From positions 19,152 through 83,151 of the IMG/VR virus record IMGVR_UViG_3300035698_034576: a DNA stretch of 64,000 nucleotides; one strand, 5' to 3'. Source of the DNA: a virus. Position numbers and translations under genes: made by a program. Under the pieces are notes generated by a model that did not search any database, was not told the DNA's origin, and was given only the letters and a program-made list of their open reading frames with translations. Shown one piece after another: positions 1 through 64,000 of this stretch (position 1 is the stretch's first letter; every line of letters begins with the position of its first letter).

Positions 1-228
1 TTTGAACAAGATGTTTTAAGATCGACTCAAATAAACTCTATTAAACATAATAGAAGATTCTCTGATAACTTTAGTGATGATACAGCTTGGAGTTTATACA
101 ATAATATCACAGAGGCTCTTAAAAGTACTAACCCTATTCTTTTTCAAAAAAATCATCTAGCGGTTCATAGGCTTTTTCAAAAAGTAATATTAGGTTTAAG
201 CAAAACTTCCAAGAAAAAAAATCTTTAG
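1..228 (+). CDS. C-terminal end of a DUF932-like phage protein (partial)
   Basis: The reading frame is open from the first base to a TAG at 226-228 and gives the last 75 residues of a protein that begins outside the window. The segment DDTAWSLYNNITEALK followed by a VHRLF stretch resembles the C-terminus of DUF932 (phage/plasmid-like TIGR03299) proteins, where an LWxxYNAxTE motif is followed by a helix. Function of that family is poorly known. The assignment rests on a short motif, so it is tentative; the frame itself is convincing because it is followed by a normal intergenic leader. Confidence 0.5.
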   Translation, partial: FEQDVLRSTQINSIKHNRRFSDNFSDDTAWSLYNNITEALKSTNPILFQKNHLAVHRLFQKVILGLSKTSKKKNL

Positions 229-286
229 AAAAGTATCAAATATATCAACAAATAGAAGAAATACTCTTCTGCTAAAAATTAAACAA

Positions 287-523
287 ATGAATTATACCGG
301 GATCATGGTGACAATTACAATGCTATTAACAGTTCTTGCTATATGGCTAACAGTCAGAACAACAAGAAGAGTAGAGAGAGGGAGAGATATTCATGGAAAA
401 TACACAAGTGAAAAAGTTTGTTTTGTTAATCTATTTGGAAAAGATTTCCCAGAAAAAAGAGTTAATATGATATTCTTTGGAGTATCAGCAATACTCTTTT
501 TTAGCATCATTCAATTTATTTAA
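287..523 (+). CDS. Small membrane protein, two predicted TM segments
   Basis: A 78-residue protein with a hydrophobic helix at about residues 5-23 and a second at about 60-77, separated by a basic, polar loop of about 35 residues. The N-terminus starts MNYTGIMVTITMLLTVLAIW. It lies 19 nt upstream of nrdJ and may be co-transcribed with it. I do not recognise a family; the only supported statement is that it is a bitopic or hairpin membrane protein. Confidence 0.6.
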   Translation: MNYTGIMVTITMLLTVLAIWLTVRTTRRVERGRDIHGKYTSEKVCFVNLFGKDFPEKRVNMIFFGVSAILFFSIIQFI

Positions 524-542
524 AGCATAGACAAGATTTATT

Positions 543-3500
543 ATGATATTTAAGACGAATTTGGCCAAAACGGTTTGGTCCTCAAAATACCGCTATGCTC
601 AAGAATCTGAGCTGCAAACATTTAGAAGACTAGCCAAAGCAATGTCTTCAATTGAAGAAGACAAAGAGTATTGGGAAAAAAGATTTTTTGAAACAATGGT
701 TAAATTTGTGGATAATAAACCACAAGGACTCAAGTGTACAACCGGTGGAAGAATCACAGCCAACTTAGGAACAAGATACAAAGGAGCTACTTTATTTAAT
801 TGTTACATTTCAGGAGAAGTCACAAATGCCCAAGTAAAATACAACAGAACTCTTTCTAATGGAGAAGTGATAAAAGTCAGCTATAAAACCGACAAAGTAG
901 GAGATGATATGAAAAACATCATGTTAACTCTTATGGAACAAACACTTACTTTAAGTAAAGAGGGAGGTTGGGGTTCTAATTTCTCCTGGATTCGTCCAAG
1001 AGGAAGCCTTGTTGGAGGAGTCGGAGTTGAGCACCCTGGAGTTGTTAAGTTTCTTGAAATTTTTGATAAGACTTCAGAAGTAATTGTTGCTGGGAATAAC
1101 GATGGCTACAAAGATCCTTTGGTGGACCGGTACAAAGAAATTCTTGATCTCAATGATAAAAGAGATAAGAAAAAGCAAAGTAGAAAGGGAGCCCAAATGG
1201 CAGTTCTAAATATTGACCATCCAGATATTCAAGAATTTATTACGGCCAAAGTAAAAGGGGGAAGATTGACAAAATTCAATTTGTCAGTAATGGTAACAGA
1301 TGCCTTTCTTGATGCGGTTGAGAAGGATGAGCTCTTTGAATTAAAATTCAATGATGTTGTGTACAAAAAAGTTCTTGCGAGGGAATTGTATGACCTAATA
1401 ATGAAGTCAACTTACAATAGAGCTGAGCCAGGAATTTTGTTCTATGACAACATGCAAGGAAACAATCCATTGGCCTATCTGGGGGATGTAAAAGCTGTAA
1501 ATCCATGTGTTGTTGGAGAAACTTTAGTCTTGACATCAATTGGTTGGGTAAAGTTTGAAAAGCTCTATTCCATGTTTATAGGTAAAAAGAAATTGCCAAA
1601 AATAATAACAAGAAACAAAGAAGGTAAACTTTTCAATTCTGATTTAAAGGAAGTCCTTTTGACAGAAAGGAACTCTCAATTGTTCAAAGTTTCTCTTGGC
1701 AATTCAGAGTTTTTGATTACAAATGGCGAGCATAAGTTTTATAAAAGTGATTTTAGTGAAATTCAAGTTTCAGATATTTTTGAAAAAGTATTAAGAAACG
1801 TTTTCATTGTTTCTGGAGGAGAGGACGTTGAGATTTTAGATGTAGAAGAGTTGGGTTACAAAGAGGACGTTTATGACCTAACAGCAGAACCCAATTTTAA
1901 TTTCTTTTCTCTTTTGAACAAAGAAGAACACATCAATGAGGAAAAAATACTTTTAAATGATTCTGTAGAACTAGATTACTATTCCATTGTTAATACAAAA
2001 AATGGGCAAAGATTTGCGTATGATTTAAAGGAGGGAGAAGATAATTTTGATAAAGCCCTTTTATTTAAAAAGTCTATTTTGAATGTTGACTGTGGAGAAA
2101 TCCCGGGAAATACGGTATCATCAACAGTTTGCTTATTAGGATCGCTGAATCTAACTCAATATGTAAATAAAAAAAGAGAGTTTAATTGGAAGGAATATGA
2201 AGAGGATATTGAGACGTTCACCAGGATGCTTGACAATATTAATGATTTGCACAAAAAAGATCTTCCAGCTTATTTATGGGCAGTTAAAAATGTAAGGCAA
2301 TTTGGCATGGGTTTAAACGGATTTGGTTCTATGCTATATATGTTAGGTATAGGATATAACTCCTCAGAAGCTGTTGAAATGGCTGAGAAGCTAAATAAAA
2401 CAAAGCTTGAGATTGCTCTTAGGTCCTCAGCTTTACTAGCTAAAGAAAAAGGACCTGCTCCAGCATTTTCAGAAAAGTATTTTGAAACAAACTATTGGAA
2501 TGTTTTCTTGAAAGGTAAGGTTTCTAAGAAAACCATAGATTTGATTAAAAAAAATGGCCTAAGAAACTTAAAGGTAACAACAAATCCCCCTTTAGGAAAT
2601 TGTGTTTCTATTGATACAAAAGTTGTTACCGATAATGGAGTAAAAAAACTAAGAGAAATATTCAATGAAAATAATGTAAATAGAGAAATTGAAGAAAATT
2701 GGAGCAAGTGCATATCTGAAACGAAAGTCTTGACTTTAGATGGTTGGAAAAAAATCAAAAATTTATATGTCAATAAAAAAACAGAGGGATTAAAAATAAA
2801 AACAGAAAAGAAAAATGCCATTTCTTGCACCAAAGCTCATAAACTTTTAGTTAAGATAAATGAGAAAGAGGCTGTTTGGAAAGAGGCTGGAGATATAAAA
2901 GAAGGAGACACTATTTTAGTTGTAAAAAGAGATGTTTTGAACAGAGACAACAGAATAAAAGACTTACTTTTAAAAGGTGAAAAGTTTAGCTATAGCAAAT
3001 TTACAATAGACGTTAAGTCTGTTTCCGACTTAAATTGCAAATTTTGTGGTAAACCCTTAAAGATTGGAAATCTTTCTAGAAAAAATAAATCATTTTTTAA
3101 AGTTAAAGGATGCCCATGTAAAGGGAAAAATAACAAGCTCCAGTTTCAATCAGTGTTTGGAGAAAATAGCGAATTATATTTTCAATCTTATAGCCATAAA
3201 GGAAGACTAACCTTAGAATGGCATATTGAGAAATATGGAGAAAAAGAGGGAAAAAGAAGATATAAAAACCTTCTTAAAAAGAGTGACAGAAGCTTGGAGG
3301 GTTTTATAGGAAACTATGGAGTTAAAGACGGAGAAAAAAAATACAATCAATTTCTAGACAAGCTCAGAGGAGACTCTCTAAAGAAGTTCATAAGGGCTCA
3401 TGGGGAAGAGGTTGGAATAGAAAGACACAAGATGTTTATAGAAAAGGCCAAGAAAGGCTATTTTTCATTAGAATATTGGATTGGAGTTTGCGGTGGGGAT

Positions 3501-4097
3501 GAAGCGTTGGCTAAGGAAAAGTACAAGAGCTTCCAAACAAAAAATCTTGTTTGGTACACAGAAAAATATGGTTCAGAAAAAGGATTAATAAAATACAAAA
3601 AAGTTTGTTCAAAACACAGAAGGCACAATAGACCATTGTGGTATATAGACAATTATGGTGAAAAAGATGGTATTCGCTTATTGGATTTATTCTGCAAAAG
3701 AAGAGTTTTTGGAACATCTAAAGTAGCTTCTGATTTTTTTGAAAGACTGGAAAAGGAGATTGGTAAGAGTTGTGAGTATATGCCAAAATCACCTGAAAAA
3801 CATATAACCTCTATTGAAAAAAATAGGGCTTATTTCATTGACTTTTATTGTCCTCATTATAACAAGGGGATCGAATTCAATGGGACTTTTTGGCATTTCT
3901 CAATAGAAGATGAGAAAAAAGAAGAGCCTAATCCTGTTACAAAATTAACTCCATCTCAGACTAAAGAGATAGATGAAAATAAAGCAGAAACAATTGAAAA
4001 AACAATTGAACTTCTTACAATATGGGAAAAAGAACTAAAGGATGAAAGTAAATTAATGGAAAAGTGTATAAAATTTTTAAAAAATGGAAATAATTAA
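543..4097 (+). CDS. nrdJ: Class II ribonucleotide reductase NrdJ, N-terminal part, with intein 1 and the N-terminal part of intein 2 plus a Vsr-like endonuclease
   Basis: This reading frame carries the N-terminal and central catalytic parts of an adenosylcobalamin-dependent ribonucleotide reductase, which makes deoxynucleotides for phage replication. RNR sequence is seen at residues 1-321 (LFNCYISG near residue 90, NLSVMVTDAF near 240), 517-686 (CGEIPG and GMGLNGFG), and again in the next reading frame. Residues 322-516 are an intein inserted at NP|CGEIPG, directly before the active-site Cys. Residues 687 onward are the N-terminal half of a second intein (CVSIDTKVV, TKAH block B), then a zinc-finger segment, about six YGEKEG-type repeats and a Vsr-like core (FIDFYCPHYNKGIEFNG). 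The frame stops at 4097, 14 nt past the start of the next one. Class II rather than class I is inferred from the Cys-rich C-terminus in the following frame and the lack of an NrdB gene here. Confidence 0.9.
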   Translation: MIFKTNLAKTVWSSKYRYAQESELQTFRRLAKAMSSIEEDKEYWEKRFFETMVKFVDNKPQGLKCTTGGRITANLGTRYKGATLFNCYISGEVTNAQVKYNRTLSNGEVIKVSYKTDKVGDDMKNIMLTLMEQTLTLSKEGGWGSNFSWIRPRGSLVGGVGVEHPGVVKFLEIFDKTSEVIVAGNNDGYKDPLVDRYKEILDLNDKRDKKKQSRKGAQMAVLNIDHPDIQEFITAKVKGGRLTKFNLSVMVTDAFLDAVEKDELFELKFNDVVYKKVLARELYDLIMKSTYNRAEPGILFYDNMQGNNPLAYLGDVKAVNPCVVGETLVLTSIGWVKFEKLYSMFIGKKKLPKIITRNKEGKLFNSDLKEVLLTERNSQLFKVSLGNSEFLITNGEHKFYKSDFSEIQVSDIFEKVLRNVFIVSGGEDVEILDVEELGYKEDVYDLTAEPNFNFFSLLNKEEHINEEKILLNDSVELDYYSIVNTKNGQRFAYDLKEGEDNFDKALLFKKSILNVDCGEIPGNTVSSTVCLLGSLNLTQYVNKKREFNWKEYEEDIETFTRMLDNINDLHKKDLPAYLWAVKNVRQFGMGLNGFGSMLYMLGIGYNSSEAVEMAEKLNKTKLEIALRSSALLAKEKGPAPAFSEKYFETNYWNVFLKGKVSKKTIDLIKKNGLRNLKVTTNPPLGNCVSIDTKVVTDNGVKKLREIFNENNVNREIEENWSKCISETKVLTLDGWKKIKNLYVNKKTEGLKIKTEKKNAISCTKAHKLLVKINEKEAVWKEAGDIKEGDTILVVKRDVLNRDNRIKDLLLKGEKFSYSKFTIDVKSVSDLNCKFCGKPLKIGNLSRKNKSFFKVKGCPCKGKNNKLQFQSVFGENSELYFQSYSHKGRLTLEWHIEKYGEKEGKRRYKNLLKKSDRSLEGFIGNYGVKDGEKKYNQFLDKLRGDSLKKFIRAHGEEVGIERHKMFIEKAKKGYFSLEYWIGVCGGDEALAKEKYKSFQTKNLVWYTEKYGSEKGLIKYKKVCSKHRRHNRPLWYIDNYGEKDGIRLLDLFCKRRVFGTSKVASDFFERLEKEIGKSCEYMPKSPEKHITSIEKNRAYFIDFYCPHYNKGIEFNGTFWHFSIEDEKKEEPNPVTKLTPSQTKEIDENKAETIEKTIELLTIWEKELKDESKLMEKCIKFLKNGNN
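1506..2090 (+). other. Intein 1 in NrdJ (195 residues, atypical C-terminus)
   Basis: The protein-splicing element starts at Cys322 (CVVGETLVLTS, block A), has a block-B-like ITNGEHKFY and a block-F-like VYDLTAEPNFNFF, and ends just before the Cys of CGEIPG, which would serve as the +1 nucleophile. The expected His-Asn end is missing: the last residues are ILNVD, so Asp replaces Asn and Val replaces the penultimate His. About 50 residues separate the F-like block from the end, and a second F-like stretch (YDLKEGEDNF) precedes the junction. No endonuclease domain is present. It could be a variant that splices with a C-terminal Asp, or a decaying one. Confidence 0.8.
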
Positions 4098-4224
4098 TAT
4101 TGAAAATTTAGATTTGCAGGAGGAAGTTGTTGTCTCTATTTCAAAAACATCTTTGAAAACGTTTGATATTGAAGTAGAAGATAATCATCACTATATTTTA
4201 GCAAATGGAATAATTTCGCATAAC
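2601..4224 (+). other. Intein 2 in NrdJ, spread over two overlapping reading frames, with Vsr-like endonuclease
   Basis: The element starts at Cys (2601) after PPLGN and ends at ISHN (4224), with Ser as the first downstream extein residue, restoring the conserved LGN-SSVLCDNISNGLEPV active-site segment. The splicing N-part holds blocks A and B (SCTKAHKLL). Then come a CxxC-type finger, six roughly 30-residue repeats around YGxxxG, and a PD-(D/E)xK/Vsr-like core (YFIDFYCP, GIEFNGTFWH, TIWEKEL). The C-part (EVEDNHHYILANGIISHN) is in another frame, beginning with ATG at 4084. NrdJ split inteins with Vsr-like nucleases are known from metagenomes (the fractured-gene arrangement), but deleting one A from the A6 run at 4079-4084 would also join the two frames. 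Confidence 0.8.
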
Positions 4225-5307
4225 TCTTCTGTTCTATGTGATAATATATCAAATGGACTAGAACCTGTTTTCATGCACAATTATAATCGCACCCACATTA
4301 CAGAAGGCTGGCCAAAAGATTATACAGAAGAGGATTTGATGAAAAAATTAACAAAGAAAAAAGTTGGGGGGACTGATGTTTGGGAAGGAGAAATAAACGG
4401 AGAAATTTATTATTATGAGCCCCATAACCGAGGCCTCTGTAAAATTGAAACGGTTTATGATTATGGCTATAATTGGGTAAGAGAAAACTATCCTCAAGAC
4501 CTGAAAGAGAACAAGCCTTATTTAATTACAACAAACGACCTTTCTGTCACTGACCACTTAAACGTTCAAGAAGCCTTTCAAAAGTACATTGACCAAGCTG
4601 TTAGTAAAACTATCAATATTCCCAAAAATTATCCTTTTGACGAATTCAAAAAGATTTATATTGATGCTCACAAAAGAGGTTTGTTAGGTCTCACAACCTA
4701 TAGAGACGGAACAATGGAATCAGTTCTCTCTAAGATAGAGGAAAGTGAGGATTTGAAAAAGGACAGATCCGTAATTAAAAACGTAAAACTCCCAAACAAA
4801 TTTGTCAATGGACCTTGTGAAGTTATAAAAAGAGAGAAGCAAAAGTTTTACATTCACTTTTCATATCTTATAGAGGACACAAAGAGAAGCTTTCCAATAG
4901 CTATTTGGATACAAAGCAATCAAAAACCTCAAGGAGAAGCTAAATATGTAAACAGAGCTCTGAAGTCTATTGAGATTTTGCTTACTGACTTTGGAGTTCC
5001 GGAAGAAGAGGTTGAAAAACTAGAGATGAAATACAAAGAGGACTATCCTTACAACAAATTAGCAAAAGCCATTTCAATGAGTTTGAGGCACAATTTGCCA
5101 ATCAAAAATATAGTTCATTCTTTAGAAAACCTTGAGGGAGACACAATATCAAGTCTATTAACAGCAATAAGAAAATTCTTATCAACTCACATTGCAGATG
5201 GTGAATCTGTATTAGATGGACTTTGTGACTCTTGCGGAGGAACTAACGTTGTTTATGAAGGAGGTTGTTCAACTTGCAAAGATTGTGGCAGCACTCAATG
5301 CGGGTAG
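4084..5307 (+). CDS. nrdJ: C-terminal intein piece plus C-terminal part of class II ribonucleotide reductase
   Basis: Residues 1-47 are the C-terminal splicing part of intein 2, ending with canonical HN before Ser48. Residues 48-407 are RNR: NISNGLEPV, the HLNVQEAFQKYID segment, GLTTYRDGT and a terminal zinc-ribbon-like tail with two CxxC pairs (CDSCGG and CSTCKDC) typical of class II enzymes. The ATG at 4084 overlaps the stop of the upstream frame by 14 nt, and a TAA lies immediately upstream in the same frame (4078-4080), so translation must start here or the two frames must be joined by slippage. If both products are made separately, trans-splicing would be needed to yield active NrdJ. Confidence 0.88.
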   Translation: MEIINIENLDLQEEVVVSISKTSLKTFDIEVEDNHHYILANGIISHNSSVLCDNISNGLEPVFMHNYNRTHITEGWPKDYTEEDLMKKLTKKKVGGTDVWEGEINGEIYYYEPHNRGLCKIETVYDYGYNWVRENYPQDLKENKPYLITTNDLSVTDHLNVQEAFQKYIDQAVSKTINIPKNYPFDEFKKIYIDAHKRGLLGLTTYRDGTMESVLSKIEESEDLKKDRSVIKNVKLPNKFVNGPCEVIKREKQKFYIHFSYLIEDTKRSFPIAIWIQSNQKPQGEAKYVNRALKSIEILLTDFGVPEEEVEKLEMKYKEDYPYNKLAKAISMSLRHNLPIKNIVHSLENLEGDTISSLLTAIRKFLSTHIADGESVLDGLCDSCGGTNVVYEGGCSTCKDCGSTQCG

Positions 5308-5318
5308 CATCAACAAAA

Positions 5319-5352
5319 GTTTTTAGATGAATGAATTCTTATTATTTTTACT
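5319..5352 (+). promoter_or_regulatory. Promoter, T-rich -33 box type
   Basis: GTTTTTAGATGA, 12 nt, then TATTTTTACT. The same TTTTTAGATGA box with exactly 12 nt to a TATnTTTACT box recurs at 9548 and 12872. The -7 box fits the Bacteroidetes TAnnTTTG pattern. It lies 35 nt upstream of the gene at 5387. Confidence 0.65.
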
Positions 5353-5386
5353 AAGTAATTTCAAACACAAATAATTAATATCAAAA

Positions 5387-5800
5387 ATGAAAGAAGAAAA
5401 AGAAGAAGAGAAGACTGTCAAAGGTCCAGAAACAAAGTCCGCAAGAATCACTATTGAAAAGATCGAATTGAAAAAAGAAGATTTTTTAATAGGTGAGGAA
5501 AGAGCAAAAAGCTACATAAAGGCAATAAGACAGCACCTAGGAGAAAAGTTTACAATTTACAAGTTGCAAGAGAAGCTGAGACTTACTTTCAATGAGACAG
5601 AGCAACTACTGCAAGTGCTTGATTCTTTGGGTTTAGTAAGAAAAGAAGAAAAGAAATTTGTCTTAATGAAAAATGAGAAACAGAGGCTTGATTTTCTTGA
5701 ACAAAGAAGTGAATTTATGAAAGCTCAGGCTGTTCGATTCTTAGAGAATAGAGAATATTTTCTTCAACTATCAGATCACATCAAAAACAATGGCAAATAA
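5387..5800 (+). CDS. Hypothetical protein with winged-helix-like segment
   Basis: A 137-residue, highly charged protein. The first 25 residues are Lys/Glu rich; residues about 50-95 (FTIYKLQEKLRLTFNETEQL followed by LLQVLDSLGLVRKEEKKFVL) have the helix-turn-helix-wing rhythm of a small winged-helix DNA-binding domain, and the rest is helical. I do not recognise a family. It is the first gene after the promoter at 5319 and overlaps the next small gene by 11 nt, so the two are probably translated together. Confidence 0.6.
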   Translation: MKEEKEEEKTVKGPETKSARITIEKIELKKEDFLIGEERAKSYIKAIRQHLGEKFTIYKLQEKLRLTFNETEQLLQVLDSLGLVRKEEKKFVLMKNEKQRLDFLEQRSEFMKAQAVRFLENREYFLQLSDHIKNNGK

Positions 5801-5942
5801 AACAAACTGGATTCACGAAAGTTGTCAAAAGCACAAAAAAGCGGAAGTAGTGCTAAAAGAGGAAAAGAAAAAGAGAAAAGAGAAAACTTACCGCCTTGTC
5901 CAGGTTGACAGTAAAACCTGGAAAGAGGTGGAAGATGTTTGA
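5790..5942 (+). CDS. Small basic protein of unknown function (50 aa)
   Basis: ATG at 5790 overlaps the end of the preceding gene by 11 nt and reads to TGA at 5940. The product is Lys/Glu rich with two Trp residues and one Cys and His pair near the start (WIHESCQKHKKAE). Coupling to the gene upstream and the dense gene packing favour a real gene, but nothing identifies its role. Confidence 0.45.
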   Translation: MANKTNWIHESCQKHKKAEVVLKEEKKKRKEKTYRLVQVDSKTWKEVEDV

Positions 5943-5944
5943 CC

Positions 5945-5986
5945 TCTAAAAAATTAAATCTTAAAAAATTAAATCTTAAAAATTAG
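5945..5986 (+). repeat. Short tandem repeat, about 15 bp x 2.7
   Basis: The unit TTAAAAAATTAAATC is repeated almost perfectly between the small gene at 5790 and the gene at 5990. It forms most of the leader of the downstream gene; no function can be read from it. Confidence 0.6.
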
Positions 5987-5989
5987 CCG

Positions 5990-6499
5990 ATGAACCCAAT
6001 AGAAATGATAGAAGAGCTCTTCAAAAAAAACCTTGAAATCATAATAAAAAAGAATTCTGATTATTCATTATTGGATGCAGAATCATTTTTTAGAAACTTT
6101 ATCTCTTCAGCCGAAGTAGCAAAAATTTCAACAGAAAAAGGAATGATTGTCAGAATGATGGACAAAATCAACAGAGCATCAAATCTTCTTGAAAAAGAAA
6201 GGAGTGTCAAAGATGAAACAATAGATGACACCCTTAGTGATTTAGTTAATTATGCAGCTCTTCTACATACATTTGTAATGTGGGATAGAAAGAAAAAAGA
6301 AAGAGAAGAAGTAAGGACTGGAGATTCTTCTCTTGATTATAAAATTCCAACTTTTGAAGCCGCGGTGGATTATGTAAACAAACAACTTGATGCTGACAAA
6401 AGGGATAAAATGAAAGAGTTACTATATATGACACCTCCTCCAATTATTAGGTATGGAGGAATTTGTAAAAATGAGCTAAAAGATATTGAAGAGAAATAG
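5990..6499 (+). CDS. DUF1599 / nucleotide-modification-associated protein
   Basis: Residues about 18-95 match the DUF1599 (Nmad1, PF07659) pattern: KNSDYS near the start, FRNF, a VRMMDKINRASNLL segment, and VKDETIDDTLSDLVNYAALL. The family is linked by context to nucleotide metabolism or base modification in phages and is thought to be related to MazG-type helical proteins; the reaction is not established. The C-terminal 65 residues are not recognised. It sits in a metabolic/early block with nrdJ, which fits a nucleotide-related role. Confidence 0.8.
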   Translation: MNPIEMIEELFKKNLEIIIKKNSDYSLLDAESFFRNFISSAEVAKISTEKGMIVRMMDKINRASNLLEKERSVKDETIDDTLSDLVNYAALLHTFVMWDRKKKEREEVRTGDSSLDYKIPTFEAAVDYVNKQLDADKRDKMKELLYMTPPPIIRYGGICKNELKDIEEK

Positions 6500-6516
6500 A
6501 TTAACAATAAGGAATC

Positions 6517-7332
6517 ATGATAGAATACAAATTGATAAAAAAGTTACTTTTTGAACATAGCCCACAAATTGACTTCATTTCTCAACCAAAAGATGATAAA
6601 ATGCATTATTGGAATCACTGTTGGTTTAATCCTGAAGAATACTCTGAGTTTTGGGAAAAAGTAGTTAAAAGTCCTTATGAAGTTTTGCAAGTACAAGATT
6701 TTAATGGATATGTTCACAATCTTACTTACCCTATTTTTACAGGCTCTTTAAAAAAATATGCTAATATCATTTCAGTAAAAAGGGCAAGGGATGGAGAAGT
6801 TTTTTCTGTTGGAGATATTGTTTCTGCTACAGATAACCCATATTTCGATGGAGAAAACTATATAGAGAAATCTTCTGGAAAATGGAAAAAGGAATACTAT
6901 TCCACAAAGATAAAATCATTTAAACTTATTGAACAAGGAGTGGTTTGTATTTTTGACGAAGGAGTTGAGAAGTATGGACAACTACTCGATCATGTAGAGA
7001 AGAAGGAAAGAAAACTTTTATTTAAAGCGGAAGATGGAGTGGACATTTTTGAGGGAGATGAGTGGTTTTCTCTTCACACAGATTACAACGATGGGTTGAA
7101 TTTTCATGAGCCTATGGAAATAATTAGGGATAAAAAAGCTTTTCTAAATCTATCTAACGAGCACATCAAAAGATTTTCAACACAAGAAGCTGCAGAGAAA
7201 TATATTTTAATGAATAAAAAAGCCTTGTCAATAAATGATTTTTTATGCATAATAGGGGACAATTCTCCTCTTTTTAAAGATGAATTAATAAGAAGAGCAG
7301 AGGTAAGGATTAAATTAAACACAAAAAAATAA
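6517..7332 (+). CDS. Conserved phage protein of unknown function (271 aa)
   Basis: No catalytic motif is evident. The middle part is beta-rich (residues about 90-190, with a GEVFSVGDIVSATDN segment). The C-terminal stretch RFSTQEAAEKYILMNKKALS followed by INDFL resembles a short helical motif I associate with phage-encoded proteins of Bacteroidetes phages. It follows the DUF1599 gene by 17 nt and is followed at 2 nt by the next gene, so it is part of an operon. Confidence 0.7.
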   Translation: MIEYKLIKKLLFEHSPQIDFISQPKDDKMHYWNHCWFNPEEYSEFWEKVVKSPYEVLQVQDFNGYVHNLTYPIFTGSLKKYANIISVKRARDGEVFSVGDIVSATDNPYFDGENYIEKSSGKWKKEYYSTKIKSFKLIEQGVVCIFDEGVEKYGQLLDHVEKKERKLLFKAEDGVDIFEGDEWFSLHTDYNDGLNFHEPMEIIRDKKAFLNLSNEHIKRFSTQEAAEKYILMNKKALSINDFLCIIGDNSPLFKDELIRRAEVRIKLNTKK

Positions 7333-7334
7333 AA

Positions 7335-7529
7335 ATGGCACAAGAGGAAACATTCATTGTAAAAGTAAAAGCGTCTTACAACATGACAGAAGAAGAACTC
7401 CTAAAAGAAGTTTTGATGGGGGAATATAGTCTGAACACAAAAAGCCGATTGAGATTCAACTTTGAGCATGTCAAGAAAAGGCCAATAGAAGAAAAAAAAA
7501 GGGGTTACAGCTTCAATTGTAAAAAATGA
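7335..7529 (+). CDS. Small hypothetical protein (64 aa)
   Basis: Starts 2 nt after the preceding stop and overlaps the next gene by 4 nt (ATGA). The sequence begins with a beta-strand (FIVKVKASYNMTEEEL) and then a helix, a layout common among small phage proteins. No family recognised. Confidence 0.55.
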   Translation: MAQEETFIVKVKASYNMTEEELLKEVLMGEYSLNTKSRLRFNFEHVKKRPIEEKKRGYSFNCKK

Positions 7530-7657
7530 AGAGTAAGCAAAAGCCCCAAGAAAAGGATAAAAGCTTGAGTTGTCCAGTTAGAAAAGACTGTTTATTGTTT
7601 ATAGGAAAAATAAAAGATTGCTCTAGATGTAATTATTACAAAAAGAAAATAAAATGA
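7526..7657 (+). CDS. Small four-Cys zinc-binding-like protein (43 aa)
   Basis: ATG at 7526 overlaps the previous stop by 4 nt, and its own TGA overlaps the next ATG by 4 nt, so three genes are coupled. Four cysteines are arranged CPVRKDC and CSRC, suggesting a tiny zinc-binding knuckle. The product is very basic. Function unknown. Confidence 0.6.
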   Translation: MKSKQKPQEKDKSLSCPVRKDCLLFIGKIKDCSRCNYYKKKIK

Positions 7658-7863
7658 GTTTCATAAAAAGACTAAAAGAAGAACATTTTCAACTAGAGGA
7701 AAAAGTAATTAAACTCTCTTCCTTTTTGTTGTCAGAAAAATCAAACGAAATAAGTGAGTTCCAACTAACAATGCTTAAAATTCAGATATTGTCAATGTCA
7801 GCCTATTTGACTTGTCTTGAGTCAAGAATTTTGGATCTTGGAAAAAATGATGATTCAAAATAA
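7654..7863 (+). CDS. crAss001_48-like small helical protein
   Basis: The 69-residue protein has the pattern RLKEEHFQLEEKVIKLSSFL, then a middle segment ending in QILSMSAYLTCLESRILDL. This is the layout of the crAss001_48-related family of short helical proteins seen in many phages of Bacteroidetes. The role of that family is unknown. It supports the host assignment. The start codon overlaps the stop of the preceding gene. Confidence 0.65.
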   Translation: MSFIKRLKEEHFQLEEKVIKLSSFLLSEKSNEISEFQLTMLKIQILSMSAYLTCLESRILDLGKNDDSK

Positions 7864-7944
7864 TAGCATAACATCAAGGGGGCACAAGCAGTTATGTAAA
7901 AATTGCTGAGTGTTTCATTCACGCTTAATTCAGATTTAAAGCCA

Positions 7945-8178
7945 ATGGAAAAAGAATTAGAGGATCACTACAAAGTAAGATTGTTTTGTTTTTTATGTAA
8001 GAAAGACTTTACTGTTCTAATTAAAAAAGGAACTCCAATAAGAGAGGACAGAGCTTTACTAACTGTATCCTACAGGGACCATGATACCAAAACCTCCTGG
8101 GATGAAAATATAGAGTGTCCAATATGTGGAAATACCACTCCTATTATTATAAGCTTAAAAGACGAAGAGAAAGAATAA
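7945..8178 (+). CDS. Small zinc-ribbon-like protein
   Basis: Two CxxC pairs (FCFLCKKDF near the start and ECPICGN near the end) spaced about 50 residues apart suggest a zinc ribbon. I chose ATG at 7945 (77 aa); a TTG at 7903 would add 14 residues and cannot be excluded. Such small zinc ribbons are common in phages, often of unknown function. Nothing links it to a particular partner. Confidence 0.6.
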   Translation: MEKELEDHYKVRLFCFLCKKDFTVLIKKGTPIREDRALLTVSYRDHDTKTSWDENIECPICGNTTPIIISLKDEEKE

Positions 8179-8236
8179 ATGAGAAAAACTGAGAAGATAA
8201 GATAGCAAAACAAATCTATAGCAAAAATATTACTTG

Positions 8237-8270
8237 TTTATTATAAAGATTTATTATCTTTATCTTTACA
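8237..8270 (+). promoter_or_regulatory. Promoter upstream of the HTH protein gene
   Basis: TATCTTTACA at 8261-8270, identical to the -7 box of five other promoters in the window, with an AT-rich TTTATTATAAAG at the usual distance. The -33 box is weaker than in the other copies. Spacing to the ATG at 8291 is 20 nt. Confidence 0.55.
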
Positions 8271-8290
8271 GCTTATTATAAAATAACAAA

Positions 8291-9451
8291 ATGTCAGCAA
8301 AAGAAGTACATATATCAAAGTATGGAATAGAAAACGTAGATAAAAATGGAAACATAATCTACCCCGTAAAAGTTCAAAATAAAGAAGCTTATAGAGAATG
8401 GTTATCCTATGACAAAGAATACAAAGAACTAAGTAAAAACAAGCTCTTGAAGACCTCCCAGGGCTTTACAGTAAATATCGCTGCGGTCAAATTAGGAAAG
8501 ATTCATAGAGAAATAGTAGACCTTTCAATAGAAGAAAAAAGATCCATCTTAAAAAAGTGGAAAGAGTTCCAAAGCACCAAAGGCAAAAAGCTAGCCTCAT
8601 TTAGAAAAGCATTTAGAGAAATTTCCTCACAAGTACCTGTCCCTCATTCAGATGTGCTAAAAGAGAGAGAAGTAGAGGTAATTGACTTGTTCTCAAAGCT
8701 TTACAGCGTGGATGAAGTGTGGAAGATACTACATAACCAGCTGGGTATCAGAACTTCCAAGCAAGCAGTGCTTACTTTTAGAAACAAACATGCTGAGGAA
8801 ATAAGAATATCTCAAGAAAAGTACAAAGAGAGCTTTGATGGTATCAGGCTGGTACACAAGCGATCACGTCTTGAAGAGCTCTTAGATTTATATAACGATA
8901 GAAGGTCTATCTACATAACTAGCAGGAATCAAAATGATTACAGACTTTTGCTTCAAACGCTTGAACAGGTAAGAAAGGAAGTGGAGGGAGACAGAGTTAC
9001 AGTAGATGCCAGCTTACAAGTCAGGATAGAGCACACAATAAGTAATAGACAAGAGGAAATGCTTAAGGAATTGCCCATTAAGACTATGGTTATCAGTTTA
9101 GTAGCAGGTAGATTGGGAATAAATCCTCTTCAGTTGTTAACAAGATTGACCAAAAGCTACTATTCAAGATTCAATGGTATGGCTGGATCTACCGCCACTT
9201 TCAATTCCTCAGACATTACATATCCCTCCCAAATAGTCTATAACCTAGAAGAAATCAGTGCTCTGAGTATTGAAAATACAAAAAGGGACAATGATTTAAC
9301 TGATTATGAGGAACTTACTGATGAAGAGGCTTTAAACTTTATGGATGCTAAAGAAAGTTTACTCAGCAAGCTTAGAAAAAAGAAGAAAGATTTAAAGGCC
9401 AGAAAAGACAGTGTTGAGGTAATCTCTGACTCCCTGTTTAAAGATAAGTAA
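8291..9451 (+). CDS. DNA-binding helix-turn-helix protein, possible small terminase subunit
   Basis: The 386-residue protein contains a helix-turn-helix-like segment at about residues 137-165 (SVDEVWKILHNQLGIRTSKQ), followed by a long helical region and a charged, Lys-rich C-terminus (LSKLRKKKKDLKARK). Size and HTH placement are compatible with small terminase subunits or phage DNA-binding regulators. No ATPase motif is present. It is a single-gene unit with its own promoter and is followed by an intergenic gap. The terminase reading is an inference from layout only. Confidence 0.6.
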   Translation: MSAKEVHISKYGIENVDKNGNIIYPVKVQNKEAYREWLSYDKEYKELSKNKLLKTSQGFTVNIAAVKLGKIHREIVDLSIEEKRSILKKWKEFQSTKGKKLASFRKAFREISSQVPVPHSDVLKEREVEVIDLFSKLYSVDEVWKILHNQLGIRTSKQAVLTFRNKHAEEIRISQEKYKESFDGIRLVHKRSRLEELLDLYNDRRSIYITSRNQNDYRLLLQTLEQVRKEVEGDRVTVDASLQVRIEHTISNRQEEMLKELPIKTMVISLVAGRLGINPLQLLTRLTKSYYSRFNGMAGSTATFNSSDITYPSQIVYNLEEISALSIENTKRDNDLTDYEELTDEEALNFMDAKESLLSKLRKKKKDLKARKDSVEVISDSLFKDK

Positions 9452-9547
9452 TTTTCTTGTGTTTACCGGGTGGGAAGGGGAGACTAATTAGCTAGTATAT
9501 AAGCTTTTATGATTTTGCTAAAAATGAATAATTTGCCATGTGAAATA

Positions 9548-9581
9548 TTTTTTAGATGAATTAATCCCCTTTATATTTACT
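9548..9581 (+). promoter_or_regulatory. Promoter, TTTTTTAGATGA type
   Basis: TTTTTTAGATGA, 12 nt, TATATTTACT. It shares the -33 box and exact spacing with the copies at 5319 and 12872. The 96 nt between the preceding gene and this site contain nothing else that I can support. Confidence 0.7.
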
Positions 9582-9607
9582 CTATAATTAATTCAAACAC
9601 AAACTAC

Positions 9608-9832
9608 TATGAAATTTCAATAAAATTAGAGTACAGGGACAAAGTTTACACTTCAAATCACATAGAGGTCACCAAATTCAAAGAGTGTTACTTAGCGAAT
9701 TTAATCCAAAAAATTGCAAAAGGAGAAATTGCATTTTTCACCTTTAAAAAAGACAACCAAAAATATTTCTTTGGAGCAAAGATTCTAGAAGAATCCATCA
9801 TAACTATTTCCTCTACCCCTACGGAGGCTTGA
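9608..9832 (+). CDS. Small protein with no clear start codon (about 74 aa)
   Basis: An open frame from before 9608 to TGA at 9830 encodes a plausible globular protein (beginning YYEISIKLEYRDKVYTSN). The only nearby ATG (9609) is one base out of frame and meets a stop after four codons. The frame begins right behind the promoter at 9548. Either an unusual start (ATT or ATA) is used or a one-base change removed the ATG. Function unknown. Confidence 0.45.
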   Translation, partial: YEISIKLEYRDKVYTSNHIEVTKFKECYLANLIQKIAKGEIAFFTFKKDNQKYFFGAKILEESIITISSTPTEA

Positions 9833-9859
9833 AAGTATACCATTCCAAAATAAAAAACT

Positions 9860-10261
9860 ATGTTAAAAATATTAGAAGAGGTTGCGGCTCGCAGGTTAAA
9901 AGAGAATTCCCCAAATAAAGTTATTCAGCTTTCAAAATTCCTAATGGATAGGGCAATGGAAGACCTTAATAAAAATATGAGCTTAGGAGGGACTCAGTCT
10001 TCAGTTGAGTTGAGCAATTTGAAGTTAAACTTTTTTGATGAGGTTTGGGAAATAAAAAATAGGGCCTATCGTGACGACACATCAGATGATGATGTTCAAG
10101 AAGTGCTGTATGAATTTGCTCACAAAGACTTGCCCCTCCCACTGTCCGAAATAGTCAACCATAAGCCTCCCCGACCACTTGAATGCTGGATAAAAGCAAG
10201 AGAGTTGGACTGTGCAGAGTATATCCAGTGGCATTTAGAGAAAGAGAAAGACAATAAATAA
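9860..10261 (+). CDS. Hypothetical protein (133 aa)
   Basis: Mostly helical and acidic, with an N-terminal segment of about 60 helical residues and a Pro-rich loop (HKPPRPLECW) before a C-terminal helix. Not recognised. It is followed closely by the next gene (9 nt), so the pair is likely one transcription unit from the promoter at 9548. Confidence 0.6.
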   Translation: MLKILEEVAARRLKENSPNKVIQLSKFLMDRAMEDLNKNMSLGGTQSSVELSNLKLNFFDEVWEIKNRAYRDDTSDDDVQEVLYEFAHKDLPLPLSEIVNHKPPRPLECWIKARELDCAEYIQWHLEKEKDNK

Positions 10262-10270
10262 TCCAGCAAT

Positions 10271-10519
10271 ATGAAAACAGAATTTTTCCCAATGAGCCAC
10301 AGGCCGGACGTTGACCCAAACGACCACGAAAATACTCAAACCGTAATAATCTTCGATGAAGATTTATTATATTATGACTTCGGGTTCTTCCATTTTGATG
10401 ATGATGAATGGTATATTTTAGGCGGGATGGCATTTGAGATGAAGTGCTGGTGTTATGTTCCCAAGCCAATAAATATTAGCTTAAAATGGGCACTTGTCAA
10501 ACATTTTGGGTATAGATAA
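10271..10519 (+). CDS. Hypothetical acidic protein (82 aa)
   Basis: An aromatic and Asp-rich small protein (FDEDLLYYDFGFFHFDDDEW) ending in a basic tail. Its composition looks like a folded beta protein. No family recognised; the start is placed 9 nt after the preceding gene. Confidence 0.6.
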   Translation: MKTEFFPMSHRPDVDPNDHENTQTVIIFDEDLLYYDFGFFHFDDDEWYILGGMAFEMKCWCYVPKPINISLKWALVKHFGYR

Positions 10520-10551
10520 TCAAATTACGTTGAATTTTAACCCTTAAAACA

Positions 10552-10743
10552 ATGGAAACGCAACAAGAAAATTATGCTGACGACTTTGATGACATTGAGG
10601 ATGATTTTGATGAAGAAGATTATTTGGAATGGACACACGAAGAAGAACAGCAGATCGCCCTAAACTGCGAATGCGGAGCTTAGGGTCTTGGCAAATATAG
10701 AGCAGTTTATCACGTTGCTGACTGCTGCTGTGGAGCTGAATAA
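10552..10743 (+). pseudogene. Cys-rich small gene interrupted by an in-frame amber codon
   Basis: ATG at 10552 opens a frame with an acidic N-terminal half (DDFDDIEDDFDEED) and a CxC motif, but a TAG at 10681 stops it after 43 codons. The same frame continues with 19 codons (GLGKYRAVYHVADCCCGAE) to a TAA at 10741. Cys-Gly pairs on both sides (NCECGA and CCCGAE) suggest one original zinc-binding protein. TGG to TAG is the simplest change. Other genes here end in TAG, so general amber reassignment is unlikely. Confidence 0.5.
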
Positions 10744-10828
10744 ACACTTAAATAAGAAATCTGCTAATTAACAAAAACGGTAAAATACTTAAATAGCGCT
10801 AACGTAAATAATAAACACAGTAAAAGAC

Positions 10829-11107
10829 ATGAAAGAGAAAATAATACAAATAAGTAAAGACCTTGAAAAAGGAAGCTCTCTTTGTGGAGGGGATTTTGAG
10901 AACGAATTGAAAGCGACTTATGTGAACCTTAGACAAGTTTCCTCCGTTTCAGGAAGGGAAAAGTTGACTCTACCCTTATCCGGAAATTTTGTTGGATACT
11001 ACTCTATTGTGAGCATGGGGAATGGTGATAATTTTTACATTGGAGAAAAAGAAGGGATTGAGCTGATCAGCATTATTGCTCCAACTGAGCACTCTTCTAA
11101 CATTTAG
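10829..11107 (+). CDS. Hypothetical protein (92 aa)
   Basis: A short helix is followed by beta-strands containing LPLSGNFVGYYSIVSMGNGD. No motif identifies a function. It is the last gene before the next promoter at 11142. Confidence 0.55.
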   Translation: MKEKIIQISKDLEKGSSLCGGDFENELKATYVNLRQVSSVSGREKLTLPLSGNFVGYYSIVSMGNGDNFYIGEKEGIELISIIAPTEHSSNI

Positions 11108-11141
11108 GTTTAAAAAGAAATTTATTTAAAAGTTAAGAAAA

Positions 11142-11175
11142 ATTTTTTATATAGTAAATTTTGAGTATCTTTACA
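11142..11175 (+). promoter_or_regulatory. Promoter, TTTTTTATAT type with conserved leader
   Basis: ATTTTTTATATA, 12 nt, TATCTTTACA. The leader that follows contains TTAACAATTTAAAAATTTGT just before the ATG, shared with the promoters at 15651 and 16204, so promoter and leader recur as a module. Confidence 0.75.
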
Positions 11176-11203
11176 GCAGATTAACAATTTAAAAATTTGT
11201 GAG

Positions 11204-11377
11204 ATGGAAAAAGACTTAAAGAAAAAACCTGAAAAAGAGAGACTTTCCTACTTTTGCTCTGCTTGCGATGGTACAACTTATGATGTGGACTATTGTGATA
11301 ATCCAAGCTGCCCAAACCAACCTTGCTGTGGAAAGCCAAAAAAAGATTGTCACTGCTACGAAAAAGATCCATCATGA
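11204..11377 (+). CDS. Cys-rich small protein, probable zinc binder (57 aa)
   Basis: ATG at 11204 follows the conserved promoter-leader module. Nine cysteines and one His lie in about 35 residues, including FCSACDG, CPNQPCCGK and DCHCYEK, a density typical of small zinc-binding proteins. Its TGA overlaps the ATG of the next gene (ATGA), so the two are coupled. Function unknown. Confidence 0.65.
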   Translation: MEKDLKKKPEKERLSYFCSACDGTTYDVDYCDNPSCPNQPCCGKPKKDCHCYEKDPS

Positions 11378-11625
11378 AGTACCTACTGACGACAATAATC
11401 CTGATTTCAATCTTTCTACTAGCGGCCTATTCTCATGATAGTCACACGAAAGAGATGAAGAGGTTTGACGAGATAGAGTACAAACTAGATAAATTCATCA
11501 ACGCTGATTCCTTGAGAACAGAGCACTACCGCACTTGTACTTTTTCAAGTTGGGAAAATGTAGGAATTGGCTTTGATGGATATTATTATGACATAAACTA
11601 CAGAAATCTTCATGGAAGAGAATAA
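11374..11625 (+). CDS. Small membrane-anchored or exported protein (83 aa)
   Basis: Start placed at 11374 because this ATG overlaps the upstream stop by 4 nt; a longer in-frame form from a TTG-type start at 11323 would run through the Cys-rich gene. Residues 1-19 are a hydrophobic helix (MKYLLTTIILISIFLLAAYS) that could be a signal anchor; the rest is polar with Tyr and Asp. No family recognised. Confidence 0.6.
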   Translation: MKYLLTTIILISIFLLAAYSHDSHTKEMKRFDEIEYKLDKFINADSLRTEHYRTCTFSSWENVGIGFDGYYYDINYRNLHGRE

Positions 11626-11995
11626 AAAACAAATTATGCCAAAAGAATTAACATTTGACGAGTGGTTTTCTTTGAATGAGGAATTGCTCTGGGTAAGAGC
11701 TGGAGATTCCGGAGCTACTGGTGAACTTGATTTTGACTGGGAAGACTTTATCTGGGATGAATGGGAAAAGTATCAAAATAAAAAAACAATGAGGAAAGTG
11801 TTTATAATAGGAGACACACATCAAACTGACATTGACAAATTGTTAAAAAATAATCCAGATGTTGAAATAGTCAGGATTTATAGTCCGAGTAATGTTCCAT
11901 TAAACGAAACATTTACCTTAACAAGAATACCTGATTTTGAAACTCCTATAATTCTCAAACAAAATCATAAAAGACCATATAAATTTCATAAATAA
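11612..11995 (+). CDS. Hypothetical protein (127 aa)
   Basis: Overlaps the previous gene by 14 nt; an alternative ATG at 11636 exists. The N-terminal half is acidic and Trp-rich (FIWDEWEKY), while the second half begins after an internal Met (MRKVFIIGDTHQTDID) and looks like a separate small alpha/beta domain, so this may be two fused modules. Unknown function. Confidence 0.55.
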   Translation: MEENKKQIMPKELTFDEWFSLNEELLWVRAGDSGATGELDFDWEDFIWDEWEKYQNKKTMRKVFIIGDTHQTDIDKLLKNNPDVEIVRIYSPSNVPLNETFTLTRIPDFETPIILKQNHKRPYKFHK

Positions 11996-12003
11996 AAACT
12001 ACA

Positions 12004-12345
12004 ATGAATACACTTAAAGCAGTACCTAATGAAAATTGGTTTAAAGTAGAGCAAGGATTTGTTCTCGTTAGTGATGAGAAACCTAATCCTAAAATCATAG
12101 GTAATAAAAAGATAATGTGTCTTTATCCCCCTGAATTTTCTGATCAGATTTATAAGACTTTAGTTGGGTTAGCTAAAAATAAATATCAGTTGAAGGAGTT
12201 TTCAGCTTTTGATAGCTATATCAAAGAGGAGGGCTATTGGAAAAATGATTTTGATTTATGGTGGGATATAGAGAATCACTTCATTTTCTGGAGATCAGGG
12301 GAGCTTAATAATGATATAATATCATGCTTCAAAAAGATTGAATAA
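12004..12345 (+). CDS. Hypothetical protein (113 aa)
   Basis: A globular-looking protein with alternating strands and helices and several Trp residues (FDLWWDIENHFIFW). It starts 8 nt after the preceding gene. No motif recognised. Confidence 0.55.
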   Translation: MNTLKAVPNENWFKVEQGFVLVSDEKPNPKIIGNKKIMCLYPPEFSDQIYKTLVGLAKNKYQLKEFSAFDSYIKEEGYWKNDFDLWWDIENHFIFWRSGELNNDIISCFKKIE

Positions 12346-12362
12346 GGACACTAATCAAGCTT

Positions 12363-12386
12363 CCCCAGCAGTTTGGTTTGCTGAGG
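12363..12386 (+). other. Hairpin in an intergenic leader
   Basis: CCCCAGCA and TGCTGAGG pair around an 8-nt loop with a single mismatch. No T-run follows, so it is not a simple terminator; it may stabilise the transcript or separate the two flanking genes. Confidence 0.35.
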
Positions 12387-12414
12387 AACTACATTTAAAC
12401 ATCAATCCAATAAA

Positions 12415-12627
12415 ATGAAAGATAAAAAATACGGTAAACCTTACACTATACATGGAATCAGTTACCACTTTCACCCCGATTTGGACTATGACAAAGCAGA
12501 AGCCTACTTAAAGGAAATAGGTGAATGGGATTATGTAAGTACCCACGGATTCAGTGTGGATGGATGGAGCATTATAGCATCAGCAAACAGCATTTGGGAT
12601 GAACGAAATAAAAATTCAACAAAATGA
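12415..12627 (+). CDS. Hypothetical protein (70 aa)
   Basis: A small aromatic-rich protein starting MKDKKYG. The next gene starts with an almost identical N-terminus (MKDKKYD) and its ATG overlaps the stop of this one by 4 nt, so the two were possibly formed by a short local duplication of the gene start. Confidence 0.55.
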   Translation: MKDKKYGKPYTIHGISYHFHPDLDYDKAEAYLKEIGEWDYVSTHGFSVDGWSIIASANSIWDERNKNSTK

Positions 12628-12866
12628 AAGATAAAAAATATGATTTGAACCTATATCAAGCCCTTGAAATAGTGGTGAAAGGTGGGGCTGTCAGAGGGGA
12701 TGACTTTGCAGACGGAATCTTCTTGAAGCTAAATTCCTATGGACAATTGATAACTATGCATGCTGGTAGAACATATCTTGAAAATGTCAATGTATTTCTT
12801 AGAGGCATGGCCAAACAGAAGTTCAGAAGTCTATCTGCTATAGAAATAAAGGACCTAGTCCCTTAA
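12624..12866 (+). CDS. Hypothetical protein (80 aa)
   Basis: Coupled to the preceding gene by an ATGA overlap. A helix is followed by strands and a C-terminal helix (FRSLSAIEIKDLVP). The N-terminal six residues repeat those of the upstream gene while the rest differs. No function recognised. Confidence 0.55.
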   Translation: MKDKKYDLNLYQALEIVVKGGAVRGDDFADGIFLKLNSYGQLITMHAGRTYLENVNVFLRGMAKQKFRSLSAIEIKDLVP

Positions 12867-12871
12867 AAATA

Positions 12872-12905
12872 TTTTTTAGATGAGCTAGGTCTTCCTATCT
12901 TTACT
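12872..12905 (+). promoter_or_regulatory. Promoter, TTTTTTAGATGA type
   Basis: TTTTTTAGATGA, 12 nt, TATCTTTACT; the start codon of the next gene is at 12925. It matches the copies at 5319 and 9548 in box sequence and spacing. Confidence 0.7.
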
Positions 12906-12924
12906 GTGAACTAAAAATAAAAGC

Positions 12925-13269
12925 ATGAAAAAAATACCGCAATTTCTAATTCAAAAAATAATGATGGGATTAATCATCTTCTTATGGATTGGTTTTTTAT
13001 TGAGTATGGTTGTAGGGAGAGAGGCTTTATGCTCTGATAAAGGATTTTCAATGAAAGCAAGGGTAGAGGTTGTTCAATCAAACCCAGACCTTAGGGTTCA
13101 AATAGTTCAATCAAACCCCGACTGGAGAATAAAGATTGTTGAGAATGATCCATTTGAGTGTGGAGAATGGAGGATTGTCACTTCTCTTCCAGATATTAGG
13201 ATTCAATATGTAACATCAAATCCTGACATTCGAGTCAAATTTGTAAGTGCAAACCCAGGAAAAGAATAA
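12925..13269 (+). CDS. Exported or anchored protein built of short V-x-SNPD repeats
   Basis: Residues 10-32 are a hydrophobic signal anchor. The rest is a run of short beta-type repeats in which VxxVxSNPDxRV recurs: VVQSNPDLRV, IVQSNPDWRI, IVENDPFECGEWRI, TSLPDIRI, VTSNPDIRV, VSANPGKE. Similar repeated V-D-I-K-V strands occur in small exported proteins of Bacteroidetes and in DUF6150-like proteins, where the function is unknown. The repeat suggests a small beta-solenoid or sheet exposed outside the inner membrane. It is a single-gene unit with its own promoter. Confidence 0.65.
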   Translation: MKKIPQFLIQKIMMGLIIFLWIGFLLSMVVGREALCSDKGFSMKARVEVVQSNPDLRVQIVQSNPDWRIKIVENDPFECGEWRIVTSLPDIRIQYVTSNPDIRVKFVSANPGKE

Positions 13270-13271
13270 AT

Positions 13272-13352
13272 ATGTTTGTTTCAATTTTGATTGTAGGAAT
13301 TTGTCTATTCGGAATATTCAAAATGTTCTCTAAAAGTAAAAAAGATTATTAA
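13272..13352 (+). CDS. Very small membrane peptide (26 aa)
   Basis: ATG at 13272, two nt after the previous gene. One hydrophobic helix (FVSILIVGICLFGIF) followed by a basic tail (KMFSKSKKDY). Tight spacing and a plausible single-pass topology support it, but the length gives little statistical weight. Confidence 0.4.
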   Translation: MFVSILIVGICLFGIFKMFSKSKKDY

Positions 13353-13371
13353 GCACAAACCTTAAAAAAGA

Positions 13372-13414
13372 CCACAGAGGCAATGCTTTATGAGCCGTTG
13401 TTGTGTGGCGTTAT
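13372..13414 (+). repeat. attC-like inverted repeat 1 (partial)
   Basis: CCACA...GGC and GCC...TGTGG arms pair imperfectly and end in a GTTAT box at 13410, six nt before the ATG of the next small gene. A left ATAAC box is not evident, so this copy is incomplete. Confidence 0.3.
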
Positions 13415-13419
13415 TTACT

Positions 13420-13656
13420 ATGGAAGATTTAATAACACTACTAGCTAAAGGGAAACAGGTTACTGATGAGCATATTAAAGTTGAATTATATGAGATCTGC
13501 GATAGAGTGCATAGTAGGTGCGATAGCGAATGCCCTGTTTTCCGACTTAATGGGAATAAAGTGCCTGATACTGCAAAAGATTTCAATAAAAATAGAGGCT
13601 GCGACTGCTTTAAAAACGGAGCTAATATGCTCGATTTTATTCGTAATGCCACATAA
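13420..13656 (+). CDS. Cys-containing small protein, cassette-like gene 1 (78 aa)
   Basis: I start at ATG 13420 (MEDLITLL), just after a GTTAT box, rather than at 13390, which lies inside the inverted repeat. Five cysteines, some in CDSECP and GCDCF, suggest metal binding. The TAA stop lies inside the CATAAC box of the following inverted repeat, as in integron gene cassettes. Function unknown. Confidence 0.5.
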   Translation: MEDLITLLAKGKQVTDEHIKVELYEICDRVHSRCDSECPVFRLNGNKVPDTAKDFNKNRGCDCFKNGANMLDFIRNAT

Positions 13657-13675
13657 CGGAATAGGACTTGTTATG
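13652..13675 (+). repeat. attC-like inverted repeat 2 (short)
   Basis: CATAAC (13652) and GTTATG (13670) are perfect inverted 6-mers with a 12-nt centre. The stop codon of the upstream gene is inside the left box. The centre is much shorter than in copy 3. Confidence 0.4.
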
Positions 13676-13721
13676 GTTTCGTGCTTTGTTAATCAGATTA
13701 TTAAACTAAAAATAAAATAAA

Positions 13722-13931
13722 ATGGAATACAATTTTAAATCAAGACCAACAGGGAAATCATTTTCAGAAATGATTCAATTAAAATTTAATATTTTAAAAG
13801 GATTAAATTGTGCTGTTGTAACGCTTAACCCAGAAAAAACCAAAAGGGACTTTAAATACATGACAGGGTCATCGTTAAAATTAGACCTAAGAAAAGATAC
13901 TAAAGATGTGTACAACGCTTTTTTAGCATGA
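13722..13931 (+). CDS. Cassette-like gene 2, hypothetical (69 aa)
   Basis: A small basic protein without recognisable motifs. It lies between attC-like repeats 2 and 3, and its TGA is 3 nt before the CATAACGG box. Its leader (about 45 nt after GTTATG) is A-rich like other starts in the window. Confidence 0.45.
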   Translation: MEYNFKSRPTGKSFSEMIQLKFNILKGLNCAVVTLNPEKTKRDFKYMTGSSLKLDLRKDTKDVYNAFLA

Positions 13932-13933
13932 AC

Positions 13934-14023
13934 CATAACGGTTGAGGCTAAGAGCAATTGCCTTGTAAATACTACTCAATTAATCAGAAATGCTGATGGC
14001 AATTGCTTTTAGCCTTTGTTATA
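13934..14023 (+). repeat. attC-like inverted repeat 3 (90 nt)
   Basis: The left arm has CATAAC then GGCTAAGAGCAATTGCC (13946-13962); the right arm has GGCAATTGCTTTTAGCC (13998-14014), then TTT and GTTATA. The inner 17-mers are inverted with one mismatch, flanked by ATAAC and GTTAT boxes, with an asymmetric spacer (6 versus 3 nt). Size, box order and asymmetry match integron attC sites. Confidence 0.55.
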
Positions 14024-14036
14024 AAACGTTTTTATT

Positions 14037-14207
14037 ATGGAACTTACAGACAGAGAATTAGCCCTAAGATGGTGGAATAGAAAACCCATTCAAGAAAGAA
14101 CTGAACTTGCAAAACAAGCAAAAATTCCAGTGGAAAATAGAGATTATAATACATTGACAGGTAATGAAATTGAATGGATTTGGCGTAACCAACCGTACAA
14201 CTCTTAA
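14037..14207 (+). CDS. Cassette-like gene 3, hypothetical (56 aa)
   Basis: ATG at 14037, 13 nt after the GTTATA box of repeat 3. The product is Trp-rich (RWWNRKP, EWIWRNQP) and helical. Its TAA is 6 nt before another TATAACG box. No family recognised; its interest is the cassette-like position. Confidence 0.5.
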   Translation: MELTDRELALRWWNRKPIQERTELAKQAKIPVENRDYNTLTGNEIEWIWRNQPYNS

Positions 14208-14213
14208 ATGTTT

Positions 14214-14236
14214 TATAACGTAAGGATATACGCAAC
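14214..14236 (+). repeat. attC-like left half 4
   Basis: TATAACGTAAGG follows the stop of the third small gene, as in the two complete copies, but no matching GTTAT right box is found before the next gene at 14251. It looks like the truncated end of the cassette block. Confidence 0.3.
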
Positions 14237-14250
14237 TCTAAATTAATAAA

Positions 14251-14661
14251 ATGAAACTACAAATAAAAATTCTCAAAAACACTCCTTTTGATAAAGCAGG
14301 GACAGTCTTAAATATTTACGACTTTAGGCTGAAGTATTCTTATTTTGCAACTAAAGACGCTACGGATGATGAAGTGTTTGATCACATACTTAGCTTTAAT
14401 GCTGAACCTGTAGGTACGGTGGATAAATGGTTTGAAGCTGTACGCGAAAATGGTAAACTTCCCTTAGAAGTAATTATCAACGGAGTGTTGTACGTGAAGC
14501 AGCTCGATGGTTCGTATTATTCATTCTTAGTTGATTCAGAGATAAAATCTTGTGATAAAATCGGAGTGCATAGTATAACTTATGTTGAAAGTCTTTTTAA
14601 AAACACTAAGCACAAAAAAGAAGTTCTTTATTGTACTTCAAACATATATAAAAAACTGTAG
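14251..14661 (+). CDS. Conserved phage hypothetical protein (136 aa)
   Basis: The N-terminal part (LKNTPFDKAGTVLNIYDFRL) has the look of a small SH3-like barrel found in several phage proteins: a KAGTxL turn followed by aromatic strands. No enzyme motif is present. It lies just outside the cassette-like block. Confidence 0.55.
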   Translation: MKLQIKILKNTPFDKAGTVLNIYDFRLKYSYFATKDATDDEVFDHILSFNAEPVGTVDKWFEAVRENGKLPLEVIINGVLYVKQLDGSYYSFLVDSEIKSCDKIGVHSITYVESLFKNTKHKKEVLYCTSNIYKKL

Positions 14662-14662
14662 C

Positions 14663-14915
14663 ATGAAAAAAAATAAATGCAGAAATCGTAGCAGACAGTA
14701 TTAACCTTAAAGGAGATAGAATTACTTCTTATCTGCTTACTTACCCAAGATTTATCCATGGTGAAGTTTTAACCCACAGAATGTTTGGTCGAAACTCTGC
14801 ATCAAGTAGAGCAATACCATTTAAGAAAATGGTTAAAATGGTAGAAGAAGATCCTTTTATTCCTTCTCTCAACAAACACAATTGCAGCAAAAAGAGCTCT
14901 TTCCTTGATTTTTGA
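14663..14915 (+). pseudogene. thyX: thyX remnant: N-terminal part of a flavin-dependent thymidylate synthase
   Basis: In the frame from 14673, residues read INAEIVADSI, then LTYPRFIHGEVLTHRMFGRN and SASSRAIPFKKM, the hallmark N-terminal ThyX segment (HRxxxRNxxSSRA). The ATG at 14663 is separated from it by a run of eight A; seven would give an intact start. After FIPSLNK the sequence no longer resembles ThyX and ends at TGA 14913. Roughly two thirds of the gene, including the flavin and substrate sites, are missing. It is a remnant, or the break is partly due to a homopolymer error; the truncation itself cannot be explained by one indel. Confidence 0.75.
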
Positions 14916-15165
14916 CAATCAAACACAAGATGAACAGTCTTCGGAATCAACAAGAGAGCAGAATGGGATAGGATTCACCGGAACTGATGCTAACATTCTA
15001 TCAAGCTTTTGTAAGCAACTTTCCGAAAGAGGCCACTTGTCTTCCAAGCAAATGGAAATTCTTTTAAAAAAAATGCCAAAGTACTGGAAGCAGATCCTTT
15101 CCTTGAGCGATGTTGAGAAGCTAAATTCAATGGTAGTAAATTACATTCCCCAAGAAACCGCATAA
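14905..15165 (+). pseudogene. C-terminal fragment of another phage gene joined to the thyX remnant
   Basis: A frame open from within the thyX remnant (reading AAKRALSLIFDNQTQDE before 14920) has no credible start; a TTG at 14905 is the best candidate. The end has a small helical domain (ILSSFCKQL, LSSKQMEILLKKMPKYWKQ) seen in various phage and plasmid proteins. The different frame and missing N-terminus suggest a deletion that fused two genes. Confidence 0.5.
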
Positions 15166-15178
15166 AAAAATCAATACA

Positions 15179-15307
15179 ATGAATAATAGAAAAAGTATCA
15201 ATGATTCCCCAAGATTCTTTAGAGTAAAAAAGGGACCAAAAGCAGGTGTCTATGTAAACAGTTTGGAAAACCGTCGACTAGATAGAGTTGGCAAAAAAAG
15301 TAAATAG
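15179..15307 (+). CDS. Stand-alone short protein carrying the head-region N-terminal motif (42 aa)
   Basis: Residues 17-40 (KKGPKAGVYVNSLENRRLDR then VGKKSK) match the KKTGxYxDTxENRKxGRVGQKY motif that begins many head-region proteins downstream. Here the motif is almost the whole protein, so it is either a minimal member or the remaining tag of a lost gene. The next gene starts 2 nt downstream. Confidence 0.55.
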   Translation: MNNRKSINDSPRFFRVKKGPKAGVYVNSLENRRLDRVGKKSK

Positions 15308-15309
15308 TT

Positions 15310-15542
15310 TTGAAAAATATAAAAAACTCTCCTTCTTTGGAGAAAAAAGTAAGAAAAAAAGAAGCTTCAAAAATTATAAAGATGGCAAAGAACTTGCCTT
15401 CCTCTGTTGAAGAAAAGGAGAGAGTGGAGGATCCTTTGATAGAAAGGAGTGATAACCTAAGTGTTTTTCTACAAGCTCACCAGAAGAGGCAATCGAATCA
15501 ATTGTTACAGCCCTTTTAAGACTTACTAAAGATAAGCTCTAA
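15310..15542 (+). pseudogene. Small helical gene with a one-base frameshift
   Basis: The main frame (TTG 15310 or ATG 15382) ends at 15519. In the -1 frame, after the T5 run at about 15463-15467, a well-formed helical C-terminus appears (SPEEAIESIVTALLRLTKDK) ending at TAA 15540, just before the terminator. One extra T would join both parts. The break could be real, a sequencing error, or a frameshift site; no classical slippery heptamer is seen. Confidence 0.5.
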
Positions 15543-15551
15543 AATCTTTGC

Positions 15552-15593
15552 AATCCCATCCCGTCAGATAGACTAAGGGTGGGATTTTTTTTT
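15552..15593 (+). terminator. Rho-independent terminator
   Basis: AATCCCATCCC and GGGTGGGATT pair around a short loop and are followed by a run of T. It closes the block containing the frameshifted gene. Confidence 0.85.
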
Positions 15594-15650
15594 GCTTAGA
15601 GATAGTTTTGAGTAATAATTTTAAAAAAAAGTGAAAAAAAACACTACAAA

Positions 15651-15684
15651 AGTTTTTTATATAAGAAATTTTGCTATCTTTACA
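15651..15684 (+). promoter_or_regulatory. Promoter, TTTTTTATAT type with conserved leader
   Basis: AGTTTTTTATAT, 12 nt, TATCTTTACA. The next 36 nt up to the ATG (15720) are nearly identical to those at 16238-16272, so promoter and leader form a duplicated module of about 75 nt. Confidence 0.8.
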
Positions 15685-15719
15685 GTGTAATCAGTGTTAA
15701 CAATTTAAAAATTTGTACC

Positions 15720-16202
15720 ATGAACATTTCAGAGACTTTATTAAAAGAAGTAAAAGAGAGCAATATGTATATAATGTTCTGCGACTACGATTCACTTGAT
15801 GAGGTGTCACTTGAAAAAGCAAATGCAATAAACATAGGATCTTTTGAGCAAGGGTTAATCCCCCTGGGAACTTTTTTGAAGTGTCCAAAGAAAAAAGAAG
15901 TGACTTTAGAGTGGATAATGAACAAAGTCAACAGAGACAGTTATTTTGTCAACCTAAGCCAAATAATTAAAAAGGCTTTGAATATAGACGGACTGTCAGT
16001 TTACCCCACCTCTTATGGAGTAGGTTTTTTCCGGCTGTTTGGAATGAATAAAAAAGAAGTTGACAGAGTTCATAATTTCTTCAAAGAAAATGGTATTGAA
16101 TACCGAAATGAGCTTTCCGATGCAAGATATGTATATCGATTCAAAGTATCAAAATCAAGGGATAATATAGAAAAATTAAAAAATATTAAAAAAAGTAGCT
16201 AA
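15720..16202 (+). CDS. Hypothetical protein (160 aa)
   Basis: Starts at the ATG directly after the conserved ATTTGTACC leader. The protein is alpha/beta with a C-terminal half (SYGVGFFRLFGMNKKEVDR) that looks like a compact RNA- or DNA-binding-like fold, but no family is recognised. A second promoter-leader copy follows at once. Confidence 0.6.
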   Translation: MNISETLLKEVKESNMYIMFCDYDSLDEVSLEKANAINIGSFEQGLIPLGTFLKCPKKKEVTLEWIMNKVNRDSYFVNLSQIIKKALNIDGLSVYPTSYGVGFFRLFGMNKKEVDRVHNFFKENGIEYRNELSDARYVYRFKVSKSRDNIEKLKNIKKSS

Positions 16203-16203
16203 A

Positions 16204-16237
16204 AGTTTTTTATATAAGAAATTTTGTTATCTTTACA
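16204..16237 (+). promoter_or_regulatory. Promoter, duplicate of the 15651 module
   Basis: AGTTTTTTATAT, 12 nt, TATCTTTACA, beginning within two nt of the stop of the preceding gene. It drives the run of four small genes starting at 16273. Confidence 0.8.
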
Positions 16238-16272
16238 GTGTAATCAATGTTAATAATTTAAAAGTTTGTACC

Positions 16273-16545
16273 ATGAAAAATTATTCAGTGGAATCAACAG
16301 AAAAAGCCCTGTTAAGAAAAGGCTTTCAACACAATGGTGGAAATAGTGGAATTGAATATTTCGGAAATGAAGAGCACTTTAATGAGGCGAATGTGTGCTC
16401 GCATTTCATTTATCACCACAATAACGGCCACTCTACCATAATGGCAACAGTTGAGAATTCGTTCAAAAATGGAAAGAGCTTTGCCACTATAAATGGAATT
16501 CACCCTGTTGAATGGTTTGAATCAGTTAAGAATGACATAAGCTAA
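16273..16545 (+). CDS. Hypothetical protein (90 aa)
   Basis: A small beta-rich protein with several His (EEHFNEANVCSHFIYHHNNG). It is first in a four-gene unit behind the promoter at 16204. No family recognised. Confidence 0.55.
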   Translation: MKNYSVESTEKALLRKGFQHNGGNSGIEYFGNEEHFNEANVCSHFIYHHNNGHSTIMATVENSFKNGKSFATINGIHPVEWFESVKNDIS

Positions 16546-16555
16546 AATTAAAGCC

Positions 16556-16861
16556 ATGAAGACAAAAATCGAAATGATGCAAAAAGAGTTGACTGAACGC
16601 ATGCTGATGCCATTGTTTGAAATACCAGCTATAAATATGGAAGATGGGAGTGAAAATTGGATATTGTTCGATGTATCCATTAGTCGAAATTCTATCTTTG
16701 CTCAACATATTGCCTTATCCTCAAAAGAGGAAAAGAGCAAAAAAATAGCTTACAAATCCATTCCCATTGACACGGATTTCTGTTTAGACCATCACTTAGA
16801 GCAATTGTATGAGCTTTGTATAGATGGCATAATTGAAGGAGACCTGTACAGACTGCAATAA
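16556..16861 (+). CDS. Hypothetical protein (101 aa)
   Basis: An acidic, mainly helical protein without recognised motifs, 10 nt after the preceding gene and 12 nt before the next, in the same unit. Confidence 0.55.
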   Translation: MKTKIEMMQKELTERMLMPLFEIPAINMEDGSENWILFDVSISRNSIFAQHIALSSKEEKSKKIAYKSIPIDTDFCLDHHLEQLYELCIDGIIEGDLYRLQ

Positions 16862-16873
16862 AACTTAAAAACC

Positions 16874-17344
16874 ATGAAAAACATAACCACAACTGATAGC
16901 TATTCCAAGCAGTTAATATTAAAAGCCCATTTCAATCTTACTAATAAAGCCGGGAGACCAGAATATTCTCCTACTTCAACGGAAATTCAATCTGAAATTG
17001 ATAAGATTATAAGTGGAAACAAAAGAGCTGACAGAGATTCAATAGCTGATTTTTTCCAAACTGATGATTTGACAACCTATAGAATTTTGCAAAATTTAAG
17101 CTGGGGATTCTTTTTAAACCATTTTGGAGAAAATGCTAAAGCCTATTGGGATAAAGCTCACCCATTCTTTTATCCTGGAAGTGCTTCAAAGGACTACCAT
17201 TCATTTAGCCTTTTGTTTATTTTGGACCATTTTGATTTATTTTCAAAATCCCAATTTTGGACCAGCGCGGGCTGGAAGTTTAACCCAAACATAAAAAAAA
17301 TGGTTTGGACTTATAATTCCGGCTATTCAAACATCACCATATAA
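16874..17344 (+). CDS. Hypothetical protein (156 aa)
   Basis: Contains a helical N-terminal part and a Trp/Phe-rich C-terminal half (LNPFWT-like pattern KSQFWTSAGWKFNPN). No catalytic motif. Third gene of the unit driven from 16204. Confidence 0.55.
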   Translation: MKNITTTDSYSKQLILKAHFNLTNKAGRPEYSPTSTEIQSEIDKIISGNKRADRDSIADFFQTDDLTTYRILQNLSWGFFLNHFGENAKAYWDKAHPFFYPGSASKDYHSFSLLFILDHFDLFSKSQFWTSAGWKFNPNIKKMVWTYNSGYSNITI

Positions 17345-17355
17345 AATTCAAGACA

Positions 17356-17652
17356 ATGAAAACAAAAATTCCTAAATCAGTAAGAGACTCTATTGAAGAA
17401 ATAAACGAAATGTTGCCAAAGATTCATGAAGCAGATGAATTTCCTTGTAGCTACTTTGGAGGCACCTGGCCAATTTATACAGGAATGACAAAGCCGATTG
17501 AAATTAAAAATCAGTTTGTTTATATCCGAGCCAACTCCGCTCATGGGAATATTGGGCCGGAAAGATTTAACTGTAATGATGAATATCAAGTTGATTCATT
17601 GAAATTCCACCTTAAACACATCAAGCAGTCTTATAAAAAAGTTTTGAAGTAG
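17356..17652 (+). CDS. Hypothetical protein (98 aa)
   Basis: Last gene of the unit before the head region. Residues KSVRDSIEEINEMLPKIHEA form a helix, followed by strands. No family recognised. The start of the next unit is marked by a different promoter type. Confidence 0.55.
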   Translation: MKTKIPKSVRDSIEEINEMLPKIHEADEFPCSYFGGTWPIYTGMTKPIEIKNQFVYIRANSAHGNIGPERFNCNDEYQVDSLKFHLKHIKQSYKKVLK

Positions 17653-17703
17653 CAAATTAAAGTAATTTAGAAAAGGGTTAGTTTCAATATCAATCTTACT
17701 AAA

Positions 17704-17724
17704 TTTTGTTATATTTATTAAAAA
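17704..17724 (+). promoter_or_regulatory. Late-type promoter
   Basis: TTTTGTTATATTTATTAAAA, with the -7-like TATATTTA at 17710. It differs from the upstream promoters by lacking the T-rich -33 box and by a conserved AATAAAA stretch just downstream. It opens the head region. Confidence 0.65.
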
Positions 17725-17732
17725 TAATTGAA

Positions 17733-18017
17733 ATGATTTATAAAAACGAAAGCATTCTAAAATCTTTTGGGATTGATATTGAAAAAGGAGGAAAGAAAAC
17801 TGGTGTTTATGCTGACACCCACGAAAACAGAAAAGCTGGAAAAGTTGGACAAAGTTACTTTAAAGAAAAAGAAGCCTCAAAAACTTCAACAAAGGGCCAA
17901 GATGAAGCATTTAAGCTTATCAACAATCTTCGCTCTAGTACTTTTAAAAATCTAAATGATGATGAGCTGTTTGAATTTAGAAAACAGATGGCAAATTATC
18001 TTGATCTGAAAATGTAA
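17733..18017 (+). CDS. Small head-region protein with N-terminal tag motif (94 aa)
   Basis: I start at ATG 17733, 15 nt after the -7 box, because an upstream start would lie inside the promoter. Residues 6-45 carry the shared motif: ILKSFGIDIEKGGKKTG, then VYADTHENRKAGKVGQSY. The rest is helical (DEAFKLINNLRSSTFKNLND). Nothing else is recognised. It abuts the next gene without a gap. Confidence 0.65.
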   Translation: MIYKNESILKSFGIDIEKGGKKTGVYADTHENRKAGKVGQSYFKEKEASKTSTKGQDEAFKLINNLRSSTFKNLNDDELFEFRKQMANYLDLKM

Positions 18018-18839
18018 ATGAGCCTTAATAAGAATAACATATTGAAATCGTTTATTATCCCGGACCTCAATAAGGGGATAAAAACAGGTATTTATCTTGA
18101 TACTCCCGAAAATCGAAAAAAGGGACGTGTGGGAATGAAGTATATAAAAGATAGTGTTTTGTATTATGATCAAAAACAAAACAAGCACATCTTTCGTGAG
18201 GTATTAGAAAATGAAAATGCAAAACACGATATACATTTATCTGGAGAAGAAAAAGTCCAGTACAATAAATTGTTTTTAGAAGGATCTCTTATCCGTCCAG
18301 CAAAAGGATATGGATTTTCAGGACTAAAGGAAAGTGATACAAAGAATTTAAAAATGTATCTAGCTAGCTATTGGCAAAACTACATGCCAAGTAAAACTGT
18401 TTCAAAAGAAGAGAATCTGAGAAAAGTTCCCTCTATGGTTAGAAGACTAAATTCAGTCAAGGAAGAGTACAATGACCAGCTTAAGGCAAAGCCCTGGTTA
18501 AAAGACAGTGCATTTGGCACCTTATATAATAGGTATGTAGGGAGAATAGATAGTTTGTTAGAAGAGACAGCAGACATTCAAAATAAAGCTAAAGAAACTT
18601 TAGATAGTATAGATATTTACAACCAAGAAAAGCATGACCTCGAGGTTATGAATAATGAGGAAGTGGATAATAAAATCTATCAACTTAAAGAAAAAGAGAA
18701 AGAAGTTTTGGCAGAAAAAAGAAAAAAAGAACTATCAGAAGCTCTCAAGGGAATAACTGATCCCGATAAAATAAACGAGATCAAAACCTCTTTTGAAATA
18801 AGCTGGTACAATGAAGGTCGTAAATATCATGGAGATTAG
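18018..18839 (+). CDS. Head-region protein with N-terminal tag motif and coiled coil (273 aa)
   Basis: The first 40 residues carry the shared motif (NILKSFIIPDLNKGIKTG, then IYLDTPENRKKGRVGMKY). The middle part is unrecognised and the last 80 residues are a charged coiled coil (IYQLKEKEKEVLAEKRKKEL). It starts immediately after the preceding stop. Its position before the portal gene and the shared motif suggest a virion or assembly protein; function unknown. Confidence 0.6.
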   Translation: MSLNKNNILKSFIIPDLNKGIKTGIYLDTPENRKKGRVGMKYIKDSVLYYDQKQNKHIFREVLENENAKHDIHLSGEEKVQYNKLFLEGSLIRPAKGYGFSGLKESDTKNLKMYLASYWQNYMPSKTVSKEENLRKVPSMVRRLNSVKEEYNDQLKAKPWLKDSAFGTLYNRYVGRIDSLLEETADIQNKAKETLDSIDIYNQEKHDLEVMNNEEVDNKIYQLKEKEKEVLAEKRKKELSEALKGITDPDKINEIKTSFEISWYNEGRKYHGD

Positions 18840-18861
18840 TAAAATTAATAAAATTAACAAA

Positions 18862-19359
18862 ATGGAACATGTTAGATTAAACATTCTTAAATCCTTCGGA
18901 ATTTCAGATATTAAAAAAGGTGGAAAGAAGACCGGAGTGTACGAAAACACTTCAGAGAACAGAAAGCTTGGCAGAGTCGGCCAAAAATATTCTAAGGAGA
19001 AAGATACTCCTGAAAATAGAAAGCTTGGTAGAGCTAGTAAGAATAACCCTGGGATACAGGGGAATCAATCCTCAAATAAAGCCCCTAGCGACAAGAGAGC
19101 CAATGAATTTTTTGGAGAATCTAAGCATGGACAAGCGATAGAGGCTCTAATGGATGGAACCTGGAATAGAGGAAAGGCTGAAAAGTATCTTGATGAGGTG
19201 AGTAGCGATGATAAGAAGTGGTCAAATATAATGAATAAAATATCTAGCGATCTTGGAATAGATTCTTCTAAGCATGACACCTATGGAAGTCAAACAAAGG
19301 AGATGATTGATAAAATGGGAGAGCTTTATGAAATTAGAGGTGGAGAGGGCAAAAAATAA
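18862..19359 (+). CDS. Head-region protein with doubled tag motif (165 aa)
   Basis: I place the start at ATG 18862 (MEHVRLNILKSFGI); an upstream start at 18811 would overlap the preceding gene. Residues 6-45 carry the full motif and residues about 50-60 a second partial copy (DTPENRKLGRASKNNPG). The C-terminal 80 residues are helical with SSDLGIDSSKHDTYG. It shares the N-terminal VRLNILKSFG with the gene at 23315. No function recognised. Confidence 0.6.
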   Translation: MEHVRLNILKSFGISDIKKGGKKTGVYENTSENRKLGRVGQKYSKEKDTPENRKLGRASKNNPGIQGNQSSNKAPSDKRANEFFGESKHGQAIEALMDGTWNRGKAEKYLDEVSSDDKKWSNIMNKISSDLGIDSSKHDTYGSQTKEMIDKMGELYEIRGGEGKK

Positions 19360-19399
19360 AGCAGCTTCAATAAGCATTGCAGAAAAATTGTAGCTTAAA

Positions 19400-19433
19400 T
19401 TTTTTACATTATTTAAAAATCATTATATTTGCT
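19400..19433 (+). promoter_or_regulatory. Promoter matching the Bacteroidetes consensus
   Basis: TTTTTTACATTA, 12 nt, TATATTTG. The -7 box is a perfect TAnnTTTG and the spacing equals that of the other T-rich promoters. It precedes the lipoprotein gene at 19479. Confidence 0.65.
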
Positions 19434-19478
19434 ATCTAATTAGTACAAACAATTAAACATTAACTAAATGCCATCAAC

Positions 19479-19898
19479 ATGAAAAAATCACGATTTTCGA
19501 TTCTTTTGGTCGCAATCCTGTCATTGTTTTTCATAACAATGAGTTGTGACTCAACTACAAAACCCGAACCGCCTGGAGAAAAGGATGTGTCCATAAATTT
19601 AGAAAATTCCTTTTCACAGACAATGGAGGTCCAGACGATGGAAATCAATCTTGCTTCCCAGCAATCGCTTGAGGCGGAAATGACCATTGAAACTGTTTTT
19701 GAATATGAGAGAGCACTATTTCCCAGCAATTATATTTTATTTCAAGAAAAAAAGGGAATCGGTTTGCTTTCAGGAGACTTTCAATTTACAAATACTTATA
19801 CAAAAAAGCTCGCCAGTGTTAATAATGAATCGAAAAATAGGAAGAGAGGTTGGGATTCATTCCCTTTATCTAAATCAGAAGCAACTTTTCTGTCATAA
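19479..19898 (+). CDS. Small lipoprotein (139 aa)
   Basis: A basic start, a hydrophobic core and a lipobox-like FITMSC at residues 19-24 form a lipoprotein signal peptide; Cys24 would be lipidated. The mature part is acidic and unrecognised. It is a single-gene unit between a promoter and a strong terminator, placed inside the region before the portal. An exported lipoprotein could act at the cell surface, for example in superinfection exclusion, but that is only a guess from topology. Confidence 0.65.
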   Translation: MKKSRFSILLVAILSLFFITMSCDSTTKPEPPGEKDVSINLENSFSQTMEVQTMEINLASQQSLEAEMTIETVFEYERALFPSNYILFQEKKGIGLLSGDFQFTNTYTKKLASVNNESKNRKRGWDSFPLSKSEATFLS

Positions 19899-19924
19899 TA
19901 AATAAAAATTGGTTAAGAAGTGTT

Positions 19925-19960
19925 AGAGGCCAGGATTCACAGTCTGGCCTCTTTTTTTTT
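19925..19960 (+). terminator. Rho-independent terminator
   Basis: AGAGGCCAG pairs perfectly with CTGGCCTCT around a 10-nt loop and is followed by a run of T. It ends the lipoprotein unit. Confidence 0.9.
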
Positions 19961-20008
19961 GCTTATAAATAAGAAATAAATTTATTTTTTAAAAAAAAAC
20001 ACTACAAA

Positions 20009-20042
20009 AGTTTTTTATATCAAAAATTTTGCTATCTTTACA
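20009..20042 (+). promoter_or_regulatory. Promoter, TTTTTTATAT type
   Basis: AGTTTTTTATAT, 12 nt, TATCTTTACA, followed by a 50-nt leader. The -33 and -7 boxes are identical to those at 15651. Confidence 0.8.
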
Positions 20043-20092
20043 GTGTAATTGATAGCAATTACGGAAAATGATTAATTTAAAACATTTGTAAA

Positions 20093-20551
20093 ATGATTCA
20101 AAAAATTGAGTACCAAAGACAAAGCTCTTCCCAGATGCTAGAGCAGATCAGGAATACAACTGAAAACTTGCTTACTGGAGGGGTAAAAGTAAATGTTGAT
20201 TCTTATTCAAACAATTCCTTCATTCCTTACTTGGTTGAAAAAAGAGTTTTGAAAAAATTAAAGACTTATTTGAAAGGCTTGGAATCACCATTCAAAACCA
20301 TGAAAGGAAGAGAGATAAACCCTAAAAGCTACAAATGGAACATTCTTTTAGAGGTCAAAGTGGAAAGATTAAACACAACAGAGCTTCAAATGTTTCAAAA
20401 TGAAGTAAATGAAAAAGGTTGCGAATGGGGTTTAAACTATCTTTTTGGTGGATTGAGAGAAAAGAATCATTTATGTCCAACAGAATCTAGAATATCAAGG
20501 GAGGTTCTAAATGATAATTTTTTAACCTGGAACGGAGTATCTTGTTTTTAA
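20093..20551 (+). CDS. Hypothetical protein (152 aa)
   Basis: Helical N-terminus (QMLEQIRNTTENLLTGG) and an alpha/beta remainder. No family recognised. It is the first of a two-gene unit between the promoter at 20009 and a terminator, so it is probably expressed with the early or middle genes rather than with the head genes around it. Confidence 0.6.
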   Translation: MIQKIEYQRQSSSQMLEQIRNTTENLLTGGVKVNVDSYSNNSFIPYLVEKRVLKKLKTYLKGLESPFKTMKGREINPKSYKWNILLEVKVERLNTTELQMFQNEVNEKGCEWGLNYLFGGLREKNHLCPTESRISREVLNDNFLTWNGVSCF

Positions 20552-20572
20552 TAAATTTAAAATTTTGTAACC

Positions 20573-21010
20573 ATGGAAAATGTAATTGATGAAAAAGTGA
20601 TAAAAATGTCAGAAGTGAATGACAAGTTTTATGAGAGAGAAAGAAAAAGAATTGCTAAAACGGGTAACTATCCTAAGTTCACTCAAAAGGAAATGTTTTT
20701 TAGAAAGGAAGAGAAAGACAGATATTCAATAGTGAACAGAATGTCCGAAAATGAATTGGAAGATTTGAAAGATGCTGTTGATGGTGATGGCATGTGGAAT
20801 CTTTTGAGAAAAGAAGTAAAAGTGAGCAATCGTTGGAAAGACACAATCAAAGTTGAAGATGTTAAATCCAAGTTCGAGAATGAAACCCCTGGGTATGTCG
20901 GGAGAATGAGTGGAGATTTGATAGCACAGAAAAAGGGATCCATTACTCTGGGAGGAAAAGTTTACACAAGAGAGTTCACAAAAAGATATGATACTAGAGG
21001 CTTTTGGTAG
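20573..21010 (+). CDS. Hypothetical protein (145 aa)
   Basis: Second gene of the unit; its leader again has TTTAAAATTTTGTAACC before the ATG. Highly charged, helical N-terminal half, and a C-terminal half with a GYVGRMSGDLIAQKKG stretch. No function recognised. Confidence 0.6.
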   Translation: MENVIDEKVIKMSEVNDKFYERERKRIAKTGNYPKFTQKEMFFRKEEKDRYSIVNRMSENELEDLKDAVDGDGMWNLLRKEVKVSNRWKDTIKVEDVKSKFENETPGYVGRMSGDLIAQKKGSITLGGKVYTREFTKRYDTRGFW

Positions 21011-21036
21011 AAAACTACATTAGAAGCCCATTTATT

Positions 21037-21065
21037 AAACCAGCCTATAAAGGCTGGTTTTTTTT
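21037..21065 (+). terminator. Rho-independent terminator
   Basis: AAACCAGCC and GGCTGGTTT pair perfectly around TATAAA and are followed by T residues. It separates the small-gene unit from the portal operon. Confidence 0.9.
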
Positions 21066-21078
21066 ATAGCTTGATAAA

Positions 21079-21099
21079 TTTTGTTATATTTATTAAAAG
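21079..21099 (+). promoter_or_regulatory. Late-type promoter of the portal operon
   Basis: TTTTGTTATATTTATTAAAA with TATATTTA at 21085-21092, the same sequence as at 17704. The portal start codon is 32 nt downstream of the -7 box. Confidence 0.7.
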
Positions 21100-21124
21100 T
21101 ATTCTGAACTTACACTTTCAATAG

Positions 21125-22792
21125 ATGTTACAAAAAAATAAAAAATATTATTCGTATGGGGTAAGTGGATCAAAAAACCGCCCCAAAGACCTTATATCCT
21201 CTTTTGAATCTATTGAAGAGGCTAGACAAATCCTTGATATAAAGGAGCAAAAGATTTTTCAAAAATCATTGACCTCTGATAACCCAGCAGATATTATCAA
21301 AGCAATGACAAGGCTAAACGATCCAACTCAATACAGCCCGTCAAATACCTTTAATAATACAAACGTACATGGAGGCAAGTCTTTACTGGTAGATCCTTAT
21401 GGTCATCATTCAGCTAGTGGTTATCTCCAAAAAATCAGGCCTATAGATAATGGCATTTTGCGCAATATGGCAAAATCTCCATTTGTTAAAGCTATTGTTG
21501 AAACAAGAATAGAGCAAGTAGCTTCCTTTGGATCTGTATCAGAAGATAAAGATGATATTGGATGGATGATAGTTAAGAGGAATGGTGAAAAAGTAGGGGA
21601 TACCGATAGAGGGGAAATAGATAGAATTACTAAATTTGTTTCTGAAACAGGTGTTGATGAAAGTCGTTGGGTTAAAGATGATTTTGATAAGTTTCTTAGA
21701 AAAATAACTCAAGATACCCTTACTCTAGATGCATTGACATTTGAAATAGTAAGGACAAAAAATGATAAGCTTTACGAGTTTTTTGCAACGGACGCTGGCA
21801 CATTTTATTTTGCTGATCCAAGGGAACTATTTTCCCAAAAAACTGAAATAAATGGACACATGCCTTTGTATGTACAGGTTTTCCAGGGCCAAGTTATCAA
21901 TAATTATTATCCATGGGAATTAGCTTATGGAATTAGAAACCCCACCTCTGATATTTATCAAAACGGGTATGGTAGGTCGGAACTGGAGGATTTAATAAAT
22001 GTTGTCACTTGGCAATTGTATGGGATGCAATATACAGGTTCTTTCTTTTCAAGAGGATCTGCACCTAAAGGAATATTGAAGCTCTCTGGAAATGTGAATG
22101 AAAGAAGGTTAGCAGAATTTAAGCAACAATGGGCAGCACAAGTCCAAGGCATTAAAAATGCTTGGAAGACTCCGATTATGGAAGCAGATAAGATGGAGTG
22201 GGTTGATTTGCAACGAAACAACAGAGATATGGAATTCTCAAGCTGGATAGAATTCTTAACAAAGATTCTTTGTGGAGTTTATAAGATAGACCCTTCAGAA
22301 ATAGGAATGCCAATGTCTGGTGGGGAAGGGGGAAAAAGTATGTTTTCTGATGATACAAAGCAGAGGCAACTCTTTTCAAAAGAAAAAGGTTTGAAACCCC
22401 TATTGAAATTTATTGAGCAGAAAGTTGATAAATACATTGTTCAACAATTAAATCCTAACTATAAATTTATTTTTACCGGAGTTAACTTTAGTGATGCCAG
22501 TAAGGAGCTTGAGTCAGATATTAAAAAGGTTGGTAACTTTATGGGGTATAAAGAGATTAGAAGAAAGCACAATCTTCCTGATGATATTGGTAAAGATGAT
22601 TTGATTCTAAATCCTATCTTTATGCAGTCAAAAATGGCAGCACAGCAAGGAGGGAGCATGGGGGCAGAAGACCAATACAATGAAGAAGAATCTGGAGATT
22701 ATAATTCTGACTGGATGAATGAGGGGGAAAATCCTTTTTTAAAATCTATGAATGAAGCCACAGAAACGTTTATCCAAACACTGAAACCATGA
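21125..22792 (+). CDS. Portal protein
   Basis: The portal forms the dodecameric ring at one head vertex through which DNA enters and leaves. The 555-residue length is typical. Recognisable are the central segment with YGRSELEDLINVVTWQLYGM, then FFSRGSAPKGIL, and a later WIEFLTKILCGVYKIDPSEI stretch followed by a glycine-rich loop and a long helix, the order seen in HK97/SPP1-type portals. It is the first gene after a terminator and a late promoter, and its end overlaps the next gene by 4 nt. Confidence 0.88.
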   Translation: MLQKNKKYYSYGVSGSKNRPKDLISSFESIEEARQILDIKEQKIFQKSLTSDNPADIIKAMTRLNDPTQYSPSNTFNNTNVHGGKSLLVDPYGHHSASGYLQKIRPIDNGILRNMAKSPFVKAIVETRIEQVASFGSVSEDKDDIGWMIVKRNGEKVGDTDRGEIDRITKFVSETGVDESRWVKDDFDKFLRKITQDTLTLDALTFEIVRTKNDKLYEFFATDAGTFYFADPRELFSQKTEINGHMPLYVQVFQGQVINNYYPWELAYGIRNPTSDIYQNGYGRSELEDLINVVTWQLYGMQYTGSFFSRGSAPKGILKLSGNVNERRLAEFKQQWAAQVQGIKNAWKTPIMEADKMEWVDLQRNNRDMEFSSWIEFLTKILCGVYKIDPSEIGMPMSGGEGGKSMFSDDTKQRQLFSKEKGLKPLLKFIEQKVDKYIVQQLNPNYKFIFTGVNFSDASKELESDIKKVGNFMGYKEIRRKHNLPDDIGKDDLILNPIFMQSKMAAQQGGSMGAEDQYNEEESGDYNSDWMNEGENPFLKSMNEATETFIQTLKP

Positions 22793-23328
22793 GAGAAAAT
22801 ATACTAAGGTCCTTTAAAGAGTATGACTTAATGAAAGGAAAGAAAACCGGAATATATACAAACACTCCTGAAAACAGAAAAAAGGGTAGAGTTGGTCAAA
22901 AATATTCTAAAGAAGATGAAAAAGAAGAAAGTCCAATAACTGTAGAGGTAGATGATGAAAGAACTATTTATCATTATGGAAATAAAGGCTCTTTAATTAT
23001 GACAGAAACAACTCCAGAATACGAATTTAAAGATGATATAACAGAGGAGAAAATGAATGAGCTAGGATTGGAGGAAGATGATTTTATTTTCAAAATTGAA
23101 CATATTGAGATTAATGACCAAGAAAAAGGTAAGGGTTTTGCAAAAAAATTGATGCAAAGGGCTATGAAGGACTTTAGTTCAAAAACTATTTATCTTAATG
23201 CATCTCCTATGGGATTTAAAGGATTGGATCTTGATGATTTAACAAAATTTTATGAATCCTTTGGTTTTTCTGTTTTTAAAAATGATAGCAATAACAACTT
23301 AATGATAAAACAAAATGGATCACATTAG
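22789..23328 (+). CDS. Tag motif fused to a GNAT acetyltransferase-like domain (179 aa)
   Basis: Residues 3-42 carry the shared motif (LMKGKKTGIYTNTPENRKKG, then RVGQKYSKED). Residues about 80-175 look like a GNAT domain: IEHIEINDQEKGKGFAKKLM matches the acetyl-CoA loop (QxxGxG/A type), then a strand IYLNASPMG, and FYESFGFSVF near the end. GNAT enzymes transfer acetyl groups to proteins or small molecules; the substrate cannot be told. The tag suggests that the enzyme may be carried in the virion. It overlaps the portal by 4 nt and the next gene by 14 nt. Confidence 0.7.
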   Translation: MRENILRSFKEYDLMKGKKTGIYTNTPENRKKGRVGQKYSKEDEKEESPITVEVDDERTIYHYGNKGSLIMTETTPEYEFKDDITEEKMNELGLEEDDFIFKIEHIEINDQEKGKGFAKKLMQRAMKDFSSKTIYLNASPMGFKGLDLDDLTKFYESFGFSVFKNDSNNNLMIKQNGSH

Positions 23329-23722
23329 ATTAAACATTCTAAAGTCCTTTGGCATTGACATTGAAAAAGGTGGAAAGAAGACGGGGATTTATACTGACAC
23401 TTACGAAAATAGAAAAAAGGGAATAGTAGGCCAAAAATATTCTAAGGATGAAATCGCAAAGGAGAATACCTACTTCAATACGTATGGAGAGGCAATTAGC
23501 TATGCCTATGAGCAAGCATTTAAGAAATTTAAAGTAGATGAGGACGATTGGTTTATGGCAATGTCTACTGGAGGAAAGCCTTCTCGTAATAAAACAAAGA
23601 GTGGAATTATAGCCCTTTATGACAAGGAGACTGGGAAAGAGTCTAAAAAAGCTTTGTCTATTCAGGTTTACAACATGGACAGGGATAAAAAATCATTTGA
23701 ACTAAATTGGTACATAAGCTAG
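23315..23722 (+). CDS. Tag-motif protein (135 aa)
   Basis: Residues 4-48 carry the clearest copy of the motif: IRLNILKSFGIDIEKGGKKT, then GIYTDTYENRKKGIVGQKYS. The remaining 85 residues form a small unrecognised alpha/beta domain (TYGEAISYAYEQAFKKFKVD). The N-terminus is nearly identical to that of the gene at 18862 although the rest differs, so the tag moves independently of the domain behind it. Confidence 0.65.
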   Translation: MDHIRLNILKSFGIDIEKGGKKTGIYTDTYENRKKGIVGQKYSKDEIAKENTYFNTYGEAISYAYEQAFKKFKVDEDDWFMAMSTGGKPSRNKTKSGIIALYDKETGKESKKALSIQVYNMDRDKKSFELNWYIS

Positions 23723-23726
23723 TAGC

Positions 23727-23999
23727 ATGAGGACAGGATTAACAATAGAGCTATTAAAATCAAATTTTAAGGAAGTTGAGGAAAAGTATAGGGGAACCTT
23801 AAAAATGAAGGAAGATCCAAAAGAATCTATTTTTTTTGATTGTAAATCAGATGGTCCAGAGAAAATAAAGGTTTTGGAAGCTATCCGTTTTTTTGAAGAT
23901 AAAATTAAAAAGCAAGGTCTTGAGATTAATTCTAAAGATAAAAAATATTTGAATAGTCTAAAAGATCTTTATAAGGAAATGAAAGGAGATCAGCCTTAA
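23727..23999 (+). CDS. Hypothetical helical protein (90 aa)
   Basis: No tag is present. Charged helices dominate (IKVLEAIRFFEDKIKKQGLE). The stop overlaps the next ATG by one base. Position between tagged genes suggests an assembly-related role, but nothing is recognised. Confidence 0.55.
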   Translation: MRTGLTIELLKSNFKEVEEKYRGTLKMKEDPKESIFFDCKSDGPEKIKVLEAIRFFEDKIKKQGLEINSKDKKYLNSLKDLYKEMKGDQP

Positions 24000-24598
24000 T
24001 GCAAATAATAAAGGATATAGCAAAATCATTTAATAAATCTAATTCCTCAATAGAGAAGGTTTCTTTAATGAGGAAGTCTGGAGTAAAAAATGGTAGAGAT
24101 TTATCTAGAATAAGCGGTATTCCTATTAGTCAATTTATAAGACTGGGAATAGAGGATGGTGCATCAAAAGAGAAGATAAATGATTTAGCAGGTGCAAAAT
24201 TAGGCTCTGAAGAAATTCATTTTTACGAAATAGTAGGAGCCCTTTTATCTCTTGATCTTCTTAAAAAACTAATTATTGTAAGTGAACTTGACTTTGCAGA
24301 AACTTTACTAATGGGTAGCTCTATCTCTTATGATAAAGAAAATGATGTGTTAAAGAGTAAAAACATCACTGTAGACATTAGAAGCAGCTTGCCTGGGGAC
24401 ATTAATTTAGATATTGATACATTACTGCTTAAACCTAACATAGGAGGTTATTTAGCTAAAAATACCCTCCTGATAAAAGCTATAGAGGATTTATCTATAA
24501 ATCAACTAGACATATTGTACAAGGGAATTACTGAAAGGAACCCTAACCATAGTTTGCTAAGTGAAATAATATTAACTATTCAAAAAAAATTACAGTAA
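23999..24598 (+). CDS. Hypothetical protein (199 aa)
   Basis: The first third has the feel of a helix-turn-helix or SAM-like helical bundle (NGRDLSRISGIPISQFIRLG) and the rest is alpha/beta with no motif. It carries only a weak KSF at the N-terminus (IAKSFNKSNSS) and no full tag. Unknown function. Confidence 0.55.
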   Translation: MQIIKDIAKSFNKSNSSIEKVSLMRKSGVKNGRDLSRISGIPISQFIRLGIEDGASKEKINDLAGAKLGSEEIHFYEIVGALLSLDLLKKLIIVSELDFAETLLMGSSISYDKENDVLKSKNITVDIRSSLPGDINLDIDTLLLKPNIGGYLAKNTLLIKAIEDLSINQLDILYKGITERNPNHSLLSEIILTIQKKLQ

Positions 24599-24599
24599 A

Positions 24600-25109
24600 A
24601 TGAATACAGAATATATCCAAGATTATAAAAATAATATATCAAAAAACATATTTAATAGTTTTGATATATTAAAAGCTTTTGCCCCGGAGGGCTCTCGTAA
24701 ACAAACCAAAAGAGGAGAGTGGTATGTAAAACAAGGAGGTAAATGGGTTTATGAGAAAAAAGGAGGGAGAGCCTCTAAAGAAACCGAAGATACTAGTTCA
24801 CAAGAGGGAGGATCGTCCGAGGGAAATATAAAATCTAAATCAAGCCGAAATATGGGCTTTTTAAGAGAACTTTCTGACAGTGAGTTTAAAAATTTAGGCA
24901 TGATTGGTTTTGATAAAATATCAAGATATAAAGCTGTTTATGCAAAAGCCGCTCATGAGATAATGGAGGAGGGCATAAGGCTTGGATATGTTGAGAAAAA
25001 AGATTATGGAAAAGGAAAGGGTAAATACACAACAACAGAGGCTTCAGGCAAAATGTCCCTATCTTTGATAATTCAGAAAATAAAGGATAATGAGTCTATT
25101 AAAGATTAG
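24600..25109 (+). CDS. Head-region protein with a different basic N-terminal segment (169 aa)
   Basis: Residues 22-55 read FDILKAFAPEGSRKQTKRGE then WYVKQGGKWVYEKKG, a short basic beta-hairpin-like segment that differs from the main tag but begins with the same ILKxF. A Ser/Gly-rich linker follows, then a small helical domain with FDKISRYKAVYAKAAHEIM. Unrecognised family. Confidence 0.55.
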   Translation: MNTEYIQDYKNNISKNIFNSFDILKAFAPEGSRKQTKRGEWYVKQGGKWVYEKKGGRASKETEDTSSQEGGSSEGNIKSKSSRNMGFLRELSDSEFKNLGMIGFDKISRYKAVYAKAAHEIMEEGIRLGYVEKKDYGKGKGKYTTTEASGKMSLSLIIQKIKDNESIKD

Positions 25110-25126
25110 TTCAAAAATAAGCGAAT

Positions 25127-26515
25127 ATGGAATTTGAAAGAATAGACAAACAGGAAACTGCCCTTTTTAATCTAGAAAAATCTAGAAAAACAGGCTATTA
25201 TAAAGATAATCGCGAAAATCGTCTAAAAAATAGAGTAGGTCAGAAATATACCATAGATGTAACTGACGAAAAAGATCTTGGAAAAGTACAACGCCAACTA
25301 GAAGAAGCCCGTAACAGAAAAGATATTTACAATCCTTCAGAAGAAAATGACCAGGAGATAGAGAGGCAATTTTTGGAAAATTTCGAAAAATTCGCTAAAG
25401 AAGATGCTGAGTGGCTTAAAGAAAATCCAATGGGGTCTCGCACAAGAGATTGGAGAAGGAACGATGAAATTATCAGAGCAAATCTTTTATTAGAAGAGGC
25501 AGAAGCTTCTAAACAAATTTCTTTAGAAACTGACCAAGATAAAGAGGCTTTTATACATGCTTCTCAGGTTACAAGAGCAGAGAGCCAATTTTTTATGGGA
25601 GAACTTATTGATAAAATTAAGCTCAATCCTGAAAACTCAACTTTCAAGGAAGAATTGGTTTGGCTAACAACTAAAGATCATGAGAGAGTCAGAAGATTCA
25701 ATATCTTAGCTAGGGAAAACAATATAACTCAATTAGAACCCTTTAGATTTGTAAAAGAGACCAATAAACCTGTGCTTGTCTGGGATTCAGAAGAGAAGTA
25801 TTCTTCATTAACAAATAAAGGACCAAAAGTTAATAAAGAGAATCTTAAAAGATCAACATATAAGGATTCTTTAGGGGCTTTTGAAGCGTGGGAAACCGAA
25901 GGCAGTAAATTAAGTTTTCCTTGGGAGTCTGCCAAAATAGGAGGTTCTGTTTCATATAATGTTGATGAAGCTAGTGAAGCTATTAGAGATTATCTGAGTA
26001 GGCTCCCTATTTTAGAGGTTGATCCTTGGGATGTTGAAGTGTTTTTAAAATCTCCTCATGATTTTATAAAAGAAAAAGGCCATTTTAATCTAATAGATAG
26101 TGAAGACAAAATTTTTGGAAGTATAATTATATCCACAAAAGAAAAAGATTTTTTATTCCTCAGAAAAATTAACGATCACTATGTAAAGGACAGTTCTAAG
26201 AAAAAGACTAGCATAGGTAAGTCTTATGTTGTAAAATTATTACCTATACTTAATCCTATTTCAGGACTTAATTATAAGCATCCAATATCAGAGTTGCCTT
26301 TAATTGTTGTTCCAGAAGTGGCTACAATATCTGAAAGTAGATTGGATAGAGCTAAAAGAAAAATTAGAGAATATGATTTAGATGAATTGTCTAGGCTTAT
26401 TGAGGAAGAGGAAGCTTTGCCAAAATATAAGCAAGATAAAGATGATCTTGACCTTTTATATTTTAAAAGGACTAAATATTTTGAATTTAAAAGGGAAATC
26501 GAAAAATATACATAA
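25127..26515 (+). CDS. Large tag-motif protein of unknown function (462 aa)
   Basis: Residues 14-42 carry the motif (FNLEKSRKTGYYKDNRENRL, then KNRVGQKYTID). Two long helical regions (residues 45-110 and about 410-460) enclose a beta-rich middle with VDPWDVEVFLKSPHDF. No catalytic motif is visible. It is followed by the P-loop ATPase gene after one nt. A structural or cargo role is inferred from the tag and position only. Confidence 0.6.
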   Translation: MEFERIDKQETALFNLEKSRKTGYYKDNRENRLKNRVGQKYTIDVTDEKDLGKVQRQLEEARNRKDIYNPSEENDQEIERQFLENFEKFAKEDAEWLKENPMGSRTRDWRRNDEIIRANLLLEEAEASKQISLETDQDKEAFIHASQVTRAESQFFMGELIDKIKLNPENSTFKEELVWLTTKDHERVRRFNILARENNITQLEPFRFVKETNKPVLVWDSEEKYSSLTNKGPKVNKENLKRSTYKDSLGAFEAWETEGSKLSFPWESAKIGGSVSYNVDEASEAIRDYLSRLPILEVDPWDVEVFLKSPHDFIKEKGHFNLIDSEDKIFGSIIISTKEKDFLFLRKINDHYVKDSSKKKTSIGKSYVVKLLPILNPISGLNYKHPISELPLIVVPEVATISESRLDRAKRKIREYDLDELSRLIEEEEALPKYKQDKDDLDLLYFKRTKYFEFKREIEKYT

Positions 26516-26516
26516 A

Positions 26517-29093
26517 ATGAAAACTGATTTAATTAGTAAGAGCAAAGGACTGGGAATAGCTAGATCATTTGAAAATGATATTGAGAAGGCTAAAGCTTTC
26601 CCTCCAGGGACAATTAAAAATTATAATGGCAAGAGATATATTAAAGTATCAGATGCAAAAGGTTTGGAATGGAAAGACCAATGGAAAATGATCCATAGTA
26701 AAAAACAAATAGAGGAAACTCTTGAAGAGTTTGGTAATGTTCCTGGACTCTCTGGTAAACTTTCTGGATTGCCTGCTGATGCTGAATCAAAACCAAGCGC
26801 TCCCTCTGTTGAAAAAAAGGAAACCTCAGGAAATGATTCAAGTAATGATCCAGTTATAGGCACTTTAAATAAGGTATCTACATCAAAAGATCATTCTCCT
26901 TTGACGAGACTTGAAAATATGTACAGCTATGGGTTGGAAGATCCAATGACTTTAGCTACATTTTCTGGAGCCCATTATTCTGAAGTTCAGAAATTTTTAG
27001 CAAATAAAAAAGAAACTGAAATTAAATCTGCTTTTACAGAAGTTGAAAAAGAAAGGATTGCCGCAGCGACAAGAAAGAAAAGACTTTCTCTTTATGCGGA
27101 ACTAGCTGGCATTTCTGTTCATGATAGATGGAGAACGTATGATACCATTCTTGAAAACACTATGGAGGGCAAGTTCAAATCTATGATTGCATTTGGATCA
27201 GGTGGAGTAGGAAAAGCTCAGCCTTTGTACAGTAAGGTATTAACTCCTGAAGGCTTTGTAAAAATGGGGGAATTAAAAGTTGGAGATGAAGTTGTAACTC
27301 CTAAAGGGAGTTTATCTAAAATCTCAGATATTTATCCACAAGGCAAACGGGCTGTTTATGAATTAACCATGGAGGATAACACTAAAATTAGATCTGATGT
27401 GGAACATTTATGGAAAGTTCTAGACACAGAGGATGATTTTAGTGAAAAAGTATTATCCCTGGAAGACATAGTGGAAAAAGGCTTAAAAACTGAAAATGGC
27501 TGGAGATTTGGAATTCCATTTATTGATAAGCCTTTTGGAGCTCCAAAAAATATTGATTTGCCGGTTAACCCTTGGCTTATTGGATGGCTACTTGGAAATG
27601 GTTGCTTTTCAAACAATCTTTCCTTTGATATTAATCCATTAGATAAAGAATTCCTTTTAAGCAAAATTGAAGAGTATCTTCCAAAAAATTTAAAGATCTC
27701 TAAGAAAATAAGCCCCACCAAGTTCAGTATCATTGGGAATGATAAATTAGATGAAAAAGAATTAGAGCTAGCAATCAATCAGCTGTCCCTGCCTGAAAGA
27801 GAAAACTGTTCTGCATTTATTCCTGGGGTATACAAAAGATCTTCTGTTGAACAGAAGCTCCATATTATACAGGGCTTAATGGATTCAGCTGGATATATAG
27901 ATCAAGCTGGAATGCTAAAATTTTCCTCTCCATATAAGATATTGGCTCAGGATTTTTATGATTTAGTTAAATCATTTGGAAGAATGGCTTATATTGAAGA
28001 AAAGACCGTATCATTTTTTGGAACTGATTCAAGAGAAAATTGGATAGTATCTTTTGATTTAGGAGAAGGGTACCTTCCTTATTCCTCCCCGGCAAGATCT
28101 AATGAATACCGTCCTAAGGATAAAGAAGGATCCATGCCAATAGTGGATATTTCGTTTATAGCCATAGAAGACACCCAATGTATTTCAATAGAAGATGCAG
28201 ATAAAATGTATATCACAGATGGTTACATTCAAACCCATAATACATGGAACATGCAATTAGCAACTAAGAAATTTGTTGTTAATAGGGAAACAGGAATTAT
28301 TATGAGAAAAGAGGATTTCAAGAAAACTTTTGGTCCAGATGCTACTTGGGATGATTCTCACATTAAAACAGTTCCAAAAAATGATTACCGGGAACTGCGC
28401 CAGTTTGATCCTACAAAAAAGTTTAGTGCTTCAGATTACGAATATGTAGTTATAGGGGGTTCAATATCCCCAGTTATGACATATTCAAGTATCTATCAAC
28501 ATAACAAGAAGATTATTGTTTTTGATGATATTGATAAGATCCTTAAGAATAGAGAGGGGCTTGATGTTCTTAAAGGGGCTTTGGATGGAGAAATAAAAGA
28601 TATTTCATGGGGTACTTCAACAACTCCTAAGGATATGCTAGGAGTTGATGTTCCTAAAACCTTTAAGTTTGAAGGCAGGGCTATATTTATAACCAACCTA
28701 ACCAATGAACAACTTAAGACTCCAGAGCTACAACCTATCACTCAGTCTAGAGCTGAGCCTGTGGATTTAACAATGACAAAAGAGGAAACTATTCAAAAGC
28801 TACAGACTTTGGTTAAGACTATGGAAGTTAAAGATGCGGCTGGAGAGGTTATTGATGCTTCCCCTGAGGACAAGCAACAGGCCTTAGACTATATGATTGA
28901 AATGAAGGATATAATTCATGCAGGATACTTCAATGCTAGAAAGCTAGGAGCGCTAACAAAACTTCTTAAGATTTCCAAAAATGATACCGAACTGTTTAGA
29001 AAAATGGCTTCATCTTCTCTACAGGTCCCTACAGGCGAGCAAATACCTGAGGATTGGATTTTCAATTATGACGATGATGAAGGAATAGTTTAA
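26517..29093 (+). CDS. P-loop ATPase with a class 3 intein in its Walker A motif (858 aa)
   Basis: I start at ATG 26517, one nt after the upstream stop; a longer start at 26382 would overlap the previous gene by 134 nt. The N-terminus has a basic segment (FPPGTIKNYNGKRYIKVSD) like those of other head-region proteins. Walker A is GSGGVGK at residues 227-233, interrupted by a 342-residue intein, and continues with Thr576; Walker B is IIVFDDIDKI. The host protein without intein is about 516 aa, of AAA type, with a sensor-like TNLT stretch. It is not a clear terminase: no nuclease domain follows. The role in the head region is unknown. Confidence 0.75.
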   Translation: MKTDLISKSKGLGIARSFENDIEKAKAFPPGTIKNYNGKRYIKVSDAKGLEWKDQWKMIHSKKQIEETLEEFGNVPGLSGKLSGLPADAESKPSAPSVEKKETSGNDSSNDPVIGTLNKVSTSKDHSPLTRLENMYSYGLEDPMTLATFSGAHYSEVQKFLANKKETEIKSAFTEVEKERIAAATRKKRLSLYAELAGISVHDRWRTYDTILENTMEGKFKSMIAFGSGGVGKAQPLYSKVLTPEGFVKMGELKVGDEVVTPKGSLSKISDIYPQGKRAVYELTMEDNTKIRSDVEHLWKVLDTEDDFSEKVLSLEDIVEKGLKTENGWRFGIPFIDKPFGAPKNIDLPVNPWLIGWLLGNGCFSNNLSFDINPLDKEFLLSKIEEYLPKNLKISKKISPTKFSIIGNDKLDEKELELAINQLSLPERENCSAFIPGVYKRSSVEQKLHIIQGLMDSAGYIDQAGMLKFSSPYKILAQDFYDLVKSFGRMAYIEEKTVSFFGTDSRENWIVSFDLGEGYLPYSSPARSNEYRPKDKEGSMPIVDISFIAIEDTQCISIEDADKMYITDGYIQTHNTWNMQLATKKFVVNRETGIIMRKEDFKKTFGPDATWDDSHIKTVPKNDYRELRQFDPTKKFSASDYEYVVIGGSISPVMTYSSIYQHNKKIIVFDDIDKILKNREGLDVLKGALDGEIKDISWGTSTTPKDMLGVDVPKTFKFEGRAIFITNLTNEQLKTPELQPITQSRAEPVDLTMTKEETIQKLQTLVKTMEVKDAAGEVIDASPEDKQQALDYMIEMKDIIHAGYFNARKLGALTKLLKISKNDTELFRKMASSSLQVPTGEQIPEDWIFNYDDDEGIV
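27216..28241 (+). other. Class 3 intein with an inactive-looking LAGLIDADG endonuclease
   Basis: The element begins with Ala234 (AQPLYSKVLTPEGFVKMGEL) rather than Cys or Ser, and has the W-C-T triad of class 3 inteins: Trp299 in VEHLWKV, Cys555 in TQCISIED, and +1 Thr576 after QTHN. Between them are two LAGLIDADG-like motifs, WLIGWLLGNGCF and IIQGLMDSAGYI. The catalytic Asp is replaced by Asn361 in the first and Ala458 in the second, so DNA cleavage is probably lost while splicing looks intact. Confidence 0.85.
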
Positions 29094-29113
29094 ACTAATT
29101 AAAAATTAAGCAA

Positions 29114-29281
29114 ATGACATCAAAAGAAGATTTTAAAAATCAATACAGAAATAGTTCCATTGAGGCTTTGGACAGCATTATTGCTGGGATGCTTGCTAGC
29201 AAATCCGACAGCAATTTGTTATATGCCCTTACAGAGTTAGTTGATGAAAAGTTAGAAGAAGAAAGACTGATTTCTTCTTGA
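29114..29281 (+). CDS. Small helical protein (55 aa)
   Basis: ATG at 29114, 20 nt after the ATPase gene, reads to TGA at 29279. Two helices with an acidic end (ELVDEKLEEERLISS). It fills the gap between the ATPase and the protease genes; function unknown. Confidence 0.5.
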   Translation: MTSKEDFKNQYRNSSIEALDSIIAGMLASKSDSNLLYALTELVDEKLEEERLISS

Positions 29282-29323
29282 CGATTCAGAGCTAATTGAC
29301 GATTAATCTTAAAACACAATCTA

Positions 29324-31051
29324 ATGTTTGGAACAGACCTAAGGGGAAAGCGCCAGCCTATTGGTACAACTACTGTTCGCGGAGACGGTTCAAGGTATAT
29401 AAAAATATGTCTTGAACCGTATGGCGATAACTGGCTTAGAGTAGTAATTCCTGGAGAGACAAAAAGAATTATTGAATCTTTAGATACCAAAGGAACAGCT
29501 ATTCGTAAGTATGATAAGCCTTTAAATGGAGTAAGACTTTTGGACAAGCTAATTGTTGATTTTTATAAAGATAAAATAGGCTATTCAAAAGAAGCTGCTG
29601 AATCTATGCCAGGGAAGTTTAAAGCTATTGGAGGTTTTGAAGGAGCTTCTGTATATTCTTTTTCTAATTTTTTCACTCAAATAGCAATGGCTAAGAGGCA
29701 GAATAAAAAATTAGATAGCAGAGCGGCAATAAGAAAAGCAGAAATTATAGCTTGGGAAAAACAAGTTGCTTTAGTTGGGGAGGATGGAGCTGGGACCGAA
29801 CCCTTAGATTATGATTTTGAAGGGGATAAAACTCCAATCAGAGAAGTCTCTAAAGAAGAAATAGAGGGTTTGTCTTTAACAATGGATGAAGCTTTAAAAA
29901 CTCTTCGCAGAGGGGTCACTTTTGACGGAGAGCAAAAAGAGGCTTACTGGGGAGGATTAGAAAAAGCTGGAAAATGGCCTGAAAAATATAGGATAATGCC
30001 AGAAATTGTGGCTGAAAGAGCTGCCCTTGAAGACAATTTTAAAAAAGCTTTTAAGGGAGAGCATGACTGGATTGTTAAGGAAACATTTGATCAAAATATA
30101 GATATTTACTTTGATAGATACTTCAGAAACTTCCGTGATCAAATAATGGTAGATGAAGGAAAGAGAATATCTAAAGAATACGAATTAGACCTTGATGGAG
30201 ATACAATAACTTTTTATGATAAGTTTTATAATATAATGCATAATCTTAAAGAGTTTGAAATAGACAGCTTAGCTAAACTTAGATTCAAAAGTAAGATTGG
30301 CAAAAATCTTAATGGAAAGTGGAAAAAAGAACATATTGCTATATTAGAAAATACTGAATTAATTTCCCAAAGTCTTCCTTTAGGCCATTTCATAAATAAT
30401 CCTCGGCTCAGCACTTTTCAGGCCCCAGATTATTTTATTGGAAGTGGATATGCCTCTTATAATCAGTCATCAAATACTATTGAGTTTTCAAGACAATTTA
30501 TGAACAATGCTTCTGCCCAAGGACACTTGACAGATCCTTTAGAATTTTTTTCAGTTGCTCCCCATGAGATAGGACATGCTGTTTCTAGGTATTTCAGGAA
30601 AGATATTCATCCTTTAGGGTATCAAGAATGGGTAAGTTTATGTGGGTGGGATAACAGGCAAGAAAATTTGCATGCAACAGGTGATGATAGAGATATTGAA
30701 AGACTAGGAGAGAACAATAGTATCAAGTTGATAACAGAGTATGCTAATAAGTCCCCTGAAGAAGCTTTTGCGGAATATTATTCATGTTATTTCCAGAATA
30801 AAGAAAATATTGACAATTGGCTTGATACAAATGATCCCTCTTTTCTGTCCAAAACACAAAGGCCTAAAATGAACTATATTTCTTTTTGGAAAGAGGATGT
30901 TAGGACAGGAAAAATGCATAAAATGAGTTATCCTAAAGTAAGTCGTGAGAATGGCATTTATTACAGAAATTCTGTTGTTGGAACTTCTCAAATGACTTCA
31001 AACAAAGAAATATTTAGTTTCATGAGAGAGGTCATATTTGACAATGTTTAA
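29324..31051 (+). CDS. HExxH metallopeptidase-like head-region protein (575 aa)
   Basis: The signature HEIGHAVSRYF is at residues 414-424 (His414, Glu415, His418) and SPEEAFAEYYSCYF, about 65 residues later, offers the third zinc ligand, as in gluzincin-type zinc peptidases. The N-terminus has a basic beta segment (RGKRQPIGTTTVRGDGSRYI) similar in style to those of the ATPase and the gene at 24600. The gene lies among head genes and overlaps the NUDIX gene, so a virion-associated protease or an assembly protease is possible. The separate prohead protease at 40009 makes maturation of the head a less likely job. Confidence 0.7.
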   Translation: MFGTDLRGKRQPIGTTTVRGDGSRYIKICLEPYGDNWLRVVIPGETKRIIESLDTKGTAIRKYDKPLNGVRLLDKLIVDFYKDKIGYSKEAAESMPGKFKAIGGFEGASVYSFSNFFTQIAMAKRQNKKLDSRAAIRKAEIIAWEKQVALVGEDGAGTEPLDYDFEGDKTPIREVSKEEIEGLSLTMDEALKTLRRGVTFDGEQKEAYWGGLEKAGKWPEKYRIMPEIVAERAALEDNFKKAFKGEHDWIVKETFDQNIDIYFDRYFRNFRDQIMVDEGKRISKEYELDLDGDTITFYDKFYNIMHNLKEFEIDSLAKLRFKSKIGKNLNGKWKKEHIAILENTELISQSLPLGHFINNPRLSTFQAPDYFIGSGYASYNQSSNTIEFSRQFMNNASAQGHLTDPLEFFSVAPHEIGHAVSRYFRKDIHPLGYQEWVSLCGWDNRQENLHATGDDRDIERLGENNSIKLITEYANKSPEEAFAEYYSCYFQNKENIDNWLDTNDPSFLSKTQRPKMNYISFWKEDVRTGKMHKMSYPKVSRENGIYYRNSVVGTSQMTSNKEIFSFMREVIFDNV

Positions 31052-31583
31052 AAATATTTTTACGCAAACAAATTTCAACTACTTTCACTTGATGAACAAG
31101 TCAATAGAATCAAAACATTTATCTAAGGAAAATAAAGGGATCACAAAAGCTGTGATTGGAATAGTTTTTAATAAAGAGGGCAAAGTTTTACTAGGCTTTT
31201 CCTCTCTTAATGATAACTTAAGAAAAGATAAGTGGTGTTTTCCTGGGGGAGGACGTGAGAAAGGAGAGAGTGATTATCAAGCTGGGGTTAGAGAAGTAAA
31301 AGAGGAAACAGGTATTACAGCTAAACCTTTGAATCTATCCCCCTTTATAGACACAGAGGTTCCAAATATAACTTTTGTTATTATGGTAAAAACAGGAGGA
31401 AAGCTACAACCTAATGAAGAATTTCATTATTTAGACTGGTTTTCTCCTGACAGCCTGCCAAAAAACATTGTAAAGTCAAATGCTAAAATAGTAAATATTG
31501 CCATCAAAACAATAGAAGAGGCAACTAAGAATATTTCTTCATTTTCCTTCATTGGCAAAGATTCAGTAATAGGGAGTTTTTAA
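31044..31583 (+). CDS. NUDIX hydrolase (179 aa)
   Basis: A complete NUDIX box, GGREKGESDYQAGVREVKEE then TGI (Gx5Ex7REUxEExGU), is present at about residues 70-93, inside a normal NUDIX fold (AVIGIVFNKEGKVLLG and later FHYLDWFSP). These enzymes hydrolyse nucleoside diphosphates linked to another moiety; candidates are oxidised dNTPs, ADP-ribose, NAD or RNA caps. I start at ATG 31044, inside the end of the protease gene; a TTG two codons upstream is possible. The first 30 residues precede the domain and may be an extension. Location among head genes is unusual for a metabolic enzyme. Confidence 0.88.
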   Translation: MFKNIFTQTNFNYFHLMNKSIESKHLSKENKGITKAVIGIVFNKEGKVLLGFSSLNDNLRKDKWCFPGGGREKGESDYQAGVREVKEETGITAKPLNLSPFIDTEVPNITFVIMVKTGGKLQPNEEFHYLDWFSPDSLPKNIVKSNAKIVNIAIKTIEEATKNISSFSFIGKDSVIGSF

Positions 31584-31619
31584 CTTAAAGGACTTACAGA
31601 ATTCAATAAAACTGTGAAT

Positions 31620-31775
31620 ATGAAAGAACCAAAAGTTACATCAAAAGATAGGGCTAAATTCCCTAAAGTTCAGGACGCTTATGAAAATGCCTTTAAAAAA
31701 TCTTACCAGGAAATGATAAAAGCTTCCCTGACTGAACTTATGGATAAGTTGGGCAAAGCTATTAAAGGAGTTTGA
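31620..31775 (+). CDS. Small helical protein (51 aa)
   Basis: ATG at 31620 to TGA at 31773. A single amphipathic helical stretch (AYENAFKKSYQEMIKASLTE). It is the last gene before a late-type promoter. Function unknown. Confidence 0.5.
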   Translation: MKEPKVTSKDRAKFPKVQDAYENAFKKSYQEMIKASLTELMDKLGKAIKGV

Positions 31776-31792
31776 AAACTATTGACCTATGA

Positions 31793-31815
31793 CAATTTTT
31801 ACTATATTTAATAAA
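31793..31815 (+). promoter_or_regulatory. Late-type promoter
   Basis: TTTTTACTATATTTAATAAA with TATATTTA at 31803-31810, followed by the usual AATAAAA. It precedes the gene at 31832 by 21 nt. Confidence 0.55.
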
Positions 31816-31831
31816 ATTAATACATAAGAAA

Positions 31832-33136
31832 ATGGACGGTTTAATTAACTTAGAAGATAAAAGAAAGATAATAGCTTCAAATTTTATAGAGTTTGAACCT
31901 AATATCTTAAAAGCCAGAGCTGGAAGATATGCTGATACATCAGAAAACCGATCTAAAAAAAGAGTTGGTGAGCAGTATGGATCTAAGAAAGAAGAGGAAG
32001 TTAAGGAGGGGAGGGATCCTAAAAAAGAGGACCCAGAAACATCAAGATCAAAAAAAGAAGAGGACCCAAAGAAAGAGGGTAAAGAAAAAGTAGCAAAAAC
32101 AACATCAGAACATGCAAAAGACACTTCAACAGAAGATCTTCAGAATTATGTAGATAATTTCAACCCAGATTCAGTTGTATTCAATAATCAAGAGCTTTTT
32201 GATGAAGCAAAAAAGGAGCTTGCTTCAAGGTCAAAAGAAGGAAAAAGTAAAACAGAAGTTGGTATGATGAAGATTGAAGATAAAATATCTTCTTTAAAAC
32301 AAACCATTGAGGCTACCAGCTCCTTATTAGACACCCTTCCAGAGGGAAAAATGAAAGAAGGAATTGCTCTTAGCATAGAGCAGGGGGAAGATGAGATAAG
32401 AAGCCTAGAAAGTGAAAAAACTTCTCTTGAGAAAAAAAATAAAAAAGAGAAAGAGCCTAAAATTTCACCAGAAGCCTTCATTGCAACATCATCAGTGAAT
32501 GATCTAGCCAAGAAATCTAGCGAACTTGCAAAAGAATCTTCAGAAGCTTTATCAGAAGGAAATTATGAGCTGGCTTCAGAATTAGCAAAACAATCAAGTC
32601 AATATGCACAGAGTATATCTGATAAGATGGGAGAAGCCTCTAAATCTAATGATAAGGAAAAGCTAATAAAAGAAAGAGCTTCCCTTGTTAAGAAGCAAGA
32701 TAAGTTACTTGGTCAAGTTAGCTCAACTTCAAAGGGTAGGCAACAAACAACCTTAAATAACGCTAGAATAAAAGAAATTGATGCAGAGCTTAGCGGTAGT
32801 CCCAAGGAGAAACCTTCTGAAAAGAGCGGGGATAGGGTTACTCTAAATGATCACATGTTAAAAGAGGCAAAGGATAAACCTTCTAAAAAAAATATGATTG
32901 ATGCCAAAATAGACAACAAAGAAGACTTTATCGATTCTATTCAAGAAGAAGACAATGAAGAGATTAATAAAATTTGGAAAAAAGTTTTAGAAGAGGAAGT
33001 TGTATCAGCTTTAGATAAAGAAGGCATAAATGACACTCAAGAAGCCAGAGATGATATTATGAATAACGATAAATTTCATGATACTATTTTTGGAAATGCT
33101 TATACTAAAGCTTTTAAAGAATATTCAAAAAAATAA
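31832..33136 (+). CDS. Tag-motif protein with long charged coiled coil (434 aa)
   Basis: Residues 24-50 carry a divergent tag (NILKARAGRYADTSENRSKK, then RVGEQYGSKK). A Lys/Glu/Ser-rich low-complexity region follows (residues 50-90), then long coiled coils and a C-terminal helical domain. The composition resembles scaffolding-like or internal head proteins. It stands directly before the MuF-like gene. The true scaffold is more likely the gene at 41043, next to the capsid gene. Confidence 0.6.
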   Translation: MDGLINLEDKRKIIASNFIEFEPNILKARAGRYADTSENRSKKRVGEQYGSKKEEEVKEGRDPKKEDPETSRSKKEEDPKKEGKEKVAKTTSEHAKDTSTEDLQNYVDNFNPDSVVFNNQELFDEAKKELASRSKEGKSKTEVGMMKIEDKISSLKQTIEATSSLLDTLPEGKMKEGIALSIEQGEDEIRSLESEKTSLEKKNKKEKEPKISPEAFIATSSVNDLAKKSSELAKESSEALSEGNYELASELAKQSSQYAQSISDKMGEASKSNDKEKLIKERASLVKKQDKLLGQVSSTSKGRQQTTLNNARIKEIDAELSGSPKEKPSEKSGDRVTLNDHMLKEAKDKPSKKNMIDAKIDNKEDFIDSIQEEDNEEINKIWKKVLEEEVVSALDKEGINDTQEARDDIMNNDKFHDTIFGNAYTKAFKEYSKK

Positions 33137-33157
33137 AAGTTAGCAAATATAAAATGA

Positions 33158-35263
33158 ATGTTTTCAAAAGCAGAAATACAAGCTCTGTTAAATGTAATAA
33201 ACAAGAATAGTTTGTTCTTTATTGCTTCCCAACTTGGGAAGCATTTGTTATTACCGGACGATGTTTCTTTTTTAAAAAAGGAAGGAATAGATCTTTCTAA
33301 AATAATCACAAAACATAGTCCGCTAGAACAAGCCTATTTGTTTGGCCATATATCTACTCTTCTGGAAAATGATGTTGTCAAGAAGATGACCTTCAAAGAC
33401 TTCACTAAATACTTGACTAGTGATAAATGGATGCCTCTTATACAAAAAGAAAAATATGCTCTCACAGCAGTTGAAAACTTTGCATACTATGAAATTCGTG
33501 GACTTGGAACAAGATACAATCAAAGGCTTGGTCATTTAGTTTCTGAAGTAGATAAAAAAACAAAAGAGGCGAGAGAGTTAAGTGTTAAAAAGACGGCAAA
33601 AGAGGCTATTGTAAGAAGGGAGAATAAAAAGTGGCTAGCTTCAGAACTCAGATCAATAACAGAGGATTGGGGAAGAGATTGGGGAAGAGCTTCTGATTTT
33701 ATAATGACCACAGCTTACTCAAAGGGTTCTGTTGAAGCTGCAAAAAAGAGGTCTGGAGAACAAGCAAAGGTTTGGATGTCTGTTTATCCGCAAGCATGTA
33801 AGCATTGTATCAAAGCCTATTTAACAGATGGAATAGGATCAAGGCCAAGAGTTTTTCTTGTAACGGATCTTGAGAGGAATGGGACAAATATCGGAAGAAA
33901 GACTGCAGAAGCCTTACCCGTTGTTCCTCCATACCATCCACATTGTTTTACAAGTGGTAGGACTCCTGTTATGACAGAAGAGGGCTATAAATTTATAAAC
34001 AAAATAAAAATAGGGGATTTAGTTTTAACTCATAAAGGAAGATTCAGAAAAGTTAGTCAATTGCATTTTAATAAAATAAAAAAAATTGAGATAGAAAATA
34101 AATATTTCAATATTACTTATAAAATAAAGCAATTTGACAAAACCGATAAATTTGTTACTATTTGTAAGATAACTCCGGATCATCCTTTTTTATCAAATAA
34201 TAAGTGGGTGTCAGCTAAAAAACTGAAGATCAATGATACTTTATCTTTATTACAAAGAAAATGTTTTAATCCTAAATGTGAAAACTATACTTCTATATCT
34301 TCCAAATTTGAAGAAAATCAATATTGCTCCATAACTTGCGGAAATTCTCGCTCAGCTAATAAACAATGGGAAAATTACTCAGAGGATAAAAAAGCATCAA
34401 TATCTAAAAATATCAGTGAAGGAAATTTAAGAAGATATAAATTAACATCAAAAGAATACAGACAAAAATTAACTGAAAATGGACGTATAGCTCATGAAAA
34501 AGTAATGTCTACATGGTCAGATGAAAAGAAAAAAGAAGTTATTCTTAAAATAAGAAATTCTAATAAAAAAACATGGTCTTCTTTTACTGATAAAGTAAAA
34601 ACAAAAAAAGCTTCTAAAGCCAGGAAAAAAAATTCTTCTCATGGTAGATCAGGAAATTCTCCATTAGAAATTACTTTTTCAAAAATTTTAAGTAAATTTG
34701 ATCAGAATTTTACTAATAATTTTAAAATAGAAACAAAGAGAACAAACCCTAATAATTCAAATCAATCTATTTATAGATGGCTGGATTTTTATGACCCTAG
34801 ATTAAATATAGTTTTTGAAGTAGACAGTGATTATTGGCACTCTGATAAAGAAAGAGATAGGATAAGAGATAATGAAATTTTTAATCTGATAGGGGCGGAT
34901 ATATTTCATATAAAAGAAGATGAATTTAAAGATTTAATAAAGTTAGAGGAGAAGGTTGGAAGATTATTATCTAATCATAATGGAGACTACTCTTTCAAAG
35001 ATGTTAAAATTGTGGATATAGAAGAAGTTTTCTATAAAGGCAATGGAGAAGGAATGGTTTACACTTATAATCTTTCAGTGGAAGAAGATGAGAGTTATAT
35101 TGTAAAAGGGATCGCTGTACATAATTGCCGATGTGATCCAAACTATTTTCACGACGGATCTGAGTGGGACGAAGAAGAAAAAAGGTTTAAAAAACCTAAA
35201 TATGTATCAAAATACAAACCATTAGTCAAAGTTACTATTAACGGAAAAGAATATGAAGGATAA
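33158..35263 (+). CDS. MuF/SPP1 gp7-like minor head protein with an intein (701 aa)
   Basis: Residues 1-262 and 657-701 form a minor head protein of the SPP1 gp7/Mu gpF type: a helical domain, the QACKHCIKAYLTDGIG segment, and the conserved PPYHPH-CRC end motif. An intein of 394 residues splits HPH from CRC. This family sits at the portal and may be ejected with DNA. The intein-free protein is about 307 aa, near the usual size. The start ATG at 33158 is in frame; the ATG four nt upstream is not. The end overlaps the next gene by 11 nt. Confidence 0.85.
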   Translation: MFSKAEIQALLNVINKNSLFFIASQLGKHLLLPDDVSFLKKEGIDLSKIITKHSPLEQAYLFGHISTLLENDVVKKMTFKDFTKYLTSDKWMPLIQKEKYALTAVENFAYYEIRGLGTRYNQRLGHLVSEVDKKTKEARELSVKKTAKEAIVRRENKKWLASELRSITEDWGRDWGRASDFIMTTAYSKGSVEAAKKRSGEQAKVWMSVYPQACKHCIKAYLTDGIGSRPRVFLVTDLERNGTNIGRKTAEALPVVPPYHPHCFTSGRTPVMTEEGYKFINKIKIGDLVLTHKGRFRKVSQLHFNKIKKIEIENKYFNITYKIKQFDKTDKFVTICKITPDHPFLSNNKWVSAKKLKINDTLSLLQRKCFNPKCENYTSISSKFEENQYCSITCGNSRSANKQWENYSEDKKASISKNISEGNLRRYKLTSKEYRQKLTENGRIAHEKVMSTWSDEKKKEVILKIRNSNKKTWSSFTDKVKTKKASKARKKNSSHGRSGNSPLEITFSKILSKFDQNFTNNFKIETKRTNPNNSNQSIYRWLDFYDPRLNIVFEVDSDYWHSDKERDRIRDNEIFNLIGADIFHIKEDEFKDLIKLEEKVGRLLSNHNGDYSFKDVKIVDIEEVFYKGNGEGMVYTYNLSVEEDESYIVKGIAVHNCRCDPNYFHDGSEWDEEEKRFKKPKYVSKYKPLVKVTINGKEYEG
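33944..35125 (+). other. Intein in the minor head protein with Vsr-like endonuclease (394 aa)
   Basis: Starts with Cys263 (CFTSGRTPVMTEEGYKFI), has block B KITPDHPFL, block F YTYNLSVEEDESY, and ends AVHN before +1 Cys657. Inserted between are a Cys4 finger (CFNPKCENY...CSITCG), helical KKASISKNISEGN-type modules resembling NUMOD3, and a Vsr-like core with YRWLDFYDPRLNIVFEVDSD followed by YWHSD and RDNEIFNLIGADIF. Both splicing and nuclease motifs look complete. It is the second Vsr-like intein in this window. Confidence 0.87.
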
Positions 35264-36065
35264 AGATATGAGCATATTAAGAGCTATAAGAGAAGCAACA
35301 GGACAATCCATGCCTCTTAAAAAAGGATTTAAAGCCTATATGAAATTAAAAGAAGAGGTTGATTTGTTAAAAGAAAGTTTATCCCTGCTCTCCATGCAGC
35401 AAGAAGCAACAAAAAACCATTTCAATAAAGCTCTTGAAGCAAATCCTTTAAGACTAGCTGAATTTAATAAAAGGTTTAACGCTAGCTTTGAAGATTATAT
35501 ATCAAAAGTTGAGGAGATAAAGAAAAGCCATGATGAAAAGAAATTGCTAATGGGCCATTACAAAGAGATCACTATTGGTCTTGATGACTGGCTAAGTAAG
35601 TTGATTGAGTATGACAATTTACTTGAAAGTAAAGAGTATAAGTACAAAAAGTTTTTAAAAGATGGTTTAGGGCTTTACAGGAAGGATTTGCCTCAGTTCT
35701 CTTACAAGGATATTCAGGATATATTGGTTAAGCTTGGCAGGGAGGGAATAATATTTAGTAAAGTATCTATTCCTATAGATTTAATAAAACCATCACAAAT
35801 TGATTTTTGCGAAGAAAAGATCCAGAATTTATTAAATAATGGAATTGATGATGAAAACTTTGTTCCAATTATATCTAAGGATTTATTTCTTATTGATGGG
35901 CACCACAGATGGGCTCAAAAACTAGAGGAAGATGATCAGCAAATAATAGATGCTTTTTACATCAACATGAAAGCTGTTGACCTTATAGAAAATCTTAAGA
36001 AAGAAGAGGAAAAAGATAGGGCGAGAGAATTGTTAAAGAGAGCTGAAGAAGCTGGATTGATTTAA
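35253..36065 (+). CDS. Protein with a ParB/sulfiredoxin-like domain (270 aa)
   Basis: Residues 1-150 are helical and coiled-coil-like. Residues about 165-245 have the ParB-type pattern: IPIDLIKPSQIDF, VPIISKDLFLIDGHHRWAQK, then YINMKAVDLIENL. The DGHHRW motif marks the ParB/Srx nucleotide-binding fold; ParB proteins bind CTP, and related domains act as nucleases or kinases. In this context, translationally coupled to the MuF gene, a role in packaging or in the injected protein set is possible but unproven. Confidence 0.7.
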   Translation: MKDKDMSILRAIREATGQSMPLKKGFKAYMKLKEEVDLLKESLSLLSMQQEATKNHFNKALEANPLRLAEFNKRFNASFEDYISKVEEIKKSHDEKKLLMGHYKEITIGLDDWLSKLIEYDNLLESKEYKYKKFLKDGLGLYRKDLPQFSYKDIQDILVKLGREGIIFSKVSIPIDLIKPSQIDFCEEKIQNLLNNGIDDENFVPIISKDLFLIDGHHRWAQKLEEDDQQIIDAFYINMKAVDLIENLKKEEEKDRARELLKRAEEAGLI

Positions 36066-36082
36066 AAAAATTTTAAGATAGC

Positions 36083-36562
36083 ATGAAGAAAGTACCGGAA
36101 GAATTAAGAGATATTGTTGAAAGAAGGAATAAGTTTTTAACCATTGCTTTTTCAGAATTAAAGGACCAAATTAGGATAATAGGAAATCCACAAGCTCCAG
36201 CAATTCTCTTTAACGATACGATTATTATAAGTTGTTACGTTAAAAACTTTAACCTTCATTTCACAAACAAGCCTTATGATGGGGAAATTGTTTCAACGTA
36301 TAAATTGAAAAGTGGGTTTGTTCTTTCAAAGCAAACTATCAAGAATCACCTAAAAGAGAGTGAGCATAGAAAAATCTTTAGAATATCTTTCCAAGGATCC
36401 TCTCTATTTTTGACTGGATGGAACTATAGAGGCCGAGGGGAGCAGGAGGAACTCTATCCTGTTTTTTCCAGGCACAATCCGAAGGTTTATTTTACCCTAA
36501 AGAAAGCTGAAGAGGTTTTAGAGAGACTTAGGGGCTTTCATTATATTGTTGATATATTGTAA
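36083..36562 (+). CDS. Hypothetical protein (159 aa)
   Basis: Helical start (VPEELRDIVERRNKFLTIAF) followed by a beta-rich domain. No motif recognised. It is the last gene of the head-region operon before the promoter at 36583. Confidence 0.55.
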   Translation: MKKVPEELRDIVERRNKFLTIAFSELKDQIRIIGNPQAPAILFNDTIIISCYVKNFNLHFTNKPYDGEIVSTYKLKSGFVLSKQTIKNHLKESEHRKIFRISFQGSSLFLTGWNYRGRGEQEELYPVFSRHNPKVYFTLKKAEEVLERLRGFHYIVDIL

Positions 36563-36582
36563 TAGAGGCTGTCCTTATTTTT

Positions 36583-36603
36583 TTTGTTATATTTAATAAA
36601 AAT
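36583..36603 (+). promoter_or_regulatory. Late-type promoter of the receiver-PAS-lysis operon
   Basis: TTTGTTATATTTAATAAAAA with TATATTTA at 36588-36595. It is the closest match to the consensus along with 49693 and directly precedes the receiver-domain gene. Confidence 0.7.
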
Positions 36604-36611
36604 AAGAGTAG

Positions 36612-36950
36612 ATGAAAATACTTATTGCAGAAGACGACTTCATATCCGCCCTACTATATAATAAGATCCTTAAGGAGCACACCATATCCATTGTTTTAGA
36701 TGGAATTGATTTCATACAGGAGCATTCTTCTGAATATGATTTATTTATAATAGATTTATATCTAAGGAGGCAGAGTAGCTATGAAATCATAGACTATCTT
36801 GTTTCTGTTGGAAATACTAAACCTATTCTTGTAATTTCAGCCATAGATTTTGATAAAAGACTTATAAAAGAAAGAGACACTGAGATAAGTGTTATGAGGA
36901 AGCCTATTTTGTCAAAAAAACTATTAGAATTCATAAATTTAATAAAATAA
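36612..36950 (+). CDS. Stand-alone response-regulator receiver domain (112 aa)
   Basis: A complete REC fold without an output domain: acidic pocket Glu7-Asp8-Asp9 (LIAEDDF), phospho-acceptor Asp48 (FIIDLYL), Ser76 (LVISA) and Lys97 (MRKPI). All residues needed for phosphorylation are present, so it could receive phosphate from a host histidine kinase. The next gene, 4 nt downstream, encodes a PAS protein, and lysis genes follow. A role in sensing host state or lysis timing is an inference from this order. Confidence 0.85.
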   Translation: MKILIAEDDFISALLYNKILKEHTISIVLDGIDFIQEHSSEYDLFIIDLYLRRQSSYEIIDYLVSVGNTKPILVISAIDFDKRLIKERDTEISVMRKPILSKKLLEFINLIK

Positions 36951-36954
36951 AAGA

Positions 36955-37401
36955 ATGTGTAAAGTTACCGATAGTATAATTGAGAGTGCAAAAACAATTG
37001 AGAGAATTGTCACAAAGACAATGAAAGAGATGGAAATTTCAAACATTACCATAAAAGCTGGAAAAGATATTGTTTATGTTTCCGACCTCTCTACAAATAA
37101 AATTGTTTTTCTAAATGATCAAGCAAAACTTCTTTTTGGAGATGCTGTTGGAGAGACATGTTTTACCGCCCTTCAAGATAGTGAATTTGAGTGTGATTAT
37201 TGTAACAATGAAGAGTTATTAGCCAATCCAGAGAAAGAGGTGGAGTGGATATTCTTCAACAAGAAACTTGGTAAATTATTTCGCATAGTTAACTATGTAA
37301 AAAAATTAGAAGATAAAACTTATAGATTTGAGAGAGCCTCTGATATAACAGATCAAGTGGGGGATATAGCTCGCTTGAGTAAAATCCACAAGTTGATATG
37401 A
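36955..37401 (+). CDS. PAS-domain protein (148 aa)
   Basis: Residues about 40-135 match a PAS fold: IVYVSDLSTNKIVFLNDQAK, then LLFGDAVGETCFTAL, CDYCNNEELL and a terminal RFERASDITDQ. The two-Cys segment (ECDYC) is common in PAS domains of environmental sensors. There is no kinase or other output domain. It probably acts with the receiver domain encoded just upstream or with host proteins. Its end overlaps the next gene by 4 nt. Confidence 0.8.
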   Translation: MCKVTDSIIESAKTIERIVTKTMKEMEISNITIKAGKDIVYVSDLSTNKIVFLNDQAKLLFGDAVGETCFTALQDSEFECDYCNNEELLANPEKEVEWIFFNKKLGKLFRIVNYVKKLEDKTYRFERASDITDQVGDIARLSKIHKLI

Positions 37402-37817
37402 GCGAAACAGAAGAATTAGTAAAAGCGATCGAGACTATGAGTAAGGGTTTTGAGTCGTTAAGAGATAAAATGGAGAATGACAAAAAATCCTCGAGCTTTG
37501 ATTATGTAAAGTGGATAGGAGGACTTGTCCTTGTTTTCATAACAGCATTTTCTGGGAATAGTATTTCTAACGCAAACCTCTTAAATAAAGTAGAAAACAA
37601 TGAAAAAACTGCTAAAACAATTAGCAGTCGCATTGGCTCTTTAGAATCGGAAATGGATATTGTAGTAAAGGATCTTTATGCAAGGGATCATCTCAATGTA
37701 TCTAAGGAAACATTTTACGCTGCATGGTACAATCACATAGAGAAGAATAATTATAACTTTAGAAGAATAGGCGAAAAGATTAACATATCCCTCATAACAG
37801 AAGAGGGGAATAAATAA
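37398..37817 (+). CDS. Membrane protein next to the lysis genes (139 aa)
   Basis: One hydrophobic segment at about residues 37-54 (YVKWIGGLVLVFITAFSG) between an N-terminal and a C-terminal helical, coiled-coil-like part (RIGSLESEMDIVVKDLYARD). Topology of this kind is found in some holin-associated or antiholin-like proteins and in XhlA-like proteins. The position before the holin-like gene supports a lysis role, but no family is certain. Confidence 0.55.
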   Translation: MSETEELVKAIETMSKGFESLRDKMENDKKSSSFDYVKWIGGLVLVFITAFSGNSISNANLLNKVENNEKTAKTISSRIGSLESEMDIVVKDLYARDHLNVSKETFYAAWYNHIEKNNYNFRRIGEKINISLITEEGNK

Positions 37818-37824
37818 AAGAATT

Positions 37825-38226
37825 ATGAAAAAGAGATTTAAAAAAATATGGATATTTCTTTTATCCTGGAACGAACTAATAACAATCCCTGTTGGCCTTT
37901 TCATTTGGTGGATAGGCCCAACATTGATGCGTTGGTCGGGTTTTGATGAGACAGCTGGAGCATACGATTCAGTCGTACTAACAAAGATAGTTTTTGCTAT
38001 AATAGCGACAGGAATACTTTCAGGTTTTGCTTGGATATTTATTAAACTTGCCTTTCCAGAAGCATATCGGTATCTTGATGAGGCCTTAGGCAAAAACCTA
38101 GAAGAAGAAGTTTATAGTGAAGAGTTTTATAATAATAACATGACAAAATGGCAAAGATCAAAAGTAGTATTGTGGCTGTTATCTTTATATTTATTAGTGT
38201 TGGCCTTTTTGGTCAGTGCGATTTAA
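37825..38226 (+). CDS. Holin-like membrane protein (133 aa)
   Basis: Three hydrophobic segments at about residues 8-32, 50-76 and 112-132, with a basic N-terminus (MKKRFKKIWIFLLSWNEL) and a polar, acidic loop before the last helix. Size and topology fit a class I holin, which would permeabilise the inner membrane before the endolysin acts. It overlaps the CHAP gene by 79 nt in another frame. Confidence 0.55.
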   Translation: MKKRFKKIWIFLLSWNELITIPVGLFIWWIGPTLMRWSGFDETAGAYDSVVLTKIVFAIIATGILSGFAWIFIKLAFPEAYRYLDEALGKNLEEEVYSEEFYNNNMTKWQRSKVVLWLLSLYLLVLAFLVSAI

Positions 38227-38687
38227 GGCAAGAGCTTCAAACGAACTATAGAGATTTAATAGGAGTAAGAGAGCTAACGGGGAAAAATGACGGAAAGAAA
38301 GTTTCTGAAATTATAGAGGCCTCAGGCTTTGATTCAGTATCAAGAATTCCTTGGTGTGCTGCTTACATTTATTATAACTTTCTTGAAATAGGGCATAGAT
38401 TGGAAATTAAATACCCAGCTTATGCCCCTTCATATTTTCCTGAAAACAGAGTTATTTATACAAGAGGAAAAGGGAAAAAGTGCACTCCTTTAGAGGGGGA
38501 CATTATAGGAATCTATTTTTCATCTAAAGGAAGGATTGCTCATGTTGGGTTTTATGATGGAGAAAATGAGGATTACATAATTTCCGTAGAAGGAAACACA
38601 AATAAAGCTGGAAGTCGAGAGGGTGATGGAGTTTGGGTAAAATACAGACCAAAAGGAACTATTTATAAAATAAGCCGATTTTTATGA
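38148..38687 (+). CDS. CHAP-type endolysin with N-terminal export signal (179 aa)
   Basis: A CHAP (NlpC/P60-superfamily) peptidoglycan amidase/endopeptidase: catalytic Cys in IPWCAAYIYYNFL, His in GRIAHVGFY, and a third site in SVEGNTN followed by GDGVWVKYR. The N-terminus is a hydrophobic signal that ends in LFGQCD, resembling a lipobox, so it may be exported as a signal-anchor or lipoprotein endolysin rather than released by the holin alone. Length is typical for a single-domain CHAP lysin. Confidence 0.8.
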   Translation: MAKIKSSIVAVIFIFISVGLFGQCDLRQELQTNYRDLIGVRELTGKNDGKKVSEIIEASGFDSVSRIPWCAAYIYYNFLEIGHRLEIKYPAYAPSYFPENRVIYTRGKGKKCTPLEGDIIGIYFSSKGRIAHVGFYDGENEDYIISVEGNTNKAGSREGDGVWVKYRPKGTIYKISRFL

Positions 38688-39022
38688 TTAAAAAAATAGC
38701 AGTACAGGTTATCTTGTCAATCGCATTGATTGTTGTTACTTATCTATACTTCACAAAACCGGTAAAGATATTCAACACTGATCAGGTTGAGATAAATAGA
38801 TTAAATGATTCAATAAACAAGTTGAAATCTGCTTACAGTTTCCTTCTAGAAAAAGAAAGCGATAGTCTTGTTGATCTTATTGAAAGGAAGGATTCTGTTA
38901 TAAGAATAAAGAATGCTAATTACTGGAACTTAAAAAAGGAACATGAAAAAACTATTATTTCTATTATGGCTATGCCTGACGATTCCATCGTTATCCTTTT
39001 CTCAAGACTCACTATCCAATAA
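38684..39022 (+). CDS. Inner-membrane spanin-like protein (112 aa)
   Basis: One N-terminal membrane helix (VQVILSIALIVVTYLYF) followed by a periplasmic coiled coil (RLNDSINKLKSAYSFLLEKE). This is the layout of i-spanins. It overlaps the endolysin by 4 nt and contains the start of the next gene in another frame, as in Rz/Rz1-type pairs. Confidence 0.6.
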   Translation: MIKKIAVQVILSIALIVVTYLYFTKPVKIFNTDQVEINRLNDSINKLKSAYSFLLEKESDSLVDLIERKDSVIRIKNANYWNLKKEHEKTIISIMAMPDDSIVILFSRLTIQ

Positions 39023-39347
39023 AAGGGTTTTTGTAAGCATAGACCAATTAAGGATAGCTGTTGTAAAAATGGTTAGGCTTGATCAATTGCAAATTGAAGT
39101 AGATTCTTTGCTCTGTATAAACAAGAATTTATCAACACTTAACGTAGATTATTTTAATCTAGTTAGAATAGAAGAAAAGAAAAATGAAAATTTGCTAAAT
39201 AGAATTCAATTTTATGAGGAGATTTCTCTAAGAGAGAACGAAAGATATGAGAACATGGTTAAAGAAAATAAGAAAAAAAGAATCAAACAGGGAGTTGTCG
39301 TTTTTGCCGGAGGACTTATACTTGGAATTTTAACTACATTTTTTTAA
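38943..39347 (+). CDS. Second spanin-like protein, nested start in the preceding gene (134 aa)
   Basis: An N-terminal export signal (MKKLLFLLWLCLTIPSLSFS), a coiled coil (about residues 45-105) and a C-terminal membrane helix (VVVFAGGLILGILTTFF). The start lies 80 nt inside the previous gene in another frame. Unlike classical o-spanins there is no lipobox; the C-terminal TM gives it a unimolecular-like layout. The overlapping arrangement and position after the endolysin support a role in outer-membrane disruption. Confidence 0.55.
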   Translation: MKKLLFLLWLCLTIPSLSFSQDSLSNKRVFVSIDQLRIAVVKMVRLDQLQIEVDSLLCINKNLSTLNVDYFNLVRIEEKKNENLLNRIQFYEEISLRENERYENMVKENKKKRIKQGVVVFAGGLILGILTTFF

Positions 39348-39364
39348 TTCATTTAAAAAATTTT

Positions 39365-39380
39365 AATATATTTAATAAAT
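39365..39380 (+). promoter_or_regulatory. Late-type promoter of the capsid genes
   Basis: AATATATTTAATAAAT with TATATTTA at 39367-39374. It shares the core and the AATAAA downstream stretch with the other late-type sites and precedes the gene at 39402. Confidence 0.5.
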
Positions 39381-39401
39381 AAATAACTAATAAACAAAGT
39401 C

Positions 39402-39995
39402 ATGGACAGAATTTATTTAAGACCCGACGGAACTGTAAATATGGACAGTAATTACATTCCTCAAGAGGATATGGATATAATGACGAAAAAACATTCTGAG
39501 CAACCTACCTCACAATTAGGGACCCCAGGAGAGGTTTCTGTTGTAGGAGAGTTTGGAACGAAAGATTTTCGTAAAACAGTAATTGCTTTTGACGGTGATC
39601 TTGGGGCTATTGCCGGTGGAGCAGACCTTGCTCTCGGAGCATTGATTTATACTTTTCCAGCTGGGGTTATCAGAGTAAATTCTGTAAAAGCAAATTTCAG
39701 CTTGCAGCAAAAAGATGGAAAAGTAACTGCTGACACTCCAGAGGTTGGAATTGGAAGTACCGTTGGAACAGGAGTCACAGACACATTAGCGACCACTACT
39801 GATAACATTCTTGCAGGAGTTGCTATTACAGATTGCGACGGGACAGTAGAAAAAAGAGTTGCTTCATCAACTCATACAGTTTTAGAGGATGCTGCTCATA
39901 CAGTATTCTTTAATGTTGCTGATGGATGGGCTGCTGATGGTGATGCTGCCCTCGGATTTACTGGTGAAGTAGTTATTACTTGGGAAATACTTTAA
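39402..39995 (+). CDS. Probable head decoration or structural protein (197 aa)
   Basis: Gly/Ala/Thr-rich, beta-type protein with the segment ALGALIYTFPAGVIRVNSVK and later GIGSTVGTGVTDTLATTTDN, a pattern common to small capsid-associated proteins that form jelly-roll or Ig-like decorations. Its place directly before the prohead protease fits a head protein. No specific family is claimed. Confidence 0.65.
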   Translation: MDRIYLRPDGTVNMDSNYIPQEDMDIMTKKHSEQPTSQLGTPGEVSVVGEFGTKDFRKTVIAFDGDLGAIAGGADLALGALIYTFPAGVIRVNSVKANFSLQQKDGKVTADTPEVGIGSTVGTGVTDTLATTTDNILAGVAITDCDGTVEKRVASSTHTVLEDAAHTVFFNVADGWAADGDAALGFTGEVVITWEIL

Positions 39996-40008
39996 TAAAA
40001 CTAAGCTG

Positions 40009-41004
40009 ATGAAAAGCAATCGGTTCAACTTTTTCGTTCCTGCTACTATCTCTAAGTCAAGAGATAGTAGTGGTAATGAAATTATGGAAGTACAAGGAGT
40101 TGCCAGCACTATAATGAGAGATCTTGAAGGAGAATCTTTGGATCCATCAGGGTTTGAAATAGATTACTTTTTAAAGAGCGGACTGTTAAAGTGGGAGCAT
40201 GGAAAAGACCCAAAGTCTTATATAGGAACCCCAACTGAGGCTAGAGTAACCAGTAACAACGAATTTTTTATAAAAGGAAGGCTCTGGAATGACTCTGAAA
40301 CAGCAAGAAGTGCTTATGAATTAGCCAAGACTTTAGAAAAAAGCAATTCAGGAAGAAAAATAGGGTGGTCAATAGAAGGAAATTCCCTTGAAAAGAGTGC
40401 TGATGGTAAAAATATTCCAAGAGCTAGAATTACAAATGTGGTTTTAACAATGAACCCTGTTAACACAAACACATGGGCAGAAATTGTAAAAAGCAATTTT
40501 AAAGCCGACTATATAGAGCCAGAATTTGAGAAAAAAACAAATTATCAAGGGGAAGCTTGTATTTTCAGCTCAATAGAAGGAAATCAAGAAATATCCATTG
40601 ACACTGACTTTAACATTGTTAAAAAATCTATTGACCCTGACATAATTAAGAAAGATGAAACTAAGGGAGTTCCAAAAGATTTTTTAAGTGATTTGATAAA
40701 AGAGCATGAAAAATTAATTTGGCTATTAAAAGAAGGCACTAAAGAAGAGATTGAAGAGGAATTAAAAATTCAACAAAAGGAATTGGAGACTTATAAAAAA
40801 GAGTATAACTCTTTGGGTAAAACAATAAGCACTAATTCTGGAGCAGCTTTAGTAGCAGAAGATGTTGAAGGTTCTCCAAAGGTTTTGGCTAAAAGTGTAA
40901 GCTCTGATTGCATACAGAAATCAGTAACTATTCTTATAAATGCTATTTTGGAAGGAATTTTACCTAAATCTGAGCAAGAAAAGATAAAAAAAGCGATTGC
41001 ATAA
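40009..41004 (+). CDS. Prohead (maturation) serine protease, with long C-terminal extension (331 aa)
   Basis: Residues 1-165 match the HK97-type prohead protease: VQGVASTIMRDLEGES, KWEHGKDPKSYIGTP with the catalytic His, a middle GRLWNDSETARSAYELAKTL, SGRKIGWSIEGNSLE with the catalytic Ser, and TNVVLTMNPVNTNTWAEIV. It cleaves the scaffold and other head proteins during assembly. Residues 165-331 are an extension with KKSI and helical parts that could be self-cleaved. The gene is followed by scaffold and capsid genes in the standard order. Confidence 0.88.
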   Translation: MKSNRFNFFVPATISKSRDSSGNEIMEVQGVASTIMRDLEGESLDPSGFEIDYFLKSGLLKWEHGKDPKSYIGTPTEARVTSNNEFFIKGRLWNDSETARSAYELAKTLEKSNSGRKIGWSIEGNSLEKSADGKNIPRARITNVVLTMNPVNTNTWAEIVKSNFKADYIEPEFEKKTNYQGEACIFSSIEGNQEISIDTDFNIVKKSIDPDIIKKDETKGVPKDFLSDLIKEHEKLIWLLKEGTKEEIEEELKIQQKELETYKKEYNSLGKTISTNSGAALVAEDVEGSPKVLAKSVSSDCIQKSVTILINAILEGILPKSEQEKIKKAIA

Positions 41005-41013
41005 AGAAAAAAT

Positions 41014-41030
41014 ATTATATTTAATAAAAA
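41014..41030 (+). promoter_or_regulatory. Late-type promoter before the scaffold gene
   Basis: ATTATATTTAATAAAAA with TATATTTA at 41016-41023, 20 nt upstream of the scaffold start. Confidence 0.55.
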
Positions 41031-41042
41031 ATATCTTTTATT

Positions 41043-41924
41043 ATGAAAGAGGAAATCATGAAAAGTGTTGAGCTGTCACCAGAAAATATAAAAAAGGCCT
41101 ATGAAGTTTTAGGAATAGAAGCTCCTATTCTTGAAAAGTCTATTAAGGATAAACCTATTGATGAAAAAGAGACCGAAGGCGTTTCGGAAGAGACTGTTAA
41201 AAAGGCCTTAGAGGTTGGTGAAAAAAAGGCTCCAGAACCAGAGGTTAAACTCAAGGAGGAAGAAGAGAAAGAGGAAGAAGAGAAGGAAAGAGAGGAAGAA
41301 GAAGAGAAGGAAGAAAAAAAAATAAGCAAATCTGAAGAGTCAGATATTGTTAAGCAAGCCTCCCTCAAAGAAGAACTCGCAACTTCTCTTGAAAAATCAA
41401 TTAATGAAAAATTGAAAGCCCTTGGCCAGATAAATATCGATATTTCAAATAAAATTGAAAAATCCCTTAATTTGCTTTCGGAAGTTGATTTTAAATTGCA
41501 AAAATCCTCCAAAGAAATTGATGACAGGCTTGAAAAATCCTTAAATGAAGTCAATTCCAAAATTGAGAAATCTATCAATTCAAAAGCGGAAAGAGACGAA
41601 ACTATTTTAAAGTCTATAAATGAAATTGAGGATAGAGTTAGAACTATTGAAAATACTCCTAACACAAGAAAATCAATTACCAACGCATACATTCAAAAAG
41701 GAATTTCCCCAGAAAATGAGGAAGCGCCTATTGAGAAGTCTTTGTCCTTATCAAGGAACAGAAAAATTATATCTGATTTACTGTTAGAGAAATCAAACTA
41801 TCAGGGATCAAGTCCAAACGGAGAGTATATGAATGCTCTTATGTCTTTTGAGGCAACTGGTCAATTATCAAAAGCTGTAATGAATGATTTAAGTAAATCA
41901 GAAGGTATTAGATTTACATCGTAA
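41043..41924 (+). CDS. Scaffolding protein (293 aa)
   Basis: A long, Glu/Lys-rich coiled-coil protein located between the prohead protease and the major capsid gene, where scaffolds are normally found. An acidic stretch (residues about 70-95) is followed by many evenly spaced (L/I)EKS(I/L) elements: SLEKSINEK, KIEKSLNLL, RLEKSLNEV, KIEKSINSK, PIEKSLSLS. These could be contact heptads or protease sites; similar LxKS elements occur in the tag and in the portal. The C-terminus is less charged and could bind the capsid protein. Confidence 0.75.
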   Translation: MKEEIMKSVELSPENIKKAYEVLGIEAPILEKSIKDKPIDEKETEGVSEETVKKALEVGEKKAPEPEVKLKEEEEKEEEEKEREEEEEKEEKKISKSEESDIVKQASLKEELATSLEKSINEKLKALGQINIDISNKIEKSLNLLSEVDFKLQKSSKEIDDRLEKSLNEVNSKIEKSINSKAERDETILKSINEIEDRVRTIENTPNTRKSITNAYIQKGISPENEEAPIEKSLSLSRNRKIISDLLLEKSNYQGSSPNGEYMNALMSFEATGQLSKAVMNDLSKSEGIRFTS

Positions 41925-41976
41925 AAAATATATAAAGTTTGTAAATTAGGTTTGTGAATGAATTAAATTTAAAAAA

Positions 41977-43428
41977 ATGAATGAATTATCTGTTGGATTA
42001 GACTCCTATATGAGTCAATCCGGAGCAGGTGAAAGCTCACAAGCCGAACTTGCCGAACTTCAAAAAGCCTTATCCGCCGGTGCTATCACAGGCAGAGATA
42101 CTGATGGCTCATCAAGCGCATCTGGAGCCCCTTTAAAAGTTGAATCTTTGGAAGGCACTCTTAAAGTAATCACCTGGAAAGAATCTGACATCCAGCTATG
42201 GAAAAAAGTTCCAAAACTTCCTGCTTATAACACAGTTGAAGAGTACAATCAGCTGGTAAGTTATGGCGAAGAAGGCATGGGAGGCTTTAACCTAGAGGGA
42301 GAACTTCCTCAAGAAGCTGACTCAGTTTATACCAGACGATCAGAATTGGTTAAATTCATGGGGGTTACCGGTTCGGTATCTCACCCAATGCAACTTGTAA
42401 CCACAATGATTGGAGATGTTCTTCAACAGGAGATCAAAAACAAAATTCAATGGTTGCTTAAAAAAGCTGACGTTGCTCTTGCTTATGGAGATGCCTCCAT
42501 AGTACCTCAGCAGTTCAATGGTTTTTACAAACAACATCAAACTGGTGTTATGGGTGAAACAGGAACTCTTGCTGATTATTACAACTCTGGCAATACAGTA
42601 GATATGGGTGGCAAAATTCTTTCTGAAGCTGGTCTTGAAGACTCTTCTCTTGGAATTATTGAGAATTTTGGTTACGCCGATTTGCTGATGGGTTCTCCTG
42701 AAGTTTTGTCTGGATTTGTTAAAAATTTCCATGACAGTAAATTTATCACTCCAAATACTCCATCATTAACTGACGGTGTTATGGGACAAAGGGTGAAAAC
42801 TTTCATGTCTCAATTTGGTGAGATTGAGCTGTCTTATGATAAATTTTTGAAAAAACAAAGACCTCGTGCCGCTTCAGCTCCTGCTTTGACAACCGTGAAT
42901 CCTCTCGCCGCACCAACAGTTACTGCTGCAATTGAAACCTCTACTGCTTACTTCTTGAAAGCTGGAGATTACAATTATGCTGTTGCTGCTTTAAACCGTT
43001 ATGGTGAAGGAGCCATGAGCACTGCTATTTCAGCTGTTACAGCAACTGCCGGTGATGCAATGGATCTTACTGTTAGTAAGGTGACAAATGCCACTGGATA
43101 TGTTGTTTATCAGACTGAATTGGATGGTACTATTCTTTACCCGGTCCTCACAATTAGTGAAGCTCAAAGAGCTGCTGGTTATGGTGGAGGAACTGCTGGA
43201 AAAATCAGAGTTGACGGACGCATTCTAGCCAATACTGAAGAAGCATTCTTAATTGAGAATTCTGCTCAAGTTTGGTCATTTAAACAACTTGCTCCATTGA
43301 TGAAAATGGATCTTGCTGTTCTTGCTCCAGCGCAAAGATTTATGGTTCTGCTTTATGGAACTCCCCAACTTTACGCTCCAAAAAAGATGGTCCGCATCTA
43401 TAACATTGGGAAAAACCTTCCTTCTTAA
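41977..43428 (+). CDS. Major capsid protein with an inserted Ig/FnIII-like domain (483 aa)
   Basis: The position after protease and scaffold and the segments LVKFMGVTGSVSHPMQLVTT, KIQWLLKKADVALAYGD and LAPAQRFMVLLYGTPQLYAP identify an HK97-fold major capsid protein that builds the icosahedral shell. Residues about 305-400 are an inserted beta domain (GDYNYAVAALNRYGEGAMST, then TGYVVYQTE), of the type often displayed on phage capsid surfaces. The N-terminal 45 residues have no tag but could be a cleaved segment. A strong terminator follows. Confidence 0.85.
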   Translation: MNELSVGLDSYMSQSGAGESSQAELAELQKALSAGAITGRDTDGSSSASGAPLKVESLEGTLKVITWKESDIQLWKKVPKLPAYNTVEEYNQLVSYGEEGMGGFNLEGELPQEADSVYTRRSELVKFMGVTGSVSHPMQLVTTMIGDVLQQEIKNKIQWLLKKADVALAYGDASIVPQQFNGFYKQHQTGVMGETGTLADYYNSGNTVDMGGKILSEAGLEDSSLGIIENFGYADLLMGSPEVLSGFVKNFHDSKFITPNTPSLTDGVMGQRVKTFMSQFGEIELSYDKFLKKQRPRAASAPALTTVNPLAAPTVTAAIETSTAYFLKAGDYNYAVAALNRYGEGAMSTAISAVTATAGDAMDLTVSKVTNATGYVVYQTELDGTILYPVLTISEAQRAAGYGGGTAGKIRVDGRILANTEEAFLIENSAQVWSFKQLAPLMKMDLAVLAPAQRFMVLLYGTPQLYAPKKMVRIYNIGKNLPS

Positions 43429-43453
43429 TAGTATTTCCTGATTCTTTATAATT

Positions 43454-43486
43454 AAGGCCAGAGCATTTTTGTTCTGGCCTTTTTTT
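43454..43486 (+). terminator. Rho-independent terminator after the capsid gene
   Basis: AAGGCCAGA and TCTGGCCTT pair perfectly around a 9-nt loop, followed by T residues. It closes the protease-scaffold-capsid operon. Confidence 0.9.
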
Positions 43487-43501
43487 GATTGATTATATTT
43501 T

Positions 43502-43511
43502 GCTATCTTTA
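43502..43511 (+). promoter_or_regulatory. Promoter -7 box of the homing endonuclease leader
   Basis: TTTTGCTATCTTTATA with TATCTTTA at 43504-43511; the same TTTTGCTATCTTTA core as in the T-rich promoters, without a clear -33 box. It would start transcription just before the structured leader. Confidence 0.5.
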
Positions 43512-43618
43512 TAAAAATTTGAGGATAGGCAGATTTCGCGACCTGCTGAAAAGAGGTTGACCTTTATCCTCTTCCTCGAATTTAATAAACAAAAAGGTTT
43601 TTAATAAATAAAGGTATT
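43512..43618 (+). ncRNA. Structured leader RNA with two competing stems
   Basis: AAATTTGAGG (43515-43524) can pair with CCTCGAATTT (43574-43583), while GAGGATA (43521-43527) can pair with TATCCTC (43565-43571); the two share GAGG and exclude each other. Internal hairpins (AGGT-TG-ACCT) lie between. It precedes a homing endonuclease gene, where leader structures often limit translation. A riboswitch or ribozyme cannot be told from the sequence alone. Confidence 0.4.
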
Positions 43619-43842
43619 ATGAAAAATGTTTACGGGTACATCTACTTAACAACAAATCGTGTCAATGGGAAAAGATACGTTGGACAACATAGCTCAATTA
43701 AATTAAATATTAAATATTTCGGAAGTGGGATTTATTTAAGAAGAGCTGTAAAAAGGTTTGGACTACTAAATTTTAAAGTTCAATTGCTTGAGCATTGTTA
43801 CTCTTTGAAAGAGCTTAATGATAGAGAAAATTATTGGGTGAA
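43619..43842 (+). pseudogene. GIY-YIG homing endonuclease, N-terminal part, cut by a TnpB element
   Basis: The first 75 residues form the GIY-YIG catalytic domain: YGYIYLTTN, GKRYVGQHSS, FGSGIYLRRAVKRFG, and LNDRENYWV. The frame then runs into the inserted element and stops at 43916. The matching C-terminal part resumes at about 45150. The catalytic Tyr, Arg and Glu positions look normal, so the gene was probably functional before the insertion. Confidence 0.8.
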
Positions 43843-43990
43843 CTACCCACCCACGCCAGAGGCGATATGTTGGGCTTCAAGGGTCAGTACTCCACGTAAC
43901 CGTGGCAGTTCGCCTTGATTTTTCCTGTCAGTTCCTGACAAGTAATTTTTTAAAGCAAAAGATTTTATGTTATTAGCAGCCAAAATATCT
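43836..43990 (-). ncRNA. Possible omega RNA at the 3' end of tnpB
   Basis: TnpB guide RNAs are made from the end of tnpB and the right end of the element, with the guide taken from the flanking DNA. Here that end would lie at the low-coordinate side, with a CGCC-AGA-GGCG hairpin and the adjacent endonuclease-gene sequence below 43836 as guide. Location is inferred from known relatives; the boundaries are approximate. Confidence 0.3.
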
Positions 43991-45012
43991 CTATCGTGTG
44001 TAACTCCACAAGATTTGCAAGTCCAAGTTCTATCGGACAATTTCAAGTCTTTGCTGATTACTCCACAAGAGCAAGTTTTTGATGATGGAGCAAAACGTCC
44101 TATTCTAAGAATGTTTTTGCCGTACCAATCAGCTTTGTATTCTAACATAGTTACAAAAGTTGACCAGCTTACATCTGAAATTGCTTGTGCTAAACAATGA
44201 TTTTTAACCATGTTTTTTACTGTCAAGGTTTCCAAGCAAATCGTTTGGTTCTCACGAATTAGCTTAGTAGAAGTTTTATGCAAAAAATCTTTACGTTTAT
44301 TTGCTACTTTTTCATGTAGCAAGGCAAGACGTTGTTTAGTGCGCTTACCTTTGGTCTTTGAATATTTTCGTTGTACATATTTTAGTTTGCTTTGTGCTTT
44401 TCGCAGATATTTAGGGTTTTCAAATACCTCTTCCTCAGAAGTGATAGCGAAGTCTTTAATTCCTAAATCTATTCCAATTGTTGTACTTTCCTTAATAGGG
44501 GCTTTAATTGGTATCTCCTCATTTGTACTAACCAATATAGAAGCGAAATACTTACCAGTTGGGGTAACACTTATAGTTGCACTTTTAATAATTCCTTTAA
44601 TTGGGCGATGCAAAATGATTTCAATGCCCTCTTTAAACTTAGGGATTATCAACAAGTCATTTTCAACTATTACATTTTGCGGCACTGAAAAGGATTGTCC
44701 ACCTTTATGCTTTGATTTGAACTTTGGAAAACCAGCCCCTTTAAAGAATTTCTTAAAAGCAATCTCCATATTTTGGATAGATTGCTGTAAAGATTGGCTA
44801 TTTACTTCTTTCAACCACTCACACTCTTTTTTAAGTTCTGGAAGCTGTTTGATTAAATAAAAAGAAGAAAAGTTGTGCTTAGAACCTAAGTACGCAGAGT
44901 TTTTTGTTTCTAAAGCTAAATTATACACGAATCTACTACTGCCAACATGCTTGGCAATCAACTCTTTTTGTGAGTTAGTAGGGTATATTCGATATTTATA
45001 TGCTTTAAACAT
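43843..45012 (-). CDS. tnpB: TnpB, RNA-guided nuclease of an IS200/IS605-like element (389 aa)
   Basis: N-terminal MFKAYKYRIYPTNSQKELIA is the typical TnpB/OrfB start. The RuvC catalytic residues are Asp182 (TIGIDLGIKDFA), Glu261 (ICLETLTVKNM) and Asp342 (THDRDILAANN). The zinc finger has CSCG at 314-317 and CKSCG at 332-336. TnpB proteins use an RNA from the element's right end to cut matching DNA, which favours retention of the element. Length is normal, and nothing suggests decay. It is the only convincing minus-strand gene in the window. Confidence 0.93.
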   Translation of the reverse strand: MFKAYKYRIYPTNSQKELIAKHVGSSRFVYNLALETKNSAYLGSKHNFSSFYLIKQLPELKKECEWLKEVNSQSLQQSIQNMEIAFKKFFKGAGFPKFKSKHKGGQSFSVPQNVIVENDLLIIPKFKEGIEIILHRPIKGIIKSATISVTPTGKYFASILVSTNEEIPIKAPIKESTTIGIDLGIKDFAITSEEEVFENPKYLRKAQSKLKYVQRKYSKTKGKRTKQRLALLHEKVANKRKDFLHKTSTKLIRENQTICLETLTVKNMVKNHCLAQAISDVSWSTFVTMLEYKADWYGKNILRIGRFAPSSKTCSCGVISKDLKLSDRTWTCKSCGVTHDRDILAANNIKSFALKNYLSGTDRKNQGELPRLRGVLTLEAQHIASGVGG

Positions 45013-45084
45013 GATTAAATATACAATATTATTTTATACAAAAAACATATATTGTCAAAAATGTATTATATTTATAGAATGTAA

Positions 45085-45141
45085 GTGTAAAAAGAGTCGC
45101 TTACATCTCACCCACGCAAAAGCGATGAGTGAGTTTTACAC
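45085..45141 (-). repeat. Subterminal hairpin at the left end of the TnpB element
   Basis: GTGTAAAA (45085) pairs with TTTTACAC (45134-45141), with smaller internal stems (CTCAC and GTGAG). Such imperfect hairpins mark the ends of IS200/IS605-type elements. Confidence 0.5.
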
Positions 45142-45986
45142 TCCGTTTTATAAAATGGGGAGGAGCTCAAGGGGGAAAAGCTTCAGAAGAACAAAAGAAA
45201 GCAAACTCAGAGAGACAACTCAACTGGTCCCCAGAGTTCAAAGCAGCAAAGGTGAAAAAGGAGAAAGAGACAAAAGCTAACAAATCTCAGGCTGAAAAAG
45301 ATGATGAAAGCAGAAGAAGGAGTGAAATCAGAAAAAAGAGAATAACAAAGAAATCTACAATAGAAAAAGTAAAGCAGACTTGGAAAGATAAGCCAATAGA
45401 AACAATTCAAGATGAAAAGAGAAGATCTGTAGAAACAAGAGGTAATTGGAGTGAGAAAAAAAAGAGAGAATATTCAAATAAGCTAAGTAATGGAGCAAAT
45501 ATTTCCAACAAAAAGAGAGCAATATGTCAATTTTGCGGAAAAGAAACTCCATTCTCAATTAGAAATCGTGATCACGGCGACAATTGCAAGCTTAATCCAA
45601 ATAAAACCTGGTTTCCTTGTCCTATTTGTAAGAGCAAAAAGTGGGGAAGAGAGCTAGATCAATTGCTCCATATTAACAAATACCATCCTGAATTAGTAGA
45701 GTCTGGAGACTTTCCTTATAAAAAGTTTCCCTCTAAAAAAGAGTTATTAGAAAGAGCTAAGAACCGGAGGCAAACTATACTTGCTAAACCAGAAGAGGAG
45801 CGTTTAGCATCAAAAGAAAAGTTCACTTCAACAATGGCAAATAAGTCCAAAGAAGAAAAGCAAAGAACAAAAGAAAAATTCATTAATTCGCTAGAATTAA
45901 GGGCTCAGCATGAAAGAGAGTTAACATACAGGAAGAGAAGTAAGTCAGTTAAGGAGAGTTGGGCAAAAAAAAGAGAAGTTGGGTAA
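45129..45986 (+). pseudogene. GIY-YIG homing endonuclease, C-terminal DNA-binding part
   Basis: From about 45150 the sequence reads WGGAQGGKASEEQKKANSER, the usual continuation of a GIY-YIG domain, followed by a long, basic, helical DNA-binding region with repeated KKSxEEKxRxKE elements and two finger-like pairs (CQFCGKETPF, CPICKSKKW). It is the other half of the gene starting at 43619. A GTG at 45129 inside the element's end could start a free C-terminal protein, but without the catalytic domain it would not cut DNA. Confidence 0.75.
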
Positions 45987-46063
45987 GTTTTCACAGCATT
46001 CTTTTTTTTAGTATATTCATTCAATACAAGAAATATTTATATTTTTAACTAAAAATAAGTAAA

Positions 46064-46552
46064 ATGGCAAAAATTAAAGTGCATACACCGGCAAAACATA
46101 GGTGGGGCAAATCCTTAAACACTCAAATTGGAGAAGTTAATTTTGACAAAGAGGGTTTTGCTGAAATTGACTCAGAGAGTATAGGCTCCTTTGATTTATC
46201 CTCTATAAGGATAGATAAAGTAAGTCCTTCAAAAAAAGAGCTTGTATCCAATAGCAAGGAAGAAAATAAGTTAGAAGAAAAAAAGCCTGTAACTAGCCCT
46301 AAACCTTCAGAATTGATTATAGATGAAAAGGATATTCCGGTAAAGACTGGTAAAGCTGAAAAAGAAGACAGCTCCATTACAGAGAAAAAAACTGAAAACT
46401 CTAAGAAAGATATAGAGATTTTAGAAAAAGATTTGTTAAAAATGAAACTTAGGGATCTTCACAATATTGCTAAGGAATTAAAATTGCCTGAAGCAGAATG
46501 GAGGAGCCTTAAAATTAAAGAGTTATCATCTTATTTAGCTCCAAAAATATAA
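46064..46552 (+). CDS. Probable neck or head-completion-region protein with SAP-like end (162 aa)
   Basis: N-terminal beta part (MAKIKVHTPAKHRWGKSLNT, VNFDKEGFAEID), a charged low-complexity linker of about 65 residues, and a C-terminal helix-extended-helix segment (MKLRDLHNIAKELKLPEAEW) like SAP or Rho-N nucleic acid-binding motifs. A similar small protein commonly sits between capsid and connector genes. Exact role unknown. Confidence 0.6.
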   Translation: MAKIKVHTPAKHRWGKSLNTQIGEVNFDKEGFAEIDSESIGSFDLSSIRIDKVSPSKKELVSNSKEENKLEEKKPVTSPKPSELIIDEKDIPVKTGKAEKEDSSITEKKTENSKKDIEILEKDLLKMKLRDLHNIAKELKLPEAEWRSLKIKELSSYLAPKI

Positions 46553-46577
46553 GTACTAACCTACAATACAGTTAATA

Positions 46578-47387
46578 ATGGGAGCAATTACTCTTGATCT
46601 GCGATTAAGCTTTGAGGTAACAGAGTCAATAATATCTCAAGAAGAATTAATGATTCATTTTATGTTTGGTATTGATATAGAGGATAGGTCTGGGGGGAAA
46701 TTACCTCCAGAAACTTATGATTTTTATATCCAAGCAGCTCAAGAGGAAGTGGAAAAGTATTTTTCTGTTAAATTCTTGCCTCAAATAATAGCTGAAAATG
46801 AGGATTTCAACAGGGATGATTATATGGATTGGGGCTTTATGAAAACAACCTACCCTATAAAAAAAGCCCACTCTCTTCAAGCCTATATTAATGATGTAAA
46901 GCAAATTGACTATCCAAGTGAATGGTTATCTGTAAGCAAGACAAACGACCCCACAGCTATAGCTTGGAGACAACTTTCAATAGTTCCGGTATCAGTTAAA
47001 AGCCCTCAAACAAGCGCTGTTTACAGTGGGGTTGTTCCTTTAGCAGGATGGATGGGATTAAGAAGTATTCCTAATTATTGGAAGATTGTTTACACTACTG
47101 GCTTTGGGGGTAATCAAACAGGCATTGTGATTCCGACTGATTTAAAGAAAGTTATTGGAATGCTAGCAGCAATGGGAATATGGGATATTGGTGGTAACTT
47201 AGTTTTGGGGGCTGGTATTGCAAATATGAGCCTCAGTCTTGATGGCTTAAGCCAATCTATAGGAACGACTAGTTCTGCTGAAAATCACGCGTACAGTGCT
47301 TCCATTAAGTCCTACCAAAGTCAATTAAAAGAAGCTATGCCTAGATTAATGGACATTTATTTTGGGATTAGATTTGGAACATTATAA
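46578..47387 (+). CDS. Head-tail connector (adaptor) protein (269 aa)
   Basis: Helical N-terminal part (PPETYDFYIQAAQEEVEKYF) as in gp6/gp15-like adaptors that sit under the portal, then a beta part and a conserved C-terminal half (PTDLKKVIGMLAAMGIWDIG, AGIANMSLSLDGLSQSIG, SYQSQLKEAMPRLMDIY). Position and length fit. It overlaps the next gene by one base. Confidence 0.7.
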   Translation: MGAITLDLRLSFEVTESIISQEELMIHFMFGIDIEDRSGGKLPPETYDFYIQAAQEEVEKYFSVKFLPQIIAENEDFNRDDYMDWGFMKTTYPIKKAHSLQAYINDVKQIDYPSEWLSVSKTNDPTAIAWRQLSIVPVSVKSPQTSAVYSGVVPLAGWMGLRSIPNYWKIVYTTGFGGNQTGIVIPTDLKKVIGMLAAMGIWDIGGNLVLGAGIANMSLSLDGLSQSIGTTSSAENHAYSASIKSYQSQLKEAMPRLMDIYFGIRFGTL

Positions 47388-48154
47388 TGAAAACACAATC
47401 TTCACCAGACATTAGTCAAACTCCAAGAGTTGACCTTTGGAAAAAGGGATATGATGCTCTTGTGTGGAACAAAGGTTTACACGTTGTTCATGAAAAAGCT
47501 ATAAAATGCCCTTGTAAAGAGCCTGGGGGAAGTCCAAAAAACAACTGTAAAAACTGCAGAGGTTTAGGGTGGATATTCCTTGACGCTACAGAAACAAGGA
47601 TGGTCATTACTTCCATGAACAGAAATACAAAGATTAAATCATGGTCAATAGAGTTGTTGGGAACAGCTTCTGTGACAGCACTATCTGAAAATAAATTATC
47701 TTTTATGGACAGGTTGACAATTACAAATGCTGAAACAATATATCAAGAAGTACTGTTTCCTGTTCAACCAGATGAAGCCCAAGCTATACCTCATGAAACA
47801 GATGTAGTAGCATTTACAACCTACATTCCAAAATCAATTGAGTATATTGCTGTTTTCCAGGCTGTTGGAAACTCTCTTTTAAAGATTCCCGTACAAGACT
47901 ATTCCATTGGAAATGGTTTTATTTGGTTTAAAGAAGAGTACGCAGCAGCACATATTACCGTTAGATATACCTGTAGTCCTCAATATCATATTCTTGATTT
48001 AACAAGGGAATTGTTGCAATCACAGGTTATTGACCCTGTATCTGGACAAGAGGGGTTAGAAAACTTCCCTGTTCATGCAATAGCAAAAAGGTCTCAATAT
48101 GTTTTTGATGCTGAGAATTTAACTGGAACAATTCAACTTTCTAATGGATATTAA
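47387..48154 (+). CDS. Neck/stopper-like protein with Cys4 motif (255 aa)
   Basis: Near the N-terminus a zinc-like cluster, KCPCKEPGGSPKNNCKNCRG, follows KKGYDALVWNKGLHVVHEKA. The rest is beta-rich. Proteins with this arrangement occur next to connector genes and probably form part of the neck that closes the head. It overlaps the next gene by 11 nt. Confidence 0.6.
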   Translation: MKTQSSPDISQTPRVDLWKKGYDALVWNKGLHVVHEKAIKCPCKEPGGSPKNNCKNCRGLGWIFLDATETRMVITSMNRNTKIKSWSIELLGTASVTALSENKLSFMDRLTITNAETIYQEVLFPVQPDEAQAIPHETDVVAFTTYIPKSIEYIAVFQAVGNSLLKIPVQDYSIGNGFIWFKEEYAAAHITVRYTCSPQYHILDLTRELLQSQVIDPVSGQEGLENFPVHAIAKRSQYVFDAENLTGTIQLSNGY

Positions 48155-48956
48155 AATTGATACAAGCGATATAGCGAAAACGTTCGATCTAATTGAAGCT
48201 CAAACTCTTCAACTTTCTGATGATATTGTTAAGGCTATTGCTATCAGTTTACATGAAGAGTGGGAAAGTCTTGCAAAAAAAAGATTAGGAGCGACAAGGC
48301 AAGAGTATGTAGATTCATTAGTAGTTGGGGATGATGGTTTTCTTACATCAAAAGTAACTCTTGTGGGGGATCTTCCTAATTCTATTGAACAGGGAGGACC
48401 TCCTTTCGATATGAAGCCTGGTTTTGAAGACTCTGATAAAAAGAAGTTTAAAAAACCATCAAAGAAAAATCCTAATGGAGGATGGTTCTTGACCATTCCA
48501 TTTAGGCACGCTGTGCCAGGATCAGTAGGGGAGAGCAGTCTTTTTTCAAGTGTAATGCCATCAGCTATTCATAGAGAAATGAAGAGAGCTAGCGATGAAA
48601 AGTTCCACTCAATCATAAATGAGACGTCGATTTCAATAAAAGAAAAAAGTCTTCCTACTGAATTTCAAACAAAAGGAGTTAGGAAAGAAATAGTCAATAA
48701 AGAGACTAATGAAGTCTTTAAAGCGTATGCTCACAAATCAGCTCAATATGCTGGACTAACAAGAATAAGCAAAAGATATGAAGGAGCGAATCAATCGACA
48801 TATATGACCTTCAGAAGAGTGTCAGATACTTCTGATCCAGATTCTTGGATACATCCAGGATTCAAAGCGATGAAGTTGGGTGACGCTGCTCTTGCCTCTA
48901 TGGATATTTCTAGTACAATTGCAAAGACAAAGGATGAATTCCTAGATAATTTATAA
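48144..48956 (+). CDS. Tail completion / head-tail joining protein, HK97 gp10-like (270 aa)
   Basis: WFLTIPFRHAVPGSVGES and MPSAIHREMKRA in the middle, and FRRVSDTSDPDSWIHPGF near the end are typical of large gp10-like proteins next to connectors. Role: joining or length control at the head-tail interface. Order in the operon (adaptor, stopper, gp10-like, terminator-like) is standard. Confidence 0.7.
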   Translation: MDIKIDTSDIAKTFDLIEAQTLQLSDDIVKAIAISLHEEWESLAKKRLGATRQEYVDSLVVGDDGFLTSKVTLVGDLPNSIEQGGPPFDMKPGFEDSDKKKFKKPSKKNPNGGWFLTIPFRHAVPGSVGESSLFSSVMPSAIHREMKRASDEKFHSIINETSISIKEKSLPTEFQTKGVRKEIVNKETNEVFKAYAHKSAQYAGLTRISKRYEGANQSTYMTFRRVSDTSDPDSWIHPGFKAMKLGDAALASMDISSTIAKTKDEFLDNL

Positions 48957-48966
48957 ATAAAGAAAG

Positions 48967-49665
48967 ATGGCAAACATAATTCCGGAATTAAAGTTGTATG
49001 ATTATCTTGAAAAGATAACATCATTTATGGTAGCAGATTTAGGATCTGCAACTTCAGATAGCAACACTGTGCTTTACAGCATATTAAAAGGAAATGTTTA
49101 CAAAGGAGATACTTATTTCAATATAGCAAAAGAGTTGTTTTTAAGAAGTAACACAAGAAAAGATAAACTCAATCTTCAACTGTATTTTCATCTTGAACCA
49201 ACAAAACTTCCTTCTATCTCATTGTCTGTGCCAAGTGAAAGCGCTAGTAAGGAAACAGATACAATAGGATTAGATGGTGGAGAGTCTCATTTATCTGTTG
49301 GAGACAATAACCTTATTTCAAATAACAGAAATTTTAGTGCATCTATTAATATTATTGTTGCATCAAAAAATGCTATGGAGCAAGCTATCTTGGCCTATGT
49401 TTACAAAGCTCTTTTGATAGCAATTCTTCCAATCTTAGATTTCTCAGGATTCAGAAACCCATCAATAGGAACTCAAGAGGTCCAAATTGATCCTTCTCTG
49501 ATAGGAAGTAATATGTATGTTAGAATGATTACCCTATCTTTTTATTATGAAATGAACATCCCATCAACAATATCAAGGAAGATTATCAGCACTATTGATT
49601 TTTCTGGATTTCCTGTGAGTGATTTTGCAAAAGTAAATTTAGAAGAAGAAAACCTTAATTTATAA
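48967..49665 (+). CDS. Tail terminator-like protein (232 aa)
   Basis: Starts with a helical segment (ELKLYDYLEKITSFMVADLG) and has central strands (SINIIVASKNAMEQAILAYV) that resemble tail terminator folds. It lies between the gp10-like and sheath genes, where the terminator is expected. Assignment is mainly by position. Confidence 0.6.
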   Translation: MANIIPELKLYDYLEKITSFMVADLGSATSDSNTVLYSILKGNVYKGDTYFNIAKELFLRSNTRKDKLNLQLYFHLEPTKLPSISLSVPSESASKETDTIGLDGGESHLSVGDNNLISNNRNFSASINIIVASKNAMEQAILAYVYKALLIAILPILDFSGFRNPSIGTQEVQIDPSLIGSNMYVRMITLSFYYEMNIPSTISRKIISTIDFSGFPVSDFAKVNLEEENLNL

Positions 49666-49692
49666 GAATAAAATTCAGAATTGTTCTTTTTT

Positions 49693-49712
49693 TGTTATAT
49701 TTAATAAAAATA
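49693..49712 (+). promoter_or_regulatory. Late-type promoter of the tail operon
   Basis: TTGTTATATTTAATAAAA with TATATTTA at 49696-49703, identical to the site at 36583 over the core. Confidence 0.7.
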
Positions 49713-49718
49713 GTGTTT

Positions 49719-49877
49719 ATGATTGAAAAGACTAAAAAATACAACGTAAACGAAATCGTTAATTTTCTCTCCTTGCTTGAAAAAGATAAATTTTTTCTGA
49801 ATAGAAAATACAAGGGAGAGGAATATACCGAAAAAACGTGGAAGTCGAAATTAAAAAAAGATAAAATCCTAAAATAA
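49719..49877 (+). CDS. Small basic protein before the sheath gene (52 aa)
   Basis: Start at ATG 49719, just behind the late promoter; a longer form would begin inside the promoter. A Lys-rich helical peptide (YNVNEIVNFLSLLEKDKFFL, WKSKLKKDK). It ends 7 nt before the sheath gene. Unknown function. Confidence 0.55.
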   Translation: MIEKTKKYNVNEIVNFLSLLEKDKFFLNRKYKGEEYTEKTWKSKLKKDKILK

Positions 49878-49884
49878 AATAAAA

Positions 49885-51564
49885 ATGGCTACTTCATTTT
49901 GGTTCAATGGAAAAAAAATAGTTCTTCCTGGAGCATATTCTCAAATTAAATCAGGAATAAAAAACCCACTTCGGGACTTAGATTACAGTAGAATTTTACT
50001 CATAGATACTGGAGTCGATTCTACTCGATCTAATTCTTTTGGAACAGGTCCTGGAATAAATGGAACACTGGAAAATGGGTCTGGTCCTGTTCAAGAGTTT
50101 GACAACATACTTGATTTTAGAAATGCTGTAGGCGGAGGAATGTTTTGGGCTGCAGCAAAATTTCTATTTCAACCAAAGGGAATTGGAGTGCCAGGAATAA
50201 GTAAATTATATTATGTGAAAGCGGCAACAACAATTCCTGGAGAAATGTCCTTTTCCCCAACAGGAGGAGGTTCTGCTGGAGGAGCAGTTGTCCTCCAAAT
50301 AAGGAATGAAGGAGTTGTTGGCAATGGGGTTTTGGAAGGAAGTGAACTAGCAAAAGGATATGCCTTTAAGATGAGAGCTGGAAAAGTTTCTGGTAAATTT
50401 GTTTTAGATTTTTACAGAGGCACTTACAGAGGGGACAATGGCTCTTCTGGAGATGGAATTGCTTGGGATGGAATTGAAATATCAGCAACTAAGCCAAATC
50501 TACTTATTTCTACTCCTGAGTTCAGTACTCTTGGAGAAGTAGAGACCTGGGTGAAAACAAATTCAAGCTTTCAAAGCCTCTTTAATGTAAAAACATTTAC
50601 GGTTACTGGATTAGGAACTGTAACTTCTGCTGATGCAGTAACCTATTCGGATTATACCTTAGCTGTTGATGGAACTGATACTTATGGAACAGCGGATCTT
50701 GATAAGGTATTAGAGAAAGTGGCTGAATACGATTACACATTTGTTTTAACAGATATTTACGGAGCTGATGCTCACGAAAGCTTATCGCTGTCAACAATTC
50801 TCTATCATTTAGGTACCTCTGCAAAGTATGAGAAATATTTGATAATTGGAGGTGGTAAGGATTCTTCAGAGTGGGATCAAGCAGCAGAATCATCATTTGC
50901 AATTGCTGCAGATAACGACACATCCAAAGTGGTTGTTGTTCATGGGGACTTCTTAAAGTCTATTAGAGTGACCTCTTCATCCGGGTCAAATGTGGTATTA
51001 AAGCAATATGAATCATTTTTCAAAGCTGCCAATGTTCTTGGTAGAATATTAGGAAACGAGCCTCAAGTTCCAGGCACATTTAAAACACTTGATATTGAAG
51101 GGGAGGTTCATGAGCTAACACAAGATGAAAGAGTTTCTGGGCTTGCCGCTGGAGTTCTTATGTCAGCATACGACATTGAGTTCGGGGATTTTACAATTGT
51201 CCAAGCAATCAATTCTCTTCAGAATAACGACTTCATGATAAATGAAGATGGACAGTCTTACGAAATTTCAATTGAAAGAATCAAGTCTCAATTAAATAAA
51301 GAACTTTCTGTTACAGCCAAACAAAGCTTATTGGGTCAGGAGAACGGAGTAAACAGAAACACCTTGAGTGAAGGAGATGTTAAAAACTTTACAGAAGGAT
51401 TTCTTCAGAGAAAAGTTGCTGACAAGACAAATGATAACCTTATTTTAGCTTATCAAAATGTCACGGTAACAACTGTGGAAGACTCTTACCAGATTCAATA
51501 TGATTTTGCACCAAACACGCCGATTAACAAACTCTTTTTTGTTGGCACGATGGTAAATATTTAA
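49885..51564 (+). CDS. Tail sheath protein (559 aa)
   Basis: The contractile sheath surrounds the tail tube and drives injection. Seen here: N-terminal FNGKKIVLPGAYSQIKSG, then a large variable middle, and a conserved C-terminal half with FGDFTIVQAINSLQNNDFMI, YEISIERIKSQLNKEL and a final beta segment (NDNLILAYQNVTVTTVED) used for inter-subunit augmentation. Presence of this gene defines a contractile tail. The tube gene follows. Confidence 0.85.
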   Translation: MATSFWFNGKKIVLPGAYSQIKSGIKNPLRDLDYSRILLIDTGVDSTRSNSFGTGPGINGTLENGSGPVQEFDNILDFRNAVGGGMFWAAAKFLFQPKGIGVPGISKLYYVKAATTIPGEMSFSPTGGGSAGGAVVLQIRNEGVVGNGVLEGSELAKGYAFKMRAGKVSGKFVLDFYRGTYRGDNGSSGDGIAWDGIEISATKPNLLISTPEFSTLGEVETWVKTNSSFQSLFNVKTFTVTGLGTVTSADAVTYSDYTLAVDGTDTYGTADLDKVLEKVAEYDYTFVLTDIYGADAHESLSLSTILYHLGTSAKYEKYLIIGGGKDSSEWDQAAESSFAIAADNDTSKVVVVHGDFLKSIRVTSSSGSNVVLKQYESFFKAANVLGRILGNEPQVPGTFKTLDIEGEVHELTQDERVSGLAAGVLMSAYDIEFGDFTIVQAINSLQNNDFMINEDGQSYEISIERIKSQLNKELSVTAKQSLLGQENGVNRNTLSEGDVKNFTEGFLQRKVADKTNDNLILAYQNVTVTTVEDSYQIQYDFAPNTPINKLFFVGTMVNI

Positions 51565-51595
51565 GAAATAAAAAATAAGTATAAAATAAAAAGCT

Positions 51596-52063
51596 ATGTC
51601 AGAAAAATCATTAACAGCTGCGCTTGCAATCATTAAACACAATGGAGTAAGTATTGGTAAAATGAGAAACGTAAGAGTTCAGGAGACTTTTCAACGTGGT
51701 GATGTAAAGGGAATTGGCAGGATTAACTCCCAAGAAAAACCTATTATAGGTTGGTCAGGTACTCTATCCTGTGAATTCATCTTTGTTGACTTTGACGTTT
51801 CAACTATTCCCAATGTGCTAAACCGAAGAGTAAACTCTGTAACAGAGTTTGTAAATGCATTAATTTTAGCAGAAATTCCGGTACAAGTTAACTTGTATAA
51901 AAAGATTCCCGATCCAAGCGATCCTTTGGGAAATCTTGAAAAGCCTATTGCTTCTATAAACGACCTTCTGTTAGAATCAGATGGATTCTCTCTCAATGAA
52001 GGTCAAGTAGGGGGAAAATCCCAAACTTTCAGTTACTTAACACCAATCATGAATCCTTCGTAA
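51596..52063 (+). CDS. Tail tube protein (155 aa)
   Basis: A small beta-rich protein directly after the sheath, with the typical start (IIKHNGVSIGKMRNVRVQET), a middle WSGTLSCEFIFVDF and NVLNRRVNSVTEFVNALIL. It stacks as hexameric rings inside the sheath. Position and size match contractile-tail tube proteins. Confidence 0.75.
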   Translation: MSEKSLTAALAIIKHNGVSIGKMRNVRVQETFQRGDVKGIGRINSQEKPIIGWSGTLSCEFIFVDFDVSTIPNVLNRRVNSVTEFVNALILAEIPVQVNLYKKIPDPSDPLGNLEKPIASINDLLLESDGFSLNEGQVGGKSQTFSYLTPIMNPS

Positions 52064-52085
52064 ATTTTAAATAAAGTTAGCAAAA

Positions 52086-52466
52086 ATGAAAAAAGAAATA
52101 ACCGTTAAAATACAAGATCAGGACTATTTAATAAAGTTCCCTAATGCTGGACAACTTATAGAGATTGAGACAATGAAAGTTTCAGTCTCTAATGGGATGT
52201 ATAATGGGCTGGTAGCTTCAAGGACAAAAAGTGCGAACATTGCTTTGGATTTAATCGATTCAGTCTGTACATTTGTTGTCTTGATTCCTGAAATTAGAAA
52301 AAACATGAGATTTGATAACATTTTAGAAATAGACCCTATCGAAGCTCAGGAGTTAGTTGTTATTTATAAAAAGGTTTATTTTCCGTGGTTTGCTGAATGG
52401 CTGGAAGCAATGAAAGAGACTGAAGAAAAACTGAATAAATTATATTCAACTGATAAGGATGAATAA
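52086..52466 (+). CDS. Tail assembly chaperone-like protein (126 aa)
   Basis: A small protein between tube and tape measure genes, the normal place for tail assembly chaperones. N-terminal strands (ITVKIQDQDYLIKFPNAGQL) and helical remainder. Its stop codon shares a base with the next start (TAATG), giving translational coupling instead of the usual programmed frameshift. Confidence 0.65.
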   Translation: MKKEITVKIQDQDYLIKFPNAGQLIEIETMKVSVSNGMYNGLVASRTKSANIALDLIDSVCTFVVLIPEIRKNMRFDNILEIDPIEAQELVVIYKKVYFPWFAEWLEAMKETEEKLNKLYSTDKDE

Positions 52467-52822
52467 TGATCCGAAGACCGTTGGGTTTAAGTGCAAAAAA
52501 AGAAAATGTTTCAAAGAAAAGTGAGGATGTAAGGAAATTTATATCCAGTTGGAACAAAGAATTTCCATTGGACTTTTGGTGGAGACAGCAGCATAATACT
52601 TCTTTTAATTCTTCTCTTCATAGAGCCTCTAATTTAATTGACGTTCTCATTGAGGTAGAAGAATTTCTTTTATTAAATTCCTCTATTGAATCAAGGAAAA
52701 AGAAGAACAAAGATACCTCTGAAACAATTCTTGCTGGAAGATGGTTGAAAAAAGAGCCAATTAAAAAAGATGAGGGGAGAGATGATTTAAACTTTGACAA
52801 TATAGACATAAGCAAATTCTGA
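52466..52822 (+). CDS. Second tail assembly chaperone-like protein (118 aa)
   Basis: Starts on the TAATG overlap. Contains FISSWNKEFPLDFWWRQQHN and a basic C-terminal half. Such W-rich segments occur in the longer chaperone product of other tailed phages. Its end overlaps the tape measure start by one base. Confidence 0.6.
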   Translation: MIRRPLGLSAKKENVSKKSEDVRKFISSWNKEFPLDFWWRQQHNTSFNSSLHRASNLIDVLIEVEEFLLLNSSIESRKKKNKDTSETILAGRWLKKEPIKKDEGRDDLNFDNIDISKF

Positions 52823-54720
52823 TGGAAACTACAATAAGCTTTAGAGCAGATGCTGGAGATGTAAAAAGAGAGCTTCAAGAGATAGGAAGCATTTCCATCA
52901 ATGATGAGAGAAGACAAATTGAAGTAGCAAAAGAGCGCCTTGCTATTGAAAAAGAGCTACAAAAAGAAAGACTTTCCCCAATGGTTGATTCTGCACAAGG
53001 GCATAGGGCCGCAGAATCACTGAGCTCAACAATTCAAAAAGGAAGAGAACACACATCAGACCCCAAAGACTTTCTTAACTTTATAAGAGAAGAGCAAAGA
53101 GAAAAAGAGGGAAGAATATCAATGGACAGAATCTCTGCTGATGAACAAGCAAAGATTCAAAGAGACTTGTCAAGACAAGAGCTAGGTGGAGCTAATATTT
53201 CAAAAACTGACGAAGCAAGAATAGAGGGTAGCTATAAAGAAGACTTGTTAGGAAACAAAGAACAAGAGAGATTATCAAGAGAAAACCTAGTTATTCAAAG
53301 AGCTCAGTTAGATGCACTGTTGAAAATGGGAAGAGAGTCCGCTAGCACTCCAGAAGGACAGGCTAAACTAAGGGAATCGGACTACAAAGAAGGCGACTTG
53401 GGGGAAGGAGTAAGTACCGCAGCGGGACAGGCTCGACTAAAAAGTCCTCCTAGCGGAGGAGGAGGGGGGATGCTCGGAATGGCAGGAAAGCTTCTAGGAC
53501 CCGCTGCTATTGGAGCTGCAGCTTGGAGCCTTTTCAACAAAGCCTGGGGAGCCTCTATAAGCGCAACATCTGGAGAGGATTATGATAATAAGATGAAGTC
53601 TTGGGTTCCTTTTGTTGGGGGAAATTGGGCAGCAGAAGATGAAAAAGCTCTTGGATTAAAAAGGGAACTACAAGATGCAAGGGCTGATGTTTACGGTTTA
53701 ACAGGAGAGGGCTATGGTCTAAAGGGATGGGGGTCAAAGTACGGCAAAACATCAATAGAACTCGCTAAAGACTATCGTTCACTAGCCGAGGAAACAAATG
53801 ATCCAAACCTTACTTATTTTCAAGATGTAGTAGCAACAGAGAGGGCTTTTGGTTTTTCAGGGCAGGCTAAAACAATGGCTGGTTTTCAAAAGGCAGATGA
53901 ATCTTCTGTTGGGAACACCTTTGGCCTTCTGTCCCAAGCAGTTAATTCTGGAAGGATAAATAAGGTTCAATCAAGTGACATTGCAGACGCAGTAAATAAT
54001 CTTACAAAAAGTCAACTAGGAGTTCTTTCAACGGTGGACACTGGAACAAACATGAAGACAGCACTAGCACTATCTGGAGTCGGTGGTGGATTTAGTGATG
54101 ATAGACTTGAAGACCTTATGGGAAAGATGAATCAAAGCCTATCTAACCCAAGCACAGATTTTCAAAAAGCTGTCAATTACAGCTTATTATCCTCACTTCC
54201 AGGAATGGAGGGAGCCGACTGGATAGACCTACAAATAGCTCAAGAAAAAGGAATAAGCCAAAAAGGAATGATGAAGGCCACAATGGATGAGGCCATTACT
54301 AGAGGAGGTGGAAGCTCAACTGCAGCTATAACAAACATCCAAAATAGATTAGGGTTATCTGCATCAGCTGCTAAGACTTTGTACACCGGTTATCAAAACG
54401 ATCCGGCAATGTTCGATTTCATAGACGGATCAATGACAGAAGAAGAATTGGAAAAAACCGAGCAATGGCGAAGGGCAACAGGGGAAAAGGCTACTGGAGC
54501 CCTTTCAAAAGAATCTTCTTATATTAAAGAGGGATGGACTATTTCCAAAGAAGAAGGAGAGAGACGAGCTAAGGAGAATTCAGAAACAGCTGCTAACGTT
54601 AAGAAGATTACTGAATTTCTTGTAAAAACATTCGTACTGCCGCCACCACCACCAATTCGTGATGAAGATGGAGGAATTAATTGGGTTAACGCTATAGGGG
54701 GAATGAGGAGCGTAAGATAA
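52822..54720 (+). CDS. Tape measure protein (632 aa)
   Basis: Long helical N-terminal half rich in Glu, Arg and Gln, a Gly-rich membrane-like segment at about 215-240 (SGGGGGMLGMAGKLLGPAAI), and a helical C-terminal half. Its place between chaperones and hub genes identifies the tape measure, which sets tail length and helps DNA passage. At about 1.5 angstrom per residue the tail would be roughly 95 nm, an estimate only. It overlaps the next gene by one base. Confidence 0.75.
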   Translation: METTISFRADAGDVKRELQEIGSISINDERRQIEVAKERLAIEKELQKERLSPMVDSAQGHRAAESLSSTIQKGREHTSDPKDFLNFIREEQREKEGRISMDRISADEQAKIQRDLSRQELGGANISKTDEARIEGSYKEDLLGNKEQERLSRENLVIQRAQLDALLKMGRESASTPEGQAKLRESDYKEGDLGEGVSTAAGQARLKSPPSGGGGGMLGMAGKLLGPAAIGAAAWSLFNKAWGASISATSGEDYDNKMKSWVPFVGGNWAAEDEKALGLKRELQDARADVYGLTGEGYGLKGWGSKYGKTSIELAKDYRSLAEETNDPNLTYFQDVVATERAFGFSGQAKTMAGFQKADESSVGNTFGLLSQAVNSGRINKVQSSDIADAVNNLTKSQLGVLSTVDTGTNMKTALALSGVGGGFSDDRLEDLMGKMNQSLSNPSTDFQKAVNYSLLSSLPGMEGADWIDLQIAQEKGISQKGMMKATMDEAITRGGGSSTAAITNIQNRLGLSASAAKTLYTGYQNDPAMFDFIDGSMTEEELEKTEQWRRATGEKATGALSKESSYIKEGWTISKEEGERRAKENSETAANVKKITEFLVKTFVLPPPPPIRDEDGGINWVNAIGGMRSVR

Positions 54721-57023
54721 TGAAAGAAAGCTTATCGTATACATATCATAAGAAAGACACTACAATAAAGCAATTTGTTAGTAGGGAAAAGTCTATTATT
54801 TTTGGATGGAGTCAAAAAGATTTTTTAGAGTATCGTTTTGATGAAATTAGAAATATCGATAGAATATTCAAGTCAATTGATACATCTTCTCTTTCTGAAG
54901 AAGAAAAGGACAGATGGTTTCACAAATCTGTGGACTCTCTTTCATATATAAGTGAAACTGCATCAGAGTTTGATGACATTCCTTTCTTATATGGAACAAC
55001 AGTTCAGATACTTAATAATAAATTAAATCGTTTAAACGCTATAATTGATAGTAAAAATCAGGTTATAGTTGATCCTACAGAGGGAAACCCTTTTATCGTT
55101 GAGGCTCTCAAAAAACTCATTGACAACAAGAATTTTCTTAAAAGAACATCTCTCAAAGACAATCAAAAGGTAATTCAATTTGCTCCAAAAGTAAGAGTAT
55201 GGCTATGGTCAAGAGCTCTTTCATTGGAAGGAAAGAAGGGGGATCAAATAATAAATCTCACTCCATTTTTAGAAAATCTATCTACAAGTACAGGAGGAGA
55301 TGCTCCTGGAACATTTAACTTTAAGTTGCCACCCATTCCTGGAAAATGGAGCTGGAATGAAGGGTGGCGAATTGATGAGAAAAAAGTATCTTTTTTCAGA
55401 GATCGCAATAAGCAACTTTCTTATACGGGAAGAACAAGTGAGAAAATAAGCAATGATGAAGTCTTTCAGCAGAATTTCTTTTTTGAAAAGGTTATTCAAA
55501 AAAACGATTTAGTATTTATTTCGTTTGAACCAACGCAACTTGAGGAAGGAGACATTGGGGAAGAAGAATACTTTATTAGTAAGAGTGAGCTGTCAAAACA
55601 TATTTATGATATGATTGGAGTTGTAACTCAAAATTCTATTTCAAAAATAGAAAACACTACAAGTATAAACCTTGAAATCGGAGGCTCTGATCTTTTGCAA
55701 CTACTAGATGATGATACTTTTTATTTTTATTCAGAAATGTATCTTCTTGATGGACTTTTCCAAAATGGCATAGACAAGGCAGGTTTCATAAGATCTGACA
55801 ATAAGTTGTTAGGGCACATAACCGTTCCACATAAAAAGATTTCTACTGTTTTACAGTTTGTGATGAATGCGCTATCTTCTATTTCTGTTGTTCCAGATGC
55901 ACTATTTGAGAGTTATGGGTCAGTGGAAAATGAACAAAGAACAACATTCTTTAAGTTACCAGGATCTCTTAATAGTGATACAGAAGGATATGGCCCAGAT
56001 AACTTTGCTAAGGGAATTTGGCAAATTATAAAAATAATAATTGACCCTAAAATTGAAGAGAGATATGTAGTTGACTCTTCCCTTGGCAATTCAACATCAA
56101 CCCCTTTAGCCAACATAAAAAAATCAATACAAGAGCCTTTTGTACAATTACTACCAGATACATACCTAAATCAATATTATTTAGGAGTTAGGCAGTGCCC
56201 GTGGGACGAAAAAGGATATACAAAACTTGCCGCCATAGCAGATGATAAATTTGTTATAAGATCAGAGGACCTTCTTAGTGATAATCTTTCGTGGAATAAC
56301 GATGAAGTTTTTTCATGGTATAGGCTTCTTCCTACTGGATTGGCTGATGGAGCGTCCAATGGAGCTATGTGGGCTTACTTGAAAGCAGTTAGGTTTCCAG
56401 AATATGCAGAAATTTGGGGAGAAAAATCTTTAGAGGTTACTTCAAATTATTTGAGGGCGAGTTCTGAAGCGGATAAAAATAGTATGACCATCACAAGCAA
56501 TCTGTACGAGCAAGCAATTAGAGATTTAAAGTTTTTAGTTGATTGCTATTCTTACATGCCTTTTACAAGAAAAGGTAATATTGTTCTCAAAGGTGATCGT
56601 CGCTACAAAAAGGGGCTAATTGTTTATCACGAAACAACAGGAGAATACTTTTATGTAGATAGAGTTGTTCAATCGTTTTCTTCAGGACAAGAAAATGACA
56701 GAACAACAACTCTTACAGTTTCAAGAGGGATGGTAAAAGAATATCTTTCTTTCTACTTTTCCATAATAGACACAACCCTAAATGAAGACGACTTTAGTAA
56801 GGAGCCTGAAAAAGTGGGTTCTCCAGAGTGGATGAAGCGAATTGTTGGGAGATGGAAGCTTAAACAGGAGGGGTATTGGTTTAACTTTTTCTTAAAAAGA
56901 AGACAGTGCCGACAAAAAAACGAAGACAGAGTAGCATTTGCATCAACAACGGGGGCAGAGCTTGATATATTTGACATGGATTCAGTAAAAGAAGGCCAAA
57001 TACAACATATAATAAAACAATAA
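54720..57023 (+). CDS. Baseplate hub protein (767 aa)
   Basis: Large protein after the tape measure. PGTFNFKLPPIPGKWSW, NDLVFISFEP and DLLQLLDDDTFYFYSEMYLL are typical of hub proteins of the gp27/gpD type found in contractile tails with a long insert. The C-terminal half includes YVDRVVQSFSSGQENDRTTT then LTVSRGM. It would form the ring at the end of the tube on which the spike sits. Confidence 0.7.
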   Translation: MKESLSYTYHKKDTTIKQFVSREKSIIFGWSQKDFLEYRFDEIRNIDRIFKSIDTSSLSEEEKDRWFHKSVDSLSYISETASEFDDIPFLYGTTVQILNNKLNRLNAIIDSKNQVIVDPTEGNPFIVEALKKLIDNKNFLKRTSLKDNQKVIQFAPKVRVWLWSRALSLEGKKGDQIINLTPFLENLSTSTGGDAPGTFNFKLPPIPGKWSWNEGWRIDEKKVSFFRDRNKQLSYTGRTSEKISNDEVFQQNFFFEKVIQKNDLVFISFEPTQLEEGDIGEEEYFISKSELSKHIYDMIGVVTQNSISKIENTTSINLEIGGSDLLQLLDDDTFYFYSEMYLLDGLFQNGIDKAGFIRSDNKLLGHITVPHKKISTVLQFVMNALSSISVVPDALFESYGSVENEQRTTFFKLPGSLNSDTEGYGPDNFAKGIWQIIKIIIDPKIEERYVVDSSLGNSTSTPLANIKKSIQEPFVQLLPDTYLNQYYLGVRQCPWDEKGYTKLAAIADDKFVIRSEDLLSDNLSWNNDEVFSWYRLLPTGLADGASNGAMWAYLKAVRFPEYAEIWGEKSLEVTSNYLRASSEADKNSMTITSNLYEQAIRDLKFLVDCYSYMPFTRKGNIVLKGDRRYKKGLIVYHETTGEYFYVDRVVQSFSSGQENDRTTTLTVSRGMVKEYLSFYFSIIDTTLNEDDFSKEPEKVGSPEWMKRIVGRWKLKQEGYWFNFFLKRRQCRQKNEDRVAFASTTGAELDIFDMDSVKEGQIQHIIKQ

Positions 57024-57868
57024 TGTTAAGTAGATTTAGACAAAATAAAAATTATAGTCCAGATCAAACTCTTGGCTTGGGCTATGTTATCATTCCTAAA
57101 GATAATGACATAGAAAGAGAGGACTTTATACAATATTGTTATGACACTTCAACTATTTTACTACTATGTTTAGATGGTAGGCAATATGAGAATGTCAAAG
57201 TTAATAAGGGGCTTTTCAATGAAATAAGCTTTCCAGAAGATTCTTTACAAAAAGGGTCTCAAGTTGTATTTGGGCATATTGAATTGATCAGTTGGCCAGT
57301 TGTGTTAGCTGTAATATCAAAAGGAGGAGAAATTCTTAGCCAGTCGGAACACACTTTTAGGTTTTCTAAAGAATTCAACGGGACTCTTGTTGAAGTTATT
57401 GGAAATGCTGAAAGTCAAGACCTAAGTGTAAACATAGCTTCTAAAGAAGCGGGAAGATTAAAAGTTGCTGTTGACGGGGATGAAAATAGTGAGGTTTTGA
57501 TAAGCAGCACAGGAAAGGTTTCTTTAAATGCAAAAGAAGTTGTGGCAACAATTAGAGACACTTTCAATTTGAAAATTAAAAAGAGAGGGGAAGAGGATGA
57601 AACAAATATTTCCTACAAGTTAGGAGAGGGATTTACATACAAGGACGAATTCAATAATCAAGTTATCCTTAATGGTTCCAAGGCTTATGTTAAAAGCCGA
57701 GGCTATAGTATAGTTAATTCAGAAGATTATTCTGTAAAAAGTTTACTCGATGAAATTGTGACAGAAATATCAAATATAACTGTATCAACAGCTTTAGGAC
57801 AAATGCCAATATTGAATAAGGTTCAGGTTGAACAATTAAAGGAAAAAATTAGTAATTTATTTGAATAA
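57023..57868 (+). CDS. Baseplate spike-like protein (281 aa)
   Basis: An N-terminal OB-like part (LGYVIIPKDNDIEREDFIQY) is followed by repeated short strands (LSVNIASKEAGRLKVAVDGD, VLISSTGKVSLNAKEV), the usual look of gp5/gpV-type spike proteins. No lysozyme domain is seen. Position between the hub and wedge genes supports the assignment. Confidence 0.65.
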   Translation: MLSRFRQNKNYSPDQTLGLGYVIIPKDNDIEREDFIQYCYDTSTILLLCLDGRQYENVKVNKGLFNEISFPEDSLQKGSQVVFGHIELISWPVVLAVISKGGEILSQSEHTFRFSKEFNGTLVEVIGNAESQDLSVNIASKEAGRLKVAVDGDENSEVLISSTGKVSLNAKEVVATIRDTFNLKIKKRGEEDETNISYKLGEGFTYKDEFNNQVILNGSKAYVKSRGYSIVNSEDYSVKSLLDEIVTEISNITVSTALGQMPILNKVQVEQLKEKISNLFE

Positions 57869-57869
57869 T

Positions 57870-58109
57870 ATGCTACCAACTAAAGGTGTTTTAAGTGAAA
57901 AAATACAGAGTCTAGTAAATAACAATGACAAAACAGACTCTGCTGAAGCAGTAAAAGAGTTTGCTGATGGTCTAGCAAAGCTCCTTATAGATACAATGAA
58001 AGAGGCTGATGTGGTTTTCCAATCAGGGTCAATTAATACTGTAGTAACAACTACATCGGGGGGAGGAACAGGATATAACGCCCAACCTTCTTTAGGAAAT
58101 CTTCAATAA
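57870..58109 (+). CDS. Small baseplate-region protein (79 aa)
   Basis: I start at ATG 57870, two nt after the preceding stop; a TTG at 57861 would overlap. A helix with EAVKEFADGLAKLLIDTMKE precedes a Gly/Thr-rich tail (TTTSGGGTGYNAQP). Such short proteins occur between spike and wedge genes. Function not recognised. Confidence 0.6.
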   Translation: MLPTKGVLSEKIQSLVNNNDKTDSAEAVKEFADGLAKLLIDTMKEADVVFQSGSINTVVTTTSGGGTGYNAQPSLGNLQ

Positions 58110-58147
58110 GAGAGAAATTTTAATTATCTTTAACAAAAGTAGAAAAC

Positions 58148-58873
58148 GTGTCAATACAATCAAAAGTTCAAGAATTAATAAGTACAATAGGGGAGGCTTC
58201 TCTTCACTATCTGTATCCTAATGACTTTGAGTATTACGCAATGTCACTCGAACTTGTTTCTGTTGGAAGCGAGGAGGAAAAAACTATTGACTATTTTGTT
58301 TTTCCTGTTATGCCAAGCGATTACAATAACTCTCAATCTACACAAACAAACGTAAGGAAAACAAATAGCGGAGTTTTATCAGTACGAAATGTTGGGTTTG
58401 TGCCTAGAGACATTAGAATAAATGGAAATTTTGGAAGAAGTTTTAAATTCTTATTGGGGGTAAATGAAGTTTCTGCAAATGCTTTTAGATTTTCTACTGC
58501 GGGAGGGGACTTTGGAGGAAACCTAAAGTTTCGTACTCCTTCCCTTGATTTTCAAGTAAAAACTGGATATGGAGCTATTAAAATTCTCGAGGCAATCTGC
58601 ACAAAGTCTAAAGGTTTAGATGAGGAGGGCTATCCATTTATACTTTATTTTTATAATCCAGCAATGGGGGAGAATTATATTGTAGAGATTGAGACTTTTA
58701 CTGTCAAACAAGAAGAGAGTAACTCTAGAATCTATTCTTACTCAATTCAAATGAAAGCTCTTGGTATATTGCAACCCACAAAAGCTCTTGTTAAAAGAGG
58801 TCCTTTTCCAAAAAGATTGGTGACAAATCTTGTTTCAGTTCAGGCTGAGACACTAAAAACCTTATTGATGTAA
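58148..58873 (+). CDS. Baseplate/tail protein, DUF6046-like (241 aa)
   Basis: GTG start at 58148. Contains DYFVFPVMPSDYNNSQSTQT, VPRDIRINGNFGRSFKFLL and IVEIETFTVKQEESNSRIYS, a pattern I associate with conserved baseplate proteins of Bacteroidetes contractile-tailed phages (DUF6046-like). Role in the baseplate is inferred from position. It overlaps the next gene by one base. Confidence 0.6.
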   Translation: MSIQSKVQELISTIGEASLHYLYPNDFEYYAMSLELVSVGSEEEKTIDYFVFPVMPSDYNNSQSTQTNVRKTNSGVLSVRNVGFVPRDIRINGNFGRSFKFLLGVNEVSANAFRFSTAGGDFGGNLKFRTPSLDFQVKTGYGAIKILEAICTKSKGLDEEGYPFILYFYNPAMGENYIVEIETFTVKQEESNSRIYSYSIQMKALGILQPTKALVKRGPFPKRLVTNLVSVQAETLKTLLM

Positions 58874-59799
58874 TGAGCTTAGAATCCACATATATAAAGT
58901 TTGAGAGAGCTACTGGAATAAGTCTTTCTTCTTTCTTCAGCAGATACATTAATTTTGTTGAAAGAGGAGGAATGCAGTCTATTTATAACTACTACACTGG
59001 ATCTGGCAGACTTCCTCAAGTAGCTTTTAATGAATTACACTCCTTGCTTGACTCTGCTATTCTAATACAAAGTAAATTCAAACAGCATAAAAATCTTTTT
59101 ACAAATATATCAGCCTGGGATTTACTTGAGGGTTTAGAAAACTCTTTCATAAGGCTTCTGACTATTTATAACTTTAAGAAATATTTACGTTCATCTTTGA
59201 TAAATTCAACCTTTAATACAGGAGTTCAGCAAAGTCAATATATGCTAAAGCAGAACCAAAGTCTTGAAAGTGTGTCATCTGACATATTAAAATCTCAGAA
59301 TAGAGACAATGACTGGGTTAATATCGCTATTGACAATGATTTGATTGAGGAAAGATACACCCAAGCTGGAGGAATTTCTTTAGGATTAACATATAATAGG
59401 ACCGGAAGTATTGGAAACATCGAGGTTGTTATAGATGAGTTGGTTGGGGAAAAAATAAATGGTCTTGATATTCAAAAGAAACTTGAGTTTGCCAGCAACG
59501 ATTTAAAAGTTTTAAATTACCAAGAGACAGTTTATCAGGCGGTAGATATTTTAATTAATCTTAGGAAAAGAGGAAATCCTGAGTTTCCCGATCAAGGAAT
59601 AAAAAAACTAATAGGGACATCTTCAGCCGCAATTGGATACCCTTTAATTTTTAGACAACTTTTAAACATCTTTAGTTCCGATGATACTATTTCAAGCTTT
59701 ACAATAACAGGCATAAGCATTGAGAGCGATGCTGTTTTAATTAAAATGAGCATAGAGACTGCTTATGGGGACATCATTAATAAATCAATCACATTCTAA
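58873..59799 (+). CDS. Baseplate wedge-like protein (308 aa)
   Basis: N-terminal helical part (AFNELHSLLDSAILIQSKFK) and a C-terminal part whose pattern (SDDTISSFTITGISIESDAV, LIKMSIETAYG) recalls gp25/W-like wedge proteins that precede the J gene. It ends immediately before the baseplate J-like gene, the standard order. Confidence 0.6.
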   Translation: MSLESTYIKFERATGISLSSFFSRYINFVERGGMQSIYNYYTGSGRLPQVAFNELHSLLDSAILIQSKFKQHKNLFTNISAWDLLEGLENSFIRLLTIYNFKKYLRSSLINSTFNTGVQQSQYMLKQNQSLESVSSDILKSQNRDNDWVNIAIDNDLIEERYTQAGGISLGLTYNRTGSIGNIEVVIDELVGEKINGLDIQKKLEFASNDLKVLNYQETVYQAVDILINLRKRGNPEFPDQGIKKLIGTSSAAIGYPLIFRQLLNIFSSDDTISSFTITGISIESDAVLIKMSIETAYGDIINKSITF

Positions 59800-60990
59800 A
59801 TGAGAACACAACTAACTTCAATAGAAGAACTAAAGCAGCTCTTTATAGAGTCGTTATTAAACCATACAGATAGCATTACAAAAGTATCAGACCATTCGGT
59901 AGTAAATGGAATATCTTATGGAGTGGCTAAAGTTGGTCAAAAAGCTCTTAAAGATGTTGCTTTGGTTGAGCAAAATCTAAACCCAGATATGGCCTATGGA
60001 GGATATTTAGATAAAATTGCAAGGAATTGGGGAGTCTCTCCACGATTTGGAGCAGCTGGCTCAACAACTTCTATTCGTGTCGTTGGTAACCCAGGAACAT
60101 TTTATGAAGCTGGAGTAAATACTATTTCAAGCGATCAAGGAATAGTGTTTGAGATAATTCAAGACTTTACAATTGGAAATGATGGATTTGGATATATAAA
60201 AGTCTCTAGCCAAACTACAGGAAAGGAAACCAACGTAAACCCATTTTCTCTTACAAAAATAGCTCCTATTCCAGCTGGACACATTTACTTAACAAATGAG
60301 TATATTGCTATTGGAGGCAGAAACGAGGAGCAGGACGAATATTTTAGAAAAAGAATAAAGGATGGAGCTAATGTTATGGCTTCACAAACTCTTTCTAAGC
60401 TAGAGCAAGTTCTCATGAGATATAACAACAATATTTTAAAACTTTTCCGAGGAGGAGTTGATGCAGTTGGCAATACCATTATAAAAGTAGCTACCCAGAA
60501 TGGAGGAGATTTATCAGAAAATCAGCTAGGAGAGCTGTTGATAGCCTCTGCTGATTACCTTTCACTCGCTGACAATAGAAATCATAAAGACATAGCAACA
60601 TACGGGGTTCTTTTCAAAAACATAGAGTACAAAGAGATTTCAATATCTTTTAATGTTAAGATTAAGGATGGAGTGGATAAGGATCTTGTCAGAATAAATA
60701 TGCAAATACAGGTGTCAAAAATATTTGATTATAAATCCTCTAGTAAAAAGGGAGTTATAGAGTGGGATGACATTTTCTTTTCAATAAAAAACGTTCCAGG
60801 TGTAGAATTTATTTCCGACTCTTCATTTAGGCCAAACAAAGACATCTTAATATCAAATGGGTCTTTTCCAAGGGTGAGATCTTTTATTATGCGCGATTTA
60901 GATGGAAACATTATTTCTGATAATAAAGGAATTTTATCTCCAATTTATTATCAGAATCAACCAGATATAACAACTCAATCAAATATATAG
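59800..60990 (+). CDS. Baseplate J-like (wedge) protein (396 aa)
   Basis: Matches baseplate J/gp47-type proteins: GGYLDKIARNWGVSPRFGAA near residue 70, then GKETNVNPFSLTKIAPIPAG and GGRNEEQDEYFRKRIKD. The C-terminal half has VPGVEFISDSSFRPNKDI. It links wedges around the hub. Position after the gp25/W-like gene agrees. Confidence 0.8.
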   Translation: MRTQLTSIEELKQLFIESLLNHTDSITKVSDHSVVNGISYGVAKVGQKALKDVALVEQNLNPDMAYGGYLDKIARNWGVSPRFGAAGSTTSIRVVGNPGTFYEAGVNTISSDQGIVFEIIQDFTIGNDGFGYIKVSSQTTGKETNVNPFSLTKIAPIPAGHIYLTNEYIAIGGRNEEQDEYFRKRIKDGANVMASQTLSKLEQVLMRYNNNILKLFRGGVDAVGNTIIKVATQNGGDLSENQLGELLIASADYLSLADNRNHKDIATYGVLFKNIEYKEISISFNVKIKDGVDKDLVRINMQIQVSKIFDYKSSSKKGVIEWDDIFFSIKNVPGVEFISDSSFRPNKDILISNGSFPRVRSFIMRDLDGNIISDNKGILSPIYYQNQPDITTQSNI

Positions 60991-60991
60991 C

Positions 60992-61300
60992 ATGGCAACA
61001 GATCCAGGAGAAGTAGTAGGGGCAGGAATAGGAACCGCTATACCAGTTAACACAACATTGACTAGTGTTGAGGGAGAGTTTACCTATCACACTTATTATA
61101 ATGAACTTTTTCTTCTTTCTGTATTTATTTCAGAAAGTCTCTTCAAAGAGGGAGGAACTCAGTTCATAGAAGGAGAAGGAGGGGCTCGTTATAGTGATGA
61201 AATAACCTGCAGAGTAGAGGATGGAGACTTAATTATAGACGGATTGAATGCAGAAAAATATTCTTTAAATGACAATGGTGAATTAATATATACTTACTGA
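60992..61300 (+). CDS. Small tail-tip protein (102 aa)
   Basis: Gly-rich start followed by a beta-rich domain (DLIIDGLNAEKYSLNDNGEL). It lies between the J-like and fibre-like genes; likely a baseplate periphery protein. Not recognised further. Confidence 0.55.
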   Translation: MATDPGEVVGAGIGTAIPVNTTLTSVEGEFTYHTYYNELFLLSVFISESLFKEGGTQFIEGEGGARYSDEITCRVEDGDLIIDGLNAEKYSLNDNGELIYTY

Positions 61301-61301
61301 A

Positions 61302-61691
61302 ATGATTAAAAACTTAGGATTAATACAGGCTATTTGGGTTAAAACTACCCCTCCAACAAATAAGAAAATGCTGTGGTATGACACAAATATTGGTGTGAAT
61401 AAACACAAATATTGGGATACCATAATTCTCCAGTGGCTATTTTTAAATAACGAGTCAAATCAAAATAACTACAGGGCTAATAGAGTTATTTTTTCAAACA
61501 CAAGCCCACAAATAATAACTTTTTCAACAAGTCTAGGGACTGTTGATGCCGATGTTGTTCTTTCAACGGTTATGTATGATACAAACGGAGACGCTATTGT
61601 TCCTAAAATAACAAATCTTACAAAATCAGGATTTACCTGCACTCCATCAAAAGCAGGAACACTTCATTATCAAGCATTTTTAAAGATATAA
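61302..61691 (+). CDS. Fibre- or baseplate-associated protein (129 aa)
   Basis: N-terminal NLGLIQAIWVKTTPPTNKKM with LWYDTN and KYWDT is a short module common at the start of tail fibre proteins; the rest is a small beta domain. Probably attaches fibres to the baseplate. Confidence 0.6.
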   Translation: MIKNLGLIQAIWVKTTPPTNKKMLWYDTNIGVNKHKYWDTIILQWLFLNNESNQNNYRANRVIFSNTSPQIITFSTSLGTVDADVVLSTVMYDTNGDAIVPKITNLTKSGFTCTPSKAGTLHYQAFLKI

Positions 61692-61695
61692 TCCC

Positions 61696-62571
61696 ATGGC
61701 TGTTAAAGAGTTTGTAGAAATTATAAATATCTTTGATAGACTGGTGTTGAAAGACATTGGTATTGATTTGATTGCAACCTCTGTTGGGGCTGTTGGACTA
61801 CACACTTCTTTAGTTACAGAAAAAGCTGTCAGAGATGCTATTAAGGAGGGAGAAGGAAATGGAATAAAATCGGAAATAATTTCTACCGTAGAGGTTGGAG
61901 GAGTTAAAGTCGGAGAGGTTATTCCAATTGGAACTTTATTTGAAGATCTTTTTAATGAAATTTTATCTCCCGCTATATTAGTATCTTTTTCTTATGCTGG
62001 GTATACTGAGATTATAGAAATAGACACTGTTATAAATGAGCCAAGCTTTTTGTGGGAAAAGAGAGGTTTTCCCCTAAATCTTAAGATTTCTGATGATGAT
62101 GGACAACTCTCCAATCAATCTGTTTCAGGAGGGGAATACGAAGCGGTAGGAACATCTTATGTAAGGGATTTCTATGATAGTGTAAAATGGAATTTATCTG
62201 GAGACAATGTAGAGACTTTAGAAATTATTACAACATGGGTAAGGCCTTCTTATATCGGTAAAAATTCCACAGGGCTTGTTCCTAACGAACTTGATATTAA
62301 GGCAGGGACAAAATTATTAATTGAAACAAAAGGAGAAGTTTTTTTATCTTTATCAACAACGGATCTTGAGTATGGTTGGTTTGCGGTTCCCACCATACAA
62401 ACTGGAAAAATATATACTGATTGGAAGGTTTCAGAACCAAATCAAGGAGAAATTGGTCCAGGAGAATTTATAGTAAAAAGGGCTCAAATTGTTATGAATG
62501 AAACAGTGTCTTATGACATTTATATGTACAACTACAACAGTGAGCTATCAAAAGTCATAAAAATTAGTTAA
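61696..62571 (+). CDS. Tail fibre or appendage protein (291 aa)
   Basis: Contains GLHTSLVTEKAVRDAIKEGE near residue 35, a helical motif that recurs in the next gene (VHATIPTEKAVRDALTDL), as in many phage fibres. The remaining part is beta-rich with no enzymatic motif. It likely contributes to host recognition or fibre attachment. Confidence 0.6.
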   Translation: MAVKEFVEIINIFDRLVLKDIGIDLIATSVGAVGLHTSLVTEKAVRDAIKEGEGNGIKSEIISTVEVGGVKVGEVIPIGTLFEDLFNEILSPAILVSFSYAGYTEIIEIDTVINEPSFLWEKRGFPLNLKISDDDGQLSNQSVSGGEYEAVGTSYVRDFYDSVKWNLSGDNVETLEIITTWVRPSYIGKNSTGLVPNELDIKAGTKLLIETKGEVFLSLSTTDLEYGWFAVPTIQTGKIYTDWKVSEPNQGEIGPGEFIVKRAQIVMNETVSYDIYMYNYNSELSKVIKIS

Positions 62572-62588
62572 ATTTATAAAAAAAAGAG

Positions 62589-63659
62589 ATGCCTTTAAGG
62601 ATCAACGATAATTACCATATAAACGCTCCAAAGCCAATCAAAGATACTGACTTGGTGGGGGCAACTCAAGTCTATGAGACAAAGGAAGAAATTCCAATGG
62701 GGCTTAGATTTGAGTTCATGGAAACTATCGATGAAATTGGGATAAAGTGGAGATTAGAGGGAGGAATCAATGATGAAAATTGGAAAAACATTTCTCTTGG
62801 AGAATATCTTCCCCAACTACCCACTGCAACAGAAGGAAATATTCCTTTATGGGATGCAGGAGGAGTTTCAATTAACGATGGTCTAGGAGTTACCGAAGTA
62901 GTTAGAGGTTCAGAAACTGCTGTCCATGCCACAATACCCACAGAGAAAGCTGTTAGAGATGCACTTACAGACCTATCTTTAGAATTAACTGGGAAAGTGT
63001 TATCCGATGTTGATGCAACAGATATAGACAATGTTATATTTACTCTTAGTGATGGTACTACTATAAGTGAGGCATTTACTCATACCCATGATTATGATAA
63101 ATATACTAGCTGGAATTTAAAGACTAATGGAGTACAAAGGATAGCTATTATAAAAGATGGGATATTAGATATTACTGCTGGAACTAATGTTACAGTAGAT
63201 TATACATCTGATGGAATAGTTACAATTGCCTCTAGTTACGTAGATACTCTTTATACTGCTGGAGAAGGATTAGATTTAACAGGTACAGTATTTTCTCATT
63301 CCGATACTTCAAGTCAAGGATCTAGTGAAAATACAGGTAGAACTTATATTCAAAGTATTCTATTAGATACTTATGGACACATTACAAGTATTGATACGGC
63401 TACTGAAACTATAGTTAGTGATCGTTTAAATAAAGTTGATGCTGAAAACATAAGTAATGTGGTATTTACATTTAATGATGGAAGCTCAATTGAAGAGTCT
63501 TTTGATCATGTACATACAAATTACTTACTTAGTGATTCTGTTCAAGATTTAATATTTGGGAATGGATTAGATGGAGAAATTTATAATGGTAGAGAAGAAG
63601 TTACTGTACAATTAGCTTATTTAATCGCTTCTCCAACTGGAACAATATATACAAATTAA
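62589..63659 (+). CDS. Tail fibre protein (356 aa)
   Basis: Shares the TEKAVRDA motif with the preceding gene. The C-terminal two thirds are Thr/Asp/Ile-rich repeats (TAGTNVTVDYTSDGIVTIAS; two copies of FTLSDGT/FTFNDGS type segments at about residues 150 and 300), typical of trimeric beta-helical fibres. Likely receptor-binding or fibre shaft. Confidence 0.65.
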   Translation: MPLRINDNYHINAPKPIKDTDLVGATQVYETKEEIPMGLRFEFMETIDEIGIKWRLEGGINDENWKNISLGEYLPQLPTATEGNIPLWDAGGVSINDGLGVTEVVRGSETAVHATIPTEKAVRDALTDLSLELTGKVLSDVDATDIDNVIFTLSDGTTISEAFTHTHDYDKYTSWNLKTNGVQRIAIIKDGILDITAGTNVTVDYTSDGIVTIASSYVDTLYTAGEGLDLTGTVFSHSDTSSQGSSENTGRTYIQSILLDTYGHITSIDTATETIVSDRLNKVDAENISNVVFTFNDGSSIEESFDHVHTNYLLSDSVQDLIFGNGLDGEIYNGREEVTVQLAYLIASPTGTIYTN

Positions 63660-63662
63660 ACA

Positions 63663-64000
63663 ATGGCTACCAACATATCTAAAATATCTTATCAGCCCCT
63701 TATTCTACAAGGAATTGGAGTTAAGCCCACTATACCTTTACCGACATCTTTACTTCCTGGAGATACAGGTTGGGATGATTCAAGTAATATATTAATAGGA
63801 CAAACTGCTTATAATGTTACTGAAAATAAGTATTTTATAAGAAGCGCAAATGGGATAGAGTTATTAAAGTCCACTATGTATTATGAATATGATCAAGGTA
63901 CACCAAGTGCAGTTTGGGAAATAAATCATAATTTACAATTTAGACCAGCGGCTGTGGTTATAGATACTTCTGGAACCACAGTAGAGGGAGAAATAAATCA
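63663..64000 (+). CDS. Fibre-like protein, N-terminal part (cut by the window end)
   Basis: ATG at 63663, frame open to the end of the window (112 codons). The C-terminal visible part (PSAVWEINHNLQFRPAAVVI followed by DTSGTTVEGEI) is a beta motif frequent in tail fibres. The rest of the gene lies outside. Confidence 0.6.
   Translation, partial: MATNISKISYQPLILQGIGVKPTIPLPTSLLPGDTGWDDSSNILIGQTAYNVTENKYFIRSANGIELLKSTMYYEYDQGTPSAVWEINHNLQFRPAAVVIDTSGTTVEGEIN

Follow-up and report, generated by a model that had tools for sequence, protein, structure and literature searches.

The window, a stretch of 64,000 nucleotides (positions 19,152 to 83,151) of the viral record IMGVR_UViG_3300035698_034576, comes from a contractile-tailed phage and contains eight genes, all on the + strand, that share a tag of about 20 residues (consensus G[VI]Yx[DN]TxENRKxGRVGxxY; Table 1). 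Y, N, V and G residues are invariant in the tag, which is also rich in Arg and Lys, and D/N and E are common. All eight copies reported in the first-pass annotation are present, in genes starting at 15179, 17733, 18018, 18862, 22789, 23315, 25127 and 31832; the starts at 17733 and 18862 are ATG alternatives to longest-ORF starts at 17706 and 18811. As described there, the copy at 15179 is nearly bare, and the gene at 18862 has one and a half copies, the full one being followed by the half copy KDTPENRKLGR. The leader had been given as usually NILKSFGI with a KGG, which is a bit overstated: [NS]IL[KR]SF precedes five of the eight copies, but KGG only three. The leaders at 25127 (LEKS) and 31832 (ILKA) deviate from the ILKSF type.

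Table 1. Tagged genes, head genes and second-tag genes of the window (slashes mark predicted cuts)
Feature	Coordinates	Strand	Tag position	Details
Bare tag, 42-residue ORF	15179..15304	+	about 15239-15298	without cargo
Tagged small protein	17706..18017	+	about 17793-17858	leader ILK/SFGIDIEK
Tagged 273-residue protein	18018..18839	+	about 18081-18143	leader ILK/SF
Tagged protein	18811..19359	+	about 18925-18990	half copy about 19000-19032
Portal protein	21125..22792	+		phrog_12, PF04860; tag cluster surrounds this gene
Tagged GNAT-like protein	22789..23328	+	about 22840-22905	leader ILR/SF
Tagged 135-residue protein	23315..23722	+	about 23375-23440	leader ILK/SFGIDIEK
Protein with second tag	24600..25109	+		ILKA then GEWYVKQGGKWVYEKKGG
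Tagged 462-residue protein	25127..26515	+	about 25187-25252	LEK/SRKTG
phrog_1250-family protein	26382..29093	+		second tag after IEKA; real start probably near 26517
Tagged 434-residue protein	31832..33136	+	about 31913-31981	ILK/ARAG
Head protein with intein	33158..35263	+		phrog_15127; "MuF-like" is our label
Head maturation protease	40009..41004	+		phrog_1028, E 1.7e-44
Scaffold-like protein	41043..41924	+		by position; no family match
Major head protein	41977..43428	+		phrog_752, E 2.7e-78

A profile built from the eight window N-termini scores its own rows at 43.5-56.6 bits and, across the 83,151-base record, turns up nothing else that is convincing. A 35-row profile that includes five window rows recovers the window copies outside its rows (22789, 23315 and 15179) as well. 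Across all tag pairs, codons differ at 167 of 305 identical residues, which excludes recent DNA duplication as the origin of the tag. Among 12 tagged proteins (seven from the window and five from phage DAC19), 61 of the 66 pairs match by BLASTP at full length (E<=0.01), and none does once the proteins are cut through 24 residues past the tag start. Thus, at BLASTP sensitivity, the domains behind the tag differ, as originally suggested, and the genes at 18862 and 23315 have only their N-termini in common. The profile scores, the codon comparison and pairwise BLASTP before and after tag removal rule out a chance origin of the tag.

The tagged set had been proposed to include enzymes, and enzyme-like families (NUDIX, zeta toxin and GNAT-like) are indeed found. 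In total, 12 Pfam families occur among 57 tagged proteins; the tag is carried by NUDIX, zeta-toxin-like, minor head, phrog_1250 and other families and by one head maturation protease, and fusions with the tag are few (NUDIX+tag, protease+tag). The GNAT match of 22789 (Pfam E 5.4e-6) is under the curated cut-off, and GNAT folds are the best PDB matches (E 0.011, fold search) of a low-confidence structure model. The equally low-confidence model of 23315 gave no usable match in the fold search. Single-sequence folding of these two proteins reached mean pLDDT values of 47 and 56; the tag lies below 50 in both low-confidence models, a weak indication that it may be disordered.

Beyond the window, the tag recurs in Bacteroides phages DAC16, DAC19, DAC20, DAC22, DAC23 and SJC03 and in dozens of uncultured phages, and six tag-bearing phages are isolates on Bacteroides thetaiotaomicron. 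Searches at the sensitivity of tblastn found none in SPO1-type phages that have been cultivated. Its description as an N-terminal motif applies to 33 of 59 distinct tags, which start within the first 60 residues, but not to the remaining 26, which start beyond residue 60. In L007, L062 and L098 the tag is close to the C-terminus, so a role as mature N-terminus fails for these three; L098, a relative of the head protein at 33158..35263, has a cut-like site together with this tag. Nor is the tag limited to head-region genes, since in DAC19 a distance of 84-90 kb separates four of the five copies from the protease gene. A marine group, labelled T4-like because two of its contigs have UvsX, SSB and DnaB genes nearby, contributes eight distinct tags, all without a K-type cut site. 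Searches of this group for a T4-type protease and capsid protein gave no match, which does not equal absence because the contigs are fragments of at most about 27 kb and the search controls were also matchless. Candidate occurrences outside phages were rejected: 17 plasmid records match only at E values between about 1 and 10, most of these matches being to DUF790 proteins, and genome contigs give three stretches, two from one unrelated family and one gammaproteobacterial without a cut site. The PDB chain 4dmg resembles the start of the tag by chance (E=1.5). Neither a description of the tag nor its motif strings were found in the literature outside subscription papers.

The tag is preceded by a cut-like site. 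[ILVFM]xK[ASG] lies at most 12 residues upstream in 57 of 59 distinct tags (mean 5.6 and maximum 14 after shuffling; mean 8.1 and maximum 18 in windows drawn at random from these proteins), a count that omits groups chosen by eye after the sequences were seen, namely 22 gp10-like loci (14 distinct tags, nine with the cut motif), 13 other loci (12 distinct tags, none with it) and two rows in which the regex core is missing, the half copy and window 31832 (the latter does have ILKA). The gp10-like look-alikes match the DNA patterns through the loop KKAYADTARNRRLNRVGKKY, were separated by eye and were taken as controls; we take the family carrying this loop to be HK97 gp10-like, and its cut-motif matches, although from one family, count against our main reading. 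The form restricted to [AS] precedes 40 of 59 tags (2.8 in shuffled sequences, 5.8 in random windows). A T4-type L/I-x-E site at the end of the leader is not a feature of the tags: [LI]xE precedes nine of 59, which is chance level (8.8 shuffled). Of the 26 N-terminal tags from outside the window, 16 have a leader motif that was defined after the leaders had been inspected (1.5 after shuffling, maximum 6). Because the data contain near-duplicate records and clustered tags, all these counts are less independent than the nulls assume.

The cut motif of the tagged proteins is also found on scaffold and capsid proteins, with exceptions in the A511 site and scaffold and in the DAC19 ORF at the scaffold position. 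In the window, the 293-residue scaffold has 14 [ILF]xK[SA] motifs (shuffled mean 1.3, maximum 6) and the protease eight cut-like motifs (shuffled mean 1.1, maximum 5); the portal (four sites) and capsid protein (three sites) are within the shuffled range. The SPO1 scaffold is rich in [ILF]xKS, with nine sites in 245 residues, no strict site is present in the A511 scaffold-like gp85, and the ORF ahead of the capsid gene in DAC19 (L107) and in L118 has only two sites, within the shuffled range. In an alignment made by eye, LQK/ALSAG of the window major head protein falls opposite the A511 cut ALK/SFTTG, which is a record annotation. In this type of head maturation a cut at K/[SA] near residue 23 would be expected, and the window protein has K/A at the aligned place; SPO1 has LNK/ALEAG there. 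A511 fits at the K/S bond only, with alanine rather than I, L or F at the hydrophobic position. Among 30 protease loci, which yielded 22 capsid N-termini, one wrong protein (L114) and seven with none, [ILV]xK/A is present in all 22 capsid N-termini recovered, four near-identical pairs included.

The protease family occurs in 30 of 52 tag records, a set in which 13 records belong to the marine group and two (L046 and L047) are doubtful, versus one of 33 controls, which contained one true tag record (L062); the single control with the protease is itself tag-bearing. For records of at least 30 kb the figures are 24 of 27 versus one of nine, three tag records of this size being without the protease. 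In the 31 protease-bearing records, counted with the near-identical pairs G032/G037, G040/G044 and G042/G049 kept, all 70 tags are on the protease strand, 56 lie at most 25 kb upstream of the protease gene, and nine, four of DAC19's five among them, are 26-101 kb from it. Where records reach at least 40 kb, 41 of 55 tags are at most 25 kb upstream, versus 15.8 expected.

Two window genes carry a second tag at the same place (Table 1). One of them, 26382..29093, has an intein-like insertion (sub-threshold in Pfam), and its DAC19 relative bears the first tag; the two kinds are thus exchanged between relatives. Searching for the second tag with a strict DNA pattern gave no match, and a five-row profile found it in eight of 35 records, two of which had supplied rows. 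[ILF]xK[ASG] lies ahead of it in six of eight regex-readable places (15 places in all) and is absent in L185 and L193. In one 124-kb phage, a near-identical leader QIQKSF..NELEKA precedes version 1 and version 2, on different proteins.

The tag, the cut-like motif directly ahead of it, the co-occurrence with the protease and the exchange of tags between relatives are established from sequence. We think they probably reflect a cassette, composed of a prohead-protease cut site and a retained tag that marks head cargo. Its first part would be a leader with one or two [ILF]xK/[SAG] sites, of the same kind as the protease apparently uses on scaffold and capsid protein, and cut by the phage's own head maturation protease. 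The second part, the tag, would be kept at the new N-terminus or, inside a longer protein, head the released module. Proteins with the cassette would be recruited into the prohead during assembly, with either the leader or the tag as the address and the tag, we suspect, binding the scaffold or the inner capsid surface, and then be trimmed; we infer that this cargo is cut and packaged, stays with the DNA and is probably ejected into the host. The first-pass annotation had suggested a prohead tag cut by the protease. The prohead and protease link is supported by the motif shared with scaffold and capsid protein, by protease co-occurrence and by the common strand and mostly upstream position, but the predicted cut precedes the motif, so the ILKSF-type leader would be clipped and the motif would remain on the mature protein. 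A broader version, in which the retained part is a portable head address with at least two versions for the same machinery that has crossed to phages with different proteases, the site changing to LxE, is possible but doubtful.

Other explanations share parts of this evidence. The tag could be a basic patch that binds DNA or RNA and so fastens cargo to the packaged genome, head entry occurring via the DNA. Its Arg/Lys content and lack of structure in the low-confidence models are in keeping with this, but the invariant residues go beyond charge, D/N and E are frequent too, and a PDB sequence search returned no known binding domain and one match at E=1.5, so we consider a tether unlikely. The conserved block might instead be only the P' side of the protease recognition sequence, serving substrate choice with no later role. 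This would account for its position close behind the cut-like motif in 57 of 59 tags, but scaffold and capsid protein have sites without the block, a second, dissimilar block is found at the same place, and the marine group retains the block without the K site, which together make it distinctly unlikely.

A docking or chaperone signal unconnected with heads, such as one serving complexes that take over the infected host cell, would suit the distance of four of five DAC19 copies from the protease gene and cargo that looks host-directed (zeta toxin, GNAT-like). The cut-like site, the protease link and the presence of the tag on a head-protein relative and on a protease itself make such a signal very unlikely. 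We find it hardly credible that the segment is an N-terminal exon without a common role that moves or duplicates and has reached adjacent genes by recombination: several clustered copies, one bare copy and one half copy are what it would leave behind, but the tag is conserved as protein with differing codons and co-occurs with the protease, and distant phages have the same layout.

The new element in the cassette reading is a probable prohead-protease cut site immediately ahead of a shared label. Most proteins delivered with phage DNA are unrecognisable from sequence. If the cassette marks cargo, one short profile would predict the injected set of a broad phage group, together with the cut position of each protein. 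In T4, the targeting sequence suffices for loading a protein into heads; a ready test would be whether 20 residues of label are likewise enough to bring a protein of choice into the heads of such phages.

Encapsulins are a non-phage system without a protease step. Their cargo-loading peptides resemble the proposed cassette in that a short stretch of residues directs enzymes into a protein shell (PMC11202242). Polyvalent proteins (Iyer et al. 2017) and MuF-linked effectors, which are thought to be packaged and injected, likewise have enzyme domains beside virion genes; the excerpt describes polyvalent proteins as multidomain and mentions no comparable shared label (PMC5512222), whereas the proteins here mostly have one or no recognised domain behind a common label and do not combine several effector domains in one polypeptide. 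As in SPN3US and phiKZ, head proteins, some of them ejected, would be processed at a short motif; the SPN3US protease gp245 cuts at AxE, its N-terminal propeptides measure 111-254 residues apart from two of 20 and 24, and a shared retained tag is not described in the part of that account available (PMC10052503). The SPO1/A511-type phages (Herelleviridae) have the same protease and capsid-protein families, with K/[SA] at the aligned capsid place. T4 offers a likeness in layout: the capsid targeting sequences of IPI-III and the Alt propeptides are cut by gp21, head cargo has a short common N-terminal sequence beside a short cut motif, and the prohead protease uses this motif on scaffold and capsid protein too, as excerpted (PMC9026906). 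T4 cuts after L/I-x-E and removes the shared part, whereas here the predicted site is [ILF]xK/[SAG], with the strongest conservation downstream of the cut. Unlike in T4, the tag may also sit inside a protein or towards its C-terminal end, and it exists in a second version.

The window covers 64 kb of a virus record of 83,151 bases. The eight motif-bearing genes lie where the first-pass annotation had placed them, all between 15 and 33 kb of the window. Their tag (G[VI]Yx[DN]TxENRKxGRVGxxY) is kept at the protein level, not the DNA level, and the parts behind it are unrelated to one another by BLASTP. The head genes of the window encode a portal (phrog_12), an intein-split head protein (phrog_15127; "MuF-like" is our own label), a head maturation protease (phrog_1028), a scaffold-like protein assigned by position only and the major head protein (phrog_752), and are followed by a tail sheath gene.

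Judged by its distribution, the tag appears to be a module moved between proteins. In other records it is found on relatives of the window's own protease (L031; 38% over 211 residues), intein-split head protein (L098; 35% over 265 residues) and 29324 protein (L042; 27% over 597 residues, tag internal). It also occurs on NUDIX proteins (L018, L027 and L044), and on the zeta toxin of Bacteroides phage DAC19 and its relative L093. Six loci (L010, L011, L018, L057, L060 and L007) share a domain of about 110 residues (K[SA]..F.RP.QV.W) that has the tag at its end; the sequence after the tag varies or is missing.

The tag is widespread among phages of one kind. The capsid proteins closest to that of the window belong to Bacteroides phages SJC03 and DAC16/19/20/22/23 (48% identity), followed by Chryseobacterium phage MA9V-3 (42.5%), faecal phage MT835500 (37%) and SPO1-type phages (36%). 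Among 50,697 phage records, convincing tblastn tag matches came only from SJC03 and DAC16/19/20/22/23; a profile search added one copy in MT835500 and found no tag-1 copy in MA9V-3. Three DNA patterns run against viral contigs returned 39, 21 and 35 stretches, and a profile search of the ORFs in the collected loci gave 121 matches at E<=0.01, false families included. The window record is the richest, the maximum per record being nine. Look-alike proteins, which we take to be HK97 gp10-like (L075, L079, L080 and others), contain a conserved loop, KKAYADTARNRRLNRVGKKY, very similar to the tag; the likeness may be convergent or may hint at what the tag imitates.

The tag is linked to the protease gene. 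phrog_1028 was present in 30 of 52 tag records versus 1 of 33 pattern-matched records judged unrelated (24/27 versus 1/9 for records of at least 30 kb), and that single positive control later proved to carry tags. In protease-bearing records all 70 tags share the strand of the protease gene; 61 are upstream of the gene, 56 of these by no more than 25 kb. For records of at least 40 kb, 41 of 55 tags fall within 25 kb upstream (expected 15.8, maximum 28 in 5000 random placements, which ignore clustering). Nine tags, including four of the five DAC19 copies, are 26-101 kb away.

We read the motif ahead of the tag as a putative site of the phrog_1028 protease. [ILVFM]xK[ASG] occurs no more than 12 residues before the tag's first tyrosine in 57 of 59 distinct tags (chance level 5.6 by shuffling, 8.1 in random windows of the same proteins), and in the two exceptions (L007, L055) such a motif is visible by eye a little farther out. 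The window's 293-residue scaffold holds 14 sites and its protease 8, each exceeding all 2000 shuffles; its portal and capsid protein show no such excess. The related SPO1 scaffold has nine, and protease and scaffold form a single protein with 8-16 sites in 13 of 22 recovered loci; in the unfused loci DAC19 and L118, the ORF ahead of the capsid gene has just 2, inside the shuffled range. According to the annotation in the A511 record, the mature capsid protein begins after residue 23 (EDALK|SFTTG, bond marked |), reportedly on the basis of N-terminal sequencing. The site that lines up with it by eye reads LQK|ALSAG in the window phage and LNK|ALEAG in SPO1, and [ILV]xK|A stands there in 22/22 capsid N-termini recovered from tag-bearing records. 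The A511 fit is partial: an alanine takes the place of the hydrophobic residue in its site, and no strict site occurs in A511's scaffold-like gp85. Of the 33 N-terminal tags, 21 follow an ILKSF-like leader motif, which was defined after inspecting the leaders; outside the window the figure is 16 of 26, and shuffling gives 2.0 and 1.5, respectively. Of the 26 tags located further in, only 4 follow it.

The K site is missing from eight distinct tags, all on proteins with an EWAYRVPDG-type domain. This group, called marine as a guess from its T4-like look, is suggested to comprise T4-like phages, since UvsX, SSB and DnaB genes adjoin. [LI]xE stands at the corresponding place in five of the eight, which is not significant because shuffling (2.3) reached a maximum of 6; by eye, [LVM]xE is present in all eight and four further relatives, all with one homologous leader. 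No protease was seen on these contigs, which are fragments. The protease of T4-like phages cuts at L/I-x-E (PMC9026906), and an LxE-type site in this group is a lead rather than a finding.

A second N-terminal tag (G..[KR]T..G..YIK..D.WK..KG), dissimilar to tag 1, occurs on relatives of tag-1 proteins. The 354-residue tagged protein of DAC19 is related to the window 26382 protein (39% over 195 residues), which bears GTIKNYNGKRYIKV instead, and its MA9V-3 relative bears GARKTFGGREYIKTADGWK. A profile detects the second tag in 8 of 35 records, of which two had supplied sequences for that profile; MA9V-3 has five copies. [ILF]xK[ASG] precedes it in six of eight readable places, and one 124-kb phage has a near-identical leader (QIQKSF..NELEKA) ahead of tag 1 and, in another protein, of tag 2.

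Locations of second-tag sites, head genes and neighbouring features
Feature	Location	Strand	Remark
Ribonucleotide reductase	window 543-4097		intein-like insertion, by eye or sub-threshold
Second-tag site	window 24600-25109		
Second-tag site, phrog_1250 protein	window 26382-29093		intein-like insertion, by eye or sub-threshold
Protein with HEIGH metalloprotease-like motif	window 29324-31051		weak sub-threshold Pfam match
NUDIX hydrolase gene	window 31038-31583		head region; NUDIX fused to tag in other phages
Head protein with intein	window 33158-35263		Pfam above cut-off
Protease	window 40009-41004	+	
Scaffold-like protein	window 41043-41924	+	
Capsid protein	window 41977-43428	+	
Transposase phrog_506	window 43843-45012	-	opposite strand, between capsid protein and later head/tail genes
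Second-tag site	L008 (MA9V-3)		
Second-tag site	L189		
NUDIX gene	L008 (MA9V-3) 35296		adjoins protease gene
NUDIX gene	L005 (DAC19) 15237		one gene from protease gene
Two tag-like repeats	L049 421-957	-	gammaproteobacterial MAG contig; low-complexity linker between, without cut site

We propose that leader and tag would recruit a protein into the assembling prohead, where the protease would cut at K|[SAG], because the same motif is shared by leaders and other putative protease substrates. The tag would then head the mature cargo; alternatively, a tag-headed module would be freed from a longer protein, such as the protease-tag or NUDIX-tag fusions. Cargo would probably leave with the DNA, given the kinds of domain and the T4 precedent (PMC9026906). 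As to which element would be the address, conservation, exchangeability and positions away from N-termini favour the tag, and the T4 precedent, by analogy, favours the leader. In the open-licence literature we found no description of a conserved label that stays with the protein after cutting, is shared by unrelated cargo in many phages and exists in a second version; capsid-targeting propeptides as such are already known.
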